This document shows positions 1-49,530 of a stretch of DNA of 49,530 nucleotides, one piece after another. Each line of letters begins with the position of its first letter. Positions within the stretch are counted from its first letter, which is position 1. The DNA is taken from the NCBI GenBank assembly GCA_902778325.1, contig CACYWZ010000012.1, positions 1 to 49,530 of the forward strand, given 5' to 3'. The position numbers and the translations under genes are program-made. This DNA comes from an uncultured Spirochaetaceae bacterium (GTDB lineage: Bacteria; Spirochaetota; Spirochaetia; Treponematales; Treponemataceae). Below the pieces are notes generated by a model that saw only the letters and a list, made by a program, of their open reading frames with translations, searched no databases and was not told the origin of the DNA.

Positions 1-8
1 AAAAAATT

Positions 9-265
9 TGGGAAACGCCGTCGGGAAGTCGGAACGGGCTTTCCATAATAGTGGAAACGCCGCCAGTGAGTCGGAACGCCCTTTCCATAATCGTGGAAAC
101 GCCGTCGGGAAGTCGGAATGCCCTTTCCACAACTGTGGAAACGCCGCCAGGAAGTCGGAATGCCCTTTCCATAAATGTGGAAACGCCGCCAGTGACTCGG
201 AATGTGCTTTCCATAAACGTGGAAACGTCGCCAGTGACTCGGAACGCCCTTTCCACAATCGTGGA
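9..265. repeat. Array A: 42-bp palindromic tandem repeat
   Basis: Units start at 9, 51, 93, 135, 177, 219 and 261, exactly 42 bp apart. Each has a GGAAACGCCG block and an imperfect palindrome of the type TTTCCACAACTGTGGAAA (8-bp arms, 2-bp centre); other copies carry changes in the arms. The last unit starts GTGGA and runs straight into the stop codon of the neighbouring minus-strand gene (266-268). The left edge is near the window end, so the true length is unknown. Because 42 is a multiple of 3, false open frames with 14-residue repeats cross it. Confidence 0.9.
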
Positions 266-910
266 TTATTCGCCGTCTATTTCGATGGCGGGTTCTGAAA
301 ATTGTTCCCAGCCGACAGAAGCGGCTTTCTTGTCTAATTCGAGTGATTTTTCAATGTCTATTTCCCGTCCAAGCCCTTCGCGGTACATGGTCGAGAGATT
401 TCGGAAGGCGTCCTCGATGTTTTCTTCTGCTGCCTCGCTGAAAAGCGAAAACGCCATGTCATAATCTTTTTCGACTCCCCAGCCGTTCAAATAGCACTTT
501 CCAAGATTGTTTTTCGCAAGAACGCTGCCCGCGCAGATGGCACTTTCGTAATATGAGACGGCGATTTCCAAGTCCTGCTCGCCTCCGATTCCGTTTTCAT
601 AAAGAAGTCCGAGCCAGTTGAGGGCTTCTGCATAGTTTTGCGCCTTTGAAAACCAAGCGCGCGCCTTTTTGAAGTCTCTTTTCACGCCCAAGCCTTGAAG
701 ATACATCAAACCAAGATTGTACGCGCTCTCAACGACGCCAAATGAAGCGGCTTTCTCGAAATATTTTCTTGCAGCCTTGTAATCCTCGGAATAATAGTAC
801 GAAGCGCCTTGGCTGTGCAGTTCTTCGGGGGCTACACGGTTGTTGTCGCACGAGAAAAAGCAAGGAATGAGCAAAAACAAAGCAGAGATGAGAATAAAAG
901 TGTGTTTCAT
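266..910 (-). CDS. Sel1-repeat (TPR-like) lipoprotein
   Basis: This 214-residue protein starts with a short charged end, a hydrophobic stretch and a Cys at about residue 21 (context CFFSC), a relaxed spirochaete-type lipobox, so it is probably lipid-anchored in the periplasm or outer membrane. At least four Sel1-like repeats follow (motifs such as AYNLGLMYLQGLGV and NNLGKCYLNGWGV), which in this family form a solenoid for protein contacts. The start has an AAGGAT ribosome site. It is the last gene of a three-gene minus-strand group, 22 bases after the gene at 933. The partner and exact role cannot be read from sequence. Confidence 0.8.
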   Translation of the reverse strand: MKHTFILISALFLLIPCFFSCDNNRVAPEELHSQGASYYYSEDYKAARKYFEKAASFGVVESAYNLGLMYLQGLGVKRDFKKARAWFSKAQNYAEALNWLGLLYENGIGGEQDLEIAVSYYESAICAGSVLAKNNLGKCYLNGWGVEKDYDMAFSLFSEAAEENIEDAFRNLSTMYREGLGREIDIEKSLELDKKAASVGWEQFSEPAIEIDGE

Positions 911-932
911 AGAATAATCCTTAGTTTATAAA

Positions 933-1559
933 TTATTTTTGTTTTCCGATTTTGAGGCTTAAAGAGAAAATGCCTTCTTCAAAGCCGTTTCCGGACGAAA
1001 GTGCGGCGACTGGAATGTAGACGCGAAAGTCCGCGCCAAGAACAACAGACGCCAAAACGCGATTGTAAGAGAAGGCGATGTCTGGATAAAAATAATTGAG
1101 GTCGCGCCAAAAATAGCGGTTGATTTCTTTCACGTCATCGCCCTCGTCTTTGACACCGTTCGCTTTCAAGCCGTAACGCGCCAAGATTCCAAGTCCGCCT
1201 CCGATTTCAAGCCACTGTTTTTCGTCCTTGCAGCAAATCCAGACGGGATTCAGCGTCGGCAAAGCGCAAAGAGCGAGCACCGTGCGGTTTTCAACTTCTG
1301 CGGGCTTTGCTTTTTCGTCGTCGAAAAGATAATACTGCGTGAAAAACGATGAGTGTGCTTCAAGCGCGATGTTTTCAGAAAGAAGAAATGTTCGCCCGAT
1401 GCCGAGCGAAGGCGAAACAGGAGAAGGAGCGCTGACCGAGTCTGTCGTGAGCATTAACTGCGGTCCAAGCGTTATGAATGTGGCTTGTTGAGCGTGTGCA
1501 AAAGCCGAAAAAGCAAGGAGCGCACACGCTACTTTCAAAACCGTCAAAAAGTTTTTCAA
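933..1559 (-). CDS. Exported protein, possible outer-membrane beta-barrel
   Basis: I do not recognise the family. The 208-residue product has a clear Sec signal peptide ending AFAHA-Q at about residue 23. The rest alternates short hydrophobic and polar stretches with aromatic residues (for example SFFTQYYLF and NYFYPDIAFSYNRV), which fits a small beta-barrel but does not prove it. The start overlaps the upstream lipoprotein stop by four bases (ATGA), so the two are translationally coupled and probably work in the same envelope process. Confidence 0.55.
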   Translation of the reverse strand: MKNFLTVLKVACALLAFSAFAHAQQATFITLGPQLMLTTDSVSAPSPVSPSLGIGRTFLLSENIALEAHSSFFTQYYLFDDEKAKPAEVENRTVLALCALPTLNPVWICCKDEKQWLEIGGGLGILARYGLKANGVKDEGDDVKEINRYFWRDLNYFYPDIAFSYNRVLASVVLGADFRVYIPVAALSSGNGFEEGIFSLSLKIGKQK

Positions 1560-2746
1560 TTCTTAAAAAGAACCTTTTCCAAATCAACAGCAAGGAAGCC
1601 GCTTCTGCCAGTACGATAGAAATCAGCCTCTTCCCATGCCACATAAAGATTTGTGCCGCTAAGCGCAAAATCAGAATACACATAGCCTTCCGGAAGTTTT
1701 GGAAGTCTGAATGCAACAGCCTTCTCACGTCCGATAATGTGCTTTCCAAACAGTGCGCCAGAAAGATAAGTCGTGCCGTCTTGGAAAATAGCCATCGAAT
1801 ATGTGTCGCCCAAAAGCGCTGTTCCTCCAAAACCGTCGTCAGTCGCTCCGTGCGCGTAAGTCACAGGAGAAAAGCCGCTAGTATGGTAGCAAACGATGTG
1901 ATAGCCAAAATCATCAGGGATTACTTGCAAAAGATTTCTGAGGCGCTCAGGAGAAAGCGAGAAATCAACAGGAAGTTTTGTGCTTCTGAAATCATCTTCC
2001 TCTGCTTCTGAAATCGCAATCAAGTTGTTGTTTTTTGCAGGAGCAAGTTCTGAAATGTCCCCGCTCGGAGTCCATTTTATGTAATCAAAAATCACACGCT
2101 CTTCGCCCTGAGTCTTCACAGCACAAACCCATTCGACGCCGTTCCACGTGAAATCCGTAATCTGTGCGTTTTTGTCGAGCATCAAGTTCTGATACGACAC
2201 AATCGGAATGCACATTCCAGAAGCGCGGTCGTACTTGACAAGGAACGGCTCTGAAGAAGATGCGTCATTCTTGTTGAAGAAGATGTTCTTGTACATCGAG
2301 AAAATCGGTGTATCGCCAAAGAAAACAAGATTACCGGCACTAGAATTAGAAAATACCGCTGGGTCTTTGATAAGTTTTGGCTCTGCGCCATCAAAAACAA
2401 GCATTCCGAGTCTGTTCACCGTCGCATAAGCAGGAGGAACAAGCGCTTCTTGCATGCTTCCCGGCTTTCCCTCAACAGGCTTGACCGAACTTCCCGTGCT
2501 TGAAATGCGAATGGCTTCAGTCCAAGGGCGAAATAACTGAGAAGGCGCATTCTGCGGCAAATCGACCGCTTCCATGCCCTGCTGCGTAAACGCGTACCAA
2601 GTGTGAGTTTCTGGCGCAAGTTTTTTCTCGATTGTTACAGGAAGAGAAGACTCTGTTTCTGCCTGTGTTTCCGTTTTTTTGCCGCACCCTGAAAAAAGAG
2701 CGAGCGTTGATAAAATAGCAACTGTAGTAAAAGCAATGTTTTTCAT
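1556..2746 (-). CDS. Lipoprotein of unknown function
   Basis: This is a 396-residue protein with a signal peptide and lipobox (ALFSGCGKK, Cys near residue 21). The body contains several short blocks with W, G, D and Y spaced as in beta-propeller or WD-like folds (such as ITDFTWNGVEWVCAV), suggesting a periplasmic propeller, but no family is recognised. It heads the three-gene group with the downstream exported protein (four-base overlap) and the Sel1 lipoprotein. No Shine-Dalgarno sequence is obvious; an AT-rich TATAAA lies 11 bases before the start. Confidence 0.6.
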   Translation of the reverse strand: MKNIAFTTVAILSTLALFSGCGKKTETQAETESSLPVTIEKKLAPETHTWYAFTQQGMEAVDLPQNAPSQLFRPWTEAIRISSTGSSVKPVEGKPGSMQEALVPPAYATVNRLGMLVFDGAEPKLIKDPAVFSNSSAGNLVFFGDTPIFSMYKNIFFNKNDASSSEPFLVKYDRASGMCIPIVSYQNLMLDKNAQITDFTWNGVEWVCAVKTQGEERVIFDYIKWTPSGDISELAPAKNNNLIAISEAEEDDFRSTKLPVDFSLSPERLRNLLQVIPDDFGYHIVCYHTSGFSPVTYAHGATDDGFGGTALLGDTYSMAIFQDGTTYLSGALFGKHIIGREKAVAFRLPKLPEGYVYSDFALSGTNLYVAWEEADFYRTGRSGFLAVDLEKVLFKN

Positions 2747-2789
2747 TGTACTTTTAGTTTATAACGGACTTATCACTTTTTGCAAGCAC

Positions 2790-3245
2790 TTAAAGGCTTC
2801 TCGCCGCAATTTCTTTTTGACAAAGCGAGTCGCAGATTTCGTTATACTCAACGCCGGCGTGTCCTTTGACCCAAGTCCACTCAACGCTGAGCGATTCGTT
2901 AAGCGCATCGAGCTCGCGCCACAAATCCTGATTCAGAACAGGCTTTTTGTTTGCTGTTTTCCAGCCCTTCACCTTCCAGTTTTTAATCCATTGCGTAATG
3001 CCGTTTTTGACATACTGACTGTCGATAAAGACTTTGATGCCACAACCCGAATAATTCGCCTTTGCATACGAAAGCGCCTGAATTGCAGCCGTAAGCTCCA
3101 TTCTGTTGTTCGTCGTCATGTCCTCGCCGCCAGAAAGCTCGCTCGCCTTGCCGTCAGCGATAACGACCGCTCCCCAACCGCCAGGTCCTGGGTTTCCGTG
3201 GCAACCGCCGTCTGTGTAAATCGTTATAATCTTGTCATTTTCCAT
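2790..3245 (-). CDS. rnhA: Ribonuclease HI
   Basis: Cleaves the RNA strand of RNA-DNA hybrids (primer and R-loop removal) in the cytoplasm. The 151-residue length is normal for the family. All four catalytic acids are visible: D12 in YTDGGCHGNPGPGGWG, E50 in NNRMEL, D75 in FIDSQYV and D139 in EICDSL. A longer frame starts at 3308, but the ATG at 3245 has a good ribosome site (GGGAG, 9 bases of mostly T) and starts just before the conserved core, so I chose it. It lies 81 bases after the leucine-rich-repeat gene on the same strand. Confidence 0.93.
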   Translation of the reverse strand: MENDKIITIYTDGGCHGNPGPGGWGAVVIADGKASELSGGEDMTTNNRMELTAAIQALSYAKANYSGCGIKVFIDSQYVKNGITQWIKNWKVKGWKTANKKPVLNQDLWRELDALNESLSVEWTWVKGHAGVEYNEICDSLCQKEIAARSL

Positions 3246-3326
3246 AAAAAAGAACTCCCGAAAAAATATTTGCAAAAATATATCACACCAGTTTTTTCTG
3301 CACAACACGCCCGCCCTCTTTTCGCC

Positions 3327-4667
3327 TCAAAGCTCTGCAACGCCGTCAGTGCATTGAACAATTTTGCAAGGAACGCCTTTGTTATAAGACAAACTGCGCT
3401 CAACAGCGTTTTTCCACCGAGAAAGCGTGTTGCCGAACGTGATTTTTTCAAGATGGACGCAATCACAAAAAACTTCGACTCCAATGTAGCCGACACTCTT
3501 TCCGATGTGAAAGGATTTCAGCGCGCTGCACTGAGAAAAAGCGCCGTCACCCAACTCAATAATCGAATCGCACAATTTCACCTCACAAAGCGCGGTGCAG
3601 CCTTCAAAAGCATCTTTGTCCAAACTTTTCACGCCCTCTTCGATTTCAACTCTCGAAAGCAAAGTACAGAGCCTGAACGCTTGCCTCTCAACTTTTTCAA
3701 CGGACGAGGGGATTTTGACCGCCGTGAGTTTTTCTGCTTTCAAAAACGCGCTTTCCCCGATTTTCTTTAGCGTTTCAGGAAAGTCGACAAGCGAAAGATT
3801 TTTGCAATGCGCAAATGCACCAGAGCCAATTGATTCAAGAAGAGGCGGAAGTTCGATTTTTCTGAGTTCAGGGCATTGGTCAAAAGCCAAAAATCCAATT
3901 TTTCGGACGGTTTTCGGAATATCAATCGACTCAAGAAGCGAGCAATCTTTGAAAAGCCTTGGCGCAATTTCGTCCAGAGCGACAGGCAACCGCACTTTTT
4001 TTAGTGCCGTATCTTCAAAGGCGCTAACTCCAATTGTTCTCACACTGTCAGGAAGCTCCGCGCTTGTCAAAGCATCGCATGTTTCAAACGCGTAAGAGCC
4101 GATTTCTTCAAGTCCGTCAGGAAAATCGACTTTTGCAAGGTGATGACAGTGCAAAAAGGCATTCATTCCTATTTTCTTGATTTGTGAGCCGCTTTCAAAT
4201 CTCACGGCCTGCACTTGGCAAAAGTAAAACGCACCATCATGGATTTCGCGCACTGTTCTGGGGATTTCCAAAAAAAGCGCAGGATTTTGGCAGTGCTTCA
4301 AGACGGTTTTGTCTTTGTTGAAGCTCAAATAGCACTTTCCGCCCGTCTCAAGCCCAAGCTCAGCCGCTTTTTCTCTGACTGCCGAAACATCGATTTTTCC
4401 GCCAGCAACGACAGAGAGCAATTCAGGAAGTTTTTTTGTCCAACTTGAAACTGCGCTTTTTTTGAGATTGACTTCAATGCCGTCTGACCAGCTTTGAAAA
4501 AACGCGATTGAGATGTATTTTTCAATTTCGATGACACAAGTGCCATAATCGGCTCTTTGGTAGCTCAAGCCCGCGTTCTCCATCGCGACTTTCACAACGG
4601 CTTTTGAAGTCGCGTCATAGACTTGGGCTTTTTTTTGTCGTTTTGCTTTTTCCTTTTCGCTTTGCAT
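3327..4667 (-). CDS. Leucine-rich-repeat (BspA-like LRR_5) protein
   Basis: This 446-residue protein has about 60 charged N-terminal residues, then roughly twelve repeats of about 23 residues with the LRR_5 pattern (IGxxAFxxCxxLxxVxxPxxLxxI), for example IGSYAFETCDALTSAELP. BspA-like repeats are abundant in host-associated treponemes and usually mediate binding, but this copy has no signal peptide or membrane segment and begins MQSEKEKAKRQKKAQ, so it may be cytoplasmic. There is no ribosome site; a TATAAT box ends eight bases before the ATG, suggesting a leaderless mRNA. Confidence 0.85.
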   Translation of the reverse strand: MQSEKEKAKRQKKAQVYDATSKAVVKVAMENAGLSYQRADYGTCVIEIEKYISIAFFQSWSDGIEVNLKKSAVSSWTKKLPELLSVVAGGKIDVSAVREKAAELGLETGGKCYLSFNKDKTVLKHCQNPALFLEIPRTVREIHDGAFYFCQVQAVRFESGSQIKKIGMNAFLHCHHLAKVDFPDGLEEIGSYAFETCDALTSAELPDSVRTIGVSAFEDTALKKVRLPVALDEIAPRLFKDCSLLESIDIPKTVRKIGFLAFDQCPELRKIELPPLLESIGSGAFAHCKNLSLVDFPETLKKIGESAFLKAEKLTAVKIPSSVEKVERQAFRLCTLLSRVEIEEGVKSLDKDAFEGCTALCEVKLCDSIIELGDGAFSQCSALKSFHIGKSVGYIGVEVFCDCVHLEKITFGNTLSRWKNAVERSLSYNKGVPCKIVQCTDGVAEL

Positions 4668-4681
4668 ATTTTTAGATTATA
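4668..4681 (-). promoter_or_regulatory. Candidate leaderless promoter (-10 box) of LRR gene
   Basis: TATAAT read on the minus strand occupies 4676-4681, eight bases before the ATG at 4667, with no Shine-Dalgarno sequence between. Transcription would begin at or next to the start codon. No convincing -35 is seen at 16-18 bp. Confidence 0.45.
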
Positions 4682-4753
4682 GCGGACGTCAAAAAAAATC
4701 GCACTCAAAAAAACGCTCCTTTTTTGACTGTTTGTCATTGGCGCAAAAGCAGA

Positions 4754-4772
4754 TGCTGAATCAAGTTCAGCA
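4754..4772. repeat. TGCTGAA-TCAAG-TTCAGCA inverted repeat
   Basis: Seven-base perfect arms around a five-base centre, embedded in AGATGCTGAATCAAGTTCAG followed by CATGAC. The same word, whose reverse strand reads as HAELDSAS in a spurious frame, is familiar as a dispersed palindromic repeat in many unrelated bacterial genomes. It is separate from array B, which begins 46 bp further on. Confidence 0.6.
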
Positions 4773-4817
4773 TGACAGCACTTTCCAAAACACATCCTTT
4801 TTTTTTGTAAAATCTCC

Positions 4818-5003
4818 CGCTGGAGTGAATTTTGCCTTTCAAACATTTGTTAAAAGCTTCGCTGGAGTGAATTTCGTGCTTTAAACATTTGTTTAAAACC
4901 TCGCTGGAGTGAATTTCGTGCTTTAAACATTTGTTAAAAGCCTCGCTGGAGTGAATTTCGCCTTTTAAACATTTGTTTAAAGCCTCGCTGGCTCGCAGTC
5001 TTA
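4818..5003. repeat. Array B: 42-bp palindromic tandem repeat
   Basis: Units start (CGCTGG) at 4818, 4860, 4902, 4944 and 4986, all exactly 42 bp apart; the fifth is cut short. The palindrome in the best copies is TTTAAACATTTGTTTAAA (8-bp arms, 2-bp centre). The array sits in the divergent gap between the LRR gene and the MoxR operon (4668-5148). From 5004 to 5148 I see only AT-rich sequence that should hold the Bat operon promoter. Confidence 0.9.
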
Positions 5004-5148
5004 AAACTAACATTTGTTATCTTTAACACAATTGTTACAGCGATGAAACGACAGTTAAAAATATGTCATCTGAATAACTTTTATCCTTTGTAATCCAAAA
5101 AAGAGCCGAGAAAACAGCGGGTTATTTACGAGAGAGGATATTTTTTGT

Positions 5149-6192
5149 ATGATAGACCAAATCGCATTGAAAAAACGGGAGAGTTTTTTTATGGAAAATA
5201 CAAGTCAGGAGATTTTGCATTCGGATTTGGAAGAATGCAAAAATCTTATAGCGCAATGCCGAGCCGAAGTCGCAAAGCGAATTGTCGGGCAATCAGAAAT
5301 CACAGACGGCGTTTTGATGGCGCTAATCACAGGCGGACACGTTCTTCTTGAGGGTGTTCCGGGACTTGCAAAAACACTCGCAGTAAAGACATTCGCAGAG
5401 ATTTCAGGGCTTTCGTTCAAGCGTGTCCAGTTCACGCCTGATTTGCTTCCGGCAGATATTTCAGGAACGCTCATTTACGAGCAGTCAAGCGGTCAGTTCA
5501 CGGTGAGAAAAGGTCCTGTTTTTGCAAATATCGTGCTTGCCGACGAAATCAACCGAGCGCCAGCAAAGGTGCAGTCAGCGCTTCTTGAGGCGATGGCGGA
5601 GGAGCAGGTTACAATCGGCGAAAAATCATACGCGCTTCCAAAGCCTTTTTTTGTGCTTGCAACACAAAACCCGATTGAGCAAGAGGGAACTTATGGGCTT
5701 CCAGAGGCGGAGCTTGACCGCTTCTTGCTGAAAGTGCATGTCCCGTACCCGACGCCTTCAGAAGAGCTCAACATCGTCAGAGCGGAAGGAAGGAGCGCGG
5801 CTTATCCTGTGAATCAGGTTTTCAGCGCAGAAAATCTTGCAAAATGTCGCGCTGTCTTGGACGCAATCGTCTGCTCAGAGAAAATCATTGAATACATCGT
5901 GTCGGTCGTTCGTGTAACGCGCCCTCTTGACGATGAGGCTGCAAACAAGAAATCTGATATTGCAAGATATATTTCTTTTGGCGCTTCTCCTCGCGCGGGC
6001 ATCGCTCTTGTGCGCTGTGCAAAGGCAAAGGCGCTTTTCGCAGGTCGCTCGTTCGTGCTTCCGGAGGACGTGAAATCCGTTGCGCATTCTGTTTTGCGCC
6101 ATCGACTCGTTCTTTCTTACGAAGCGGCAGCGGACGGTGTTGACGCTGACACTCTCATTTCGCGCATTCTTTCTTTGATGCCTGTTCCGTGA
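5149..6192 (+). CDS. MoxR-family AAA+ ATPase
   Basis: AAA+ chaperone-like ATPase that in this family acts with von Willebrand A (vWA) proteins encoded beside it, usually to mature or insert partner proteins. Walker A GVPGLAKT is at residues 69-76, Walker B IVLADE at about 128-133, and sensor region ATQNPIEQEGTYGLPEAELD follows. First gene of the Bat operon, 14 bases before the DUF58 gene. Two starts are plausible: ATG 5149 (AGAGG 11 bases before) and ATG 5191 (GGGAGAG then seven Ts). The second looks the better ribosome site, and the first 14 residues are not needed by the domain, so the start is uncertain. Confidence 0.93.
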   Translation: MIDQIALKKRESFFMENTSQEILHSDLEECKNLIAQCRAEVAKRIVGQSEITDGVLMALITGGHVLLEGVPGLAKTLAVKTFAEISGLSFKRVQFTPDLLPADISGTLIYEQSSGQFTVRKGPVFANIVLADEINRAPAKVQSALLEAMAEEQVTIGEKSYALPKPFFVLATQNPIEQEGTYGLPEAELDRFLLKVHVPYPTPSEELNIVRAEGRSAAYPVNQVFSAENLAKCRAVLDAIVCSEKIIEYIVSVVRVTRPLDDEAANKKSDIARYISFGASPRAGIALVRCAKAKALFAGRSFVLPEDVKSVAHSVLRHRLVLSYEAAADGVDADTLISRILSLMPVP

Positions 6193-6206
6193 GCGAGGGC
6201 GCTTGA

Positions 6207-7088
6207 ATGGAACAGGATTACACTCAACTTTCGCGTCGTGCAAAAAGGTTGCAGCTGGCAGCCCGCACTCTTGTCAAAAGTCTTCGTCTCGGAAACTTTC
6301 ATTCGATGTATTACGGGCAGGGCATTGAGTTCTGCGGTGTTCGCGATTATCTTCGCGGAGATGATGTCCGCGCTATCGACTGGAACGTTACGGCACGACT
6401 TGGAAAGCCGTATGTCAAACTTTTCAGCGAAGACCGCGAGCTTCAGATTTTTCTTGTCGTTGACCGCTCTCTTTCTATGCACACAGGAACTCTTTCTCGC
6501 ACTAGGCTTGATGCCGCTGTCGAAACGGCGGAGTTGCTGACGCTCGTTGCAGAGCAATCTTCAAGTCCTGTCGGCGCGGTGCTTTTCTCAAGCGAAATCG
6601 AGTTTGCCCTTGCCCCGAAAGGCGGGAAAAACACGGTGCAGCTGATTTTATCCCGCCTCGACAATTACGAGGGGTGCAAAAAGCGAGGCTCTCATCTTGC
6701 GGCAGCTCTTCAAGGCTCCGGAAAAATCCTCCGAAAACGGGCGCTTGTTTTTGTGCTTTCTGATTTTCGCGCAGGAGGCTGGAGAAAGCCGTTCTCGTAT
6801 CTTGCAGGGCGACACGACGTCATCGCTGTGCGCATAAGCGACCCGATTGACTCAGAACTTCCTGACACAGGCTCAATCCCGTTCACCGACATCGAAACGC
6901 TGAAACGCGCTATTTTTCCAACGTCGTCTGGTGTTTTCCGTCGCGCATGGCGAGATGCTGAGCGGGAGAGAATCGAAAAATGGAAAGAGGAATGTATCCG
7001 TTGCGGCGGCGTTCCGCTCGAGCTTTCCACAGCAGACGACCCTGTTCTTGTTTTGTCACGCTACTTTGCTTCGAGGGAGAGGCGATGA
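6207..7088 (+). CDS. DUF58 domain protein (Bat operon)
   Basis: This 293-residue protein has the diagnostic DUF58 core GIEFCGVRDYLRGDDVRAID and WNVTARLGKPYVKLFSED, followed by a vWA-like region with DRSLSM, the position of a metal-binding site. DUF58 proteins nearly always sit directly after MoxR ATPases, as here, and are thought to be their targets or adaptors. No signal peptide or membrane span is seen, so it is probably cytoplasmic. It overlaps the next gene by four bases (ATGA), indicating tight co-translation. Confidence 0.93.
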   Translation: MEQDYTQLSRRAKRLQLAARTLVKSLRLGNFHSMYYGQGIEFCGVRDYLRGDDVRAIDWNVTARLGKPYVKLFSEDRELQIFLVVDRSLSMHTGTLSRTRLDAAVETAELLTLVAEQSSSPVGAVLFSSEIEFALAPKGGKNTVQLILSRLDNYEGCKKRGSHLAAALQGSGKILRKRALVFVLSDFRAGGWRKPFSYLAGRHDVIAVRISDPIDSELPDTGSIPFTDIETLKRAIFPTSSGVFRRAWRDAERERIEKWKEECIRCGGVPLELSTADDPVLVLSRYFASRERR

Positions 7089-8104
7089 AGAGCATTATTC
7101 TGTTTATATCGCTTTTATTTTCTGCACTCTCGGTTTTTGCGGATACGCCTTCTCTTGAAGCAAACCAAATTGTAACGCCTCACGAGATATTTGTTGGCGA
7201 CACTGTTTTCGTGCAATACGTTTTTCGCACTCCAGTGGACATTTTTGCTGACAGCGAGAACACAGACGGAGAGTTTTCGCTTCGTTCTGATTTTCCGATT
7301 TTTGCTTCCACAGTCGAAAGCGAAAACTGCACGATAAAAAAAATCACTTTGACACACACAGGGCTTGATTACAATCTCACGATTACGTTTGTGCCTTGGA
7401 AGCCTGGTGTTTTCGCGTTCCGTGAGTTTGATATTCAAGACATTTTGTATTATTCAGGGCTGTCAAAAAGCCAGAAAAAGAAATGCACGATGAAAATCGC
7501 AGGTGTTTCTGTTCTTTCTGTCAGCGAAAAAATGCACGCCACTCTTTTGCAGCCGCCCGCCGCTCCGATTCTTGTTCCGGGCACGATTTATATCGTGTAT
7601 GCGCTCATTGCAGGCGCGGTTCTTTTTCTCACGGCAATTTGTTTTATGCTTGCGCACATAAAGCAAGTCGTGAGCGCATTAAAACGCCTCCAAGTCATCA
7701 TGGGCTACGGAAGGAACGCAAGAAGAGCCATAAAGAGGGCAAAAAAGCTCCTGAAAAACGAAGAGCAAAGCGATTGCGCATTCTGCGCAGAGCTTCAGGA
7801 AATCACGAGAGCATATCTTGCTTATCGCTTTGACCGCCCATTTGCAACTTACGACACAAGAGAGCTCGAAGCGATTTTTGCCGAGATTTCGGACAAAACA
7901 AAAGTGTTCGCAAAGAAAATGCGAATAGAAGAGCTGATTGTTCTTTTCAAGCGCACAGATTACATTCGATATGCACAAGGCTCTCTCGACAGTCGCCTTT
8001 TGCCACCGTCAAAGCATGACGCCGCTTTGTTGGACGGGGAGCGAGCGGAGTTGGCGCAAACGCTTTGCAATGCGATATCGTTTCTTGAGCGGGGAGGAGA
8101 ATAA
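7085..8104 (+). CDS. Bat-operon membrane protein (BatD/DUF4381-like)
   Basis: This 339-residue product has a signal peptide (ends VFADT near residue 20), a periplasmic beta-rich domain of about 160 residues, one membrane span (about 165-190, YIVYALIAGAVLFLTAICFM) and a cytoplasmic helical C-terminus with YLAYRFDRPFATYDTRELE. Its place between DUF58 and BatA is where other Bat operons carry a DUF4381-type protein. A longer frame begins at 6980, but ATG 7085 starts a proper signal peptide, overlaps the DUF58 stop and fits operon spacing. The family assignment is by position and layout, not by a strong motif. Confidence 0.72.
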   Translation: MKSIILFISLLFSALSVFADTPSLEANQIVTPHEIFVGDTVFVQYVFRTPVDIFADSENTDGEFSLRSDFPIFASTVESENCTIKKITLTHTGLDYNLTITFVPWKPGVFAFREFDIQDILYYSGLSKSQKKKCTMKIAGVSVLSVSEKMHATLLQPPAAPILVPGTIYIVYALIAGAVLFLTAICFMLAHIKQVVSALKRLQVIMGYGRNARRAIKRAKKLLKNEEQSDCAFCAELQEITRAYLAYRFDRPFATYDTRELEAIFAEISDKTKVFAKKMRIEELIVLFKRTDYIRYAQGSLDSRLLPPSKHDAALLDGERAELAQTLCNAISFLERGGE

Positions 8105-9105
8105 TGCCAAGTTTTCAAAATCCAGCGGCATTCTTGCTTTTGATTTTTGTGCCGCTGTTGTATATCGTCCGCTACTTGAAGATTTTCTCGGGGATTTCAT
8201 TTCCGCTGACATTTTGCGATTGGAACGGAGAGCGATTTGAATGGCTCGGAGGCATTCACGGCATTCTTTCTGCGATTTCGGAGTTCATTCTTGCGCTTTC
8301 GTATGTTTGCGCTGTAATCGCCCTCGCCTCTCCTGTTGTCAGAAATCAAGAAAAAATCTACACATCAAGAGGCGCTGACATTGCCTTTGTGATTGACACA
8401 AGTCCTTCAATGGCGGCAAAAGACATAGCCTCGGGCACAAGACTTGAGGCTGCAAAACAAGTCGTAAAGCAACTTGTTCAGCAAAACGCAGGAACATCGT
8501 TTGCGCTTGTTGCAATGGCAAGCGAAGCGGCTGTTGTCGTGCCGCCGACGACTGACCACAACGCATTTTTGCAGCGCCTTGAGCAGCTCTCGCCAGGCGA
8601 GATGGGAGACGGAAGCGCAATCGGAACAGGATTGACGACAGCCGTTTATCACCTCATTTCTTCATCAGCGCCAAAAAAGTGCATTGTTCTTGTGACAGAC
8701 GGAGAGAACAATGCAGGCGAAATCCACCCGAACACAGCGGCGCGTCTTGCCCGCGACAACGGGATTTCGCTTTATGTTCTCGGACTCGGCACTCGCGGAA
8801 TGGTCAGCCTTGAATACGTCGACAAAAAGACTGGACGCGTAGTTTCGGGCTATCTTGACAGCGCATTTGACACAGAGCAACTTCGCGAAATCGCGTACAA
8901 CGCAGGCGGAAGTTATTTTAGCGTGGAGAACATGGGCGAGTTCTCGTCGATTGTCGCCGCAATCGCAAAAGAGCAGATTTTTGCTCAAAGCTATCACATA
9001 AAATCATCGGATTCACATTTTAGCCCTGCGTTCTTGCTCTCAGCACTCATTCTTTCCGCTCTTGCGTGGATTTTGAGACGCCTTTACCTAAAGGAGCTTT
9101 TATGA
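8104..9105 (+). CDS. batA: BatA-like vWA membrane protein
   Basis: This 333-residue protein has two N-terminal membrane spans, a vWA domain facing the periplasm or cytoplasm, and a C-terminal span (FSPAFLLSALILSALAWIL). The metal-ion-dependent adhesion site is intact: DTSPSM (DxSxS), a Thr in GDGSAIGTGLTT, and VTDGENN. BatA proteins belong to the Bacteroides aerotolerance (Bat) system, also found in Leptospira and linked to stress tolerance, though the biochemical role is unsettled. Start and previous stop share one base (TAATG). The next gene starts four bases inside its end. Confidence 0.92.
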   Translation: MPSFQNPAAFLLLIFVPLLYIVRYLKIFSGISFPLTFCDWNGERFEWLGGIHGILSAISEFILALSYVCAVIALASPVVRNQEKIYTSRGADIAFVIDTSPSMAAKDIASGTRLEAAKQVVKQLVQQNAGTSFALVAMASEAAVVVPPTTDHNAFLQRLEQLSPGEMGDGSAIGTGLTTAVYHLISSSAPKKCIVLVTDGENNAGEIHPNTAARLARDNGISLYVLGLGTRGMVSLEYVDKKTGRVVSGYLDSAFDTEQLREIAYNAGGSYFSVENMGEFSSIVAAIAKEQIFAQSYHIKSSDSHFSPAFLLSALILSALAWILRRLYLKELL

Positions 9106-10775
9106 ACATTGAAATCTCTAGACCATTCGCATTCTATGCGCTTCTTATATTGGTTCCGTCCTCGATTTACACGATTTTCAGATATGTCAAACTGCTAAAA
9201 TCACTGAAAAACAATTTCGGAGACGCCCAAAAAGAAGAGATGAAAATCTCGGATATCCAAACACGCTCTTTCAGGCGATTGAGAAGAACGCTCCTTTTGC
9301 GAGAAGCCTTCCGCGCATTTTCGTGGATTTGCCTTTCGCTTGCATTTGCCGGAATCTCGTGGGGAAGCCAGGCCGTTCCAGTGCCAAAAACAGGAGAAGC
9401 AGTCTCGCTCGTCTTCGACATCTCGTACAGCATGCTCGCAAAAGACGCACCAGGCGGAACGACTCGCCTTTGCGCCGCAACCGCATACGCAAACGAGCTC
9501 CTTGAGCGAATGGAGGGAACAAGCGTCAGCGTTGTCCTTGCAAAAGGAGACGGAATACTCGCAGTCCCGCTCACAGAAGACAGCGCAAGCATAAAGCCTT
9601 TGCTGAACACGCTTTCCCCAAAACTGATGAGCGCAGTCGGAACAAGCATCGGAAAGGGCATCGAAGAGGCAATCCGCTCATTCCCGTCGCAGTCTTCAAG
9701 AGAAGCATCAATTTGGGTTTTCACCGACGGCGAAGAAACAGACAGCCGTCTCAGCGCCTCCCTTGCCGAAGCGCTAAAATACGGGATTTCGGTTATCATA
9801 ATCGGGTTCGGAAGCGAGCGCGAAAGCGAAGTGTATGCAGGAGATGAGACGACAATCATAAAAACAGCGCTCAGAGCCGCAAAAATCCGCGACACAATAA
9901 AAACCGTGCAGGCAAAAAAGGGCGGCATAAAAAGAGCGAAAGGAGTAAAAACAGCATCTCTTGATTTTGTTGACGCCTCAGAACTCGGCTCGGCTCTCAA
10001 AATCCTTTCAAGCATTTCAGCGCTCTCGCAAAAAAACGACCGCCAGCACGTTTCTTACGAAGTCCAGCCAATTCAGCGCGAAGGGCTTTTCACCGCTCTT
10101 GCGATTATGTTTTTTCTCTTGTCGTTCATAATCGGAGAGGCTGATTTTTCAATGTTCCGAAAAAAAAGAGCGCTAAAAGCGAGCGCGGCCGTTCTTCTTT
10201 GCGTTTCGCTTTCATCGTGCTCAGCCGCGTTTGAAGAATCAAAGTCAATACTAGAGGGAACGTGGAATTATCACCAGAAAAAATACAGGCAGGCAACAGC
10301 CGATTTCCTTCGTGCCGCCGAAAGCGCAGAAGCATCTCAGAACGATTTTCTTCGTGAATACGCGCTTTACAACCTTGCTTCCACATATCTGATACAAAAC
10401 GAAGCAGAAGCCGCTTCTTCGAAGTTCGTTCTCGTTGCGCCCGACGCTTCCCCGTCAGTCAGGTTTTCAGCGCTTTACAATCTTGGAATAATATCGCACA
10501 GAAAAGGCGATTACACAGCCGCCGCCGACTATTTCAAGCAGTCCCTCTTGATAGACAGCACAAACATAAACGCAAAAATAAATCTTGAACTCTCATTGCA
10601 GCAGCGCGAAGAATCCCAAGCGCGAAACGGAGAACAACAACTGCTCCCAGTCGCACAAAACGAAAGCGCAAGCACCGTTGAGGACGCAGTATTTTCAGTT
10701 ATTCAGGAGAACGATAAAAAACAATGGAAAAATCAAGAAAACCAATCTTCATCCAATTCGGAAAACGACTATTAA
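9102..10775 (+). CDS. batB: BatB-BatC fusion: vWA domain plus TPR
   Basis: A 557-residue fusion. Residues 1 to about 350 are BatB-like: two membrane spans, vWA with intact DISYSM and FTDGEE motifs, and a third span near 345 (ALAIMFFLLSFIIG). Then comes a lipobox-like stretch, SAAVLLCVSLSSCSA (about 370-385), followed by BatC-like TPRs (ALYNLASTYLIQNEAEAA; ALYNLGIISHRKGDYTAAAD) and a Q/N/S-rich tail. The internal lipobox may be the relic signal peptide of a once separate BatC. A GTG frame opens at 9066, but ATG 9102 has an AAAGGAG site. The end overlaps batD by 52 bases. Confidence 0.9.
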   Translation: MNIEISRPFAFYALLILVPSSIYTIFRYVKLLKSLKNNFGDAQKEEMKISDIQTRSFRRLRRTLLLREAFRAFSWICLSLAFAGISWGSQAVPVPKTGEAVSLVFDISYSMLAKDAPGGTTRLCAATAYANELLERMEGTSVSVVLAKGDGILAVPLTEDSASIKPLLNTLSPKLMSAVGTSIGKGIEEAIRSFPSQSSREASIWVFTDGEETDSRLSASLAEALKYGISVIIIGFGSERESEVYAGDETTIIKTALRAAKIRDTIKTVQAKKGGIKRAKGVKTASLDFVDASELGSALKILSSISALSQKNDRQHVSYEVQPIQREGLFTALAIMFFLLSFIIGEADFSMFRKKRALKASAAVLLCVSLSSCSAAFEESKSILEGTWNYHQKKYRQATADFLRAAESAEASQNDFLREYALYNLASTYLIQNEAEAASSKFVLVAPDASPSVRFSALYNLGIISHRKGDYTAAADYFKQSLLIDSTNINAKINLELSLQQREESQARNGEQQLLPVAQNESASTVEDAVFSVIQENDKKQWKNQENQSSSNSENDY

Positions 10776-12091
10776 CACTCGCCTTTCTTGTCATGAGCGC
10801 AAAACTCTTCGCTCTTGAAGTCATTCCGCAAAGCGAAAGCGCAATAGTCGGAAACCAGACAATCTACATTTTGGATTTGCCGGACACAGACCCTTCCTCA
10901 GTAGAGTTCTCAACGCCAGAACTCAGCGAAGAGGCGTCGATTGCGCTTTCCAAAAAAAGCCCGTACTTGTATGAAAACGGCACAACAGGAACAAGAATCG
11001 AGTTTTACGTCTTGTTTTTTCAGGACGGATATTTCCAGCTTCCGAACCTCCAAGTCAGAATCGATGACCTGAAGTATTCGATTCCGTTCCAGCCGCTCCA
11101 AGTTTTCCAAAATCCCGCAACAATCCAGCCGGAGCTTTTCTGCGAGTTCACAAAAGGAGTCGAGGGCGACTTCACAGCGACAGAAGGAAAGGCGATTGAG
11201 TTCACAGTCTTTGCGCGCTTCTTTCATCAAGTCGTATCATACTCATACGACATTCCAGAAAACGCCCTTTTTCGCGAACTCGAAACATTCCCGTCCGTAA
11301 AAGCAAACAGCGCCAGGCGGGAGTTTTCCTCAAACAAAGTCGCCCTCGCCCGCTTTGAGTGGATTCCGCTCGTTTCAGGCGAGACAAAGCTTCCTGCCGT
11401 AAAACTTTCGTTCACAACATACTCAGGCGCAAAAGCAGAACTCTCGCTCGACGCCTCAAAGACAATCTTCGTCAAAAAATCAGAGCAAAAAACCGAGAGC
11501 GCAAGCAAAAAAGAAGAAACAGACAGCCTTTTTGCCTACGCCTTCACGCCGACAGGCGACGAGGACGAAGAAAGCGAAATTGCAGAGCCAGTCAGCACCG
11601 AAATCCGCGTTCTCTCGCGCCTTCGCGACAAAGAAAGGCGAAGCCTTCCGTTCAGCAACACGCGGAACGTCCGACGCCAAGTTGAAAGCGCGATGGGACT
11701 CGTTCCGGGAGAGGACGAGCCATATATCGCAGTCCCGCTCATGCTTTGGATTTTTGCTCTGCTGACGCTTTTTCTCGCAGTCCTCTTCTTGCGCAAAAAA
11801 CGGAACGCGCACGCCTTCTCACTCTTTTTCGCCCTCGTCGCCCTCATCGCGTTCGCAGTCGTCTTCACAGCGCGCCAAATCGTGCCATACGGCGTTTTCA
11901 CAGGCGGCGAAGTCTATCCGATTCCAGAAAAAAGCTCAAAAACGTCGTTCTACATTCACGGCGGAAACCGAGTCCGCATCATGGAGCGCACGCCGGGCTG
12001 GCTTTACATCGCGTTCAACAACGTCGAAGGCTGGGTTCCTGTCGAGATGGTCGAGCCGATAAAATCAACGGTGTTTGAAATCGAAAAATGA
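10724..12091 (+). CDS. batD: BatD-like protein with C-terminal SH3 domain
   Basis: This 455-residue protein has a signal peptide (about 30 residues, ending near LFALE), a long beta-rich periplasmic region typical of BatD, two membrane spans at about 345-395, and a C-terminal bacterial SH3-like domain (GNRVRIMERTPGWLYIAF then GWVPVEMVEPI). SH3 domains normally belong to BatE, so this looks like a BatD-BatE fusion lacking the BatE TPR part. The start lies 52 bases inside the previous gene with AGGAGA 13 bases upstream. It closes the Bat operon; array C follows. Confidence 0.85.
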   Translation: MEKSRKPIFIQFGKRLLTLAFLVMSAKLFALEVIPQSESAIVGNQTIYILDLPDTDPSSVEFSTPELSEEASIALSKKSPYLYENGTTGTRIEFYVLFFQDGYFQLPNLQVRIDDLKYSIPFQPLQVFQNPATIQPELFCEFTKGVEGDFTATEGKAIEFTVFARFFHQVVSYSYDIPENALFRELETFPSVKANSARREFSSNKVALARFEWIPLVSGETKLPAVKLSFTTYSGAKAELSLDASKTIFVKKSEQKTESASKKEETDSLFAYAFTPTGDEDEESEIAEPVSTEIRVLSRLRDKERRSLPFSNTRNVRRQVESAMGLVPGEDEPYIAVPLMLWIFALLTLFLAVLFLRKKRNAHAFSLFFALVALIAFAVVFTARQIVPYGVFTGGEVYPIPEKSSKTSFYIHGGNRVRIMERTPGWLYIAFNNVEGWVPVEMVEPIKSTVFEIEK

Positions 12092-12141
12092 CCGTTTTCC
12101 ACTCTTTCTTAAATAGGACTGAAAGAAAACAGTTATTTTTT

Positions 12142-12285
12142 GCTTTTTCTACGTAGAATTGACGGATTTTGACTGATTTTGCTCATTTCGTACGTAGAAA
12201 TGACGGACTTTGACTGATTTTGCTCATTTCTACGTAGAAATAACTGACTTCGCCTGTTTTCTGCCAATTCTACGCGAAAATGGGG
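12142..12285. repeat. Array C: 40-41-bp palindromic tandem repeat
   Basis: TACGTAGAA-type words start at 12150, 12191, 12231 and 12271, steps of 41, 40 and 40 bp. The best palindrome is ATTTCTACGTAGAAAT, a perfect 16-mer; the fourth copy is degraded (TACGCGAAAA). It fills most of the gap between batD and the Smr gene (12092-12402). Between 12092 and 12141 a weak ACTG/CAGT stem followed by Ts might end the Bat operon. Confidence 0.85.
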
Positions 12286-12402
12286 AAAAAACAAGAAAAG
12301 TCGCTCTATTCTATTTTGAGACGGCAAGAGAAAAAGGCGATGAAGAAAAACCTTGTTGAAAAACAAAGGCATTTCTGCAATAATTGCGCTTTGGAGGGAC
12401 AA

Positions 12403-12975
12403 ATGGACTTTGCTAGTATTTTGAACCAATGGGACGACATGGAGAGAGCCGAAGCGAACAAGGGGCGGGCAAAAAAAGGAGACCCGCAGGTTTCGCACAA
12501 GAAGGCGAACGCTCCGACGAAGGAAGAAAAGGAGCTTTTGAGGCAGGGCTATTCTCTTGAGAGGGAGATGAAAAAAGATGCCGAAAAAAAGATAAATCCG
12601 ATGGAAGCATGGCTGAGGCAGCACGACACGGTTGACAAGGACGCGCTTGCCGATGAATATTCCGAGAGCATGAAGATGAGAAGCCGCACTTATATCCGCG
12701 AGATGCAGGTTGAGGCGCGGATTGACTTGCACGGGCTTTCACGCGATGAGGCTTGGGCGCGTCTCAACGCTTTCGTGGGCGACTGTCAGGCGCGCGGGCT
12801 TCGAAAAATCCTCATCATTCACGGAAAAGGCTCGCATTCGCGCGGCTCTGACCCTGTTTTGGGCCCGATGGTGAAATCTTTTATCGAGCAGGACGCGCGG
12901 CTCGGCTCTTCGGGACACCCCGACAGATACATGGGCGGAACGGGCGCGACTTGGGTCATGATTCGCGAGAAATAA
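12403..12975 (+). CDS. Smr-domain protein (MutS2/SmrA type)
   Basis: A 190-residue protein with a charged N-terminal half and a C-terminal Smr domain: IDLHGLSRDEA (LDLHG motif), the HGKG motif in ILIIHGKGSHSRG, and a closing GGTGATWVMIR. Smr domains are nucleases or nucleic-acid binders; stand-alone members have been tied to DNA repair or, more recently, stalled-ribosome rescue. The frame is open from 12280, but ATG 12403 has an excellent GGAGGG site four bases away and begins MDFASILNQWDDME, so I use it. Confidence 0.88.
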   Translation: MDFASILNQWDDMERAEANKGRAKKGDPQVSHKKANAPTKEEKELLRQGYSLEREMKKDAEKKINPMEAWLRQHDTVDKDALADEYSESMKMRSRTYIREMQVEARIDLHGLSRDEAWARLNAFVGDCQARGLRKILIIHGKGSHSRGSDPVLGPMVKSFIEQDARLGSSGHPDRYMGGTGATWVMIREK

Positions 12976-13080
12976 ACAAAAAATATTTGCTTTTTGTGTG
13001 CGATTGCAATATTTTAAAGATGTCGCTGTAACATTTTTTTTGGGAATGAATTTTCTTTTTGATTGAAAAGGAGAATAGAT

Positions 13081-13668
13081 TTGGAATCTACGAATTATTA
13101 CGAAATTTTGGGCGTGTCAAAAGACGCAACGCAGGACGAAATCAAAAAAGCATACAGAACTCAGGCGTTCAAGTATCACCCTGACAGAAATGCTGGAAAC
13201 GCCGAAGCTGAAGATATGTTCAAGAAGATAAATGCCGCCTACTCTGTTTTGAGCGACGAGGCAAAGCGCGCAGAATACGACCGCTACGGCTCTGATTATG
13301 ATTCTTCTTATCGCGCACGGCAAAGCGCTTATGATTGGGCTTCTCAGTCAGGCGAGGATTATTCTGACCCGTTCGCGCAGTGGGCAAGAAGCGAGGGCAG
13401 CACAAGATACAACTCTTCAAACGGCTATCATTATTACACTTGGAATCCGCATTTTTCGGGCGCAAAGCCGTCTAAATCAGGCTCTGTTCTTTCGATTCTG
13501 CTTTATTTTTTGATGACGATTATGGGCTTGAATCTCATTTGGCTTTTCCCAATTGGTCTTCTTATGATTATTGGCGGTATTAGCGGAATATCACGCTCAT
13601 TCAAGTCGCTGTTCTCGCGCTCAAGCAACACGAGCAGCAATTCTTCAACGACTTGGTTCTTCTGGTAA
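13081..13668 (+). CDS. J-domain protein with C-terminal membrane anchor
   Basis: DnaJ-like co-chaperone of 195 residues. The J domain occupies about residues 4-70 ([15 protein letters not shown] tripeptide in KYHPDRN, EYDRYG). A Ser/Tyr-rich linker follows, then hydrophobic spans at about 135-170 ([30 protein letters not shown]) and a Ser-rich tail. It lacks the G/F, zinc and substrate domains of DnaJ, so it probably recruits Hsp70 to the membrane. The start is TTG at 13081, seven bases after AAGGAG; no ATG fits. Confidence 0.85.
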
Positions 13669-13700
13669 AAGCACAAAAGTTTATGAAGGCAAAAAAAAGA

Positions 13701-13740
13701 AACCCGTTTTTAAGCAGTTCTGCGGCGGGTTCTTTTTTTT
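13701..13740. terminator. Bidirectional intrinsic terminator
   Basis: The stem AACCCG (13701-13706) pairs with CGGGTT (13726-13731), with an inner GCAG/CTGC pair. A T-run follows on the plus strand and an A-run precedes it at 13691-13698. It can stop transcripts of the J-protein gene and of the convergent infA. Confidence 0.88.
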
Positions 13741-13770
13741 GGGATTTTGATAAAAATAGGCGGGGCTTGT

Positions 13771-13989
13771 TTATCGCTCGCGGAAAATGATTCGTCCGCG
13801 GTTCAAATCATACGGAGACAAAGCAACTTTTACGCTGTCGCCCGGGACAATTTTGATATAATGCTTTCGCATTTTTCCAGAAAGCTGAGCCAAAATAACA
13901 TGCTTATTTTGCAACTCAACACGGAACATTGTATTAGGCAATGCCTCTTTTACAACGCCCTCGACCTCAATCGCTTCTTCCTTAGCCAC
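13771..13989 (-). CDS. infA: Translation initiation factor IF-1
   Basis: A 72-residue S1/OB-fold protein that binds the ribosomal A site during initiation. Sequence is canonical: [19 protein letters not shown], then [18 protein letters not shown] and [10 protein letters not shown]. It begins with GTG, not ATG, after a strong TTGGAGG site five bases away. It is divergent from the DksA/TraR gene (about 100 bases between starts) and convergent with the J-protein gene. The usual ribosomal-protein neighbours of infA are absent. Confidence 0.97.
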
Positions 13990-14089
13990 GATTCCTCCAA
14001 TAAAAAAACAAATTCAATAAAAAAGTCGTCGTCTTTTGACGATATTAGTATGAATAAAACTTACGATATTGTCAACGGGAGTTTAATTG

Positions 14090-14446
14090 ATGACTAAAGA
14101 ATTTATCGAACAGCAAAAACAAAAACTTATTGAGCAGCGCAGTATGCTCTTGGCTTCTCTTTCTGCTCAAAGTGAAGATATGAGAAAACTGACTGGTACT
14201 GCTGAATCTGGCGACGAGGTGGATATTGCTTCAGACGCAATTGACCGCACACTGCTCGATTCTATCGGTCAGCAGGACGCTTTGCGCCTGACTCTCATCA
14301 ACAATGCGCTCGAAAGCATTGACCGCGGTACTTATGGAAAATGCTTGATGTGCGGAAAAGATATTCCAGAAGCACGTCTTGAGTCTATTCCTTACGCTGA
14401 CCTTTGCATTGAATGTAAGGCAAAAGAAGAGAGACGAAACCGCTAG
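14090..14446 (+). CDS. DksA/TraR-type zinc-finger transcription regulator
   Basis: A 118-residue protein with a helical N-terminal half (coiled-coil likely) and a four-Cys zinc finger of pattern CxxC-x17-CxxC (CLMCGKDIPEA ... DLCIEC). Family members bind the RNA polymerase secondary channel and mediate ppGpp-dependent control. The coiled-coil tip residues of true DksA cannot be confirmed by eye. A TTG lies just ahead at 14087, but ATG 14090 sits eight bases from GGGAG. Its stop overlaps the stop of the convergent PHP gene within a CTAG word. Confidence 0.9.
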   Translation: MTKEFIEQQKQKLIEQRSMLLASLSAQSEDMRKLTGTAESGDEVDIASDAIDRTLLDSIGQQDALRLTLINNALESIDRGTYGKCLMCGKDIPEARLESIPYADLCIECKAKEERRNR

Positions 14447-15285
14447 TTGATTTTTTGAAACTTTATCGCGTTGGGTTCAAGGTAAGCAATTTCCGTGTAT
14501 CCAGCGCGTTTTATATAGGAAAGCGCATCTGCATAGCCAAAATCAAGGTTTGAGGCATTATGTGCGTCTGCGCTATACGTTACAGGCACATTCATCTCGC
14601 TCAAAAGTGAGAGAAAATATGGCGACGGATAAGGTGAGTCCATATAACCGCGAGCCATTCCTCCAATATTCACTTCTGCTATGACGCCAGCTTTTTTTAT
14701 TGCTTTTGCAGTCAAGAAAAGCTCTTCTTTGTATTCAGTCGAATCTTCATCAAAAAGTTCAAGCGCTTTATTAGGCTTTCGGATAAGGTCTGCATGTGCG
14801 ATTATATCAAAATCACCTTTCTCAAGCATTTTGCGCTCGGCTTCAAAATATGAGTGAACGAGTTCGCGCTTATTTGAGCCAAAAACAGTTTCAAGCCCTT
14901 TTTTCACATTCTCGACTGCATCATCAACAGCAAAGCAGCCGTTTTCGTTCATCACAAAATGAACCGCACCTATCAAATAATCAGGGCTAAATGGCGCATA
15001 ATCGTCTTTTTTGCTCGGTTTGCACAAGCCACAAATATAATCCGCCTCAAAACCAAGCATTATCTTGATTTTGTCCGCATAAGCGCTTTGCAATCTGCGA
15101 ATTTCTTCGACATACGCACTGTGATTTCGTGCAGGCAAATGCCAGCAATCAGAGAAATTGCACATGCTGTGAGATGAGAAGCCAAGTATCGAAAAATCTT
15201 TTTCGATTGCGCTTAAAACCATCTCTTCAGCCGTGTTTTTTCCATCGCAAAAAATTGAATGTGTGTGATAATTTGTTTTAATCAT
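14443..15285 (-). CDS. PHP-family phosphoesterase, histidinol-phosphatase-like
   Basis: This 280-residue protein matches the HisK/HisJ-type PHP fold: N-terminal YHTHSIFCDGKNTAEEM with the metal-binding HxH, SSHS, an FEADY block, HADLIRKP and C-terminal SADAHN. In histidine synthesis it would dephosphorylate L-histidinol phosphate, but no other his gene is nearby, and PHP proteins have many substrates. It overlaps the upstream histidine kinase gene by eight bases, so it may belong to that signalling operon. Its stop overlaps that of the convergent DksA-like gene. Confidence 0.85.
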   Translation of the reverse strand: MIKTNYHTHSIFCDGKNTAEEMVLSAIEKDFSILGFSSHSMCNFSDCWHLPARNHSAYVEEIRRLQSAYADKIKIMLGFEADYICGLCKPSKKDDYAPFSPDYLIGAVHFVMNENGCFAVDDAVENVKKGLETVFGSNKRELVHSYFEAERKMLEKGDFDIIAHADLIRKPNKALELFDEDSTEYKEELFLTAKAIKKAGVIAEVNIGGMARGYMDSPYPSPYFLSLLSEMNVPVTYSADAHNASNLDFGYADALSYIKRAGYTEIAYLEPNAIKFQKIN

Positions 15286-16891
15286 AAATCATTCCGCCTC
15301 CAGCAGAACGAACCTCGTCGAGAACCGTTATCCATTTTTCAAGAAGTTCACGCACTCGGTTTTTGCTGAACGGTTTTACAAGAACATCGTCCATTCCTAT
15401 TTTCTTGTAGTTTTCAAAATCCGCAGTATCAGAGTTTGCAGTGCAAGCAATTATAATCCCACGCCAACCATTTCCGCGAAGTTCTTTCGCAGCGTCAGCG
15501 CCGTCTTTTTCGGGCATTTGAATATCCATAAAAATGATTTTTATATCAGGATTGTCTGTTGCAGTTTGAACCGCTTTTACACCATCTTCTGCCAAAAATG
15601 TTTCTGCACCAAATTTCTTCAAAAAGGCGTCCAAAATCTTTCTGTTCACAGGATGGTCTTCGGCGATTAGGATTTTCAAACCAGAAGCAAGAGATTCATC
15701 GCTTGAAACAATCGGAGAAATTGGCTCTACAGGCAAAAGGTCAAGAGGCTCCAAAAGCGAATCAACTATCTTTCGCCCAAGGTCTTCCCGCTTTACAGGC
15801 TTTCGGATATAGTCATTGAACCATCCCAGCGATTTCATCTTTGCATCGCGGCTCAACTGACCTTCTGGAAGCATAAGATAAAGCGCAGAGCCGTTTATCT
15901 TAGTGTCGTGATTTATAATTGCTGCAAGACGCCAACCGTCCATGACAGGCATCAGCAAATCAATTAAAACAACATCGAACACACGATTTTCAGCCACTCT
16001 AGAGCGCATAAGTTCAAGAGCCTTTTCACCAGAATACGCCATTTCGATTTCGCAATTTCCGAACGACAAGAGCTTTTTTGCAATGCTTGACGCAGAAAGG
16101 GCGCTGTCATCAACAATAAGAATACGCTTGTTCTCTGGAATACGCCGCTTTTCAGAATAAAACGAAGACGCGCCTGCAAAATAATACGGAAGCAAGAAAT
16201 GGAAATCAGAACCAACTCCACCATTTTCGCCGTTTTCTTTCACTTCTATGTAGCCACTCATCGCTTCAACAAGGCTTTTGCAAATTGAAAGCCCTAATCC
16301 TGTGCCACCGTATTTTCTTGAAATAGATGCGTCAACTTGATAGTAATCAGTGAAAATTGACTCGCGTTTGTCAGGAGCAACACCAATTCCTGAATCGCAA
16401 ACATGAAAATCAAGGAACTCAGCGCCAGTTTTTTCGTCTTTCGTCATTTTCAAAGACGCTTTCACATAGCCCTCTTGAGTGAACTTCACTGCGTTTTTCA
16501 AAAGATTAAGCAAAATCTGTTGAACGCGAACAGGGTCTCCCAAAACAAACTCAGGAACACCAAAGGCGATGTCAGTTACAAGCTCTAACGATTTTGAAGC
16601 AGCGTCAATGCTCACCAAATCGGCAGTTTGCTCCGTGAGTTCGGCAGGGTCAAAAGGGATTTTCTCAAGTTTGAACTCAGAAGAGCGGATTTTTGAAAAA
16701 TCAAGAACATCATTAGCAAGCGACAAAAGAACATTCGCACTGAATTTTATCTGATGAAGATATTCATTTTGCTCTTGCGTCAACTGTGTTTCAAGAAGAA
16801 GCTCCGAAGCGCCAATTATCGTTTGAATTGGCGTTCGGATTTCGTGAAGAGTATTTGCAAGGAAACGGCTTCCAGGTTCGTTTTCGCTCAT
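15278..16891 (-). CDS. Soluble hybrid histidine kinase with two receiver domains
   Basis: This 537-residue protein starts almost at the phosphoacceptor helix: H16 in LHEIRTPIQTIIG, so there is no sensor or membrane segment of its own. The kinase domain has the N box (NLLKNAVKF, N133), DSGIG and GGTGLGLSI. Receiver 1 (about 256-380) has acceptor D311 in LIDLLMP; receiver 2 (about 406-525) has D456 in FMDIQMP and KPF. It must take its input from a partner, most likely the response regulator encoded three bases upstream (16895-18049). Confidence 0.93.
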   Translation of the reverse strand: MSENEPGSRFLANTLHEIRTPIQTIIGASELLLETQLTQEQNEYLHQIKFSANVLLSLANDVLDFSKIRSSEFKLEKIPFDPAELTEQTADLVSIDAASKSLELVTDIAFGVPEFVLGDPVRVQQILLNLLKNAVKFTQEGYVKASLKMTKDEKTGAEFLDFHVCDSGIGVAPDKRESIFTDYYQVDASISRKYGGTGLGLSICKSLVEAMSGYIEVKENGENGGVGSDFHFLLPYYFAGASSFYSEKRRIPENKRILIVDDSALSASSIAKKLLSFGNCEIEMAYSGEKALELMRSRVAENRVFDVVLIDLLMPVMDGWRLAAIINHDTKINGSALYLMLPEGQLSRDAKMKSLGWFNDYIRKPVKREDLGRKIVDSLLEPLDLLPVEPISPIVSSDESLASGLKILIAEDHPVNRKILDAFLKKFGAETFLAEDGVKAVQTATDNPDIKIIFMDIQMPEKDGADAAKELRGNGWRGIIIACTANSDTADFENYKKIGMDDVLVKPFSKNRVRELLEKWITVLDEVRSAGGGMIYD

Positions 16892-16894
16892 ATT

Positions 16895-18049
16895 TTAGTT
16901 TGCGCTCGGATGGAGCAATTCCATTGCCTTGTTTACGATTACAGCAGGTTTTTGAGGCTTCACAAGATAACTTCCAGCGCCCATCGAAAGCGCCGAAACA
17001 ACAGATTCCTTTTGAACAACTTGCGAATAAATTATGACAGGCGTTGTCGAGTTTCCCTCGCAGTCTTCGCGAAGATGCTTCAAAGCCTCAAAACCAGTCA
17101 TTCCTGGCATAAGAATATCAAGAATCACCAAATCAAAAGGCTTCGTTTTTGCGCTCTTCAAGAACGATTCGCCGTTTTCAAAAGTTATACATTCAGCATT
17201 TATTGCAACAAAAGTCGCATAAAGCAATTTTCTTACAAGCGGGTCATCATCAACAACAGCAATACGAAGAACGCTTCCCGTAGAATTGTCGTCTGCGTTT
17301 TCAGAATAGAATTGCGTGTGAACAGAGCCTTCCTCAGAATTGTCAGCAGTAAGGATTTTCGCTGAAATCAAATCAGTAACGCTTTCAGAAGAAGATTCCT
17401 CAACAAGCGATGGCGCAATCTTTGACAAATCCTTGCATACCTCAAAATCAGAATATTGCTTGTGACCGCGGATAAGAGATTTTACGAACGGGTCAAACGA
17501 AAGTATTTTCACACCGCGCTTGTCGATTCGAGGCTCACTGATAATCGCGTCAAAAACGATTTCAAGATTAACGCCATCAACAAAAGAGAACTCCACATCA
17601 GAGAACATCACAATGACTTTCGGGCGCATAAGATTATTCTTCGTGATAATCTCTGCAATTTTGTATTTCAAAAGCGAAAGTTTTTCACGATTCAACCCCT
17701 GCGCAATCTCAATAAATATGATATTATTATTAACGTGAACATCGACAATTGAATGAGTATCATCAAGAGTGAACTCTGCTTTCAAAATTTTGCCAATTGT
17801 TTCAAAGAAAATATCGAACTTTATTGGCTTTGTAAAATATTTGATAACACCGTATTCCGTGAGAGCGCGAACCTTTTCACGCTGAATCTCAGGGCCTGCG
17901 ATAATCACAAGGTCTGGAAGACTCGATACAAGTTTTGGGAAAGCATCGCGACGCTCTGCGGTTTCAACTTCGATGCCTTCGGACTTCAATTTGTCGCGGA
18001 GGAACTCATGAAAAAGCGGGGACGCATTTATAATTAGGACTTGTTTCAT
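16895..18049 (-). CDS. Response regulator with pseudo-receiver and true receiver domains
   Basis: A 384-residue protein. Residues 1-90 resemble a receiver (IINASPLFHEFL; TKP at 73-75), but the phosphoacceptor position in LVIIAGPE is Ala51, so it cannot be phosphorylated there. Residues about 100-215 look STAS-like (alternating strands and helices around FIEIAQGLNREKLSLLKYKI), which is tentative. Residues 260-384 are a complete receiver with VVDDD and D311 in VILDILMPG. No DNA-binding domain. It heads the operon with the sensorless kinase. A TTGAAA-17-TAATAT promoter ends seven bases before ATG, with no ribosome site. Confidence 0.88.
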   Translation of the reverse strand: MKQVLIINASPLFHEFLRDKLKSEGIEVETAERRDAFPKLVSSLPDLVIIAGPEIQREKVRALTEYGVIKYFTKPIKFDIFFETIGKILKAEFTLDDTHSIVDVHVNNNIIFIEIAQGLNREKLSLLKYKIAEIITKNNLMRPKVIVMFSDVEFSFVDGVNLEIVFDAIISEPRIDKRGVKILSFDPFVKSLIRGHKQYSDFEVCKDLSKIAPSLVEESSSESVTDLISAKILTADNSEEGSVHTQFYSENADDNSTGSVLRIAVVDDDPLVRKLLYATFVAINAECITFENGESFLKSAKTKPFDLVILDILMPGMTGFEALKHLREDCEGNSTTPVIIYSQVVQKESVVSALSMGAGSYLVKPQKPAVIVNKAMELLHPSAN

Positions 18050-18056
18050 AAGATAA

Positions 18057-18085
18057 ATATTAGCCTAAAGACGCCAGATTTTCAA
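18057..18085 (-). promoter_or_regulatory. Leaderless promoter of the response-regulator operon
   Basis: On the minus strand, TTGAAA (18080-18085), a 17-base spacer and TAATAT (18057-18062) form a good sigma-70-type promoter. Only seven bases separate the -10 box from the ATG at 18049, so transcription should start at or next to the initiation codon. No Shine-Dalgarno sequence is present. Confidence 0.7.
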
Positions 18086-18114
18086 GGAAAACAATTTTTT
18101 AAGGAGTTTTTTTT

Positions 18115-18771
18115 ATGGATTCAACAAAAAAAGCAGTTGTTTTTTTGTCAGAAGGCTTCGAGGAAGTCGAAGCGCTCACGCCTGTCGATTACTTGAGACG
18201 AGCGGGCTGCACGGTCATCACGGTCGCAGTTCCGCCTGCAAAAACAGTAAATCACCCATGCTCTATTGACGACATGCCAAGCTACGGGCACATCGTCGTC
18301 TCGTCGCACTGCATTCCTGTCATCGCAGACAAGACGATTGACGAGTTTCTCGCCGACGAAAAAGAACTTGCAGACCTCGTTTTCCTTCCAGGCGGAATGC
18401 CAGGTTCAACAAACCTTGCAGCCTCTAAAGAAGTTTGCGATTACGTTTTGAAGATGAACGAAAAGGGAAAAATCGTCAGCGCAATTTGCGCCGCTCCCGT
18501 CGTCGTTCTTGGAAAACTCGGGCTTCTCAAAGGGAAAAAATACACCTGCTACACGGGAATGGAAAACGACGCGCAAAAGTTCTGCGGAGAGAACTACAAG
18601 GCGCTTTTTGAAGGCTCAGTCCACACAGGAGAAGTTCCTGCCGTAAAAAGCGGCAACATCATCACAGGAAAAGGAGCGGGCGCGGCAGCCCACTTTGCAC
18701 TTGCGCTTGTTGAAGCCCTATTCGGAGAAGACGCGAAGAAAAAACTCCACGAGAGAGTCTGCCAGTTCTGA
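18115..18771 (+). CDS. DJ-1/PfpI family protein (YajL/ThiJ-like)
   Basis: This 218-residue protein has the family's two active-site marks: E17 in GFEEVEALTPVDYLRRAG and the nucleophile C125 in SAICAAPVVLG-like context (ICAAP). LPGGMPGSTNL and TGKGAGAAAHFALALVE are also typical. Members are cysteine-dependent glyoxalase, deglycase or chaperone-type stress proteins. It is about 30 residues longer than usual, with an insertion at about 42-68 (NHPCSIDDMPSYGHIVVSS). A strong AAGGAG site precedes the start. It stands alone; array D begins at its stop codon. Confidence 0.9.
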   Translation: MDSTKKAVVFLSEGFEEVEALTPVDYLRRAGCTVITVAVPPAKTVNHPCSIDDMPSYGHIVVSSHCIPVIADKTIDEFLADEKELADLVFLPGGMPGSTNLAASKEVCDYVLKMNEKGKIVSAICAAPVVVLGKLGLLKGKKYTCYTGMENDAQKFCGENYKALFEGSVHTGEVPAVKSGNIITGKGAGAAAHFALALVEALFGEDAKKKLHERVCQF

Positions 18772-19085
18772 TTCCGAAACCGGAATTGAGCAAAACACGC
18801 TCGCGTAACGCATTCCGAAACTGGAAAATGACATTTCACCCTTGTTTTGTCATTTTCCGAAATCGGAATTGCCCAAAACACGTTGCAGCAGTCAATTCCG
18901 AAACTGGAATTGGCAAAAACATGCTTGCAATGAGCAATTCCGAAATCATAATTCGCCAAAACATGCTCGCGTGACCAATTCCGAAATCATAATTCACAAA
19001 AACAGGCCTGCGTCAGTCAATTATGAAATCATAATTCACAAAAACAGGCTCGCGTGGACAATTATGAAATCATAATTCACAAAAA
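18771..19085. repeat. Array D: 41/42-bp palindromic tandem repeat
   Basis: Eight units begin at 18771, 18812, 18854, 18895, 18937, 18978, 19020 and 19061, steps strictly alternating 41, 42, 41, 42, 41, 42, 41. Early copies carry AATTCCGAAATCGGAATT-type palindromes, the last two AATTATGAAATCATAATT; copies at 18937 and 18978 are hybrids (left arm old, right arm new). Between units two and three a further inverted repeat, GGAAAATGACA/TGTCATTTTCC, fills the spacer. The first unit touches the DJ-1 stop codon; the array fills the convergent gap up to the anti-sigma gene. Confidence 0.92.
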
Positions 19086-19099
19086 CACGGCTTTCCTCG

Positions 19100-19573
19100 T
19101 CAGAACGAAGGCGTGGGAACGATGAAATCTCTTGTGTTTATCTTTTTGATGAAAAAATCAATATTGCTGTCAATGAAAAGAGCGCTGTAAATCGTGATGA
19201 TGAGGGCAAAAACGATGCAAAACGCGATTTTCAGAGCAGGGGAAAGCCACGCGAGGAAGATGAAAAACGAGAGCATCAAAATCACCATCAGAACACCTGA
19301 GACGACCCAGCGTTTTAGCGATATTGGGTTCGGGACGGATGTGTTTTTCATCGCGTCAATCTTTTTTAAGACGCTTGCAATCGTGATGTCTGTTTCGAGG
19401 GCTGGAGTGCAAAGCGGGAAGGCTGCAAGGTGCTCGGCTCTTGTCAAAAGGCGCACTTGGCTTCGGCATTGCGGGCAAGAAAGCAGGTGAAGCGAAAGGT
19501 GCAAAGGCAGTCTTGAGTCTTTGTCGAGCAAGAGATATTCGTCCATTATTTTTTCGCATTTTATATTTTTCAT
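19100..19573 (-). CDS. Putative anti-sigma factor with zinc-finger motif
   Basis: A 157-residue protein with a zf-HC2-like N-terminus (H-x3-CxxC in LHLLSCPQCRSQV) and two membrane spans at about 90-130 (VVSGVLMVILMLSFFIFLAWL; IAFCIVFALIITIYSALFI). Zinc-binding anti-sigma factors of this layout hold their ECF sigma at the membrane until a signal frees it. The start overlaps the sigma gene stop by four bases, the standard arrangement. Unlike many, the periplasmic part is very small, so sensing may occur in the membrane or cytoplasm. Confidence 0.82.
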   Translation of the reverse strand: MKNIKCEKIMDEYLLLDKDSRLPLHLSLHLLSCPQCRSQVRLLTRAEHLAAFPLCTPALETDITIASVLKKIDAMKNTSVPNPISLKRWVVSGVLMVILMLSFFIFLAWLSPALKIAFCIVFALIITIYSALFIDSNIDFFIKKINTRDFIVPTPSF

Positions 19574-20154
19574 ACTAACTCCTTGAGTTTCTCTTTCAGA
19601 ATCTTCTTTGCGCGGAAAATATGCGATTTTATCGTGTTTTCCGGAAATCCTGTGATTTCGCTGATTTGGGAATACTGAATGTCATGAAAAAAGTACAAAT
19701 CAAGGCAGACAGCATATTTTTCTTCAAGCGATGAGATTGCTTCTCGTACCGCTTCTTTTGTGATTCGTCGGATTTCATTTTCTTCGGGCGTGAAGCCGGG
19801 AGAAGCGATTTCCGTGTCTTCTGAAAGCGAAAGGTAAGTCTTTCGTCTTTGCACGGAGTTCACGGCGATGTTGTAGGCAAGGCGGGTGAGCCACGTTGAA
19901 AACATGCTCTCTCCGCGGAAGGTGTCAAGTTTTGTGTAAACACGCAAAAAAACTTCTTGCACAAAATCGTCGATATCTGCTTCTTCTCGAAAAAAGCCTT
20001 TTGCAAGAGCAGTGATTTTTGTTTTGTAAAGGCTCATCAATTTTGAAAACGAGGCTTCATCGCCTGCAATCGCTGATTTTACGAGCGAAAAATCGCGTCT
20101 TTGAGTAATTATTCGTTCGATGCTTCTGAGCGACGGCGGGAGAGCCTTGTCCAT
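19570..20154 (-). CDS. ECF-family RNA polymerase sigma factor
   Basis: A 194-residue group 4 sigma factor. Region 2 reads DFVQEVFLRVYTKLDTFRG then FSTWLTRLAYNIAVNSVQRR; region 4 ends with a helix-turn-helix (YSQISEITGFPENTIKSHI, FRAKKILKEKL). It would direct polymerase to a small envelope or stress regulon. It overlaps its putative anti-sigma gene by four bases and the small membrane-protein gene before it by one base. No autoregulatory promoter was identified by eye. Confidence 0.95.
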   Translation of the reverse strand: MDKALPPSLRSIERIITQRRDFSLVKSAIAGDEASFSKLMSLYKTKITALAKGFFREEADIDDFVQEVFLRVYTKLDTFRGESMFSTWLTRLAYNIAVNSVQRRKTYLSLSEDTEIASPGFTPEENEIRRITKEAVREAISSLEEKYAVCLDLYFFHDIQYSQISEITGFPENTIKSHIFRAKKILKEKLKELV

Positions 20155-20492
20155 TACTTTGTTTTTTCAATAAGTTTGCAGAAAACAAGAAGCCCTATTC
20201 CAATCGCTGTTGGGATTAAGCCTCCGAGCAGTGTGTAGGAAAGCCCGTCAAGAAGCGCAAAGAGTATTGAAAGCATCAGTCCGACGCAAACGAGCAGAAG
20301 TCCTGCAAGAAGCGCGAACATTTTGATGTTCAGTTCGCGAGGTGCATACGTTCCTTTTTGAATTTGCAATTTTACTTCGTGATGCCGCCACAAAAGGTAA
20401 AAGAACACAACGATTCCGCCAATCACAATTCCGACAATCGGAATTACCGCGACAACAACTTGCGCCGCTGGCGATGTCATTGCTGTATTCAT
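20154..20492 (-). CDS. Small three-span membrane protein
   Basis: A 112-residue hydrophobic protein with spans at about 12-35, 58-78 and 85-105 and a basic loop (WRHHEVKLQIQKGTYAPREL) between the first two. Proteins of this size and layout (DUF6249-like) are often encoded beside ECF sigma factors, but I cannot confirm the family. It has a strong GGAGG site and shares one base with the sigma gene, so it is probably part of the sigma/anti-sigma unit. Confidence 0.65.
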   Translation of the reverse strand: MNTAMTSPAAQVVVAVIPIVGIVIGGIVVFFYLLWRHHEVKLQIQKGTYAPRELNIKMFALLAGLLLVCVGLMLSILFALLDGLSYTLLGGLIPTAIGIGLLVFCKLIEKTK

Positions 20493-20554
20493 AAAAAAGC
20501 CTCCACTTTATTTCTCTTTGCCTTTTAGACACGAAGAAGTCATTTTGGTTGCAC

Positions 20555-21097
20555 TTAATTCAAGAAAAGATATTCGCTGAAATATATCGCGCTGAACTTT
20601 CCCATCACAAGCATATTGTTTATTTCGTCGAGCAGCTCTTTTTTGATTGCATTTTCGCCCGCTCTCAAAAGCTCAGCCTTTGTTTTTGTTTTGAAATAAG
20701 ACGTGATTAGGATTTTTATGGCGCGGCTCTTCTCGTTGATTTCTTCGAGGAACGCCACGTCGTCTTGTTTGTACGGAAACCACGGCTCAAGGATTAAAAC
20801 ACTGTTTTCGTCCGCCGTCTGAAGTCGCATTTGCCCAAGGTCTGTGTATGAGGCATATTTGCTCGTCTCTTTTTCGTTCGGAGCGGGGTCGGCTCTTCGC
20901 AAGCCTGAGGCAAGAGTCGCCTTTTTTGTTGCGAACGCCGCCGCCGTGATGAAGATAATCGAAACGACGATTAGACAAGCGACAGCCAAAAGAATTTTTG
21001 GCAACACGACAAAAAAGCGAGATTCTGAGACAGATGAGCCTCTTTCAAAATCTTGTCCAAAATCGTCTTTGTATGAAGGCGTATAAAACTTTTTCAT
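20555..21097 (-). CDS. FliL-like single-span membrane protein
   Basis: A 180-residue protein with a cytoplasmic N-terminus, one membrane span (about 29-55, VVLPKILLAVACLIVVSIIF) and a periplasmic domain whose C-terminal half matches the FliL pattern: LILEPWFPY, IKILITSYFKTKTKAELL, KKELLDEINNML, and a final IYFSEYLFL. FliL supports stator function at the flagellar motor. Here it lies far from any flagellar gene, between hflX (14 bases upstream) and the ECF sigma group. It may be a second FliL or a stress paralogue. Ribosome site CGGAGG. Confidence 0.7.
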   Translation of the reverse strand: MKKFYTPSYKDDFGQDFERGSSVSESRFFVVLPKILLAVACLIVVSIIFITAAAFATKKATLASGLRRADPAPNEKETSKYASYTDLGQMRLQTADENSVLILEPWFPYKQDDVAFLEEINEKSRAIKILITSYFKTKTKAELLRAGENAIKKELLDEINNMLVMGKFSAIYFSEYLFLN

Positions 21098-21111
21098 AAT
21101 TCCTCCGTTTT

Positions 21112-22383
21112 TCAGTCCACTCGGTATTTTTCAAGGAGCGCTTTCGCTTTTTCTCCTCCAGAGCCAATCCGCGCCTGAAGATGAACGCCGTCCTCAAGCC
21201 ATTCTTCCTCCGTAATGTAGCCGCTTTGCCGAACAAGCGCGATAAGGCTTTGCTCTTCCATCGGCACGACATAATACGAGATTTCACCAGAAAGGCGCGA
21301 CACGATTTCGCTCACCAGAGCAGGAAGAGTGCTTTTGTCTTTGGCGCTGATTTTAAGCGCGTGCGGAAACTTTTCGTCAAGGCGCGAATAGAGAACGTCG
21401 TCAGCGTTGAGTCTGTCCATCTTGTTGAGGATAATGATTTTTTCGTTCTCGCCCGCTCCGATTTCGTTGAGAACGCGAATAACCGTGTCGTATTGCATTT
21501 CGGCGTTTTCATCGCTCGCGTCAATCACGAGCAGAAGCAAATCTGCGCGAACGGCTTCTTCGAGAGTGGATTTGAACGCATTGACGAGGTTGTGAGGAAG
21601 GTTTGAGATAAAGCCGACAGTGTCCGTAACAAGAATATCGCGTCCGTTTTTGACACAAAGTTTTCTCGTCGTCGGGTCAAGGGTGGCAAAGAGCTTGTTT
21701 TCAACAAGAACATCAGCGTCTGTCAGAGCGTTAAGCAAACTGGATTTGCCCGCGTTCGTGTAGCCAACAAGCGCACAAGACGGCTCTTTTCGCCGTTCGC
21801 GCTGTTTTCGCTGTGTTGCGCGCTCTTTTACGACTTTGGCAAGTTCTTTTTTCACCGCTTCGATTTTCGTTTCGACTTGGCGGCGGTCAAGCTCAAGCTG
21901 CGTTTCGCCAGAGCCTTTCGAGCCATAGCTTCCGCCGCGCTGACGAGCCATATCGCCATAGGAATGAGCAAGGCGCGGGAGCGAATATTGCAATTTTGCA
22001 AGCTCAACTTGAAGGCTCGCCTCTTTTGTGCGGGCGCGAGAATCGAAAATGCGCAAAATCACTTCCTGTCGGTCAAAACACGGAATGCCCGAAAGTTTTT
22101 CCCAGTTCCGCTGCTTTGTCGGGTCAATCTCAAAGTCAAAAATGATACAATCCGCTTCGATGTTCTTCGCATGGGCGCTGATTTCGCTTGCCTTCCCGCT
22201 TCCAAGCCCGTAAGCAGGCGTCACCTCAAGACGCGAAAGCACCATCGTATCCGCGATTTCCATGCCGAGCGTCTTCACGAGTCCCTGAAGCTCCCGCGGG
22301 ATTCCGTCCTCGCCTTTTTTTGCAGGAGGAGCGATAAGCAATGCACGCGCTTTTTTTTCGTTTTCTTCTTCGATTTCAATCAT
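21112..22383 (-). CDS. hflX: GTPase HflX
   Basis: A 423-residue ribosome-associated GTPase that splits stalled 70S ribosomes under stress. The N-terminal HflX domain includes a glycine-rich linker (RQRGGSYGSKGSGETQLELD), followed by a coiled coil and the G domain with G1 GYTNAGKSS, G3 DTVGF and G4 NKMD. Length is normal. It is the first gene of a probable minus-strand unit continuing through the FliL-like, small membrane, sigma and anti-sigma genes. Confidence 0.95.
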   Translation of the reverse strand: MIEIEEENEKKARALLIAPPAKKGEDGIPRELQGLVKTLGMEIADTMVLSRLEVTPAYGLGSGKASEISAHAKNIEADCIIFDFEIDPTKQRNWEKLSGIPCFDRQEVILRIFDSRARTKEASLQVELAKLQYSLPRLAHSYGDMARQRGGSYGSKGSGETQLELDRRQVETKIEAVKKELAKVVKERATQRKQRERRKEPSCALVGYTNAGKSSLLNALTDADVLVENKLFATLDPTTRKLCVKNGRDILVTDTVGFISNLPHNLVNAFKSTLEEAVRADLLLLVIDASDENAEMQYDTVIRVLNEIGAGENEKIIILNKMDRLNADDVLYSRLDEKFPHALKISAKDKSTLPALVSEIVSRLSGEISYYVVPMEEQSLIALVRQSGYITEEEWLEDGVHLQARIGSGGEKAKALLEKYRVD

Positions 22384-22822
22384 TCGTTTTCCTCGCGCCT
22401 ATCCTACAATATTTCGCTTTTTCTTGCAAATGCGACATATTTCAAGTCAAAATGTTCACGAAAACATCATGAGATTCTAATTTTATGGCAAGAACATTCA
22501 TGAAAATGCTCAAAGCATTGTTCATTCTCAGTCAAAACATCACAGTTTTCACTCTGAATATTGACCATTATAGTTATAGCGTTGATATTTTAAGTCAAAG
22601 CGTGAGAGTTTATAAACAAAAACTTCACAACTATGAGTGAATCATACAATCTTTCATTCATATTTTGACAGATATAGAGCAAAAACATCACCAAAAGAAC
22701 GAAAACTATCATGCTTTTGATGTTTTTCTTGAACGTTCTGGCACTTATTTTCGAAGATATTTTTTCGGGTGCGAAAACAAGAGCCAAACGCCGAAAATAA
22801 AAGAGCAACAAAGGTAAAATAA
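22384..22822. other. Gene-free region with possible decayed palindromic array
   Basis: No gene is supported in these 439 bases. Between about 22440 and 22560, short inverted repeats are centred near 22459, 22500 and 22541 (ATGTT/AACAT, TTCATGAA, AAAAC/GTTTT), 41 bp apart, and TTCACGAAAA and TTCATGAAAA recur 42 bp apart. This resembles the other arrays but the copies are too diverged to be sure. A GATGTTTTT/AAAAACATC pair lies at 22681-22716. Confidence 0.3.
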
Positions 22823-25087
22823 ATGTCGTCTTTGCAGAAAATCGCTGTCAGTTTGCTTTTCACAATTCTTGTGTCCGCCGTATTTTTCGCGACGGCATTA
22901 ACTGACGTGTGCTCTTTTTTGGAAACAAAGTTTTATCAGCCTGCCGTCATTTCCTCATACTTGAAAAAAACAGCCGAAGACGCCTATCTGCTTGATTCTT
23001 ACCTCAAGAGCGAAAAAGAGCGCTTTTCGGAGTACGCGCTGAACTCTTTTGTTGAGTCTTTCTTGCAAAAAACGCCTTCTGACATCGACACGCAGATGAG
23101 AACGAAAGTCACAGGCGACCTTTTCATGAGCACGACAGGACTTCTCGGACTCCGTTTCATCGACGCAAACGCGCGCTATGTGCATTTTTCCTCGTTCTCA
23201 AACGATATTATTTCAAAGACCGAAAGGAGCGTCGAATACAAAAACTACGGCGATATTTCAGGCGAAATCGCGTTTGCCCGAATCAGCCCAGAGGACACAG
23301 GAATTGCGCCAAGAACAATCGAGGAGCTTTCTGAGCGTGTCAAAATTGTTTTTGACTCATCGAACGAAAACTCAAGCCGGATAATCTTCAGCGTTCCCTA
23401 TTATGATTCGCTTTCAGTTTTCCGAGGCTTTCTTTCTTTTTATGTTTCCGCACAAGATTTTCCGCGCTATCTCGTCTCTCTTGGAAAATCATCGATAGAC
23501 ACTCAAACAGCCCTCATAAACTGCCGTGATGAAAAGGAAACGGCGGGATTTTTGTTCAACTTGCCACCTCTTTCCTCAGACGCAAACAAGGCTTTGCGCA
23601 TTTTGTTGTCAAAGGGCGCTGGCGAAAAATGGAAAAACAGCGCTGAAGACGTTAGCATTTTGAATGAGTCAGAAAACGGCGAAAATTGGGCGCTTTTCAC
23701 TTCAACTTCCCTCTCAGGCGAAAAAATCGGCTGGCTTTTGAAGACAAGCGCCTTCGCGGTCAGCCAAAATCTTCGCATATTTTTCTATGCCTGCGCTGTT
23801 TCGGTGCTTTTTCTCACTTTCTTTCTTTTGTGCTGCATTTTCTTCCGCGACAAAATGCAAACGGTGAGAAAAAGAATCCGTCGCTTTCAGTTCAAAATCA
23901 TAGCCGATTATCTCGAGAAAAAAGAAAGTGTCGACTGGCAGACAATCGCCGACAGCATTCAAATCAGCAAAACTCAATTTTCCGCGCAAATAAAGGAATC
24001 TTTGGGTCACACAGGAAAGAAAAAAGAAAAGGAAATCGACGCTCTTCTTGAAAGGAGCTGGAGCGATATTCTTGGCGTTCTCGGCGCAAAAGAGCAAAAG
24101 AGAGGCGGCACATCGTTCTCGCTTGAGCAGCTGAAAAAGATGCTTGAGGAAGTTTTGAGCAATCATCGTCCAAGCGTGCAAGTTGTTTCCGCAAGCGAGC
24201 GCACAACTGAGGCTCTTCCAGAAAGCAAGATAAAAGAAGATGCGGGCGAGATTGAGGAGATTGAAGAAATCGCGGAAGCCGACGAAATCGAGGAGATAGA
24301 AGACGCGGAGGCGATAGAAGAAATCGAAGAAGCTCAAAGCGTTGATGAAATCGAGGCTGTCGAGGAAATCGGCGATGTTGAAGAAATCGAAGAGGTCGAA
24401 GAACTTGAAGAGATTGGAGACCCAAACGAAGAACTTCCAGAGCATTTGCGACCAAAGCCACAAGAAGAGTTCAAAGCCGTTCCTCTTTCTCAAGATATTG
24501 GGCGCATTGAAAAACTTCTTCACGATGAAAATTCAGAAAACAGCGAAGAAAGCTCAAAAACAAAAGAGATAGAAGTAGCCGAGGAAGTCGCTGCAGAAGT
24601 GGAGGAAGCAGCCGAAAGCGTTATTGAAGACCCTGGGGACAGCGAAGACGATGACGAAATCGTTACAAGCGAGTTTGAAGACGAGTTCGATGAAGTAACG
24701 GCAGATGCTCGCGAGGAAGAAAAAAGAGAGGACGAAAAGCGCAGTGAAGAAGCCGAGTGGGATTCAACGCAGTTCGTTTATGAAAAACCAGACTTCTCTT
24801 TTTTGGATTCAAATGCAGAAAGCGATGAGAATGATGAAGACGACGATGATTCAGAAGCGGAGATTGAAATTGTTGAGAACGAAAGCACATCATTCTCGCT
24901 TTTCAAGAATGTTCTTGAATGCGAAGGCGAACTCTTCGGCGAAGACGAGAGCGAAAATGAAAAAAGCGTGATTGTGGAAAAAGATGGCGTGTTTGTTGTA
25001 GCGCCAGATTTGGAAACTGGAATAGAAAAAAATCAAGGGCTTGCAGAACTTGTAGATTCGGTAAGCCACATCGGAGGCACAAAATGA
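22823..25087 (+). CDS. Two-span membrane protein with very acidic cytoplasmic tail
   Basis: I do not recognise the family. The 754-residue protein has an N-terminal span (about 6-28), a periplasmic domain of about 290 residues resembling a sensor-type fold, a second span (about 318-345), a basic stretch (KMQTVRKRIRRFQF) and a possible helix-turn-helix-like segment at about 370-395. From about 475 to 720 it is extremely acidic, with EIEEI-type repeats (EEIEEIAEADEIEEIEDAE). The end becomes ordered again (VIVEKDGVFVVAPDLETG). It overlaps the thioesterase by four bases. The ribosome site (AAAGG) is weak. Confidence 0.75.
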   Translation: MSSLQKIAVSLLFTILVSAVFFATALTDVCSFLETKFYQPAVISSYLKKTAEDAYLLDSYLKSEKERFSEYALNSFVESFLQKTPSDIDTQMRTKVTGDLFMSTTGLLGLRFIDANARYVHFSSFSNDIISKTERSVEYKNYGDISGEIAFARISPEDTGIAPRTIEELSERVKIVFDSSNENSSRIIFSVPYYDSLSVFRGFLSFYVSAQDFPRYLVSLGKSSIDTQTALINCRDEKETAGFLFNLPPLSSDANKALRILLSKGAGEKWKNSAEDVSILNESENGENWALFTSTSLSGEKIGWLLKTSAFAVSQNLRIFFYACAVSVLFLTFFLLCCIFFRDKMQTVRKRIRRFQFKIIADYLEKKESVDWQTIADSIQISKTQFSAQIKESLGHTGKKKEKEIDALLERSWSDILGVLGAKEQKRGGTSFSLEQLKKMLEEVLSNHRPSVQVVSASERTTEALPESKIKEDAGEIEEIEEIAEADEIEEIEDAEAIEEIEEAQSVDEIEAVEEIGDVEEIEEVEELEEIGDPNEELPEHLRPKPQEEFKAVPLSQDIGRIEKLLHDENSENSEESSKTKEIEVAEEVAAEVEEAAESVIEDPGDSEDDDEIVTSEFEDEFDEVTADAREEEKREDEKRSEEAEWDSTQFVYEKPDFSFLDSNAESDENDEDDDDSEAEIEIVENESTSFSLFKNVLECEGELFGEDESENEKSVIVEKDGVFVVAPDLETGIEKNQGLAELVDSVSHIGGTK

Positions 25088-25491
25088 AGCATTTTGCAGA
25101 ACTTACGGTTCGCTCTTACGAGTGCGATTCTTACGGACATGTGAATAACGCAGTTTATTTGCATTATCTTGAGTTTGCCAGAATGGAGTTCTTGAAGCAA
25201 ATCGGCTTTGATTACAAAGGTCTTGTTGCAGATGGTTATTTTTTATATGTTTCGCACATCGACATTCGCTACAAGGAATCCGCGGTTCTTGACGACAAAT
25301 TGATTATCGAAGTTGAGTCTGTGAAGTTTGGAGCGGTTTCGGGAACATTCCATCAGATTATCAGAAAAGAAGACGGCTCTGTCAGCGCGGAAGCCGATGT
25401 GACTTGGGCAAGTGTGGACAGCCGAACACATCGCCCGACACGAATCCCTGCGAAATACATTGTGGACGGCTTGAAACCTGATAAGGAATAA
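25084..25491 (+). CDS. Acyl-CoA thioesterase, 4-hydroxybenzoyl-CoA-thioesterase family
   Basis: A 135-residue single hotdog-fold enzyme. The family signature is clear: YECDSYGHVNNAVYLHYLEF followed by AR, with the catalytic Asp and the HVNN helix start. It hydrolyses an acyl-CoA or acyl carrier thioester; the exact substrate is not readable. The start overlaps the long membrane-protein gene by four bases. A bidirectional terminator follows. Confidence 0.92.
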   Translation: MKHFAELTVRSYECDSYGHVNNAVYLHYLEFARMEFLKQIGFDYKGLVADGYFLYVSHIDIRYKESAVLDDKLIIEVESVKFGAVSGTFHQIIRKEDGSVSAEADVTWASVDSRTHRPTRIPAKYIVDGLKPDKE

Positions 25492-25516
25492 CTGAGTTAT
25501 TATATGCACAAAAAAA

Positions 25517-25547
25517 CCGAAGCTCAAAACGGCTTCGGCTTTTTTTA
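25517..25547. terminator. Bidirectional intrinsic terminator
   Basis: CCGAAGC (25517-25523) pairs with GCTTCGG (25532-25538). An A-run at 25510-25516 and a T-run at 25540-25546 allow it to work in both directions between the convergent thioesterase and DUF5312 genes. Confidence 0.93.
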
Positions 25548-25565
25548 TTGTTTTCGATTATTGCT

Positions 25566-27098
25566 TTACTGCAAATAACTCTTCATCAACTGAACAAACG
25601 TGTAAATCTTTTTGTAGACTTCAACGCCCAAATCCTTTATAGGATGCTCAGAGGAGCGCTCAAGTTCCTTCCAGTTGATAATCAATTCTCCGTGAGGCTT
25701 AGCGTAATCCTCAAGAAGAGCCTTCGTGTTCTTTGCAACAACAACCAAATCCTGTGACGCTTCCTTCATGTACGAGCGGGCAAGGTCATTGACATCGCGG
25801 ACTTTCGTTTTGATGATATTCGCAGATTCGTGGTCATGTCCAACGCGAGGCATAAGCGTCTTGATTTTTGCGCCAATCGAGCCGTCGTCTGCAAGACTCT
25901 GGTCAAGTTCCGTGATTTTGTCGGAGATTTCCAAAAGCCCATGATAAGCGTTCGACATTTCCGTTGAAAGAGAGTTTGAAACCCACTGACCGCGAATCAA
26001 AACAAGGTCGCAATATTCGCGAACATCCTTTTTGACATAATCAACAAGGAAAGCCTTAAGATAACTAAGCGGAGCGCAATACTGGAACGAGCCAACATTC
26101 TTTCGCTCAATGTTAGCGCTTGTCTGCGCTGTGTAATTCTTCAATCGCAAAACGGAAGTTGTTCCAAAAATCTGTTGCAAAAGCCCGTCAATCTGGGAAT
26201 TCTTTCGCTCCATCTGCAACTTCTTGAGCGTGTTTGTGGACTGCGTCTTCATCTTGTCCAAATAAGCGTCAATAACATGCTCATGAAGCTCTTCTGTCTC
26301 GCACATATAAATCGGGTCTTTAGTGATGAGCTGAATAATCATCTCAATCGTTCTTGACTCTTTAAGCTGCTTGAGCTTTGAAATGATTTTTTTCCATGCA
26401 GGAAGCGGAACAGGCTCAACAGCCTTGTACGTCTTGAACAAATTGAAAAGCTCTGACCAATCAGTCTCAAGCGGAAGCGCCCACGCCACAGAAAGAAAAT
26501 CCTTCAAGTCGTCAGCGATATACTGCGCTGTAATCGTCTCGAACTTCGGCGTCGTATTAAAATCACGCTCCTTGAGACCTGCGCTAAATTTCTTGACCAA
26601 GAAATAATAATCATAAGAGCAGAACGCCTTGAACGCCATCATCTGAGAATAAAGCGCATCAATCTGGTTTATTCGGTCAAGGTCGAACTCGCTCATAAAA
26701 TCCTGCGTGTCCTTCTGGATTTTTGCATTCAAATCCTTGAAAGACATCGTCTTTGAGAGCGCGACAATCGAATCTTCAGAAAGCTCTTCAATAAGATTTT
26801 TCTGCTTGTCGTTCAGCGAATAATCCACAACCTGATTTTTGTAGGCATTCGGATTTTGAATCGCCTGAAACATCAGCTGCGCAGGAGAGACAATCTTGTA
26901 TATCTCATAAAACATCTTTCCAAACGCAGGAAGCACTTCATTCGAACTGTATTTATAGAATTTAAATTTAGAATGCGACAAATCCTTCGCAATATTCTTT
27001 AGCAGACGACGCTTGTCCGCTTCAGGGTCGCCACCACCGAAGACAGAATGTATAAAACGCAAAAATATATTATCGCCCGAAGATTGACTCTTTTTCAT
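25566..27098 (-). CDS. DUF5312-type spirochaete protein
   Basis: A 510-residue, mostly helical cytoplasmic protein with no signal peptide. It resembles the DUF5312 proteins conserved in treponemes; function unknown. Recognisable stretches are IFLRFIHSVFGGGDPEADKR at the N-terminus and VNDLARSYMKEASQDLVVVA near the end. The open frame extends to a TTG at 27134, but that codon is the first half of a TTGACA box. ATG 27098 is the better start, preceded by AGAGGGT that could be a very close ribosome site or part of a leaderless arrangement. Confidence 0.75.
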   Translation of the reverse strand: MKKSQSSGDNIFLRFIHSVFGGGDPEADKRRLLKNIAKDLSHSKFKFYKYSSNEVLPAFGKMFYEIYKIVSPAQLMFQAIQNPNAYKNQVVDYSLNDKQKNLIEELSEDSIVALSKTMSFKDLNAKIQKDTQDFMSEFDLDRINQIDALYSQMMAFKAFCSYDYYFLVKKFSAGLKERDFNTTPKFETITAQYIADDLKDFLSVAWALPLETDWSELFNLFKTYKAVEPVPLPAWKKIISKLKQLKESRTIEMIIQLITKDPIYMCETEELHEHVIDAYLDKMKTQSTNTLKKLQMERKNSQIDGLLQQIFGTTSVLRLKNYTAQTSANIERKNVGSFQYCAPLSYLKAFLVDYVKKDVREYCDLVLIRGQWVSNSLSTEMSNAYHGLLEISDKITELDQSLADDGSIGAKIKTLMPRVGHDHESANIIKTKVRDVNDLARSYMKEASQDLVVVAKNTKALLEDYAKPHGELIINWKELERSSEHPIKDLGVEVYKKIYTFVQLMKSYLQ

Positions 27099-27105
27099 AC
27101 CCTCT

Positions 27106-27134
27106 ATTTTGCGAAAAATAACTACAACTGTCAA
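27106..27134 (-). promoter_or_regulatory. Candidate promoter of the DUF5312 gene
   Basis: On the minus strand TTGACA (27129-27134), a 17-base spacer and CAAAAT (27106-27111) precede the ATG by seven bases. The -35 box is perfect and the -10 box matches four of six. The geometry is the same as that of the response-regulator promoter at 18057-18085. Confidence 0.5.
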
Positions 27135-27272
27135 GCAATAAGATTATTTTCTAACTAATTTTGACCTTTCAATATTACGGCACACATTTCAAAAGACAGC
27201 TTTTGCCGTTTGCTTTCACAGTCCGCACAAATTCCTCGCTTATTCGGCAAAACCATTTTAAAAGAAGCCCAA

Positions 27273-27415
27273 AAAACGCACTTAATGACTCGCCAAGAAA
27301 AAAAGGAGGCCGTTAAGTGCACTTAATTGCTCGCCAGAAAAAAAAGGAAGCCGTTAAGTGCACTTAATTGCTCGCCAGAAAAAAAAGGAAGGCGTTAAGT
27401 GCACTTAATGAGTCG
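27273..27415. repeat. Array E: 41-bp palindromic tandem repeat
   Basis: GCACTTAAT words start at 27278, 27319, 27360 and 27401, all exactly 41 bp apart. The palindrome is TTAAGTGCACTTAA, perfect and without a loop; spacers hold TGCTCGCCAG and an A-run. It sits in the 27135-27604 divergent gap between the DUF5312 gene and the barrel gene. From 27416 to 27604 the sequence is AT-rich, with a TTGCC-TTTT-GGCAA hairpin at 27514-27527 and a GGAGG ribosome site for the barrel gene. Confidence 0.9.
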
Positions 27416-27604
27416 AGATGATTTTTTCTCGTTAACTGCAATTCACAAAACAGGGAAAATTTTAACAAAAAGTTACAATGTTGCGTTATTTTTGTTATTC
27501 TGTTAACATTGACTTTGCCTTTTGGCAATGATTTCGATGAATTTTCGATTTACAAGAATAAAGTATGTGTCGACTAATATGATACATAACGGAGGTTCGA
27601 TTTT

Positions 27605-28723
27605 ATGAAAAAGGTTTTATCAGCTTTGGCTGCTTTGACGGCAGTTTCAAGTCTGTTTGCCTACAATCCCCCGACTGGAGGAGAGGAGTTAAGCAGACTG
27701 TCTGAGCCGGAATTGATTTCTGGCGGCAAGTCAGCGGCAGGAGGCGCTCTTAATTTCGTCACGCCGGCTTCTATCGTGAACAATCCTGCTCTGCCAGCTC
27801 TTGAGCAGCGCATTATGATTGATTTGGGATATACGGCGCTTATCGACAACGATGATTTGAGCGACAAATCTTACGGAAATGCGGCAGAGATTGGAACTTC
27901 TATTCCTTCCCGCTATGGTGTCACGACGCTTCTGGCTCAGTGGGTCACATCGCCGTTCTATGATATGAACTTGGGTCATGTTTTTGATTTCCGCGCAAAT
28001 TTTGCAAAAGAAATCACAGACAAGCTGACTTTTGGAGCGACTGCAAATCTCGGCATCGCTTACGATGAGAAGCACGACTGGAAGGCTGGCGTAGATTTGG
28101 GTGCTTTGTACAACTTCGGAAAGGTCGGTTTTATGGACGATTTCCGCTTGGGTGTCGCGCTTCTTAATCTTGGAAAGCCGTTTTCAGGTGATGAGCTTCT
28201 TGGCATGAACGCAGATTCCCGCGATGAAACTGCAAAGGACTGGGAAGAGGCAACGATGTACCCAGGTCTTGCGACGCTTAAGATTGGTGTTGCGAGCACG
28301 CTTTTTGAAGCAGGGCTGTTCAAAGGCGGCTGGTCTGCTGACATCAGCGCTCCGACGATGCAAAACGCAATCTTCGACGCAGGCTTTCAGGTGTCATACA
28401 ACGATATGGTTCGCCTGAATATCGGCTGGGGCGCAAATGCCCGCGAGCTTATCGAGGGACGAGCTGTCAATCTTCCAGCAATCGGTCTTGCATTCAAATT
28501 CGCTTTCAAGTCATCAAAACTCGCTGCTGGAAACGCAGATTGGGGACAGAGCGAAATGACAGTCGGCGCAACTTGGCAGCAGCTTTACAAGAATGTGAAT
28601 GCTGTTTCAGGAGGCGCGCTTTTGAAACTTGGCACATCAGATACTGAGCCTCCGGAAATTGTTTTGTGGCCAGAAGACAGCAAAGCGGATAAAAAATCCG
28701 ACAAATCAGAAAGCAAAGAGTAG
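27605..28723 (+). CDS. Outer-membrane beta-barrel, UPF0164/FadL-like
   Basis: A 372-residue protein with a signal peptide (cut after about residue 19, LFAYN). Its start, LNFVTPASIVNNPALPALEQ, resembles the N-terminal plug seen in treponemal UPF0164 and PorV/FadL-type barrels. The rest alternates amphipathic strands (LTFGATANLGIAYDE, MVRLNIGWGANARE) and ends in a Lys/Asp/Ser-rich tail. It could transport hydrophobic substrates, but this is inferred from fold alone. The next gene begins 15 bases later and encodes an OmpA-type partner, so the two probably form an envelope unit. Confidence 0.7.
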   Translation: MKKVLSALAALTAVSSLFAYNPPTGGEELSRLSEPELISGGKSAAGGALNFVTPASIVNNPALPALEQRIMIDLGYTALIDNDDLSDKSYGNAAEIGTSIPSRYGVTTLLAQWVTSPFYDMNLGHVFDFRANFAKEITDKLTFGATANLGIAYDEKHDWKAGVDLGALYNFGKVGFMDDFRLGVALLNLGKPFSGDELLGMNADSRDETAKDWEEATMYPGLATLKIGVASTLFEAGLFKGGWSADISAPTMQNAIFDAGFQVSYNDMVRLNIGWGANARELIEGRAVNLPAIGLAFKFAFKSSKLAAGNADWGQSEMTVGATWQQLYKNVNAVSGGALLKLGTSDTEPPEIVLWPEDSKADKKSDKSESKE

Positions 28724-28738
28724 TTTGAGAGTGGAAAT

Positions 28739-31700
28739 ATGAAGAAGAATATATTTTTGACAACAGCCCTTGCTTTAGGCTTTTCGCTTGTTTCGCAAGC
28801 AGCTTTTGCAGAGCACGAGACTGTTTACATTTCGCCGAACAACGACGGCGTTAAAGATGTTCTTGAAGTCCCGCTTCAAGTAAAAGACCGCCGCTATGTA
28901 ATTGAATGGAGTTTTTTCATTTACGATGAGGACGGCATTCCTGTTCGTGTCATCACAAACAAGGAAAAACGTGAAGAGCGTCTTACTTTCAAAACATTTT
29001 TGAAAGCGCTTTTCTCATCAAAAAAAGGTGTCGAGATTCCAAAGTCAATAACTTGGAACGGCGCGCTTGACGATGGCTCTCTTGCTCCTGACGGCACTTA
29101 TTACTACGCGTTCAGCGCAACTGACGACAACGGTAACTCAAAAACATCTGCAAAGATGAAAGTCGTTGTTGATAATACGCCTCCATCAATCGAGCTTCCT
29201 GAGCTTTCTGATGAAGAAAAAGTTTTCGGAGAGGGCGCAAGAGCAGAACTTGCAATCAACCAGAAAGGTTCTCAAGAAGATTTGTGGTCTGCAAAAATCG
29301 TGGATTCTCTCGGTAAAACCGTATGGCAGAAAAAGTGGGAAGACAAAAATCAGTTGGCAGAACCTTTGTCTTTCAGTTGGGACGGAACTGGTCTTGACGA
29401 AAATGATGTCATCACGGGTTTTGTTCCTGATGGTGTTTACACTTACAAAATCGAATCAACAGACCGCGCTGGCAACAAGTCAGCGCCTGCGGAAATAAAG
29501 AATATCATCTATTCATCAGTGAAGCCTGCGACAAACATCGCAATCAACGGAAGCCGCTTCTTCTCGCCTGGAACAAACAGCGAAATGAAGTCGATTACGT
29601 TTGATGTAACAATTCCTGCTCCTGACGGTGTAAAGGACAGAGGCGCAAAACTTACAAACTGGGCTATTGCTATTGTTGGACAAGATGGAAAAGAATATCG
29701 CAAGTTTGAGGGAACAGACGCTGCTCCTTCAAAGGTTGTGTTTGACGGAAAGAACGCAGTTCTTGAGCCAGCCGTTGTAATCAGCGGAAACAATAATTCT
29801 TCTGCTATTCCTGACGGCTCTTATCAGGCAGTTGTCACAGCGAAATATCAGAACGGATATGAGCCTGCTCCGCTCAATTCCCCAGTGTTCGTGAAAGACA
29901 CAAATATTCCGAAAGCAACAATCAAAGTTTCAGAAGAGCTCTTCTCACCTGACGGCGACGGAAAACTTGACACAGTTACAATCACACAGACTGTAACAAA
30001 GCCAGAAGCAACTTGGACAGGTCGTATTTTGGACGAAAAGAAGAACGTCGTGAAAGAGTTTGAACTCGGACAAAACCCAACAGACACAATTTCATGGGAC
30101 GGTCTTGATTCAAATGGAATGCTCGCTCCAGACGGAAAATACACTTACGAGCTTGCTGCTATTGACCAGGCAGGAAACTCAAGCAAAGAATCTTCAGTTC
30201 CGTTCAGTCTCGACACAAGCGCAACTGAATTGCTCTTGACGGTTTCTCCGACAGCATTCTCTCCAATCGGAAAGGCTGGAAAAAACACAGTCATTCTGAC
30301 ACCGAAAGCAAATGCAAAATCAGAAGGCTCAAAGGTTATTTCATACAAACTCGAAATCTCTGACAGCGACGGAAATGTTGTTCGCACAATTGCACAAGAC
30401 AAGGCATTGCCTGCAACAATTACATGGAATGGCTACAATGATGAAAACGCACTCTGCGCAGATGGTGTTTACACTGCAAAACTTATGACAACTGCTGCAA
30501 ACAACAGCATTGCAGAAACATCTTCACAGCCGTTCACAATCGACACAGTTCCTCCAAGAGTCGATTTGCAGTCACCAGAGCGCATGGTATTCTCTCCTGA
30601 TGGCGATAGCGCTCTCGACACTTTCACAATTGGCGCTATTTCATCAACAGAAAACAAATGGAGTGGTGCAATTGTAGATGCTTCTGGAAAGGCAGTCCGC
30701 TCATTTGAATGGAAAGACAACGTTCCTGAAAGTATCACATGGGACGGTACAGACGAAAGCGGAAACGCTGTTCCTGACGGACTTTACAAGTTCATCGTAA
30801 GCGCAGAAGACGACGCTGGAAACAGCACTTCAGTCGAGATGGGCGGAATCAATCTCGATACACGAGAGGCAAAGGCTTACGTTACAGCAGCGCTTTCTGG
30901 CTTCTCACCGAACGGCGACAAAGTAAAAGACGAGCAGCTCTTCAACATTCGCGCAACATTGCAAGACGGAATGGAAAGCTGGGAGTTCTACGTTGCTGAC
31001 CAGAAAGGGAATCCAATCCGCACATGGACAGGTGATTCAAAGACACCTCTTCCACAGAGCATTACTTGGGACGGAAAAACTGACAAGGGAAGCACAGCAG
31101 AAGGCGAGTTCACAGGAAACATCAAAATCGCTTATTACAAGGGAAACAATGTTGCTGCAAGCACAACATCATTTGTCTGCACAACACTTCCTCCGATTGC
31201 AATCGTGAAAACAGCGCCAGAGTATTTCAGCCCTGATAACGATGGCGAGAACGATGACCTCGTTATCCAGCTCAGCGCAGAAAGCAAAGCGCCTCTCACA
31301 TCTTGGTCATTCGTCATAAACGAAGTCGATGACAAGGGAAGAGAGAAAGCATTCTGGACAACAAGCGGAAAAGCGACAATCACACCAAGTATTCTTTGGG
31401 ACGGACGCTCAAGCAAGAACGGAGAACTTGTTCAGTCAGCAACAGATTATCCATACACATTCACTGTTACGGATTCTCTTGGAATGACAACAGTAACAAA
31501 AGGCATCATTCAAGTTGACGTTCTTGTTATCCGCGACGGCAACAAGCTCAAGATGCAAGTTCCGTCAATCATCTTCCGTGGCGACCGCGCAGACTTCGCA
31601 AGCGTTTCTGAAGTTGCAAAGATGAGCAAAGCAGAGCAGTTGCATAAGGGACTTGACCAGAAGACTGTCGACAACAATATCCGCGTTCTCCGCCGTGTTT

Positions 31701-31969
31701 CGCAGATTCTCAAGAAGTTCAAGGATTACAACGTAACTATCGAGGGAAATGCAAACAACCTCACAGGAACACAGCAGGAAGAGACCGAAGTCCGAGACCT
31801 TTCACAAGCCCGTGCAGAGTTCATCTTGAACTGGCTCAACGAAAAGGGCGGCATTTCAAAGTCACGCCTCAAGGCGTTCGGAAACGGCAGCAAGAACCCG
31901 ATTGTCAATATGAAAGACGTTGACAACCGCTGGAAGAACCGCCGTGTTGAGTTCGTTCTTGTAAAATAA
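28739..31969 (+). CDS. Large FlgD-Ig repeat protein with C-terminal OmpA domain
   Basis: A 1076-residue exported protein (signal peptide ending AAFAEH). About seven Ig-like FlgD-type repeats each contain an Asp-rich FSPDGDGxxD motif (FSPDGDGKLDTVTI, FSPDGDSALDTFTI, FSPNGDKVKDE, FSPDNDGENDD) and a later ITWDG block with LAPDGTYYY. The Asp loops may bind calcium. The last 140 residues are OmpA-like (VTIEGNANNLTG, LSQARAEFILNWL, NRRVEFVL), which bind peptidoglycan. It may act as a long periplasmic or surface scaffold working with the preceding barrel. Confidence 0.88.
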   Translation: MKKNIFLTTALALGFSLVSQAAFAEHETVYISPNNDGVKDVLEVPLQVKDRRYVIEWSFFIYDEDGIPVRVITNKEKREERLTFKTFLKALFSSKKGVEIPKSITWNGALDDGSLAPDGTYYYAFSATDDNGNSKTSAKMKVVVDNTPPSIELPELSDEEKVFGEGARAELAINQKGSQEDLWSAKIVDSLGKTVWQKKWEDKNQLAEPLSFSWDGTGLDENDVITGFVPDGVYTYKIESTDRAGNKSAPAEIKNIIYSSVKPATNIAINGSRFFSPGTNSEMKSITFDVTIPAPDGVKDRGAKLTNWAIAIVGQDGKEYRKFEGTDAAPSKVVFDGKNAVLEPAVVISGNNNSSAIPDGSYQAVVTAKYQNGYEPAPLNSPVFVKDTNIPKATIKVSEELFSPDGDGKLDTVTITQTVTKPEATWTGRILDEKKNVVKEFELGQNPTDTISWDGLDSNGMLAPDGKYTYELAAIDQAGNSSKESSVPFSLDTSATELLLTVSPTAFSPIGKAGKNTVILTPKANAKSEGSKVISYKLEISDSDGNVVRTIAQDKALPATITWNGYNDENALCADGVYTAKLMTTAANNSIAETSSQPFTIDTVPPRVDLQSPERMVFSPDGDSALDTFTIGAISSTENKWSGAIVDASGKAVRSFEWKDNVPESITWDGTDESGNAVPDGLYKFIVSAEDDAGNSTSVEMGGINLDTREAKAYVTAALSGFSPNGDKVKDEQLFNIRATLQDGMESWEFYVADQKGNPIRTWTGDSKTPLPQSITWDGKTDKGSTAEGEFTGNIKIAYYKGNNVAASTTSFVCTTLPPIAIVKTAPEYFSPDNDGENDDLVIQLSAESKAPLTSWSFVINEVDDKGREKAFWTTSGKATITPSILWDGRSSKNGELVQSATDYPYTFTVTDSLGMTTVTKGIIQVDVLVIRDGNKLKMQVPSIIFRGDRADFASVSEVAKMSKAEQLHKGLDQKTVDNNIRVLRRVSQILKKFKDYNVTIEGNANNLTGTQQEETEVRDLSQARAEFILNWLNEKGGISKSRLKAFGNGSKNPIVNMKDVDNRWKNRRVEFVLVK

Positions 31970-32008
31970 GCCTAAGGCAACGTTTATAAGACAAAGATTT
32001 TAGCGAAA

Positions 32009-32040
32009 GCAGGCATACAATTTTGTGTGCCTGCTTTTTT
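32009..32040 (+). terminator. Intrinsic terminator after the Ig/OmpA gene
   Basis: GCAGGCA (32009-32015) pairs with TGCCTGC (32028-32034), extended inward by ACA/TGT across one T-G pair, and is followed by six Ts. Confidence 0.9.
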
Positions 32041-32112
32041 ATTAAACTTGCTCTTTTTATTAAAAACTGACATACTATCTTTAGTAGCATTTAAGCGACA
32101 AGGATAAAAACT

Positions 32113-33384
32113 ATGAGTAGCAATTTTCCTCTTACAAACGAACAGTTGAAAAAGGTTGCAGAAAAGTATCCAACACCTTTCTACATTTATGACGAAAAAG
32201 CAATTCGCGAAAATATGCGCTATTTCAAAAAAGCGTTTAGCATTTTCCCAGACTTCCGCGAATATTTCGCTGTAAAAGCGCTTCCGAACCCCTACATTCT
32301 TTCGATTCTCAAAGAAGAAGGCTGCGGAACGGACTGCTCAAGCCTTCCTGAGCTTATGCTTTCCGACATCACTGGCGTCAAAGGCGATTTCGTTATGTTT
32401 ACCTCAAACGAAACACCTGCAAAAGAGTTCCAGTACGCATATGAGCGCGGCGACATCATCAATTTGGACGACATCACGCACATCGACTTTTTGAAAGACG
32501 CCCTCGGTGGAAAATTCCCGAAAACAATCTGCTTCCGATACAATCCCGGCTCACTAAAAGCGGGCGGAAATTCAATCATCGGAAAGCCAGAAGAAGCAAA
32601 GTACGGCTTGACTCGCGAGCAGCTTTTTGAGGCTTATGCAAAGTGCAAAGAGTTGGGCGTGGAGCATTTTGGTCTTCACACGATGGTTGCCTCAAACGAA
32701 CTGAACCCGAACTTCTTCATCGACACAGCGCGCATCGTTTTCGCGCTCGCTGCCGAGATAAAATCAAAACTCGGTATTCGCCTTGAGTTCGTTGACTTGG
32801 GCGGCGGAATCGGAATCCCATATTTGCAAGGACAGCAGAAAGTTGACCTCGATTACGTCGCTCAGGGAATCAGAAAGATTTACGATGACGTTATCGTGCC
32901 GTCAGGACTCGACCCGCTTCGCATTTGCTGGGAGTGCGGTCGCCCGATAACAGGCCCGTACGGCTGGCTCATCACGACGGCAATCCACGAAAAGCACATT
33001 TACCGCGATTACATCGGAGTTGACGCAAGCATGGCAGATTTGATGCGACCGGGAATGTACGGTGCTTATCACGAAGTTACGGTGAGCGGAAAAGAGGACG
33101 CGCCACGCGACCACGTTTACGACGTCGTCGGAAGCCTTTGCGAGAACTGCGATAAGTTCGCCGTTCAGCGACAGCTTCCAGAAATCACTCGCGGCGACTT
33201 AGTGATTATTCACGACGCTGGCGCGCACGGAAGAGCGATGGGATTTAATTATAACGGAAAGCTCCGCTGCGGCGAATTGCTCTTGCGCGAGGACGGCTCG
33301 ATTATCCAAATCCGCAGGAGCGAGACAATCGACGATTATTTTGCAACGCTGGACTTTGAAGCGTTCAAGGCTTTCAAAGCATAA
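32113..33384 (+). CDS. lysA: Diaminopimelate decarboxylase-like PLP enzyme
   Basis: A 423-residue fold-III PLP decarboxylase. The PLP lysine is K55 in YFAVKALPNP. HFGLHTMVASN, the glycine-rich phosphate loop FVDLGGGIGIPY, ECGRPITGPYGW and the catalytic-Cys motif GSLCENCDKF are in order. The best fit is LysA (meso-diaminopimelate to lysine), though related ornithine or carboxynorspermidine decarboxylases share these motifs. Treponemes may use ornithine or DAP in peptidoglycan, so the substrate should be treated as probable. The ribosome site is AAGGAT; a TTGCTC-17-CATACT promoter may lie at 32049-32077. Confidence 0.82.
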   Translation: MSSNFPLTNEQLKKVAEKYPTPFYIYDEKAIRENMRYFKKAFSIFPDFREYFAVKALPNPYILSILKEEGCGTDCSSLPELMLSDITGVKGDFVMFTSNETPAKEFQYAYERGDIINLDDITHIDFLKDALGGKFPKTICFRYNPGSLKAGGNSIIGKPEEAKYGLTREQLFEAYAKCKELGVEHFGLHTMVASNELNPNFFIDTARIVFALAAEIKSKLGIRLEFVDLGGGIGIPYLQGQQKVDLDYVAQGIRKIYDDVIVPSGLDPLRICWECGRPITGPYGWLITTAIHEKHIYRDYIGVDASMADLMRPGMYGAYHEVTVSGKEDAPRDHVYDVVGSLCENCDKFAVQRQLPEITRGDLVIIHDAGAHGRAMGFNYNGKLRCGELLLREDGSIIQIRRSETIDDYFATLDFEAFKAFKA

Positions 33385-33419
33385 TTTTTTTCCAAAAAAC
33401 GCCTTCGCACACTAAAGCA

Positions 33420-33448
33420 AACGCCGTGCAAAACGCATGGCGTTTTTT
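33420..33448 (+). terminator. Intrinsic terminator after the LysA-like gene
   Basis: AACGCC (33420-33425) pairs with GGCGTT (33439-33444), with inner TGC/GCA, followed by Ts. Confidence 0.85.
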
Positions 33449-33493
33449 GCGCATTCTGGAAAAACGCTCAATCTAAAATAGAAATTGAATTTC

Positions 33494-34378
33494 CTATGTA
33501 CGAAGGTCAAAAAGACGCGAAATCCACTTCACAAACTGCGAAAACCAGCCTTCAGGATAGCGTTCCTTGAGGTTTTCGTCGTCCAACACAGCCGTTTCCG
33601 CCGAAGCAAGCGAAAGTCCGTGCTCGCCAAAGCCATAAACGTGAAGTTCGTGCTTGACCCTTGCTTTTCTGAGCGCTAACGACAAGAAGAGCGAGTTTTC
33701 CACAGGAACGAGCGTGTCTTCGTCGGTGTGCCAGATAAAAGAAGGCGGAAAATCACTCGTTACGAGGTTTTCAAGGCTCACGAACTCTTCTTTTTCCGCG
33801 CAATTTTCGCCCAAGACATTCTCGATTGAGCCACGGTGCGCGAATTCCCCTGCCGTGATGACGGGATAGCACAAAAGAAGCGCATTCGGCTTAATTTCAT
33901 CTGCGCTGTACGGAAGATACTTTTTTATGAGCGGCGTTTTGTCTTCGCCTTTCACGCCGCCCGCATTCAAGCCGTTCCAATAGACGCCGAGGCTTGCGGC
34001 AAGGTGTCCGCCTGCGCTGAACCCTGACACGATGATTTTGTCTTTGTCGACGTTCCATTCCTGTGCGTGAAGCCTGCAATAGCGCACAGCTTCGGCAAGG
34101 TCGAGGAGCGATGACGGGAATGCCATCGGAGAGAGCGTGTAGCGCAAAATCGCTGCGTGAAATCCTGCGGCATTCGCCTGAATCGCGACGGCTTCGGCTT
34201 CGCGGTTCGCCAAACACGCGTATCCGCCGCCCGGGCAAATGAGCAAAAGCGGTCTTTTCCGCGAAGGCTCAAGGTCTTCGTAATTGTCAAGAATGTAAGT
34301 CGTGAGCGTTGGCGACTTTCCGTTGTGATTGAGTTTTTCTTTGTAGTTGATTGGCAAATTTATCGTTTCGTGTTTCAT
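33494..34378 (-). CDS. Alpha/beta-hydrolase, acetyl-esterase/lipase type
   Basis: A 294-residue cytoplasmic hydrolase (no signal peptide). The oxyanion motif CPGGGYACLA, nucleophile elbow GFSAGGH, acid HTDEDTLVPVEN and base GEHGLS give a full triad. This pattern is typical of BD-FAE/Axe-like carbohydrate esterases that remove acetyl groups from plant sugars, which would suit the arabinan genes later in the window, but it stands alone here. ATG 34378 is preferred over 34396. A TATAAT ends six bases before it and there is no ribosome site. Confidence 0.88.
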   Translation of the reverse strand: MKHETINLPINYKEKLNHNGKSPTLTTYILDNYEDLEPSRKRPLLLICPGGGYACLANREAEAVAIQANAAGFHAAILRYTLSPMAFPSSLLDLAEAVRYCRLHAQEWNVDKDKIIVSGFSAGGHLAASLGVYWNGLNAGGVKGEDKTPLIKKYLPYSADEIKPNALLLCYPVITAGEFAHRGSIENVLGENCAEKEEFVSLENLVTSDFPPSFIWHTDEDTLVPVENSLFLSLALRKARVKHELHVYGFGEHGLSLASAETAVLDDENLKERYPEGWFSQFVKWISRLFDLRT

Positions 34379-34390
34379 ACTGAAATTATA
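34379..34390 (-). promoter_or_regulatory. Candidate leaderless promoter (-10 box) of esterase gene
   Basis: Minus-strand TATAAT at 34385-34390 lies six bases before the ATG at 34378. No Shine-Dalgarno sequence and no strong -35 box are visible. Confidence 0.45.
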
Positions 34391-34456
34391 CAACACAAAT
34401 TTGCGCCTTGAAAGCGTCGCGCGATAAGTGTATCATTAGCGCAAGGATTTTTTGAA

Positions 34457-35527
34457 ATGATTCACAGAAAAAAAACACCGATTTACGTTTATTTCATCTC
34501 TTTTCTTTCGATAGTTGTCGTGGCAGTCTGCGTCACTGTTGTTCTTTCGGTTTTGTCGAGAAAGCCGAAAGTTCCTTCTGTCACGCCGAAATCTATGATT
34601 TATTTCGGGACTGTCTGCACTTTGAACTTGTTTGAGGACGGCACGCAGGCACTTTACAACGCTCTTTTCAATCGACTTGAGCAAATCGAGACAGAATTTG
34701 ACCCCGCCCGCGCTTCAAGCGACATCAGCCAAATCAACGCAGCGGCAGGCGACCACGCCATTCCCGTGAACAGCGATATTACTTATGTTTTGCGACGCGC
34801 TCTTGCGTATGCCGAGCTTTCAGGAGGGCTTTTCGACCCGACTATCGGCTCAATCACAAAACTTTGGCAAATCGGCACTGAAGAAGCGCACATTCCGAAT
34901 CAGCGCTACATAAAATCGACACTTGAGCTCGTGGATTATCATTCTGTTGTGATTGACGGTGATACAGTGTTTTTGGAAAAAAAGGGAATGAGCCTTGACC
35001 TTGGCGCGCTCGTCAAAGGGTTCGCGGCTGACGAACTACGAAAAATCCTCGCTTCTCACCATGTTTCAAAAGCGATTATCGACCTTGGAGGAAACATTTA
35101 CGTTTTCGGAAAAAAGCTGGACGATGAGCCTTGGTATGTGGGAATCAAAAATCCCGAAAATGAATCAGGCGACCCGGCTCTCGTCATGCAGCTTGACGAA
35201 TGCAGCGTTGTCACGAGCGGCGTCTACGAGCGCTATTTTGTTCAGGGCGGGAAGCGCTATCACCACATTTTCAACGCAAAAACCGGCTACCCGCTCGAAA
35301 CAAATCTCCTGAGCGCCACCATAATCTGCAAGTCAAGCATTGACGCTGACGCTCTAAGCACGCTCGTTTTTCTTTTGGGAAAGGACGACGGAATCGACTT
35401 GATTTCAAGAATGGACGGCGTCGCGTGCGTTTTCATCGACGACAATCTTGAAGTCACAGCCTCCGAATCACTCAAGGGCAATATCGATTCCCCGATTTAC
35501 AAATACAAAATCTTCCACTTCAAATAA
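34457..35527 (+). CDS. apbE: FAD:protein FMN transferase ApbE
   Basis: A 356-residue protein with an N-terminal membrane anchor (about 10-33) and the ApbE fold: FDPARASSDISQIN, GLFDPTIGSI, the LDLGALVKGFAAD loop, IDLGGNIYVFG, and a C-terminal YHHIFNAKTGYPL with DADALST. It attaches FMN to threonine in periplasmic electron carriers such as the Rnf or Nqr subunits, using Mg and FAD. None of those targets is in the window. The start follows AAGGATTTTTTGAA and is divergent from the esterase. Confidence 0.95.
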   Translation: MIHRKKTPIYVYFISFLSIVVVAVCVTVVLSVLSRKPKVPSVTPKSMIYFGTVCTLNLFEDGTQALYNALFNRLEQIETEFDPARASSDISQINAAAGDHAIPVNSDITYVLRRALAYAELSGGLFDPTIGSITKLWQIGTEEAHIPNQRYIKSTLELVDYHSVVIDGDTVFLEKKGMSLDLGALVKGFAADELRKILASHHVSKAIIDLGGNIYVFGKKLDDEPWYVGIKNPENESGDPALVMQLDECSVVTSGVYERYFVQGGKRYHHIFNAKTGYPLETNLLSATIICKSSIDADALSTLVFLLGKDDGIDLISRMDGVACVFIDDNLEVTASESLKGNIDSPIYKYKIFHFK

Positions 35528-35531
35528 ATCG

Positions 35532-36497
35532 CTAAAAAACGCGGATGCGGGCAAATGCGGATATGTCGAGTTTTGAGACGCTCATTCCGCATTCGCTGTC
35601 GCTAAGAAGAGCGTAAAACTTCTCCCCCTCCCCTCTCATATAAGTAAAGCCGCGAGCAATGGCGGATTTCGTGAAAAAAAGCGAGCAGCCGAACGTGCAG
35701 CGCTCGGACAAATCGCACTCTGTCGTGACGCCTGTTTTGTATGAGCAAAACGCGCTCGTTGCAAAATCGACGAAAGTTGTGTCCCTCAAAACGTGGTCAT
35801 CGACATCGGCAGAAAAGAAAAAAGTGGTGAAAGCGAACGAGAAAATAGCGCGAAGCCCTGCAGGATGCAAAAGCGTCGCGTCAAGTCCGAGCCAATTTGA
35901 AACGTCCCAGCGCTTGTAGCGCAGGAGCGTTCCCGAAAAAGTTCCTGTTGAGTTGTGAGCCTTGTCATCACAGGCGTAATTGTAATATTTGCTCTCGCTG
36001 CCGTACTCATACCAGCCGTCTTTGGCACAAAAGCGCATATAGTCAAAATCCACAGCCACAAACGGCGAAAGATTCAGCCAAGAAAGCGGCCTGAACGTGA
36101 AAGACGCTTTTGTGTTGACCGAGACCGAGCGACAAAGAACATTATCGCTTTCAGAATAATTCGTTTTGTACTGATACGCGTCAAGAGCGCTTCCTGTGAC
36201 GTTTTGCCAGTCGCTGTCCGACATCGTGTCCTTTTCGCTCGCGACACAAAAGCGCACACCGTTTTCAAGCGAAAACCTCTCGCCCCGAAAGCCCGTTTTC
36301 GCTCCGACATACAAAAAGCCGTAATCCCAGAGCAGTTCTGAGAGTTTGTCATCTGAATACGAAGAATCAGGATAAAAAACATACTCGCCGCTCTCGCCTT
36401 TTGTGTATCCGACTTCTGGCGTAACATCGAGCGAAAGCGCAAAAATCTGAAAAAGGAGGCCGACTGTGAACAAAAAGAAAAACGCAACGTGTTTCAT
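35532..36497 (-). CDS. Omptin-family outer-membrane protease, probable
   Basis: A 321-residue protein with a signal peptide (ends IFALS near residue 21) and a beta-barrel pattern. Omptin features are in the expected order: LSELLWDYG (early strand), MSDSDW with D94 and D96 matching the OmpT pair D83/D85, a Y-rich loop, and DVDDH with D233 and H235 matching D210/H212, then LRDTTFVDF. All four catalytic positions therefore seem kept. Omptins cut peptides and surface proteins outside the cell. Overall identity to enterobacterial members looks low. Confidence 0.68.
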   Translation of the reverse strand: MKHVAFFFLFTVGLLFQIFALSLDVTPEVGYTKGESGEYVFYPDSSYSDDKLSELLWDYGFLYVGAKTGFRGERFSLENGVRFCVASEKDTMSDSDWQNVTGSALDAYQYKTNYSESDNVLCRSVSVNTKASFTFRPLSWLNLSPFVAVDFDYMRFCAKDGWYEYGSESKYYNYACDDKAHNSTGTFSGTLLRYKRWDVSNWLGLDATLLHPAGLRAIFSFAFTTFFFSADVDDHVLRDTTFVDFATSAFCSYKTGVTTECDLSERCTFGCSLFFTKSAIARGFTYMRGEGEKFYALLSDSECGMSVSKLDISAFARIRVF

Positions 36498-36563
36498 ATT
36501 TCTAATAAAACTCTCTGTCCTTGTTTTAATGACATTTTAAGACTCGAGCGACTTTCGACGCGT

Positions 36564-36823
36564 GTCATGGTGACACGGCTTGCTTTTGATGAAAATCTGC
36601 CTTCGTCAAAATGACACGAGCCGACTTTGCTGAAAAACACCGCTTGTCAAAATGACGCGAGTCGCTTTCTTCTCAAAACAATGCTTGTCATGGTGACACG
36701 AGGTGCTTTGAGTCAAAGACAGTGAATGTCAAAATGACGCGCGCAGATTTTTGAAAAAGTGGGTCAATGTCATTTTGACACAGCTTCTCAAGAGCCAAAA
36801 AGCGTGTCATTTTCAAAATTGAC
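36564..36823. repeat. Array F: 41-bp palindromic tandem repeat
   Basis: GTCA-x3-TGAC palindromes are centred at 36569, 36610, 36651, 36692, 36733 and 36774, each 41 bp apart, plus GTCATTTTCAAAATTGAC centred at about 36814.5. Copies read GTCAAAATGAC, GTCATGGTGAC or, inverted, GTCATTTTGAC. The last lies five bases before the stop codon of the pseudouridine synthase gene. The array fills the gap 36498-36827. Confidence 0.9.
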
Positions 36824-36827
36824 TCGC

Positions 36828-37577
36828 TTATTGCTTGAGCGGGTCTTCGCCATAAATCTTTTCAAGCTGCTTTCTCAGTGCGTCCATATCTTTCCAATAT
36901 GGTGCGACGAAAGTCATTTCCTCGCGTGTCACAGGATGCGCAATCGTGAGCGAATACGCGTGCAGGGCGAGGCGCGAAAGAAGCGGGCGCTCTTTTTCTT
37001 CGTCGCCGTTCCACGCTCTTTTGATTTCGCTCAGGAACACGCCCTTTTGATTTGCGCCATAAATTGAATCGCAAACAACACTAAGTCCAAGTGATTTCAA
37101 ATGAACGCGGATTTGATGAGCGCGGTCGACTTCGCTTTTTGCCAAAAGCCAAGTGTAAGAGCCAGTGCGGGCAAGCACGGAAAAATCAGTCATACAAGGC
37201 TTTCCGTACTTTGAGTTTGCCTGCGTTCTGTGCTTGTCGTCGCCGTCCGCAAGAAGTTTCAGCGACACCCGCTCCTCTTCCCACATGACGCGCCCGTTGA
37301 CAAGCGCATGGTAAGAAAGTTTCGCTCTCTTTTCGTCAAACTCCTTTGCCAAAAAAGAAGCGGCCTCTTTGTTTCGCGCATAAATCACAACACCGGAGGC
37401 GGCACTGTCAATCCGGTGAACAGCGTGAAGAACGCCAAGTTTTTTCTGGGCGCTCAAATCAAGGCGGGGGGAAGCAGCGTCGTATTTGTCAGCCGCTGTC
37501 AGAAGACCAGACTTTTTGTTGAGAACAACGATATCATCATCGCAAAAAAGAATTGTGTAGTCGGGAATGATTTTCAT
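36828..37577 (-). CDS. RluA-family RNA pseudouridine synthase
   Basis: A 249-residue enzyme that converts uridine to pseudouridine in rRNA or tRNA. The catalytic Asp is in HAVHRIDSAASGV, followed by YHALVNG, RAHQIRVHLKSLG and LALHAYSL. There is no S4 domain, and the HRLD motif is HRID. The exact target cannot be predicted. The frame can start at GTG 37598, but ATG 37577 is better placed: a TATAAT ends seven bases before it and no ribosome site exists. Confidence 0.92.
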   Translation of the reverse strand: MKIIPDYTILFCDDDIVVLNKKSGLLTAADKYDAASPRLDLSAQKKLGVLHAVHRIDSAASGVVIYARNKEAASFLAKEFDEKRAKLSYHALVNGRVMWEEERVSLKLLADGDDKHRTQANSKYGKPCMTDFSVLARTGSYTWLLAKSEVDRAHQIRVHLKSLGLSVVCDSIYGANQKGVFLSEIKRAWNGDEEKERPLLSRLALHAYSLTIAHPVTREEMTFVAPYWKDMDALRKQLEKIYGEDPLKQ

Positions 37578-37590
37578 AAGTGCAATTATA
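37578..37590 (-). promoter_or_regulatory. Candidate leaderless promoter (-10 box) of pseudouridine synthase
   Basis: Minus-strand TATAAT at 37585-37590, seven bases before the ATG at 37577; a weak -35 (TAGTCA) lies 17 bases further. No Shine-Dalgarno sequence. Confidence 0.5.
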
Positions 37591-37658
37591 ACCGACACAA
37601 TCTTTTTTGACTACGAGCCAAGAGCGCTTTATCTGCTTTTGGCACAATAACAAAAAAG

Positions 37659-37686
37659 TTGAAAAACACGGAATCTATAATATAAT
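37659..37686 (+). promoter_or_regulatory. Promoter of the EAL gene
   Basis: TTGAAA (37659-37664), a 16-base spacer and a perfect TATAAT (37681-37686), 26 bases before the ATG, which has an ACGGAG ribosome site. Confidence 0.65.
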
Positions 37687-37712
37687 TAAAAATACAAAAG
37701 ACGGAGTTTTCT

Positions 37713-39272
37713 ATGAGGAATAAAATCAAAAAACTGCTTTCCAGCGTGACGTTCAAGCACTCAGTCGTGATTTTTGTGCCAGTCGTAATAATCTCAATTG
37801 CAAGCGTGGCATTTTTTTCAAGAAGCCTTATTAACGGAATGCGAAACGAAATTCTTCGCGGAATGTTTTCGGCATGCGCTTCTTATCGCGAAAGCATAGA
37901 ACTTGTGCAGGGAGAGAGAACAAAAGAAGGGCTTGAGGACACACTGAAAGCCGACACGGGAATGGACTTCACATATTTTGAGGGCGCTGCAAGAATCGCA
38001 ACAAGCATAACAGGCTCCGACGGAAAAAAGCCCATCGGAACAAAAGCCGCGCCTGAAGTTATAACAAATGTGCTTGAAAAGGGGAACGTCTACTCTTCGA
38101 CAAGCACTGACGTGAACGGAACGCCATACTACGTTGTCTATATGCCAGTCTACAAAGACGGTTCTGTCAAAGGAATGGCGTTTGTCGGACAGCCAAGCAA
38201 TTCGGTCGAAGCCTATGTTCGCTCTCAGACTCAAATAATGGTGCTTGCGGCAATCGCATTCATCATCGTTATCACAGCGATTATGTACTTCACGACAGCG
38301 CGTTTTATCTCTGTGGTGAATGAGAGCGCAGACGCCATAAATCAGATTGCGGCGGGAAAAATCGACGTCAAGATAAGCGACGAGCTCATAAGCCGAAACG
38401 ATGAGCTTGGAAATATGGCAAGAACGATTTCGCGCACTTCAAACAAAATCCGCGAAGTCATCGGACACAATCTCACTGCCGAAGAGGCCGCTCTTGTTGA
38501 CGAGCTCGACACTGCAATCGCCGAAAAGCAACTGGTCGTATATTTCCAGCCAAAATATCGCGTGCAGGGCAAAACGCCCGTCATCGAAAGCGCCGAAGCA
38601 CTCATTCGCTGGAAGCACCCGCAGCGAGGAATGATTTCGCCTGGTCTTTTCATACCGCTGTTTGAGCGCACAGGAATGATTTATCGTCTTGATTTGTATG
38701 TCTGGCAGGAAGCCGCAAAGCAAATCTGCACATGGCGAGAAATCTTCGGCGTCACGCTTCCTGTTTCGGTAAATGTTTCACGAACCGACATTTACTCAGC
38801 GGACATCATCGAGGAGCTAAAGGACATCGTGAGAAAAAACGGTATCTCACCATCGGATTTGCATCTGGAGGTTACGGAATCCGCTTACGCAAAAGATTTC
38901 AAGCAGCTTCTCGGCATAATCGAAACGCTTCGGACAATCGGCTTCAAAATCGAGATGGATGATTTCGGCTCCGGCTATTCGTCGCTCAACATGCTCGCAG
39001 AACTCCCGATAGACGCGATTAAACTTGATATGCGCTTTATGCAGGACAACAAGCACGTTCAAAAGCGCAATATGATGCTCGCTCTCATCTTCGACATCGC
39101 AAAAGCGCTCAATGTGCCGTCAATCGCAGAAGGTGTTGAAACAAAAGAGCAGATGGAAATGCTGAAGGAAATGGGGTGCGACATAATTCAGGGCTATTAT
39201 TTTTCACGCCCGCTTTCAGCCGAAAGTTTCACCGACCTTCTCGACTCCCAACTTCCAAAATCAAACATATAA
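37713..39272 (+). CDS. Membrane c-di-GMP phosphodiesterase: Cache-HAMP-EAL
   Basis: A 519-residue sensor enzyme with spans at about 16-36 and 174-195 enclosing a Cache-like periplasmic sensor (about 40-172), a HAMP linker (196-250) and an EAL domain (258-510). Active-site marks are intact: E295 in ESAEALIRW, EVTESAY, MDDFGSGYSSL, and QGYYFSRPL. There is no GGDEF domain, so it should only degrade c-di-GMP, lowering it when the periplasmic ligand is sensed; in spirochaetes this affects motility. Monocistronic, with a promoter before it and a terminator after it. Confidence 0.93.
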   Translation: MRNKIKKLLSSVTFKHSVVIFVPVVIISIASVAFFSRSLINGMRNEILRGMFSACASYRESIELVQGERTKEGLEDTLKADTGMDFTYFEGAARIATSITGSDGKKPIGTKAAPEVITNVLEKGNVYSSTSTDVNGTPYYVVYMPVYKDGSVKGMAFVGQPSNSVEAYVRSQTQIMVLAAIAFIIVITAIMYFTTARFISVVNESADAINQIAAGKIDVKISDELISRNDELGNMARTISRTSNKIREVIGHNLTAEEAALVDELDTAIAEKQLVVYFQPKYRVQGKTPVIESAEALIRWKHPQRGMISPGLFIPLFERTGMIYRLDLYVWQEAAKQICTWREIFGVTLPVSVNVSRTDIYSADIIEELKDIVRKNGISPSDLHLEVTESAYAKDFKQLLGIIETLRTIGFKIEMDDFGSGYSSLNMLAELPIDAIKLDMRFMQDNKHVQKRNMMLALIFDIAKALNVPSIAEGVETKEQMEMLKEMGCDIIQGYYFSRPLSAESFTDLLDSQLPKSNI

Positions 39273-39277
39273 AAAAA

Positions 39278-39307
39278 ATGCCGCATGTTGTTTGCGGCAT
39301 TTTTTTC
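39278..39307. terminator. Bidirectional intrinsic terminator
   Basis: ATGCCGCA (39278-39285) pairs with TGCGGCAT (39293-39300), with an A-run before and a T-run after. It separates the convergent EAL and rubrerythrin genes. Confidence 0.93.
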
Positions 39308-39311
39308 AAAA

Positions 39312-39848
39312 TCAATAGTTTTCGGCTTTTACTTGGAAATAAGATTGCGGGTGATTGCACACAGGGCATACTTCAGGGGCTTTTTTGCCGACGCAAATAT
39401 GACCACAGTTAGCGCACTGCCACACCACATCGCCGTCTTTTGAGAAGACCAAATCGCCCTCGATATTTGCCAAGAGCTTTTTGTATCGCTCTTCGTGTTC
39501 CTTTTCGATAGCTGCCACGCCCTCAAAGAGTTTTGCGATTTCCTCAAATCCCTCTTCGCGCGCTTCTTTTGCGAACTTTGGATACATTTCTGTCCATTCG
39601 TAGTTCTCTCCGCCCGCAGCTTCTTTGAGATTGTCGAGAGTTGAGCCGATACCACCAGTTAAGAGCTTGTACCAGATTTTTGCGTGTTCTTTTTCGTTCG
39701 CCGCCGTTTCCTCAAAAATCTGAGCAATCTGCACAAAGCCGTCCTTTTTCGCCTTTGAAGCAAAGTAAGTGTATTTGTTGCGAGCCTCGCTTTCGCCAGC
39801 GAATGCCGCAGCCAAGTTTGCTTCTGTCTTTGAGCCTTTTAACTCCAT
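39312..39848 (-). CDS. rbr: Rubrerythrin
   Basis: A 178-residue peroxide-reducing protein of anaerobes. The ferritin-like diiron domain (about 1-135) shows [28 protein letters not shown] and [14 protein letters not shown] with the metal-binding Glu/His residues. A C-terminal rubredoxin domain has the CxxC pairs CANCGH and CPVCNH. It fits an oxygen-sensitive host-associated anaerobe, as does the Bat operon. The ribosome site AGGGGG lies inside one arm of a 12-bp inverted repeat that flanks the promoter. Confidence 0.97.
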
Positions 39849-39855
39849 ATATTTC

Positions 39856-39927
39856 CCCCTATGAAAAATAGAATGTGTGCTTCCAATTTTACCCGATAAA
39901 AAGACAAAAGCAAGGTTTTCATAGGGG
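39856..39927 (-). promoter_or_regulatory. rbr promoter flanked by 12-bp inverted repeat
   Basis: CCCCTATGAAAA (39856-39867) and its exact reverse complement TTTTCATAGGGG (39916-39927) are 60 bp apart. Between them, on the minus strand, lie TTGCTT (39908-39913), a 16-base spacer and TAAAAT (39886-39891). The proximal arm covers the Shine-Dalgarno sequence. The arms could be paired operator sites or, in read-through RNA only, a stem hiding the ribosome site. Confidence 0.65.
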
Positions 39928-39945
39928 ATTTAACAAAAAACTATT

Positions 39946-40728
39946 TTATAGCTCCTTTTTCAGTATCGACAAGAAAACTTCGTTGAGCTTTTCCCACGTC
40001 AAAGAGTTTTCTCTCTTGTAGCTTTGAAGATAGGCTTGGGAATCAAGGATTTTCGTTTGCACAAAATAATCAATGTCTTCGGCTCTGTGTCCCTTTGCCT
40101 TTTCGTCAGCGGATTTCTTCGCTTCAAGAATCCGCTCAACAGACGGCATTAGCTCACTCGGCAAGCAATTTTCTGCAAGCTCTGAGAACTTCATCGGTGG
40201 CGGACACTTGTGCTGCATAATCCACTCAAGAGCAAGGGCGGGGCGCAGTATATATAGATACTTTTTTAAGATAATGTCATCAGAGCAAAAATAATTTCGC
40301 ACGTTGTTTTTCAACATCGAAAGATAATGATACATAGATTTATCTAGCTGAAAATATTCGCTTAAAATCGCTTTGACTTTCTCCCAATCCTCGCTCGTGC
40401 GGTAGACAATGGGAGATGCTGCCCATTCAAAAATCGTCGGATTGGACTTCATCAACAACCGCAAGAGCTTTTGTATGTCCCAGCCGTTGATGTCGTAAAC
40501 TTCATTTAATTCAGCTTCGATAACATCGCGCTTTTCTTCAAGCCTTAAATAATCTTGCGCATTTCTGACATAGACAAAGCGAACATCATAATCGCTGTCT
40601 TCGCTCTCAAAGCCCCATGCCCTAGAACCGCTTTCGCAAGCATAGATTATGCGCACGTTCTCCTTTTGCTCGATGTCGGAGAGCTTTTGCTTTATGCTTT
40701 CAATGATTTCGATTTTCGTGGGTCTCAT
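39946..40728 (-). CDS. DNA polymerase beta-type nucleotidyltransferase (RlaP/YcgL-like)
   Basis: A 260-residue protein with the core nucleotidyltransferase motif GSRAWGFESEDSDYDVRFVYV: GS, then the metal-binding DxD. The layout matches COG3541/PF10127 proteins, some of which belong to RNA-repair clusters; no RNA ligase or repair partner is seen here, so the substrate is unknown. It has a strong GGAGGG ribosome site and lies directly after an intrinsic terminator at the edge of array G. Confidence 0.82.
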   Translation of the reverse strand: MRPTKIEIIESIKQKLSDIEQKENVRIIYACESGSRAWGFESEDSDYDVRFVYVRNAQDYLRLEEKRDVIEAELNEVYDINGWDIQKLLRLLMKSNPTIFEWAASPIVYRTSEDWEKVKAILSEYFQLDKSMYHYLSMLKNNVRNYFCSDDIILKKYLYILRPALALEWIMQHKCPPPMKFSELAENCLPSELMPSVERILEAKKSADEKAKGHRAEDIDYFVQTKILDSQAYLQSYKRENSLTWEKLNEVFLSILKKEL

Positions 40729-40740
40729 TTTCTTCCCTCC

Positions 40741-40779
40741 AAAAAAATAAGACTGATTTCCAAACGGAAAAATCAGTCT
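40741..40779 (-). terminator. Intrinsic terminator forming the last unit of array G
   Basis: AGACTGATTT (40750-40759) pairs with AAATCAGTCT (40770-40779). On the minus strand the stem is followed by TATTTTTTT. Its loop holds the array G palindrome core (TTTCC-AAAC-GGAAA), so the array end doubles as the terminator of the ArsR-type gene. Confidence 0.8.
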
Positions 40780-40974
40780 AACTCATTTTTTAGCCTTTTC
40801 CAGACGGAAATGCACTCCCTAACGCGTTTTTTAGCCTTTTCCCGACGGAAATGCATTCCCCCACGTGTTTTTTAGTCTTTTCCCGACGGAAATGCACTCC
40901 CCAACGCGTTTTTTAGTCTTTTCCCGACGGAAATGCACTCCCCAATGCGTTTTTGACCTTTTTCCGTCTAGAAA
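40757..40974. repeat. Array G: 41-bp palindromic tandem repeat
   Basis: CGGAAA words (or equivalents) start at 40765, 40805, 40846, 40887, 40928 and 40969, steps of 40, 41, 41, 41 and 41. The palindrome core is TTTCC-x4-GGAAA. The last copy, TTTCCGTCTAGAAA, contains the stop codon of the ArsR-type gene (40968-40970), so the array reaches into the coding end. Confidence 0.9.
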
Positions 40975-41900
40975 TAGATTTGCATGATGATGCCTTGGTC
41001 GTAGTTACCAAAGCCTTTGCCGAAGATATTTAATCCGCCCATATAGCGCGCGTCGTCTTTCACGCCTACTTTTACGCGGATTGAGTGGTGATTTCGCATA
41101 TCGAGGTCAGCAAGGGTTACGTCGGAAACTTTCACGCCGTCGATGTAGCTGCCTTCGTTTGTAACAGAAAAATGCTTCAAAAGTCCGTACTGACTGCCTT
41201 CGAGCTTCCACCATTCTGGTGTGAACTTTCCGCGATGATCGCCATAATCGCCAGGGCATGTCCATGTTGCAATTTCGGTTTTGTTAATCCAAATCGTGAT
41301 GTCGCTAGGCCAGTTTGTGTTTGTTCCTGGCGTTTCGCTCGAAAGCTCCATCATCAATTCTAGCTTTGTAACTTCTCGCGGGTCAGAAAGCGTGTTGTTT
41401 GGGAACTTGTATTCAAAATAGCCCGATGTACACCACAAAAGACCTGCTTTCATACGCTCAGGATTGAGGAATGAATCGGGTAAATCCAACATACCGATGA
41501 TTTTTTCCCTCGAGCAAAGACCGCATGGAGCTGTTACAGAATAATCTGTGAAAAGACCAAGTGGCATTTCAATGCGCACAAAGTTCTTTTCTACATTCTC
41601 ATCTTCTGGGAATTTTATAAGGATTTCATTAAAGGCAGGTGAGCAAATCTTCTGATTTCCCTTCTTTGCCTTTGCTGATTCGCTAACAATCAAGCCCGCT
41701 TCTTCCAAAATAGAAGCATTTGTAGCAACCGTGCTTTGTGGCTGCCCCATAGCCTCTGCTATTTCGTTGATATTGAGCTTTTTGTGCCTGAGAAGCTCAA
41801 GCATTTTTACTCTCGGCTCGCTTGCTAGTGCTTTTATCACGTTCAAATCCTTTAAAGGATTCACAATTAATGTCTGTTCAGTTTCATTTGAGATTGTCAT
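40968..41900 (-). CDS. ArsR-type transcription regulator with C-terminal ligand domain
   Basis: A 310-residue regulator. Residues about 15-95 form a winged helix (LASEPRVKMLELLRHKKLN, then NEIAEAMGQPQSTVATNASI and LEEAGLI). The remaining 215 residues are a large beta-rich domain of unrecognised family (FTDYSVTAPCGLC, WINKTEIATWTCPGDYGDHR) that may bind a sugar. It is divergent from the arabino-oligosaccharide import and hydrolase operon and probably controls it. ATG 41900 is preferred to GTG 41903; a good promoter ends nine bases before it and there is no ribosome site. Confidence 0.83.
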   Translation of the reverse strand: MTISNETEQTLIVNPLKDLNVIKALASEPRVKMLELLRHKKLNINEIAEAMGQPQSTVATNASILEEAGLIVSESAKAKKGNQKICSPAFNEILIKFPEDENVEKNFVRIEMPLGLFTDYSVTAPCGLCSREKIIGMLDLPDSFLNPERMKAGLLWCTSGYFEYKFPNNTLSDPREVTKLELMMELSSETPGTNTNWPSDITIWINKTEIATWTCPGDYGDHRGKFTPEWWKLEGSQYGLLKHFSVTNEGSYIDGVKVSDVTLADLDMRNHHSIRVKVGVKDDARYMGGLNIFGKGFGNYDQGIIMQIYF

Positions 41901-41909
41901 CACTTATTC

Positions 41910-41938
41910 ACTATACCCAACATTTTCGATATTATCAA
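41910..41938 (-). promoter_or_regulatory. Leaderless promoter of the ArsR-type regulator
   Basis: Minus-strand TTGATA (41933-41938), exactly 17 bases, then TATAGT (41910-41915), nine bases before the ATG. Transcription would start within a few bases of the initiation codon. Confidence 0.65.
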
Positions 41939-42117
41939 GAACAAATTTTTATTTATCACAAAAATATTCGGATAAGTGCGAAAACACTATGCTTATCGGA
42001 CTGCTAAAACCTTTTGCCATATCAAAAACTTTGAGAACTAATCATATAAAACTCAAAAAAATAATGTTGTTTATCCGTTTCTAGTCAAATTTTATAGTTA
42101 AATATCGAAATTTATTG

Positions 42118-42154
42118 TTGACAAAGAAAAAAAAGAGCGACACAATAACATTGT
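42118..42154 (+). promoter_or_regulatory. Candidate promoter and operator of arabinan operon
   Basis: TTGACA (42118-42123) is followed after 17-18 bases by CACAAT/ACAATA. The inverted repeat ACAAT-AAC-ATTGT (42142-42154) covers this -10 region and could be a regulator site. A second inverted repeat, GATAAG/CTTATC, lies at about 41972-41998. The transcript would have a leader of about 45 bases with an AGGAGG site. Confidence 0.45.
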
Positions 42155-42195
42155 AATACCCCTTTTTATTACCAAGTTTTTTTAGGAGGACAAAG

Positions 42196-43560
42196 ATGAA
42201 GAAAAGTTTACTTTCAGCAGTCTTTTGTTGTGTCGGTGCCGTAGCGGGCTTGATGAGCCTTCAGAGTTGTGGCAAAAAAGAAAGCGAGAACAAAATCACA
42301 TTGATGATTTTCGCTCAGCCTCAGGAAAAAGAAATTCTCGACCAGATTGTCTGGAGATTCGAGAATGCGCATCCGGGAACAAAAGTCAATTTCATTTCAT
42401 CAACTCAGGCCGAATATGGTCAGAAACTTCAGGCTCAGCTTGCAGCAAACCAGCTTCCTGATGTTTTCTATCTCGGACCTGGAGATGTAAGACAGTACGT
42501 TGACAACAAAAAGGTTTTGGACCTTGCTCCTTATGTTCAGAATGTCACAGGCGTAGATTTCAACGACCTCTATGAAAGCGCTGTTGATACATATCGCTAT
42601 GACGGAAACACTCTCGGACAGGGTGCTGCAATTTGGGCTTTGCCAAAGGATTTTGGTCCATTTGCTTTTGCATACAACAAGGATATGTTCAAAGAAGCTG
42701 GCATTCCGCTTCCTTCAACAGAAAAGCCATATAACTGGCAGGAATTCATGGATGTTTGCGAAAAACTCACTCGCGACACAGACGGAGACGGTGAAATCGA
42801 CAAGTTCGGAACAGGCTTGAACCCACGCTGGGCTTTGATTCAGTTCATCTGGGGAAACGGTGCTGACTTCATCGACTCAACACACACAAAGGTTACTATC
42901 ACAGACCCGAAATTTGTTGAAGCATTGCAGTTCTGGGCAAACATGACTGTCGGTGGAACAACAATCGCAGGCAAGACTTACGCTCCTGTAACTCCAAGCG
43001 CTGCTCAGTCACAGAGCCTCGACACTTACCAGAGATGGCTCAAAGGCGACCTCGGATTCTTCCCAGCAGGACCTTGGGATTTGGCTGCATTCAACAAGAC
43101 TCTCGCATTTGAGTATGACCTCATTCCATGGCCAGTTCACACAGATGCAAACCAGACTGCAACTTATCGCGGTGGCGTTGGATACGCTGTTGCGGCAAAC
43201 TCAAAGAAACCTCAGCTTGCAGCAGAACTTGCTCTCTACTTGTCAGCGGATAAAGAAGCAAACCAGATGTACTGCGACCTCGACTTGCAGATTCCGAACT
43301 TGAAGTCTTTGGCAGATCGCTACAAGGCAAAGGGAAAGCCGGAGAACCGCGCAGAGTTCTTGAACATCATTTCAAAGACAGGACGCGCTTGGCCATCTGA
43401 TTTCACATACACAGGCGACTGGTTCGAAGAGTTCTTCGTCAGCGTTCAGAAGGTTGTTGACGGTGATATGAGCGCTGCTGATTACTGCGCTGAAATCGAG
43501 CCAAAAATGCAGGACAAACTTGAAAAAGGTCTTGCCAAAGCCCGCAAAAACGCAAAATAA
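42196..43560 (+). CDS. ABC importer solute-binding lipoprotein (family 1)
   Basis: A 454-residue sugar-binding lipoprotein. The signal peptide ends in a lipobox (SLQSCGKKE, Cys near residue 25). The mature part has the family 1 pattern ITLMIFAQPQEKEILDQIVW, then LAANQLPDVFYLGPGD and FGPFAFAYNKDMFKEAGIP. It captures oligosaccharides, most likely arabino-oligosaccharides given the GH43 and GH51 genes that follow. A strong hairpin separates it from the permease genes and probably raises its level relative to them. Ribosome site AGGAGG. Confidence 0.95.
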   Translation: MKKSLLSAVFCCVGAVAGLMSLQSCGKKESENKITLMIFAQPQEKEILDQIVWRFENAHPGTKVNFISSTQAEYGQKLQAQLAANQLPDVFYLGPGDVRQYVDNKKVLDLAPYVQNVTGVDFNDLYESAVDTYRYDGNTLGQGAAIWALPKDFGPFAFAYNKDMFKEAGIPLPSTEKPYNWQEFMDVCEKLTRDTDGDGEIDKFGTGLNPRWALIQFIWGNGADFIDSTHTKVTITDPKFVEALQFWANMTVGGTTIAGKTYAPVTPSAAQSQSLDTYQRWLKGDLGFFPAGPWDLAAFNKTLAFEYDLIPWPVHTDANQTATYRGGVGYAVAANSKKPQLAAELALYLSADKEANQMYCDLDLQIPNLKSLADRYKAKGKPENRAEFLNIISKTGRAWPSDFTYTGDWFEEFFVSVQKVVDGDMSAADYCAEIEPKMQDKLEKGLAKARKNAK

Positions 43561-43586
43561 ACTTTAGCGCTTTTTGAAAAGAAAAC

Positions 43587-43626
43587 CATGTGATTACCAG
43601 TTTGAGCAAAACTCGGTAATCACATG
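43587..43626 (+). promoter_or_regulatory. Strong hairpin between binding protein and permease genes
   Basis: CATGTGATTACC (43587-43598) is perfectly complementary to GGTAATCACATG (43615-43626). No T-run follows, so it is more likely an RNA-processing or stability element protecting the binding-protein message than a simple terminator. Confidence 0.8.
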
Positions 43627-43649
43627 CTTGAAACAACAGGGAGATTATA

Positions 43650-44606
43650 ATGGCAAAATCAGACAAAACAACTTTGAAAGCAAAGAGCAAGTGGGACGAA
43701 GAAGCAAAAATGGGGCTTCTTTTTGTATTGCCACCAATTTTTGGATTTTTGCTTTTCACTGCAATTCCATTCATTTTTTCGATTTATGCCAGTTTCACAA
43801 ACTGGGATTCAATGACCGACTTGACATCGCTTTTTTCAATGAGCGATGCTGAAAAAGAATACTTTTACGCCGGTTTTCAAAACTACAAAGAACTTTTCTC
43901 TGACAGCGACTTCTGGAAAGCGCTGTGGAACACATTTTTCTATATGATTGGCATTCCAATCGGTATGCTTTGGGCAATTTCTCTCGCGGTATCATTCAAC
44001 AAGCCAATTCGAGGCGCAAAGATTTTCCGCGTGATTTACTATATTCCTGTCGTCAGTTCAATCGTTGCTGTTTCGCTGTTGTGGAAATGGCTTTACAACG
44101 GTGATTTCGGTTTGATAAATCAGTTTTTGAATTGGGCATTCGGCATAAAAGGACCGAACTGGCTCGAAAATCCGTCAACAGTAAAGCCGTCAATTATGGC
44201 GATGACAATCTGGCGCGGAGTTGGAGGAACAGCACTTTTGTATCTTGGCGGCTTGCAGAACCTTCCAACATCTTATTACGAAGCAGCAGTTCTTGACGGC
44301 GCTTCAAACTGGAGAATATTCCGTTCGATAACATTGCCGCTCTTGAAGCCTATTTCGTTCTTCATTGTGGTAACAGGCATTATCGGAGGTGCGCAGATGA
44401 TTGTCGAGCCGCAGATTATGGCTCCTGCTGGCGGTACAGATTACAGCGCAGGAACAATCGTATTCTACATCTGGCAGCGCGCTTTCGGCTCAGCAGACGC
44501 AAAAGGCTACGCATGTGCGGCGGCTTGGGTTTTGGCGATTATCATCTTCATCGTTACAGCCTTGCAGTTCAAGCTCAGCAAAGAAAACGACAATTATCTT
44601 GAATAG
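43650..44606 (+). CDS. ABC sugar permease, MalF/UgpA type
   Basis: A 318-residue inner-membrane protein with six predicted spans. The first is at about 25-50 (LLFVLPPIFGFLLFTAIPFI), and the ATPase-docking EAA loop is EAAVLDGASNWRIFRSITLP. It forms the import channel with the next gene product. It follows the hairpin with a GGGAG site and lies 11 bases before its partner. No ATPase gene is in the operon, so a shared MsmK/UgpC-type ATPase elsewhere is probably used. Confidence 0.94.
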   Translation: MAKSDKTTLKAKSKWDEEAKMGLLFVLPPIFGFLLFTAIPFIFSIYASFTNWDSMTDLTSLFSMSDAEKEYFYAGFQNYKELFSDSDFWKALWNTFFYMIGIPIGMLWAISLAVSFNKPIRGAKIFRVIYYIPVVSSIVAVSLLWKWLYNGDFGLINQFLNWAFGIKGPNWLENPSTVKPSIMAMTIWRGVGGTALLYLGGLQNLPTSYYEAAVLDGASNWRIFRSITLPLLKPISFFIVVTGIIGGAQMIVEPQIMAPAGGTDYSAGTIVFYIWQRAFGSADAKGYACAAAWVLAIIIFIVTALQFKLSKENDNYLE

Positions 44607-44617
44607 GAGAAAAGCAA

Positions 44618-45505
44618 ATGGTTGAAGATTTACCAGCAAAAAGAAGCACATTCCGCTTGAGCAAGACTGCATTAAAAAAGATAGACATCAGCGCAACATA
44701 CGCATTCTTGATTTTGGGAAGCGTGCTGATGATTATTCCTCTCGTATGGATGCTTTTCTCTGCTCTCAAAACACCAGCGCAGTTTTTGACAACGCAGCTT
44801 TCTCTCAAAATGCCAGAAAACCCGCAGTGGACAAACTTCACAAAGCGCGTTTGGGAAATGAAGCCAAGCATTCAGCTTGGTATCCGAAACTCAGTAATCA
44901 TCTCGTTCACAACAATCATCGTCGGAACTTTTGTTTCATCGCTTGCCGCATTCAGCTATGCAAAAATGCGCTTTCCCGGAAAAAACAAAGTCTTTCTCGC
45001 AGAGCTTGCGACAATGATGATTCCGTTCGCAGTCATAATGATTCCGCAGTTCATTATGTATGCGCGCATCGGCTGGCTCAACACATGGCTTCCACTCATA
45101 ATTCCGGGAATGCTCGGAAACGTCAGCATGATATTCTTCTTGAAGCAGTACATCGGCGGCATTCCGACCTCGATGGTTGAAAGCGCGCGCATTGACGGAG
45201 CGGGCTACTTCCGCATTTACTGGCAGATTATCATGCCGAACGCAAAACCTGCTGTTGCGGCTCAGGCAATCTTGTGGTTCATGGGCGCGTGGAACGACTT
45301 CTTTGCGCCAAGCATTTACCTCAACGAGCCGACAAAGCAGACTTTGCAAGTTATGATTAGCCAGCTCAACGCGATGTACGCAATCCAGACGGACTACCCT
45401 CTCCTTCTCACAGCGTCGCTTATCGCGCTTTTGCCAGTGTTAATCGTCTTCATGGTCTTCCAGAAGCAGATTATCGCATCTGTTGCAATGACAGGACTGA
45501 AATAA
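44618..45505 (+). CDS. ABC sugar permease, MalG/UgpE type
   Basis: A 295-residue partner permease with six spans and the EAA-loop equivalent MVESARIDGAGYFRIYWQII. The N-terminal span is at about 25-48 (YAFLILGSVLMIIPLVWML). It shares one base with the first GH43 gene (TAATG), which ties transport to intracellular hydrolysis. Confidence 0.94.
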   Translation: MVEDLPAKRSTFRLSKTALKKIDISATYAFLILGSVLMIIPLVWMLFSALKTPAQFLTTQLSLKMPENPQWTNFTKRVWEMKPSIQLGIRNSVIISFTTIIVGTFVSSLAAFSYAKMRFPGKNKVFLAELATMMIPFAVIMIPQFIMYARIGWLNTWLPLIIPGMLGNVSMIFFLKQYIGGIPTSMVESARIDGAGYFRIYWQIIMPNAKPAVAAQAILWFMGAWNDFFAPSIYLNEPTKQTLQVMISQLNAMYAIQTDYPLLLTASLIALLPVLIVFMVFQKQIIASVAMTGLK

Positions 45506-46404
45506 TGAAACTCGAACTGACAGGCGAAACAAGAACGCACGACCCGACTATCGTGAAAGAAAACGGAGTCTATTATCGCTTTCAGACAGGCGAAGGGCTT
45601 CCAATCCACAAGTCAGCCGATTTGCGCCATTGGGAAAAATGCTCGAGTGTGTTCACAGCCACTCCAGATTGGACAAGCCGCGCAATTCCTGGCTCATCGC
45701 TGCATTTTTGGGCGCCTGAAATCGTAAAGAGAAACGGCGAATGGCGTGTTTACTATTCCGTCAGCACATTCGGAAGCCAGAAAAGCGCCATCGGTCTTGC
45801 CGTCACCCCGACGCTCAATCCCGAAAGCCCGGACTATTGCTGGAAAGACTTGGGAAGCGTCTTGCAGTCGGACGAGACTTGCAGATACAACGCGATTGAC
45901 CCGTGCGTCGTATGCGAGAACGGTGAAGATTATTTGCTGTTCGGCTCATTTTGGGGAGGACTTTTCCTCACAAAACTCACCACGCAGGGCTTCGTCGCAA
46001 AAGACAGCGAAGTAAAAAACGTCGCAACAAGGCAACTTGCAAAAGACAACGCAATCGAAGGCGGCTTTTTGCTCCACAAAGGCGACTTTTGGTATCTTTT
46101 TGCCTCGTTCGATTTTTGCTGCCGCGGAACTGCGAGCACGTACAAAATCGTTTACGGGCGAAGCAAGTCGCTTTCAGGCGATTTCGTCGACAAATCAGGA
46201 AAACCGATGACACAAGGCGGAGGAACGCTTCTCCGTGACGGCTCTTCGTTCTCGCGCTGGGCGGGAACAGGGCACAACAGCGTGCTTGAGGACGACGGGA
46301 AATACTACCTCGTCTATCACGCATACGACAGAGAGAAAAACGGCGAAAGCCATCTGCAAATCGAAGAATTCACCTTCGATTCGGACGGTTGGATTGTCTT
46401 TTGA
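45505..46404 (+). CDS. GH43 glycosidase, arabinanase/arabinofuranosidase-like
   Basis: A 299-residue five-bladed-propeller enzyme. Expected GH43 catalytic residues are visible: base D13 in THDPTIV, pKa modulator D132 in NAIDPCVV, and acid E185 in NAIEGGFLL; a metal-site-like GTGHNSVL follows. The motif order resembles endo-alpha-1,5-L-arabinanases. There is no signal peptide, so it acts on imported oligosaccharides in the cytoplasm. Array H begins about a dozen bases after its stop. Confidence 0.9.
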   Translation: MKLELTGETRTHDPTIVKENGVYYRFQTGEGLPIHKSADLRHWEKCSSVFTATPDWTSRAIPGSSLHFWAPEIVKRNGEWRVYYSVSTFGSQKSAIGLAVTPTLNPESPDYCWKDLGSVLQSDETCRYNAIDPCVVCENGEDYLLFGSFWGGLFLTKLTTQGFVAKDSEVKNVATRQLAKDNAIEGGFLLHKGDFWYLFASFDFCCRGTASTYKIVYGRSKSLSGDFVDKSGKPMTQGGGTLLRDGSSFSRWAGTGHNSVLEDDGKYYLVYHAYDREKNGESHLQIEEFTFDSDGWIVF

Positions 46405-46411
46405 GACTGCA

Positions 46412-46645
46412 ACGGCGTTTCTGATTAGAAATTGGTTGATGCAACACTGCGCGAGTCAATTTCTGATTCGAAATTGCTTACTGCAAAGTGAAGAAGTCAA
46501 TTTCTGATTAGAAATTGGTTGATGCAACACTGCGGCAGTCAATTTCTGATTAGAAATTGGCTCATGCAACACTGCGGCGGTCAATTTCTGGTTAGAAATT
46601 GGTTAATGCAAAGTGAAGAAGGCAATTTTTGATTAGAAATTGGCT
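46412..46645. repeat. Array H: 41/42-bp palindromic tandem repeat
   Basis: CTGATT words start at 46421, 46463, 46504, 46546, 46588 and 46629 (last as TTGATT), steps 42, 41, 42, 42 and 41. The palindrome is CAATTTCTGATTAGAAATTG. Spacers alternate between two types, ATGCAACACTGCG and TGCAAAGTGAAGAAG. It lies between the two GH43 genes within one probable operon, so it would be transcribed. The following gene has a GAGAGG site. Confidence 0.92.
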
Positions 46646-46674
46646 GATGCAATTTTTTTTGAGAGGATAAGAAA

Positions 46675-47625
46675 ATGAACTATATTGATTTAACAGAGCA
46701 AGATGAAAAAAAGCCTCTGATTTTGCAGAGGGCTGACCCGTATGTGTATTATCACACGGACGGCTACTATTATTTTACGGCATCCACTCCTGAGTACGAC
46801 AGAATCGAGCTTCGCCGCGCATGGTCAATCAAGGCGCTTGCCGACGCAGAGCCGCTCGTTATTTGGCGAAAGCACGCCACAGGGCAGATGAGTTATCACA
46901 TTTGGGCGCCAGAGCTTCATTTCGTGAACGGCAAGTGGTACATCTATTTTGCGGCAGGAAGGGCTGAAGATAAATGGTGGATTCGTTCTTTTTGTCTTGA
47001 AAACGAAAGCGCAGACCCTTTCACTGGTCATTGGGAAGAAAAAGGACAAATCATGAGCGACTGGGATTCGTTTATGCTCGATATGACGAGTTTCACTCAC
47101 AACGGAAAGCAGTATGCGATATGGGCGCAAAAGCGGGAAAGCCGCGAAGAAAACAGCGCGCTTTACATTGGCGAGATGGAAAATCCTTACACGCTCAAGA
47201 AGGGACAAGTTCTTCTTTCATATCCTGAATATGATTGGGAATGCCGCGGCTTTCGCGTGAATGAAGGAGCGGCTGTCTTGAAGCGAAACGGAAAGATTTT
47301 CGTAACTTACAGCGCGAGCGCGACGGACGCAACTTATTGCATGGGACTTCTTTGGGCAAACGAGAACGACAACTTGATGAGCGCAAAATCATGGCACAAA
47401 AGCGAAGAGAGCGTTTTGACGACTGACGAAAAGACAGGCATTTTCGGCCCCGGGCACAACAGTTTCACCACAAGCCGCGACGGAAGCAAGGATTATCTTA
47501 TTTATCACGCTCGCCCTTACGCTCAAGTTGATTTGGACTTTGCGCTCTACGACCCGAACAGACACACTTGGGTAAAAGAAATCCAATATGACTCAAAGGG
47601 TTTCCCGATTTTTCAGAGCAACTGA
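46675..47625 (+). CDS. GH43 glycosidase, probable alpha-L-arabinofuranosidase
   Basis: A 316-residue second GH43 enzyme, clearly different from the first. Catalytic candidates are D21 in LQRADPYVYYH, D136 in FMLDMTSF and E197 in VNEGAAVL; HIWAPELHFVNGKWYIYF is typical of the family, and FGPGHNSF near the C-terminus is the metal-site motif. No signal peptide. It probably removes arabinose from the ends or branches of imported oligosaccharides, between the arabinanase-like and GH51 enzymes. Confidence 0.9.
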   Translation: MNYIDLTEQDEKKPLILQRADPYVYYHTDGYYYFTASTPEYDRIELRRAWSIKALADAEPLVIWRKHATGQMSYHIWAPELHFVNGKWYIYFAAGRAEDKWWIRSFCLENESADPFTGHWEEKGQIMSDWDSFMLDMTSFTHNGKQYAIWAQKRESREENSALYIGEMENPYTLKKGQVLLSYPEYDWECRGFRVNEGAAVLKRNGKIFVTYSASATDATYCMGLLWANENDNLMSAKSWHKSEESVLTTDEKTGIFGPGHNSFTTSRDGSKDYLIYHARPYAQVDLDFALYDPNRHTWVKEIQYDSKGFPIFQSN

Positions 47626-47704
47626 TTTTCCAGAAAAAGCGCTTTCACTTTTTTGGAAAGAAAAAAATATGTGAGCAACATTCGACATAAAGGAGTATTT
47701 TTCT

Positions 47705-49033
47705 ATGAAAGAAAAAATCATCGTTGACACTAAAGAGCGTCTTTCGACAATCAGCCCAGACATTTACGGGCATTTCTCGGAGCACTTGGGTTCTTGTATC
47801 TATGGCGGTTTTTGGGTCGGCAAAAACAGCGATATTCCGAATATCCACGGTTATAACAAGGCTGTCGTCGAAGCATTCAAGGCGCTCGACATTCCAAATC
47901 TCCGCTGGCCGGGCGGATGTTTTGCAGACACATATCACTGGAAAGACGGGGTTGGTCCTCAGGAAAGCCGCAAGAAGATGGTAAACACAATGTGGGGCGG
48001 CGTAACGGAAGACAACAGTTTCGGCACTCACGAGTTCTTGGGGCTTTGCGATGAGCTTGGCTGCAAGCCTTATATTTGCGGCAATGTCGGCTCTGGAAGC
48101 GTTCAGGAAACAAGCGAATGGATTGAATATATGACGAACGGAGGCATTTCTCCGATGGCTGACCTTCGCCGTGCAAACGGTCGTGAAGAGCCTTGGAAAG
48201 TTCCGTTCTTCGGCATCGGAAACGAGAGCTGGGGTTGGGGCGGCTTCATGCGCCCTGATTATTACGCAGACCTTTATTTGCAGTATCAGACTTTCATCAA
48301 GCAATACGGCGAGAGCAAGATTGAAAAGTTTGCGGTCGGTCCAAACAGCGAAGATTACAACTGGACAGACGTTGTGATGAAAAGAGCGCACAACTTTATG
48401 GACGGTTTTTCTTTGCATTACTACACATTCGCTTATCGCTACGAGGACAAGACGGACGCAACAGGCTTCAACAAGGAAGTCTATTACAGAACGCTTCGCG
48501 GCGCTCTCAAAATGGACGAGATTGTCCGACGCCACAGCGAGATTATGGACAAATACGATCCAGAGAAAAAGATTTCGCTTGTTGTCGACGAATGGGGCAA
48601 CTGGTTCAAGCCGACTCCTGGAACAAATCCTGGCTTTCTTATGCAGGACAACTCTGTCACAGACGCGCTTGTCGCAGGTCTCACGCTCAACATCTTCAAC
48701 AATCACGCTGACCGTGTCCGCGTTGCAAACTTGGCTCAGGCGGTCAACGTTTTGCAGTCGCCAGTTCTCACAAAAGGCGACAAAATCGTTCTTGTCGGCG
48801 AAGAGGGAAACGGCAAGTCCTCGCTTTTGAAGTGGATCTTTCAACCTAATCTCCTTGCGGACTATATGGATGCGGAGGGCGAACGCATCATACGGGACGA
48901 ATACCTTGGGTATCTGCCCCAGGAACTGCCCAAGGAGTGCCGCGAGTATACTGAGTTCGCCGAGAAGGAAATCGGCGTGCCGATCAAGATGGTATCCAAC
49001 GGCCCGTCGCGTAATGACATTATCTATCGTTAA
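47705..49033 (+). CDS. abfA: GH51 alpha-L-arabinofuranosidase, C-terminus replaced (chimeric)
   Basis: Residues 1-363 are a GH51 arabinofuranosidase: acid/base E174 in [11 protein letters not shown] and nucleophile E296 in VVDEWGNW, with [11 protein letters not shown] near the end of the catalytic barrel. A normal GH51 has about 500 residues and continues after GDKIVL with TPTYHVF-like sequence and a beta domain. Instead residues 364 to about 406 read as an ABC-F ATPase (Walker [11 protein letters not shown]-loop LGYLPQ), and about 407-442 as the adenylosuccinate synthetase end ([17 protein letters not shown]). Codon style changes too. Almost certainly an artefactual join; the real gene should be complete elsewhere. 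Ribosome site AGGAG. Confidence 0.85.
48773..48940. other. Two probable chimeric junctions
   Basis: Junction 1 lies at about 48773-48800, where GDKIVL suits both GH51 and ABC-F proteins. Junction 2 lies at about 48914-48940, where LPQELPKE suits both an ABC-F Q-loop region and the start of the PurA tail. Both sit at short shared words, as expected from assembly or library chimeras. After them CTG, CCC and CGG codons become frequent, unlike the preceding Treponema-style genes. Confidence 0.75.
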
Positions 49034-49052
49034 TCTTTAATTCAATATAAAT

Positions 49053-49088
49053 GGGCGCGCCTGAGTGTGCGCCCTAAAGTTATTTTTT
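49053..49088 (+). terminator. Intrinsic terminator after the PurA tail
   Basis: GGGCGC (49053-49058) pairs with GCGCCC (49069-49074), followed after a short gap by a T-run at 49083-49088. It fits the end of a purA gene in the donor genome. Confidence 0.75.
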
Positions 49089-49103
49089 GTGGGGGGAAAG
49101 CTT

Positions 49104-49530
49104 ATGAAGGAAACAGTAATCGTCCTTGATTTCGGCGGTCAGTATAATCAGCTGATCGCCCGCCGTGTGCGCGAGTGCAACGTGTATTGCGAAATTCTGC
49201 CGTACACCGTCGATATTGAGCGTATAAAGGAAATAAATCCCAAGGGAATCATATTTACGGGAGGCCCCAACAGCGTTTACGATCCCGCTTCTCCGCACTA
49301 CACGCCCGAAATTTTTACCCTCGGCATCCCGATTCTCGGAATCTGCTACGGCTGTCAGCTTATGGCTTACTCGCTTGGCGGCAACGTTGTTTCCGCCGAG
49401 GACAATTCCGTCAGCGAATACGGAAAAACCATTACCGAATACAGCACGGACAGCGCGCTCTTCAATGACCTTCCCGAAAGAGGAGTATCGTGGATGAGCC
49501 ACAGCGATTATATAAACGTTGTCCCCGACG
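49104..49530 (+). CDS. guaA: GMP synthase, N-terminal part (cut by window end)
   Basis: The frame is open from ATG 49104 (GGGGGG site seven bases before) to the window end: 142 codons of the glutamine amidotransferase domain. Motifs are [30 protein letters not shown], and the nucleophile C81 in [11 protein letters not shown]. The enzyme aminates XMP to GMP using glutamine. A PurA end just upstream suggests a purA-guaA neighbourhood from a Firmicutes-like (Clostridia) genome, so this gene is probably not from the Treponema. The remaining ATP-pyrophosphatase part is beyond the window. Confidence 0.95.

Follow-up and report, generated by a model that had tools for sequence, protein, structure and literature searches.

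Intergenic palindrome arrays with a common unit length of 41–42 bp across different sequence families in an uncultured Spirochaetaceae bacterium

We have found that the genome of an uncultured Spirochaetaceae bacterium (assembly GCA_902778325.1) carries many short tandem arrays of palindromic units. They form dispersed families alike over the whole array, represent extra DNA at two loci, have conserved palindrome arms, keep their length through apparent compensation of insertions and deletions, and have a unit length, mostly 41 or 42 bp, that is common to different families. Judged from the sequences, a length shared by units that differ so much points to something that fixes length and not sequence. 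Bacterial dispersed repeats are defined by their sequence and often linked to one transposase, whereas here the common property is the unit length. It is found in one species, over sequences of no clear kinship, the sampled members of the genus being free of such arrays. Our tentative interpretation is that these are lineage-specific dispersed minisatellite-like elements of constrained unit length, whose spacing would be held by selection on protein-bound dyads. They offer a natural experiment on what in a bacterium measures 41–42 bp and on whether dyad spacing is selected, and bear on how the unit lengths of minisatellites are set generally.

Palindrome arrays in the analyzed contig

The window, i.e., the whole stretch of 49,530 nucleotides of contig CACYWZ010000012.1, had been described in an initial annotation as containing eight palindrome arrays with steps of 40–42 bp (39 steps by that count). 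These arrays are present. TRF recovered all eight with a period of 41 or 42, and the autocorrelation of each array region had 41, 42 or a multiple (81–84, 121–126) among its top peaks. Steps between the named palindromes could be placed in 36 cases and all fell within the range (four of 40 bp, 18 of 41 and 14 of 42). The arrays are the following:

Array A, 9..265, no strand assigned: 42-bp units with a TTTCC-N8-GGAAA palindrome, a family of many loci in the source genome (TRF, autocorrelation, palindrome placement).
Array B, 4818..5003, no strand assigned: 42-bp units, TTTAAACATTTGTTTAAA (TRF, palindrome placement).
Array C, 12142..12285, no strand assigned: steps of 40–41 bp, ATTTCTACGTAGAAAT (TRF, palindrome placement).
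Array D, 18771..19085, no strand assigned: 8 palindromes with steps of 41, 42, 41, 42, 41, 42 and 41 (autocorrelation, palindrome placement).
Array E, 27273..27415, no strand assigned: 41-bp units, TTAAGTGCACTTAA, between divergent genes (TRF, palindrome placement).
Array F, 36564..36823, no strand assigned: 41-bp steps, GTCA-N3-TGAC retained and spacers diverged (TRF, autocorrelation, palindrome placement).
Array G, 40757..40974, no strand assigned: steps of 40–41 bp, TTTCCCGACGGAAA, a singleton in the sample (TRF, palindrome placement).
Array H, 46412..46645, no strand assigned: steps of 42, 41, 42, 42 and 41, CAATTTCTGATTAGAAATTG (TRF, palindrome placement).

The palindrome first given for array D was wrong. 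It fits the right half only, so that two of the seven steps become 49 and 34, while the variant AATTCCGAAACCGGAATT, used for the placement above, restores steps of 41/42. The arms of this array pass from TTCC..GGAA to TTAT..ATAA via hybrid copies. Array A, whose motif GCCAGTGACTCGGAA occurs 91 times in the source genome with up to one mismatch, is located at the contig end and may be truncated there. Array B has a degenerate tail that extends to ~5090 and is conserved among three loci; in the DNA searches behind arrays B and H the best three candidates per genome, at most, were scored. The eight arrays had also been said to have no common sequence. This is correct among themselves, as BLAST places them in eight separate groups, but relatives of six of them (A, B, D, E, F and H) occur at other sampled loci of the genome; C and G are singletons in the 848-kb sample described below. 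Array H belongs to the largest group (14 arrays in the sample), which, the groups being single-linkage, may chain unlike arrays.

Unit length over the genome

A single genome was analyzed, a draft of 173 contigs (3.35 Mb, 94% complete), from which 41 stretches with a total of 848 kb (~25%) were picked by contig, a non-random sample. At a TRF score cut-off of 60 the sample gave 137 clusters vs. 3 (periods 20, 24 and 27) in a first-order Markov copy, a pattern beyond chance. There were 90 arrays of 40–43 bp (a class that takes in multiples of these periods and in which a few coding repeats may be counted, e.g., L216 18929-19030), 23 of 20–22 bp (one of them, L022 14365, of the 41/83 kind) and 10 of 23 bp. 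In addition to the period of 40–42 bp originally proposed, periods of 21 and 23 bp exist elsewhere in the genome. Of the outcomes that the initial annotation had named as refuting, neither a broad spread of periods nor a single consensus appeared in this own-genome sample.

The steps from unit to unit were narrow. When a minimum of 35 bp was imposed, 388 of 463 were 41 or 42 and 419 of 463 were 40–43; without this limit 331 of 424 were 41 or 42, followed in frequency by 10–12 and 30–31, which mostly summed to one unit. In many arrays every step is 41 and in others every step is 42. A typical array consists of ~5 head-to-tail units (median 209 bp), and higher-order repeats of 82–84 and 123–126 bp are found, isolated units being rare (22 sites beyond the TRF arrays, of which 17 were <80 bp). 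According to gene calls that were simple ORF picks, the arrays are mostly intergenic and appear in convergent, co-directional and divergent gene gaps alike; their tandem units lie outside genes, as in minisatellites and VNTRs.

Length is kept as sequence changes. In the A-B-A-B arrays of L010, L012 and L226 neighboring units are only 52–55% identical and the steps are still 41/42. Compensating indels were detected in 78 of 551 same-length unit pairs vs. 3.9% in a substitution-only simulation, a count in which the pairs are non-independent and which equal-length units of mixed ancestry could mimic. These results, together with a unit length common to families whose likeness barely exceeds that of shuffled units, support the constant spacing with free sequence claimed for the window.

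Dispersed families and comparison with congeners

The original picture of arrays without kinship had missed that most of them belong to families copied as whole arrays. By BLAST, 94 of the 123 sampled arrays were placed in 20 multi-locus families, in which the likeness between loci spans whole arrays of ~0.2 kb and the homology mostly stops at the array edge or no more than a few tens of bp from it. Within families the likeness was 65–91% (pairs listed), with a sharp break to the near-shuffled level between groups. Thirty groups had a member of the 41-bp class, and the 28 with a consensus entered the comparison. Their representatives had a mean similarity of 13.65 vs. 13.36 for shuffled units, and 4 of 378 pairs were above the 99.9% line vs. 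1; given this small excess of high scores, some of the 28 groups may be distantly akin.

No comparable 41/42-bp arrays were found in 1.43 Mb from 77 congeners (the TRF scan of 80 loci left out one, L026). The nearest congener has 76% identity by a MoxR-like protein, and no second strain was found. Congener G036 carries a three-copy palindromic array of 80–81 bp without half-unit likeness (L145 12384-12624), which was kept out of the 41/42 class, although 82–84 bp was counted in the source genome.

The gap that contains array C measures 335 bp. Among the congeners it spans −23 to 144 bp in the 12 where the alignment of the right gene begins close to the gene start and ≤54 bp in 10 further ones where it begins later, i.e., it was shorter in 22 of 22 congener loci with both neighbors aligned. 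The gap that contains array E measures 521 bp, while the 15 congeners with adjacent flanking genes have a shorter one in every case, 109–274 bp in 14 and, by a slight difference only, 480 in G036; in three more congeners these genes are non-adjacent. Because of these shorter gaps, arrays C and E look like DNA inserted relative to the congeners.

Dyads, helical phase and hairpins

Each unit consists of a short dyad (loop mostly 0–4) and a freer spacer. An arm score ≥7 was reached by 29% of units vs. 3% of shuffled ones, and the loops were of 0–2 nt in 60 of 92 units. Column conservation was 91.3% in the dyad arms vs. 86.0% elsewhere (Wilcoxon per family, n = 23, p = 5e-5), in a test mildly biased by the noisier consensus palindromes of poorly conserved columns; in a rotation control 18 of the 23 families had arms exceeding the median. 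Over the 28 groups, second dyads ~20–20.5 bp away were somewhat in excess, as were several other distances. That 42 is a dimer of 21 was rejected as a general rule, since no half-unit direct similarity appeared in the 28 groups (lags 20 and 21, z −1.1 and −0.7).

The initial annotation had placed all the palindromes of an array on the same helix face. Arrays with only 41-bp steps contradict this, as they drift ~34 degrees per step at 10.5 bp per turn. Clusters with periods of 31–32 (three turns) or 52 (five turns) numbered zero in the 848-kb sample, and autocorrelation within units gave no 10–11 bp phasing of A/T tracts, for which reason intrinsic curvature was rejected. Taken together, these data leave strict helical phase unsupported. 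Selection for hairpins or cruciforms, offered there as a possible cause, fared no better. Paired columns covary no more than slid controls (17 of 83 variable arm pairs vs. 11–20 of 93–110), and GT and AC mismatches in the arms were 154:152, i.e., without GU bias (10:5 on the likely sense strand, p = 0.30 from too few cases to judge). Selection on hairpins or at the RNA level was rejected on these grounds.

Known repeat systems and mobile elements

Intergenic minisatellites, VNTRs and LTRR consist of non-coding tandem arrays whose units drift and form higher-order repeats, and a REPIN is a pair of REPs that goes with a RAYT. The arrays described here are likewise non-coding, tandem, drifting and higher-order, but they differ by a unit length common to unrelated families, for which we know of no precedent within a single genome. 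A literature search, whose coverage left out most subscription journals, gave among its listed hits no described case of unrelated arrays with a common 41/42-bp unit. REPINs are presented as sequence populations that multiply within one genome (PMC8049555), as our arrays do, but they are not tandem 41/42-bp arrays. BIMEs and REP arrays of enterobacteria, Pseudomonas and Xanthomonas are described as palindromic units that form intergenic clusters with regular spacing and are dispersed over the chromosome (PMC2817692), the REP classes with GTAG/GTGG-type ends and associated RAYT transposases and the BIME units in alternating orientation (PMC2817692, PMC3733652). Compared with that description, ours are also intergenic, regularly spaced and dispersed palindromes, but they run head to tail in many families without clear kinship, and no Y1 transposase was found. 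The BOX elements of Streptococcus pneumoniae, according to PMC3049150, are dispersed, have a variable number of tandem boxB modules and are nearly absent from most other streptococci. Our arrays resemble them in dispersal, variable tandem modules and lineage restriction, but BOX is bounded by boxA and boxC and has a single module family, whereas the source genome has ~28 unit families with no shared end modules found.

The Y1 (IS200/IS605-like) transposase PF01797 gave 0 matches in the source genome, where a missed gene is possible at 94% completeness; the same model matched 10 of 30 genomes searched and 5 of 14 controls. No reverse transcriptase was found in the source genome, and with both lacking among the matches a retroelement or REP-RAYT system was rejected. 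CRISPR was rejected because Cas1 PF01867 gave 0 matches in the source genome (9 of 14 in controls) and because the array spacers are repeated too, unlike the unique spacers of CRISPR. No shared tag of GTAG/GTGG type was seen by eye in the printed unit consensuses. Adjoining most families there were 40 9-mers, nearly all A/T-rich words present in other gaps too; a few were commoner near arrays, CTTTTTTCA being found at 11 arrays of 9 families vs. 3 of 217 other gaps. A phage origin was rejected on scans of four array patterns in viral contigs. Two had no match, one had a single match and a 15-base pattern matched 89 stretches, taken as chance since a second copy was present in only 2 of the 80 listed, in both cases at a spacing other than 41–42.

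Possible origins of the common unit length

In the interpretation that we tentatively prefer, the element would be a set of ~5 units whose copying between loci involves the entire array, with internal change by gain or loss of one, two or three units at once. The dyads would be bound by a putative protein that tolerates or needs neighbors about four helical turns apart, and selection would then remove arrays with drifting spacing. Several points weigh against protein binding: the arms have no excess covariation and the 41-only arrays run off one helical face. Besides, ~28 palindrome families would require either many proteins or one almost indifferent to sequence. With some hesitation, we also consider it possible that a sequence-independent ruler, either a protein or a copying step, sets units of 41–42 bp (also 21 and 23) from unrelated intergenic palindromes, the arrays spreading afterwards; if true, this would be a repeat system defined by length instead of sequence. 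Somewhat unlikely in our view is the de novo origin of arrays, without selected function, by a hairpin-aided replication or repair step of fixed length, 41–42, 21 or 23 nt (slippage, template switching or rolling copy of a small single-stranded loop). A length common to families without clear kinship, the discrete classes with few arrays between, the excess of palindromes over shuffled units and the matching change of the array D arms would all agree with it. However, most arrays are in multi-locus families and hence are copies rather than fresh, the compensating indels suggest that length was maintained after origin, the source genome gave no match for a reverse transcriptase or a Y1 transposase, and we know of no replication or repair step of this fixed length.

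Descent of all 41/42-bp families from one ancestral array, with saturated sequence and a unit length inherited because units are copied whole, is unlikely. Between-group similarity is near the shuffled level, the lack of arrays in the sampled congeners leaves little time for saturation, and indels should have loosened the unit length at such divergence; on the other side, whole-array likeness between loci would carry the length along, one BLAST group contains both 21- and 42-bp periods, and there is the slight excess of high scores between groups. We consider it quite improbable that REP/BIME- or MITE-like elements are mobilized in trans by a known transposase. The arrays are indeed dispersed, mostly intergenic, palindromic and copied as whole elements, and REP-like TCATGC..AACTYGTT motifs were ≤150 bp from an array in 6 of 14 cases, but a Y1/RAYT transposase was not found in the source genome and no end module common across families appeared. 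A function at the RNA level (transcribed hairpin arrays, terminators or type III antitoxin-like repeats) is very improbable. ToxN-type toxins are preceded by direct-repeat arrays of comparable size, and the source genome has one ToxN-like gene where 14 controls gave none. Yet no repeat array was found in the 285 bases upstream of this gene before the contig end, which led us to reject a type III antitoxin array, and a degenerate 41-bp array is found downstream instead; no ToxN-type model was among the NCBIfam matches listed for 20 window genes. The short loops, the mixed gene orientations and the arm mismatches and covariation are also unfavorable, and Rfam gave no match in the window and tRNA only in seven array-rich stretches. 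Finally, we give practically no credit to an assembly artefact. The genome is a draft, and an array was ≤400 bp from 6 of the 21 contig starts examined (window included), but contig breaks at arrays are an expected effect of true repeats. The copies differ by substitutions and indels, arrays are found deep within contigs of up to 192 kb, and arrays C and E are flanked by genes conserved in congeners.

Spacing and period classes

The eight intergenic arrays of the window are real, being recovered by both TRF and autocorrelation, and the spacing of 40–42 bp that the initial annotation had assigned to them was confirmed: all 36 of the palindrome steps found in the window by mismatch search fell in this range (40 bp in 4, 41 bp in 18 and 42 bp in 14). 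In array D (18771–19085) steps were counted with the second D palindrome, and using the one chosen initially two of the D steps become 49 and 34. This array has eight copies, with steps alternating 41, 42, 41, 42, 41, 42, 41. At 18936–18994 it carries hybrid palindromes, AATTCCGAAATCATAATT, between the TTCC..GGAA copies and the AATTATGAAATCATAATT copies, as if one arm had been converted to match the other.

The window is contig C12 in full (49,530 bp). The draft genome it belongs to comprises 173 contigs with 3,354,252 bases in total and is 94.3% complete. We ran TRF (score 60) over the window plus 40 stretches of it (848,397 bp) and obtained 137 clusters, compared with only 3 in a Markov copy of the same sample.

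Smallest period per TRF cluster in the genome sample (n = 137)
40 bp: 2 clusters
41 bp: 53 clusters
42 bp: 27 clusters
43 bp: 1 cluster
82–84 bp: 5 clusters
21 bp: 20 clusters
22 bp: 3 clusters
23 bp: 11 clusters
24 bp: 3 clusters
others: 12 clusters

The arrays with periods of 40–43 bp and their multiples (41-class) numbered 90 and occupied 18,626 bp, 2.2% of the sample; scaled up from the sample to its full length, the genome would hold about 350. With a 14-base anchor and at least 35 bp between matches, 388 of 463 steps in this class were 41 or 42 bp and 419 were 40–43. Without the 35-bp minimum the figure was 331/424, and 38 of the remaining steps were 10–12 or 30–31 bp, mostly two matches inside one unit. 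In the arrays of shorter units, 98/128 steps were 21 bp in the 21-class and 26/28 were 23 bp in the 23-class. The median array length was 209 bp, and since an array lies within 400 bp of 6 of 21 contig starts, contig breaks may have removed longer ones. Nine of the 20 clusters with smallest period 21 were concentrated in the first 20 kb of contigs C9 and C10 (stretches L012 and L013), where several of the 21-bp palindromic arrays show dyads at intervals of 10.5 bp; elsewhere, most stretches have arrays of the 41/42-bp kind.

Array families

Of 123 arrays, BLAST single linkage placed 94 in 20 multi-locus groups and left 29 as singletons. Each of the eight window arrays fell in a different group, bearing out the view that they have no common sequence. 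Group members align over whole arrays, the closest pairs with up to 88–91% identity over 213–282 bp, and homology mostly stops at, or a few tens of bp from, the array edges, indicating that arrays were copied as wholes. Family B retains a shared tail of about 100 bp, and no end module common to the families was found. Between groups (378 pairs, 28 representatives) the mean score was 13.65 vs. 13.36 for shuffled units, with 26, 7 and 4 pairs over the 95, 99 and 99.9% lines vs. 19, 3 and 1. In one family, GTCATGCTGAAC..GTTTCAGCATCT-like sequence lies on either side of the array (L010 8380–8760 and L228 1440–1900); such motifs had an array within 150 bp in 6 of 14 cases.

Unit structure and a proposed constraint on length

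Inverted repeats were stronger in the units than after shuffling, the best one reaching a score of at least 7 in 29% vs. 3%, and loops were 0–4 in 84 of 92 units. Over 76 arrays, conservation was higher in the arms (91.3%) than in the remainder of the unit (86.0%), with a Wilcoxon p of 5e-5 by family (23 families). Over 15 families and 321 units, arm covariation was not above slid controls and mismatches were GT (154) nearly as often as AC (152); within single arrays both sides had changed in 13 of 193 variable pairs. Neighbouring units averaged 0.77 identity over 72 arrays. In three arrays, two kinds of unit that are just 52–55% alike take turns, yet the 41/42 spacing is kept. Among 854 within-array pairs, unit length differed by 0 in 551, by 1 in 219 and by more in 84. 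Compensating indels were needed in 78 of the 551 equal-length pairs vs. 3.9% in a substitution-only simulation.

Taken together, the arrays fit dispersed minisatellites, species-specific among those sampled, whose unit length is constrained. That the palindromes of an array lie on one helix face had been proposed initially, but helical phase alone is insufficient, because there are no periods of 31–32 or 52, a period of 23 does occur, and arrays made only of 41-bp steps drift round the helix. No helical phasing of A/T tracts was seen in the units. Our first choice, held tentatively, is selection on the spacing of bound dyads, by which unit length would be kept. A copying step of fixed length could instead set the unit length, regardless of sequence, although we consider it somewhat less likely, and inheritance of the length from one ancestor appears improbable.

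Among the literature found, the closest systems are BIMEs (PMC2817692, PMC3733652), BOX (PMC3049150) and REPINs (PMC8049555). A survey of palindromes and close repeats (PMC4060949) describes no such arrays in the part examined. New with respect to this literature is one length common to families without clear kinship.

Distribution in congeners

By its MoxR-like protein the nearest congener is at 76% identity, and the nearest named records, an uncultured Spirochaetaceae MAG and Treponema sp. UBA1798, at 68% each. Eighty stretches of 77 congeners (1,433,722 bp) gave 45 TRF clusters, with a single one at 40–43, inside an open reading frame. Of 80 GTDB loci around a MoxR-like gene, 79 were scanned; these had no period of 41 or 42, and there was one cluster at 43. 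Congeners do have occasional arrays, not of the 41-class, some with periods of 22–23 or 33 bp:

L373 5446–5560, array of 22–23 or 33 bp
L367 11482–11613, array of 23-bp units
L378 17853–17928, array of 23-bp units, nearly identical to that of L367
L384 4493–4679, array of 33-bp units
L386 2096–2217, array of 33-bp units, nearly identical to that of L384
L206 343–570, array of 22–23 or 33 bp

In one congener (G036, L145 12384–12624) there is a palindromic array of three copies of 80–81 bp, the halves of the unit not being alike. Motif A occurs 91 times in the genome of the window. Of 200 congeners, 15 had it, in a single copy, and its reversed-pattern control was present in more of them (about 22). 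Among the candidates scored, three or fewer per genome, array H (46412–46645) had only 24–30-base matches, in two other congeners, and array B (4818–5003) likewise only such matches, in one.

Arrays C (12142–12285) and E (27273–27415) sit in extra DNA relative to congeners, with conserved neighbours. With anchor residues that vary by a few tens of bases among loci, the C locus measures 335 bp between fixed residues vs. −23 to 144 in 12 congeners (54 bp or less in 10 further ones, where the alignment is shorter), and the E locus 521 bp, compared with 480 in one congener and 109–274 in 14 others. In three further congeners the two neighbour genes of E are apart.

Genomic context

Considering gaps of 60 bp or more between simple ORF calls, 41-class arrays were found in 23/61 convergent, 35/174 co-directional and 19/82 divergent gaps. 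Lone units were rare: 22 sites lay outside arrays, and 17 of these were under 80 bp. Searches of the draft (94.3% complete) for a Y1 transposase, a reverse transcriptase and Cas1 were all negative, and Rfam gave zero family matches in the window and just a tRNA in seven array-rich stretches. There is one ToxN-like gene (L415 1489–2193, minus strand), for which a search of 285 bases on its upstream side showed no array or antitoxin repeats; downstream of it there is a degenerate 41-bp array. In the window, 3327–4667 (minus strand) codes for a protein with leucine-rich-repeat adhesin-like (HupY/LrrG) similarity, far under the model cut-off.
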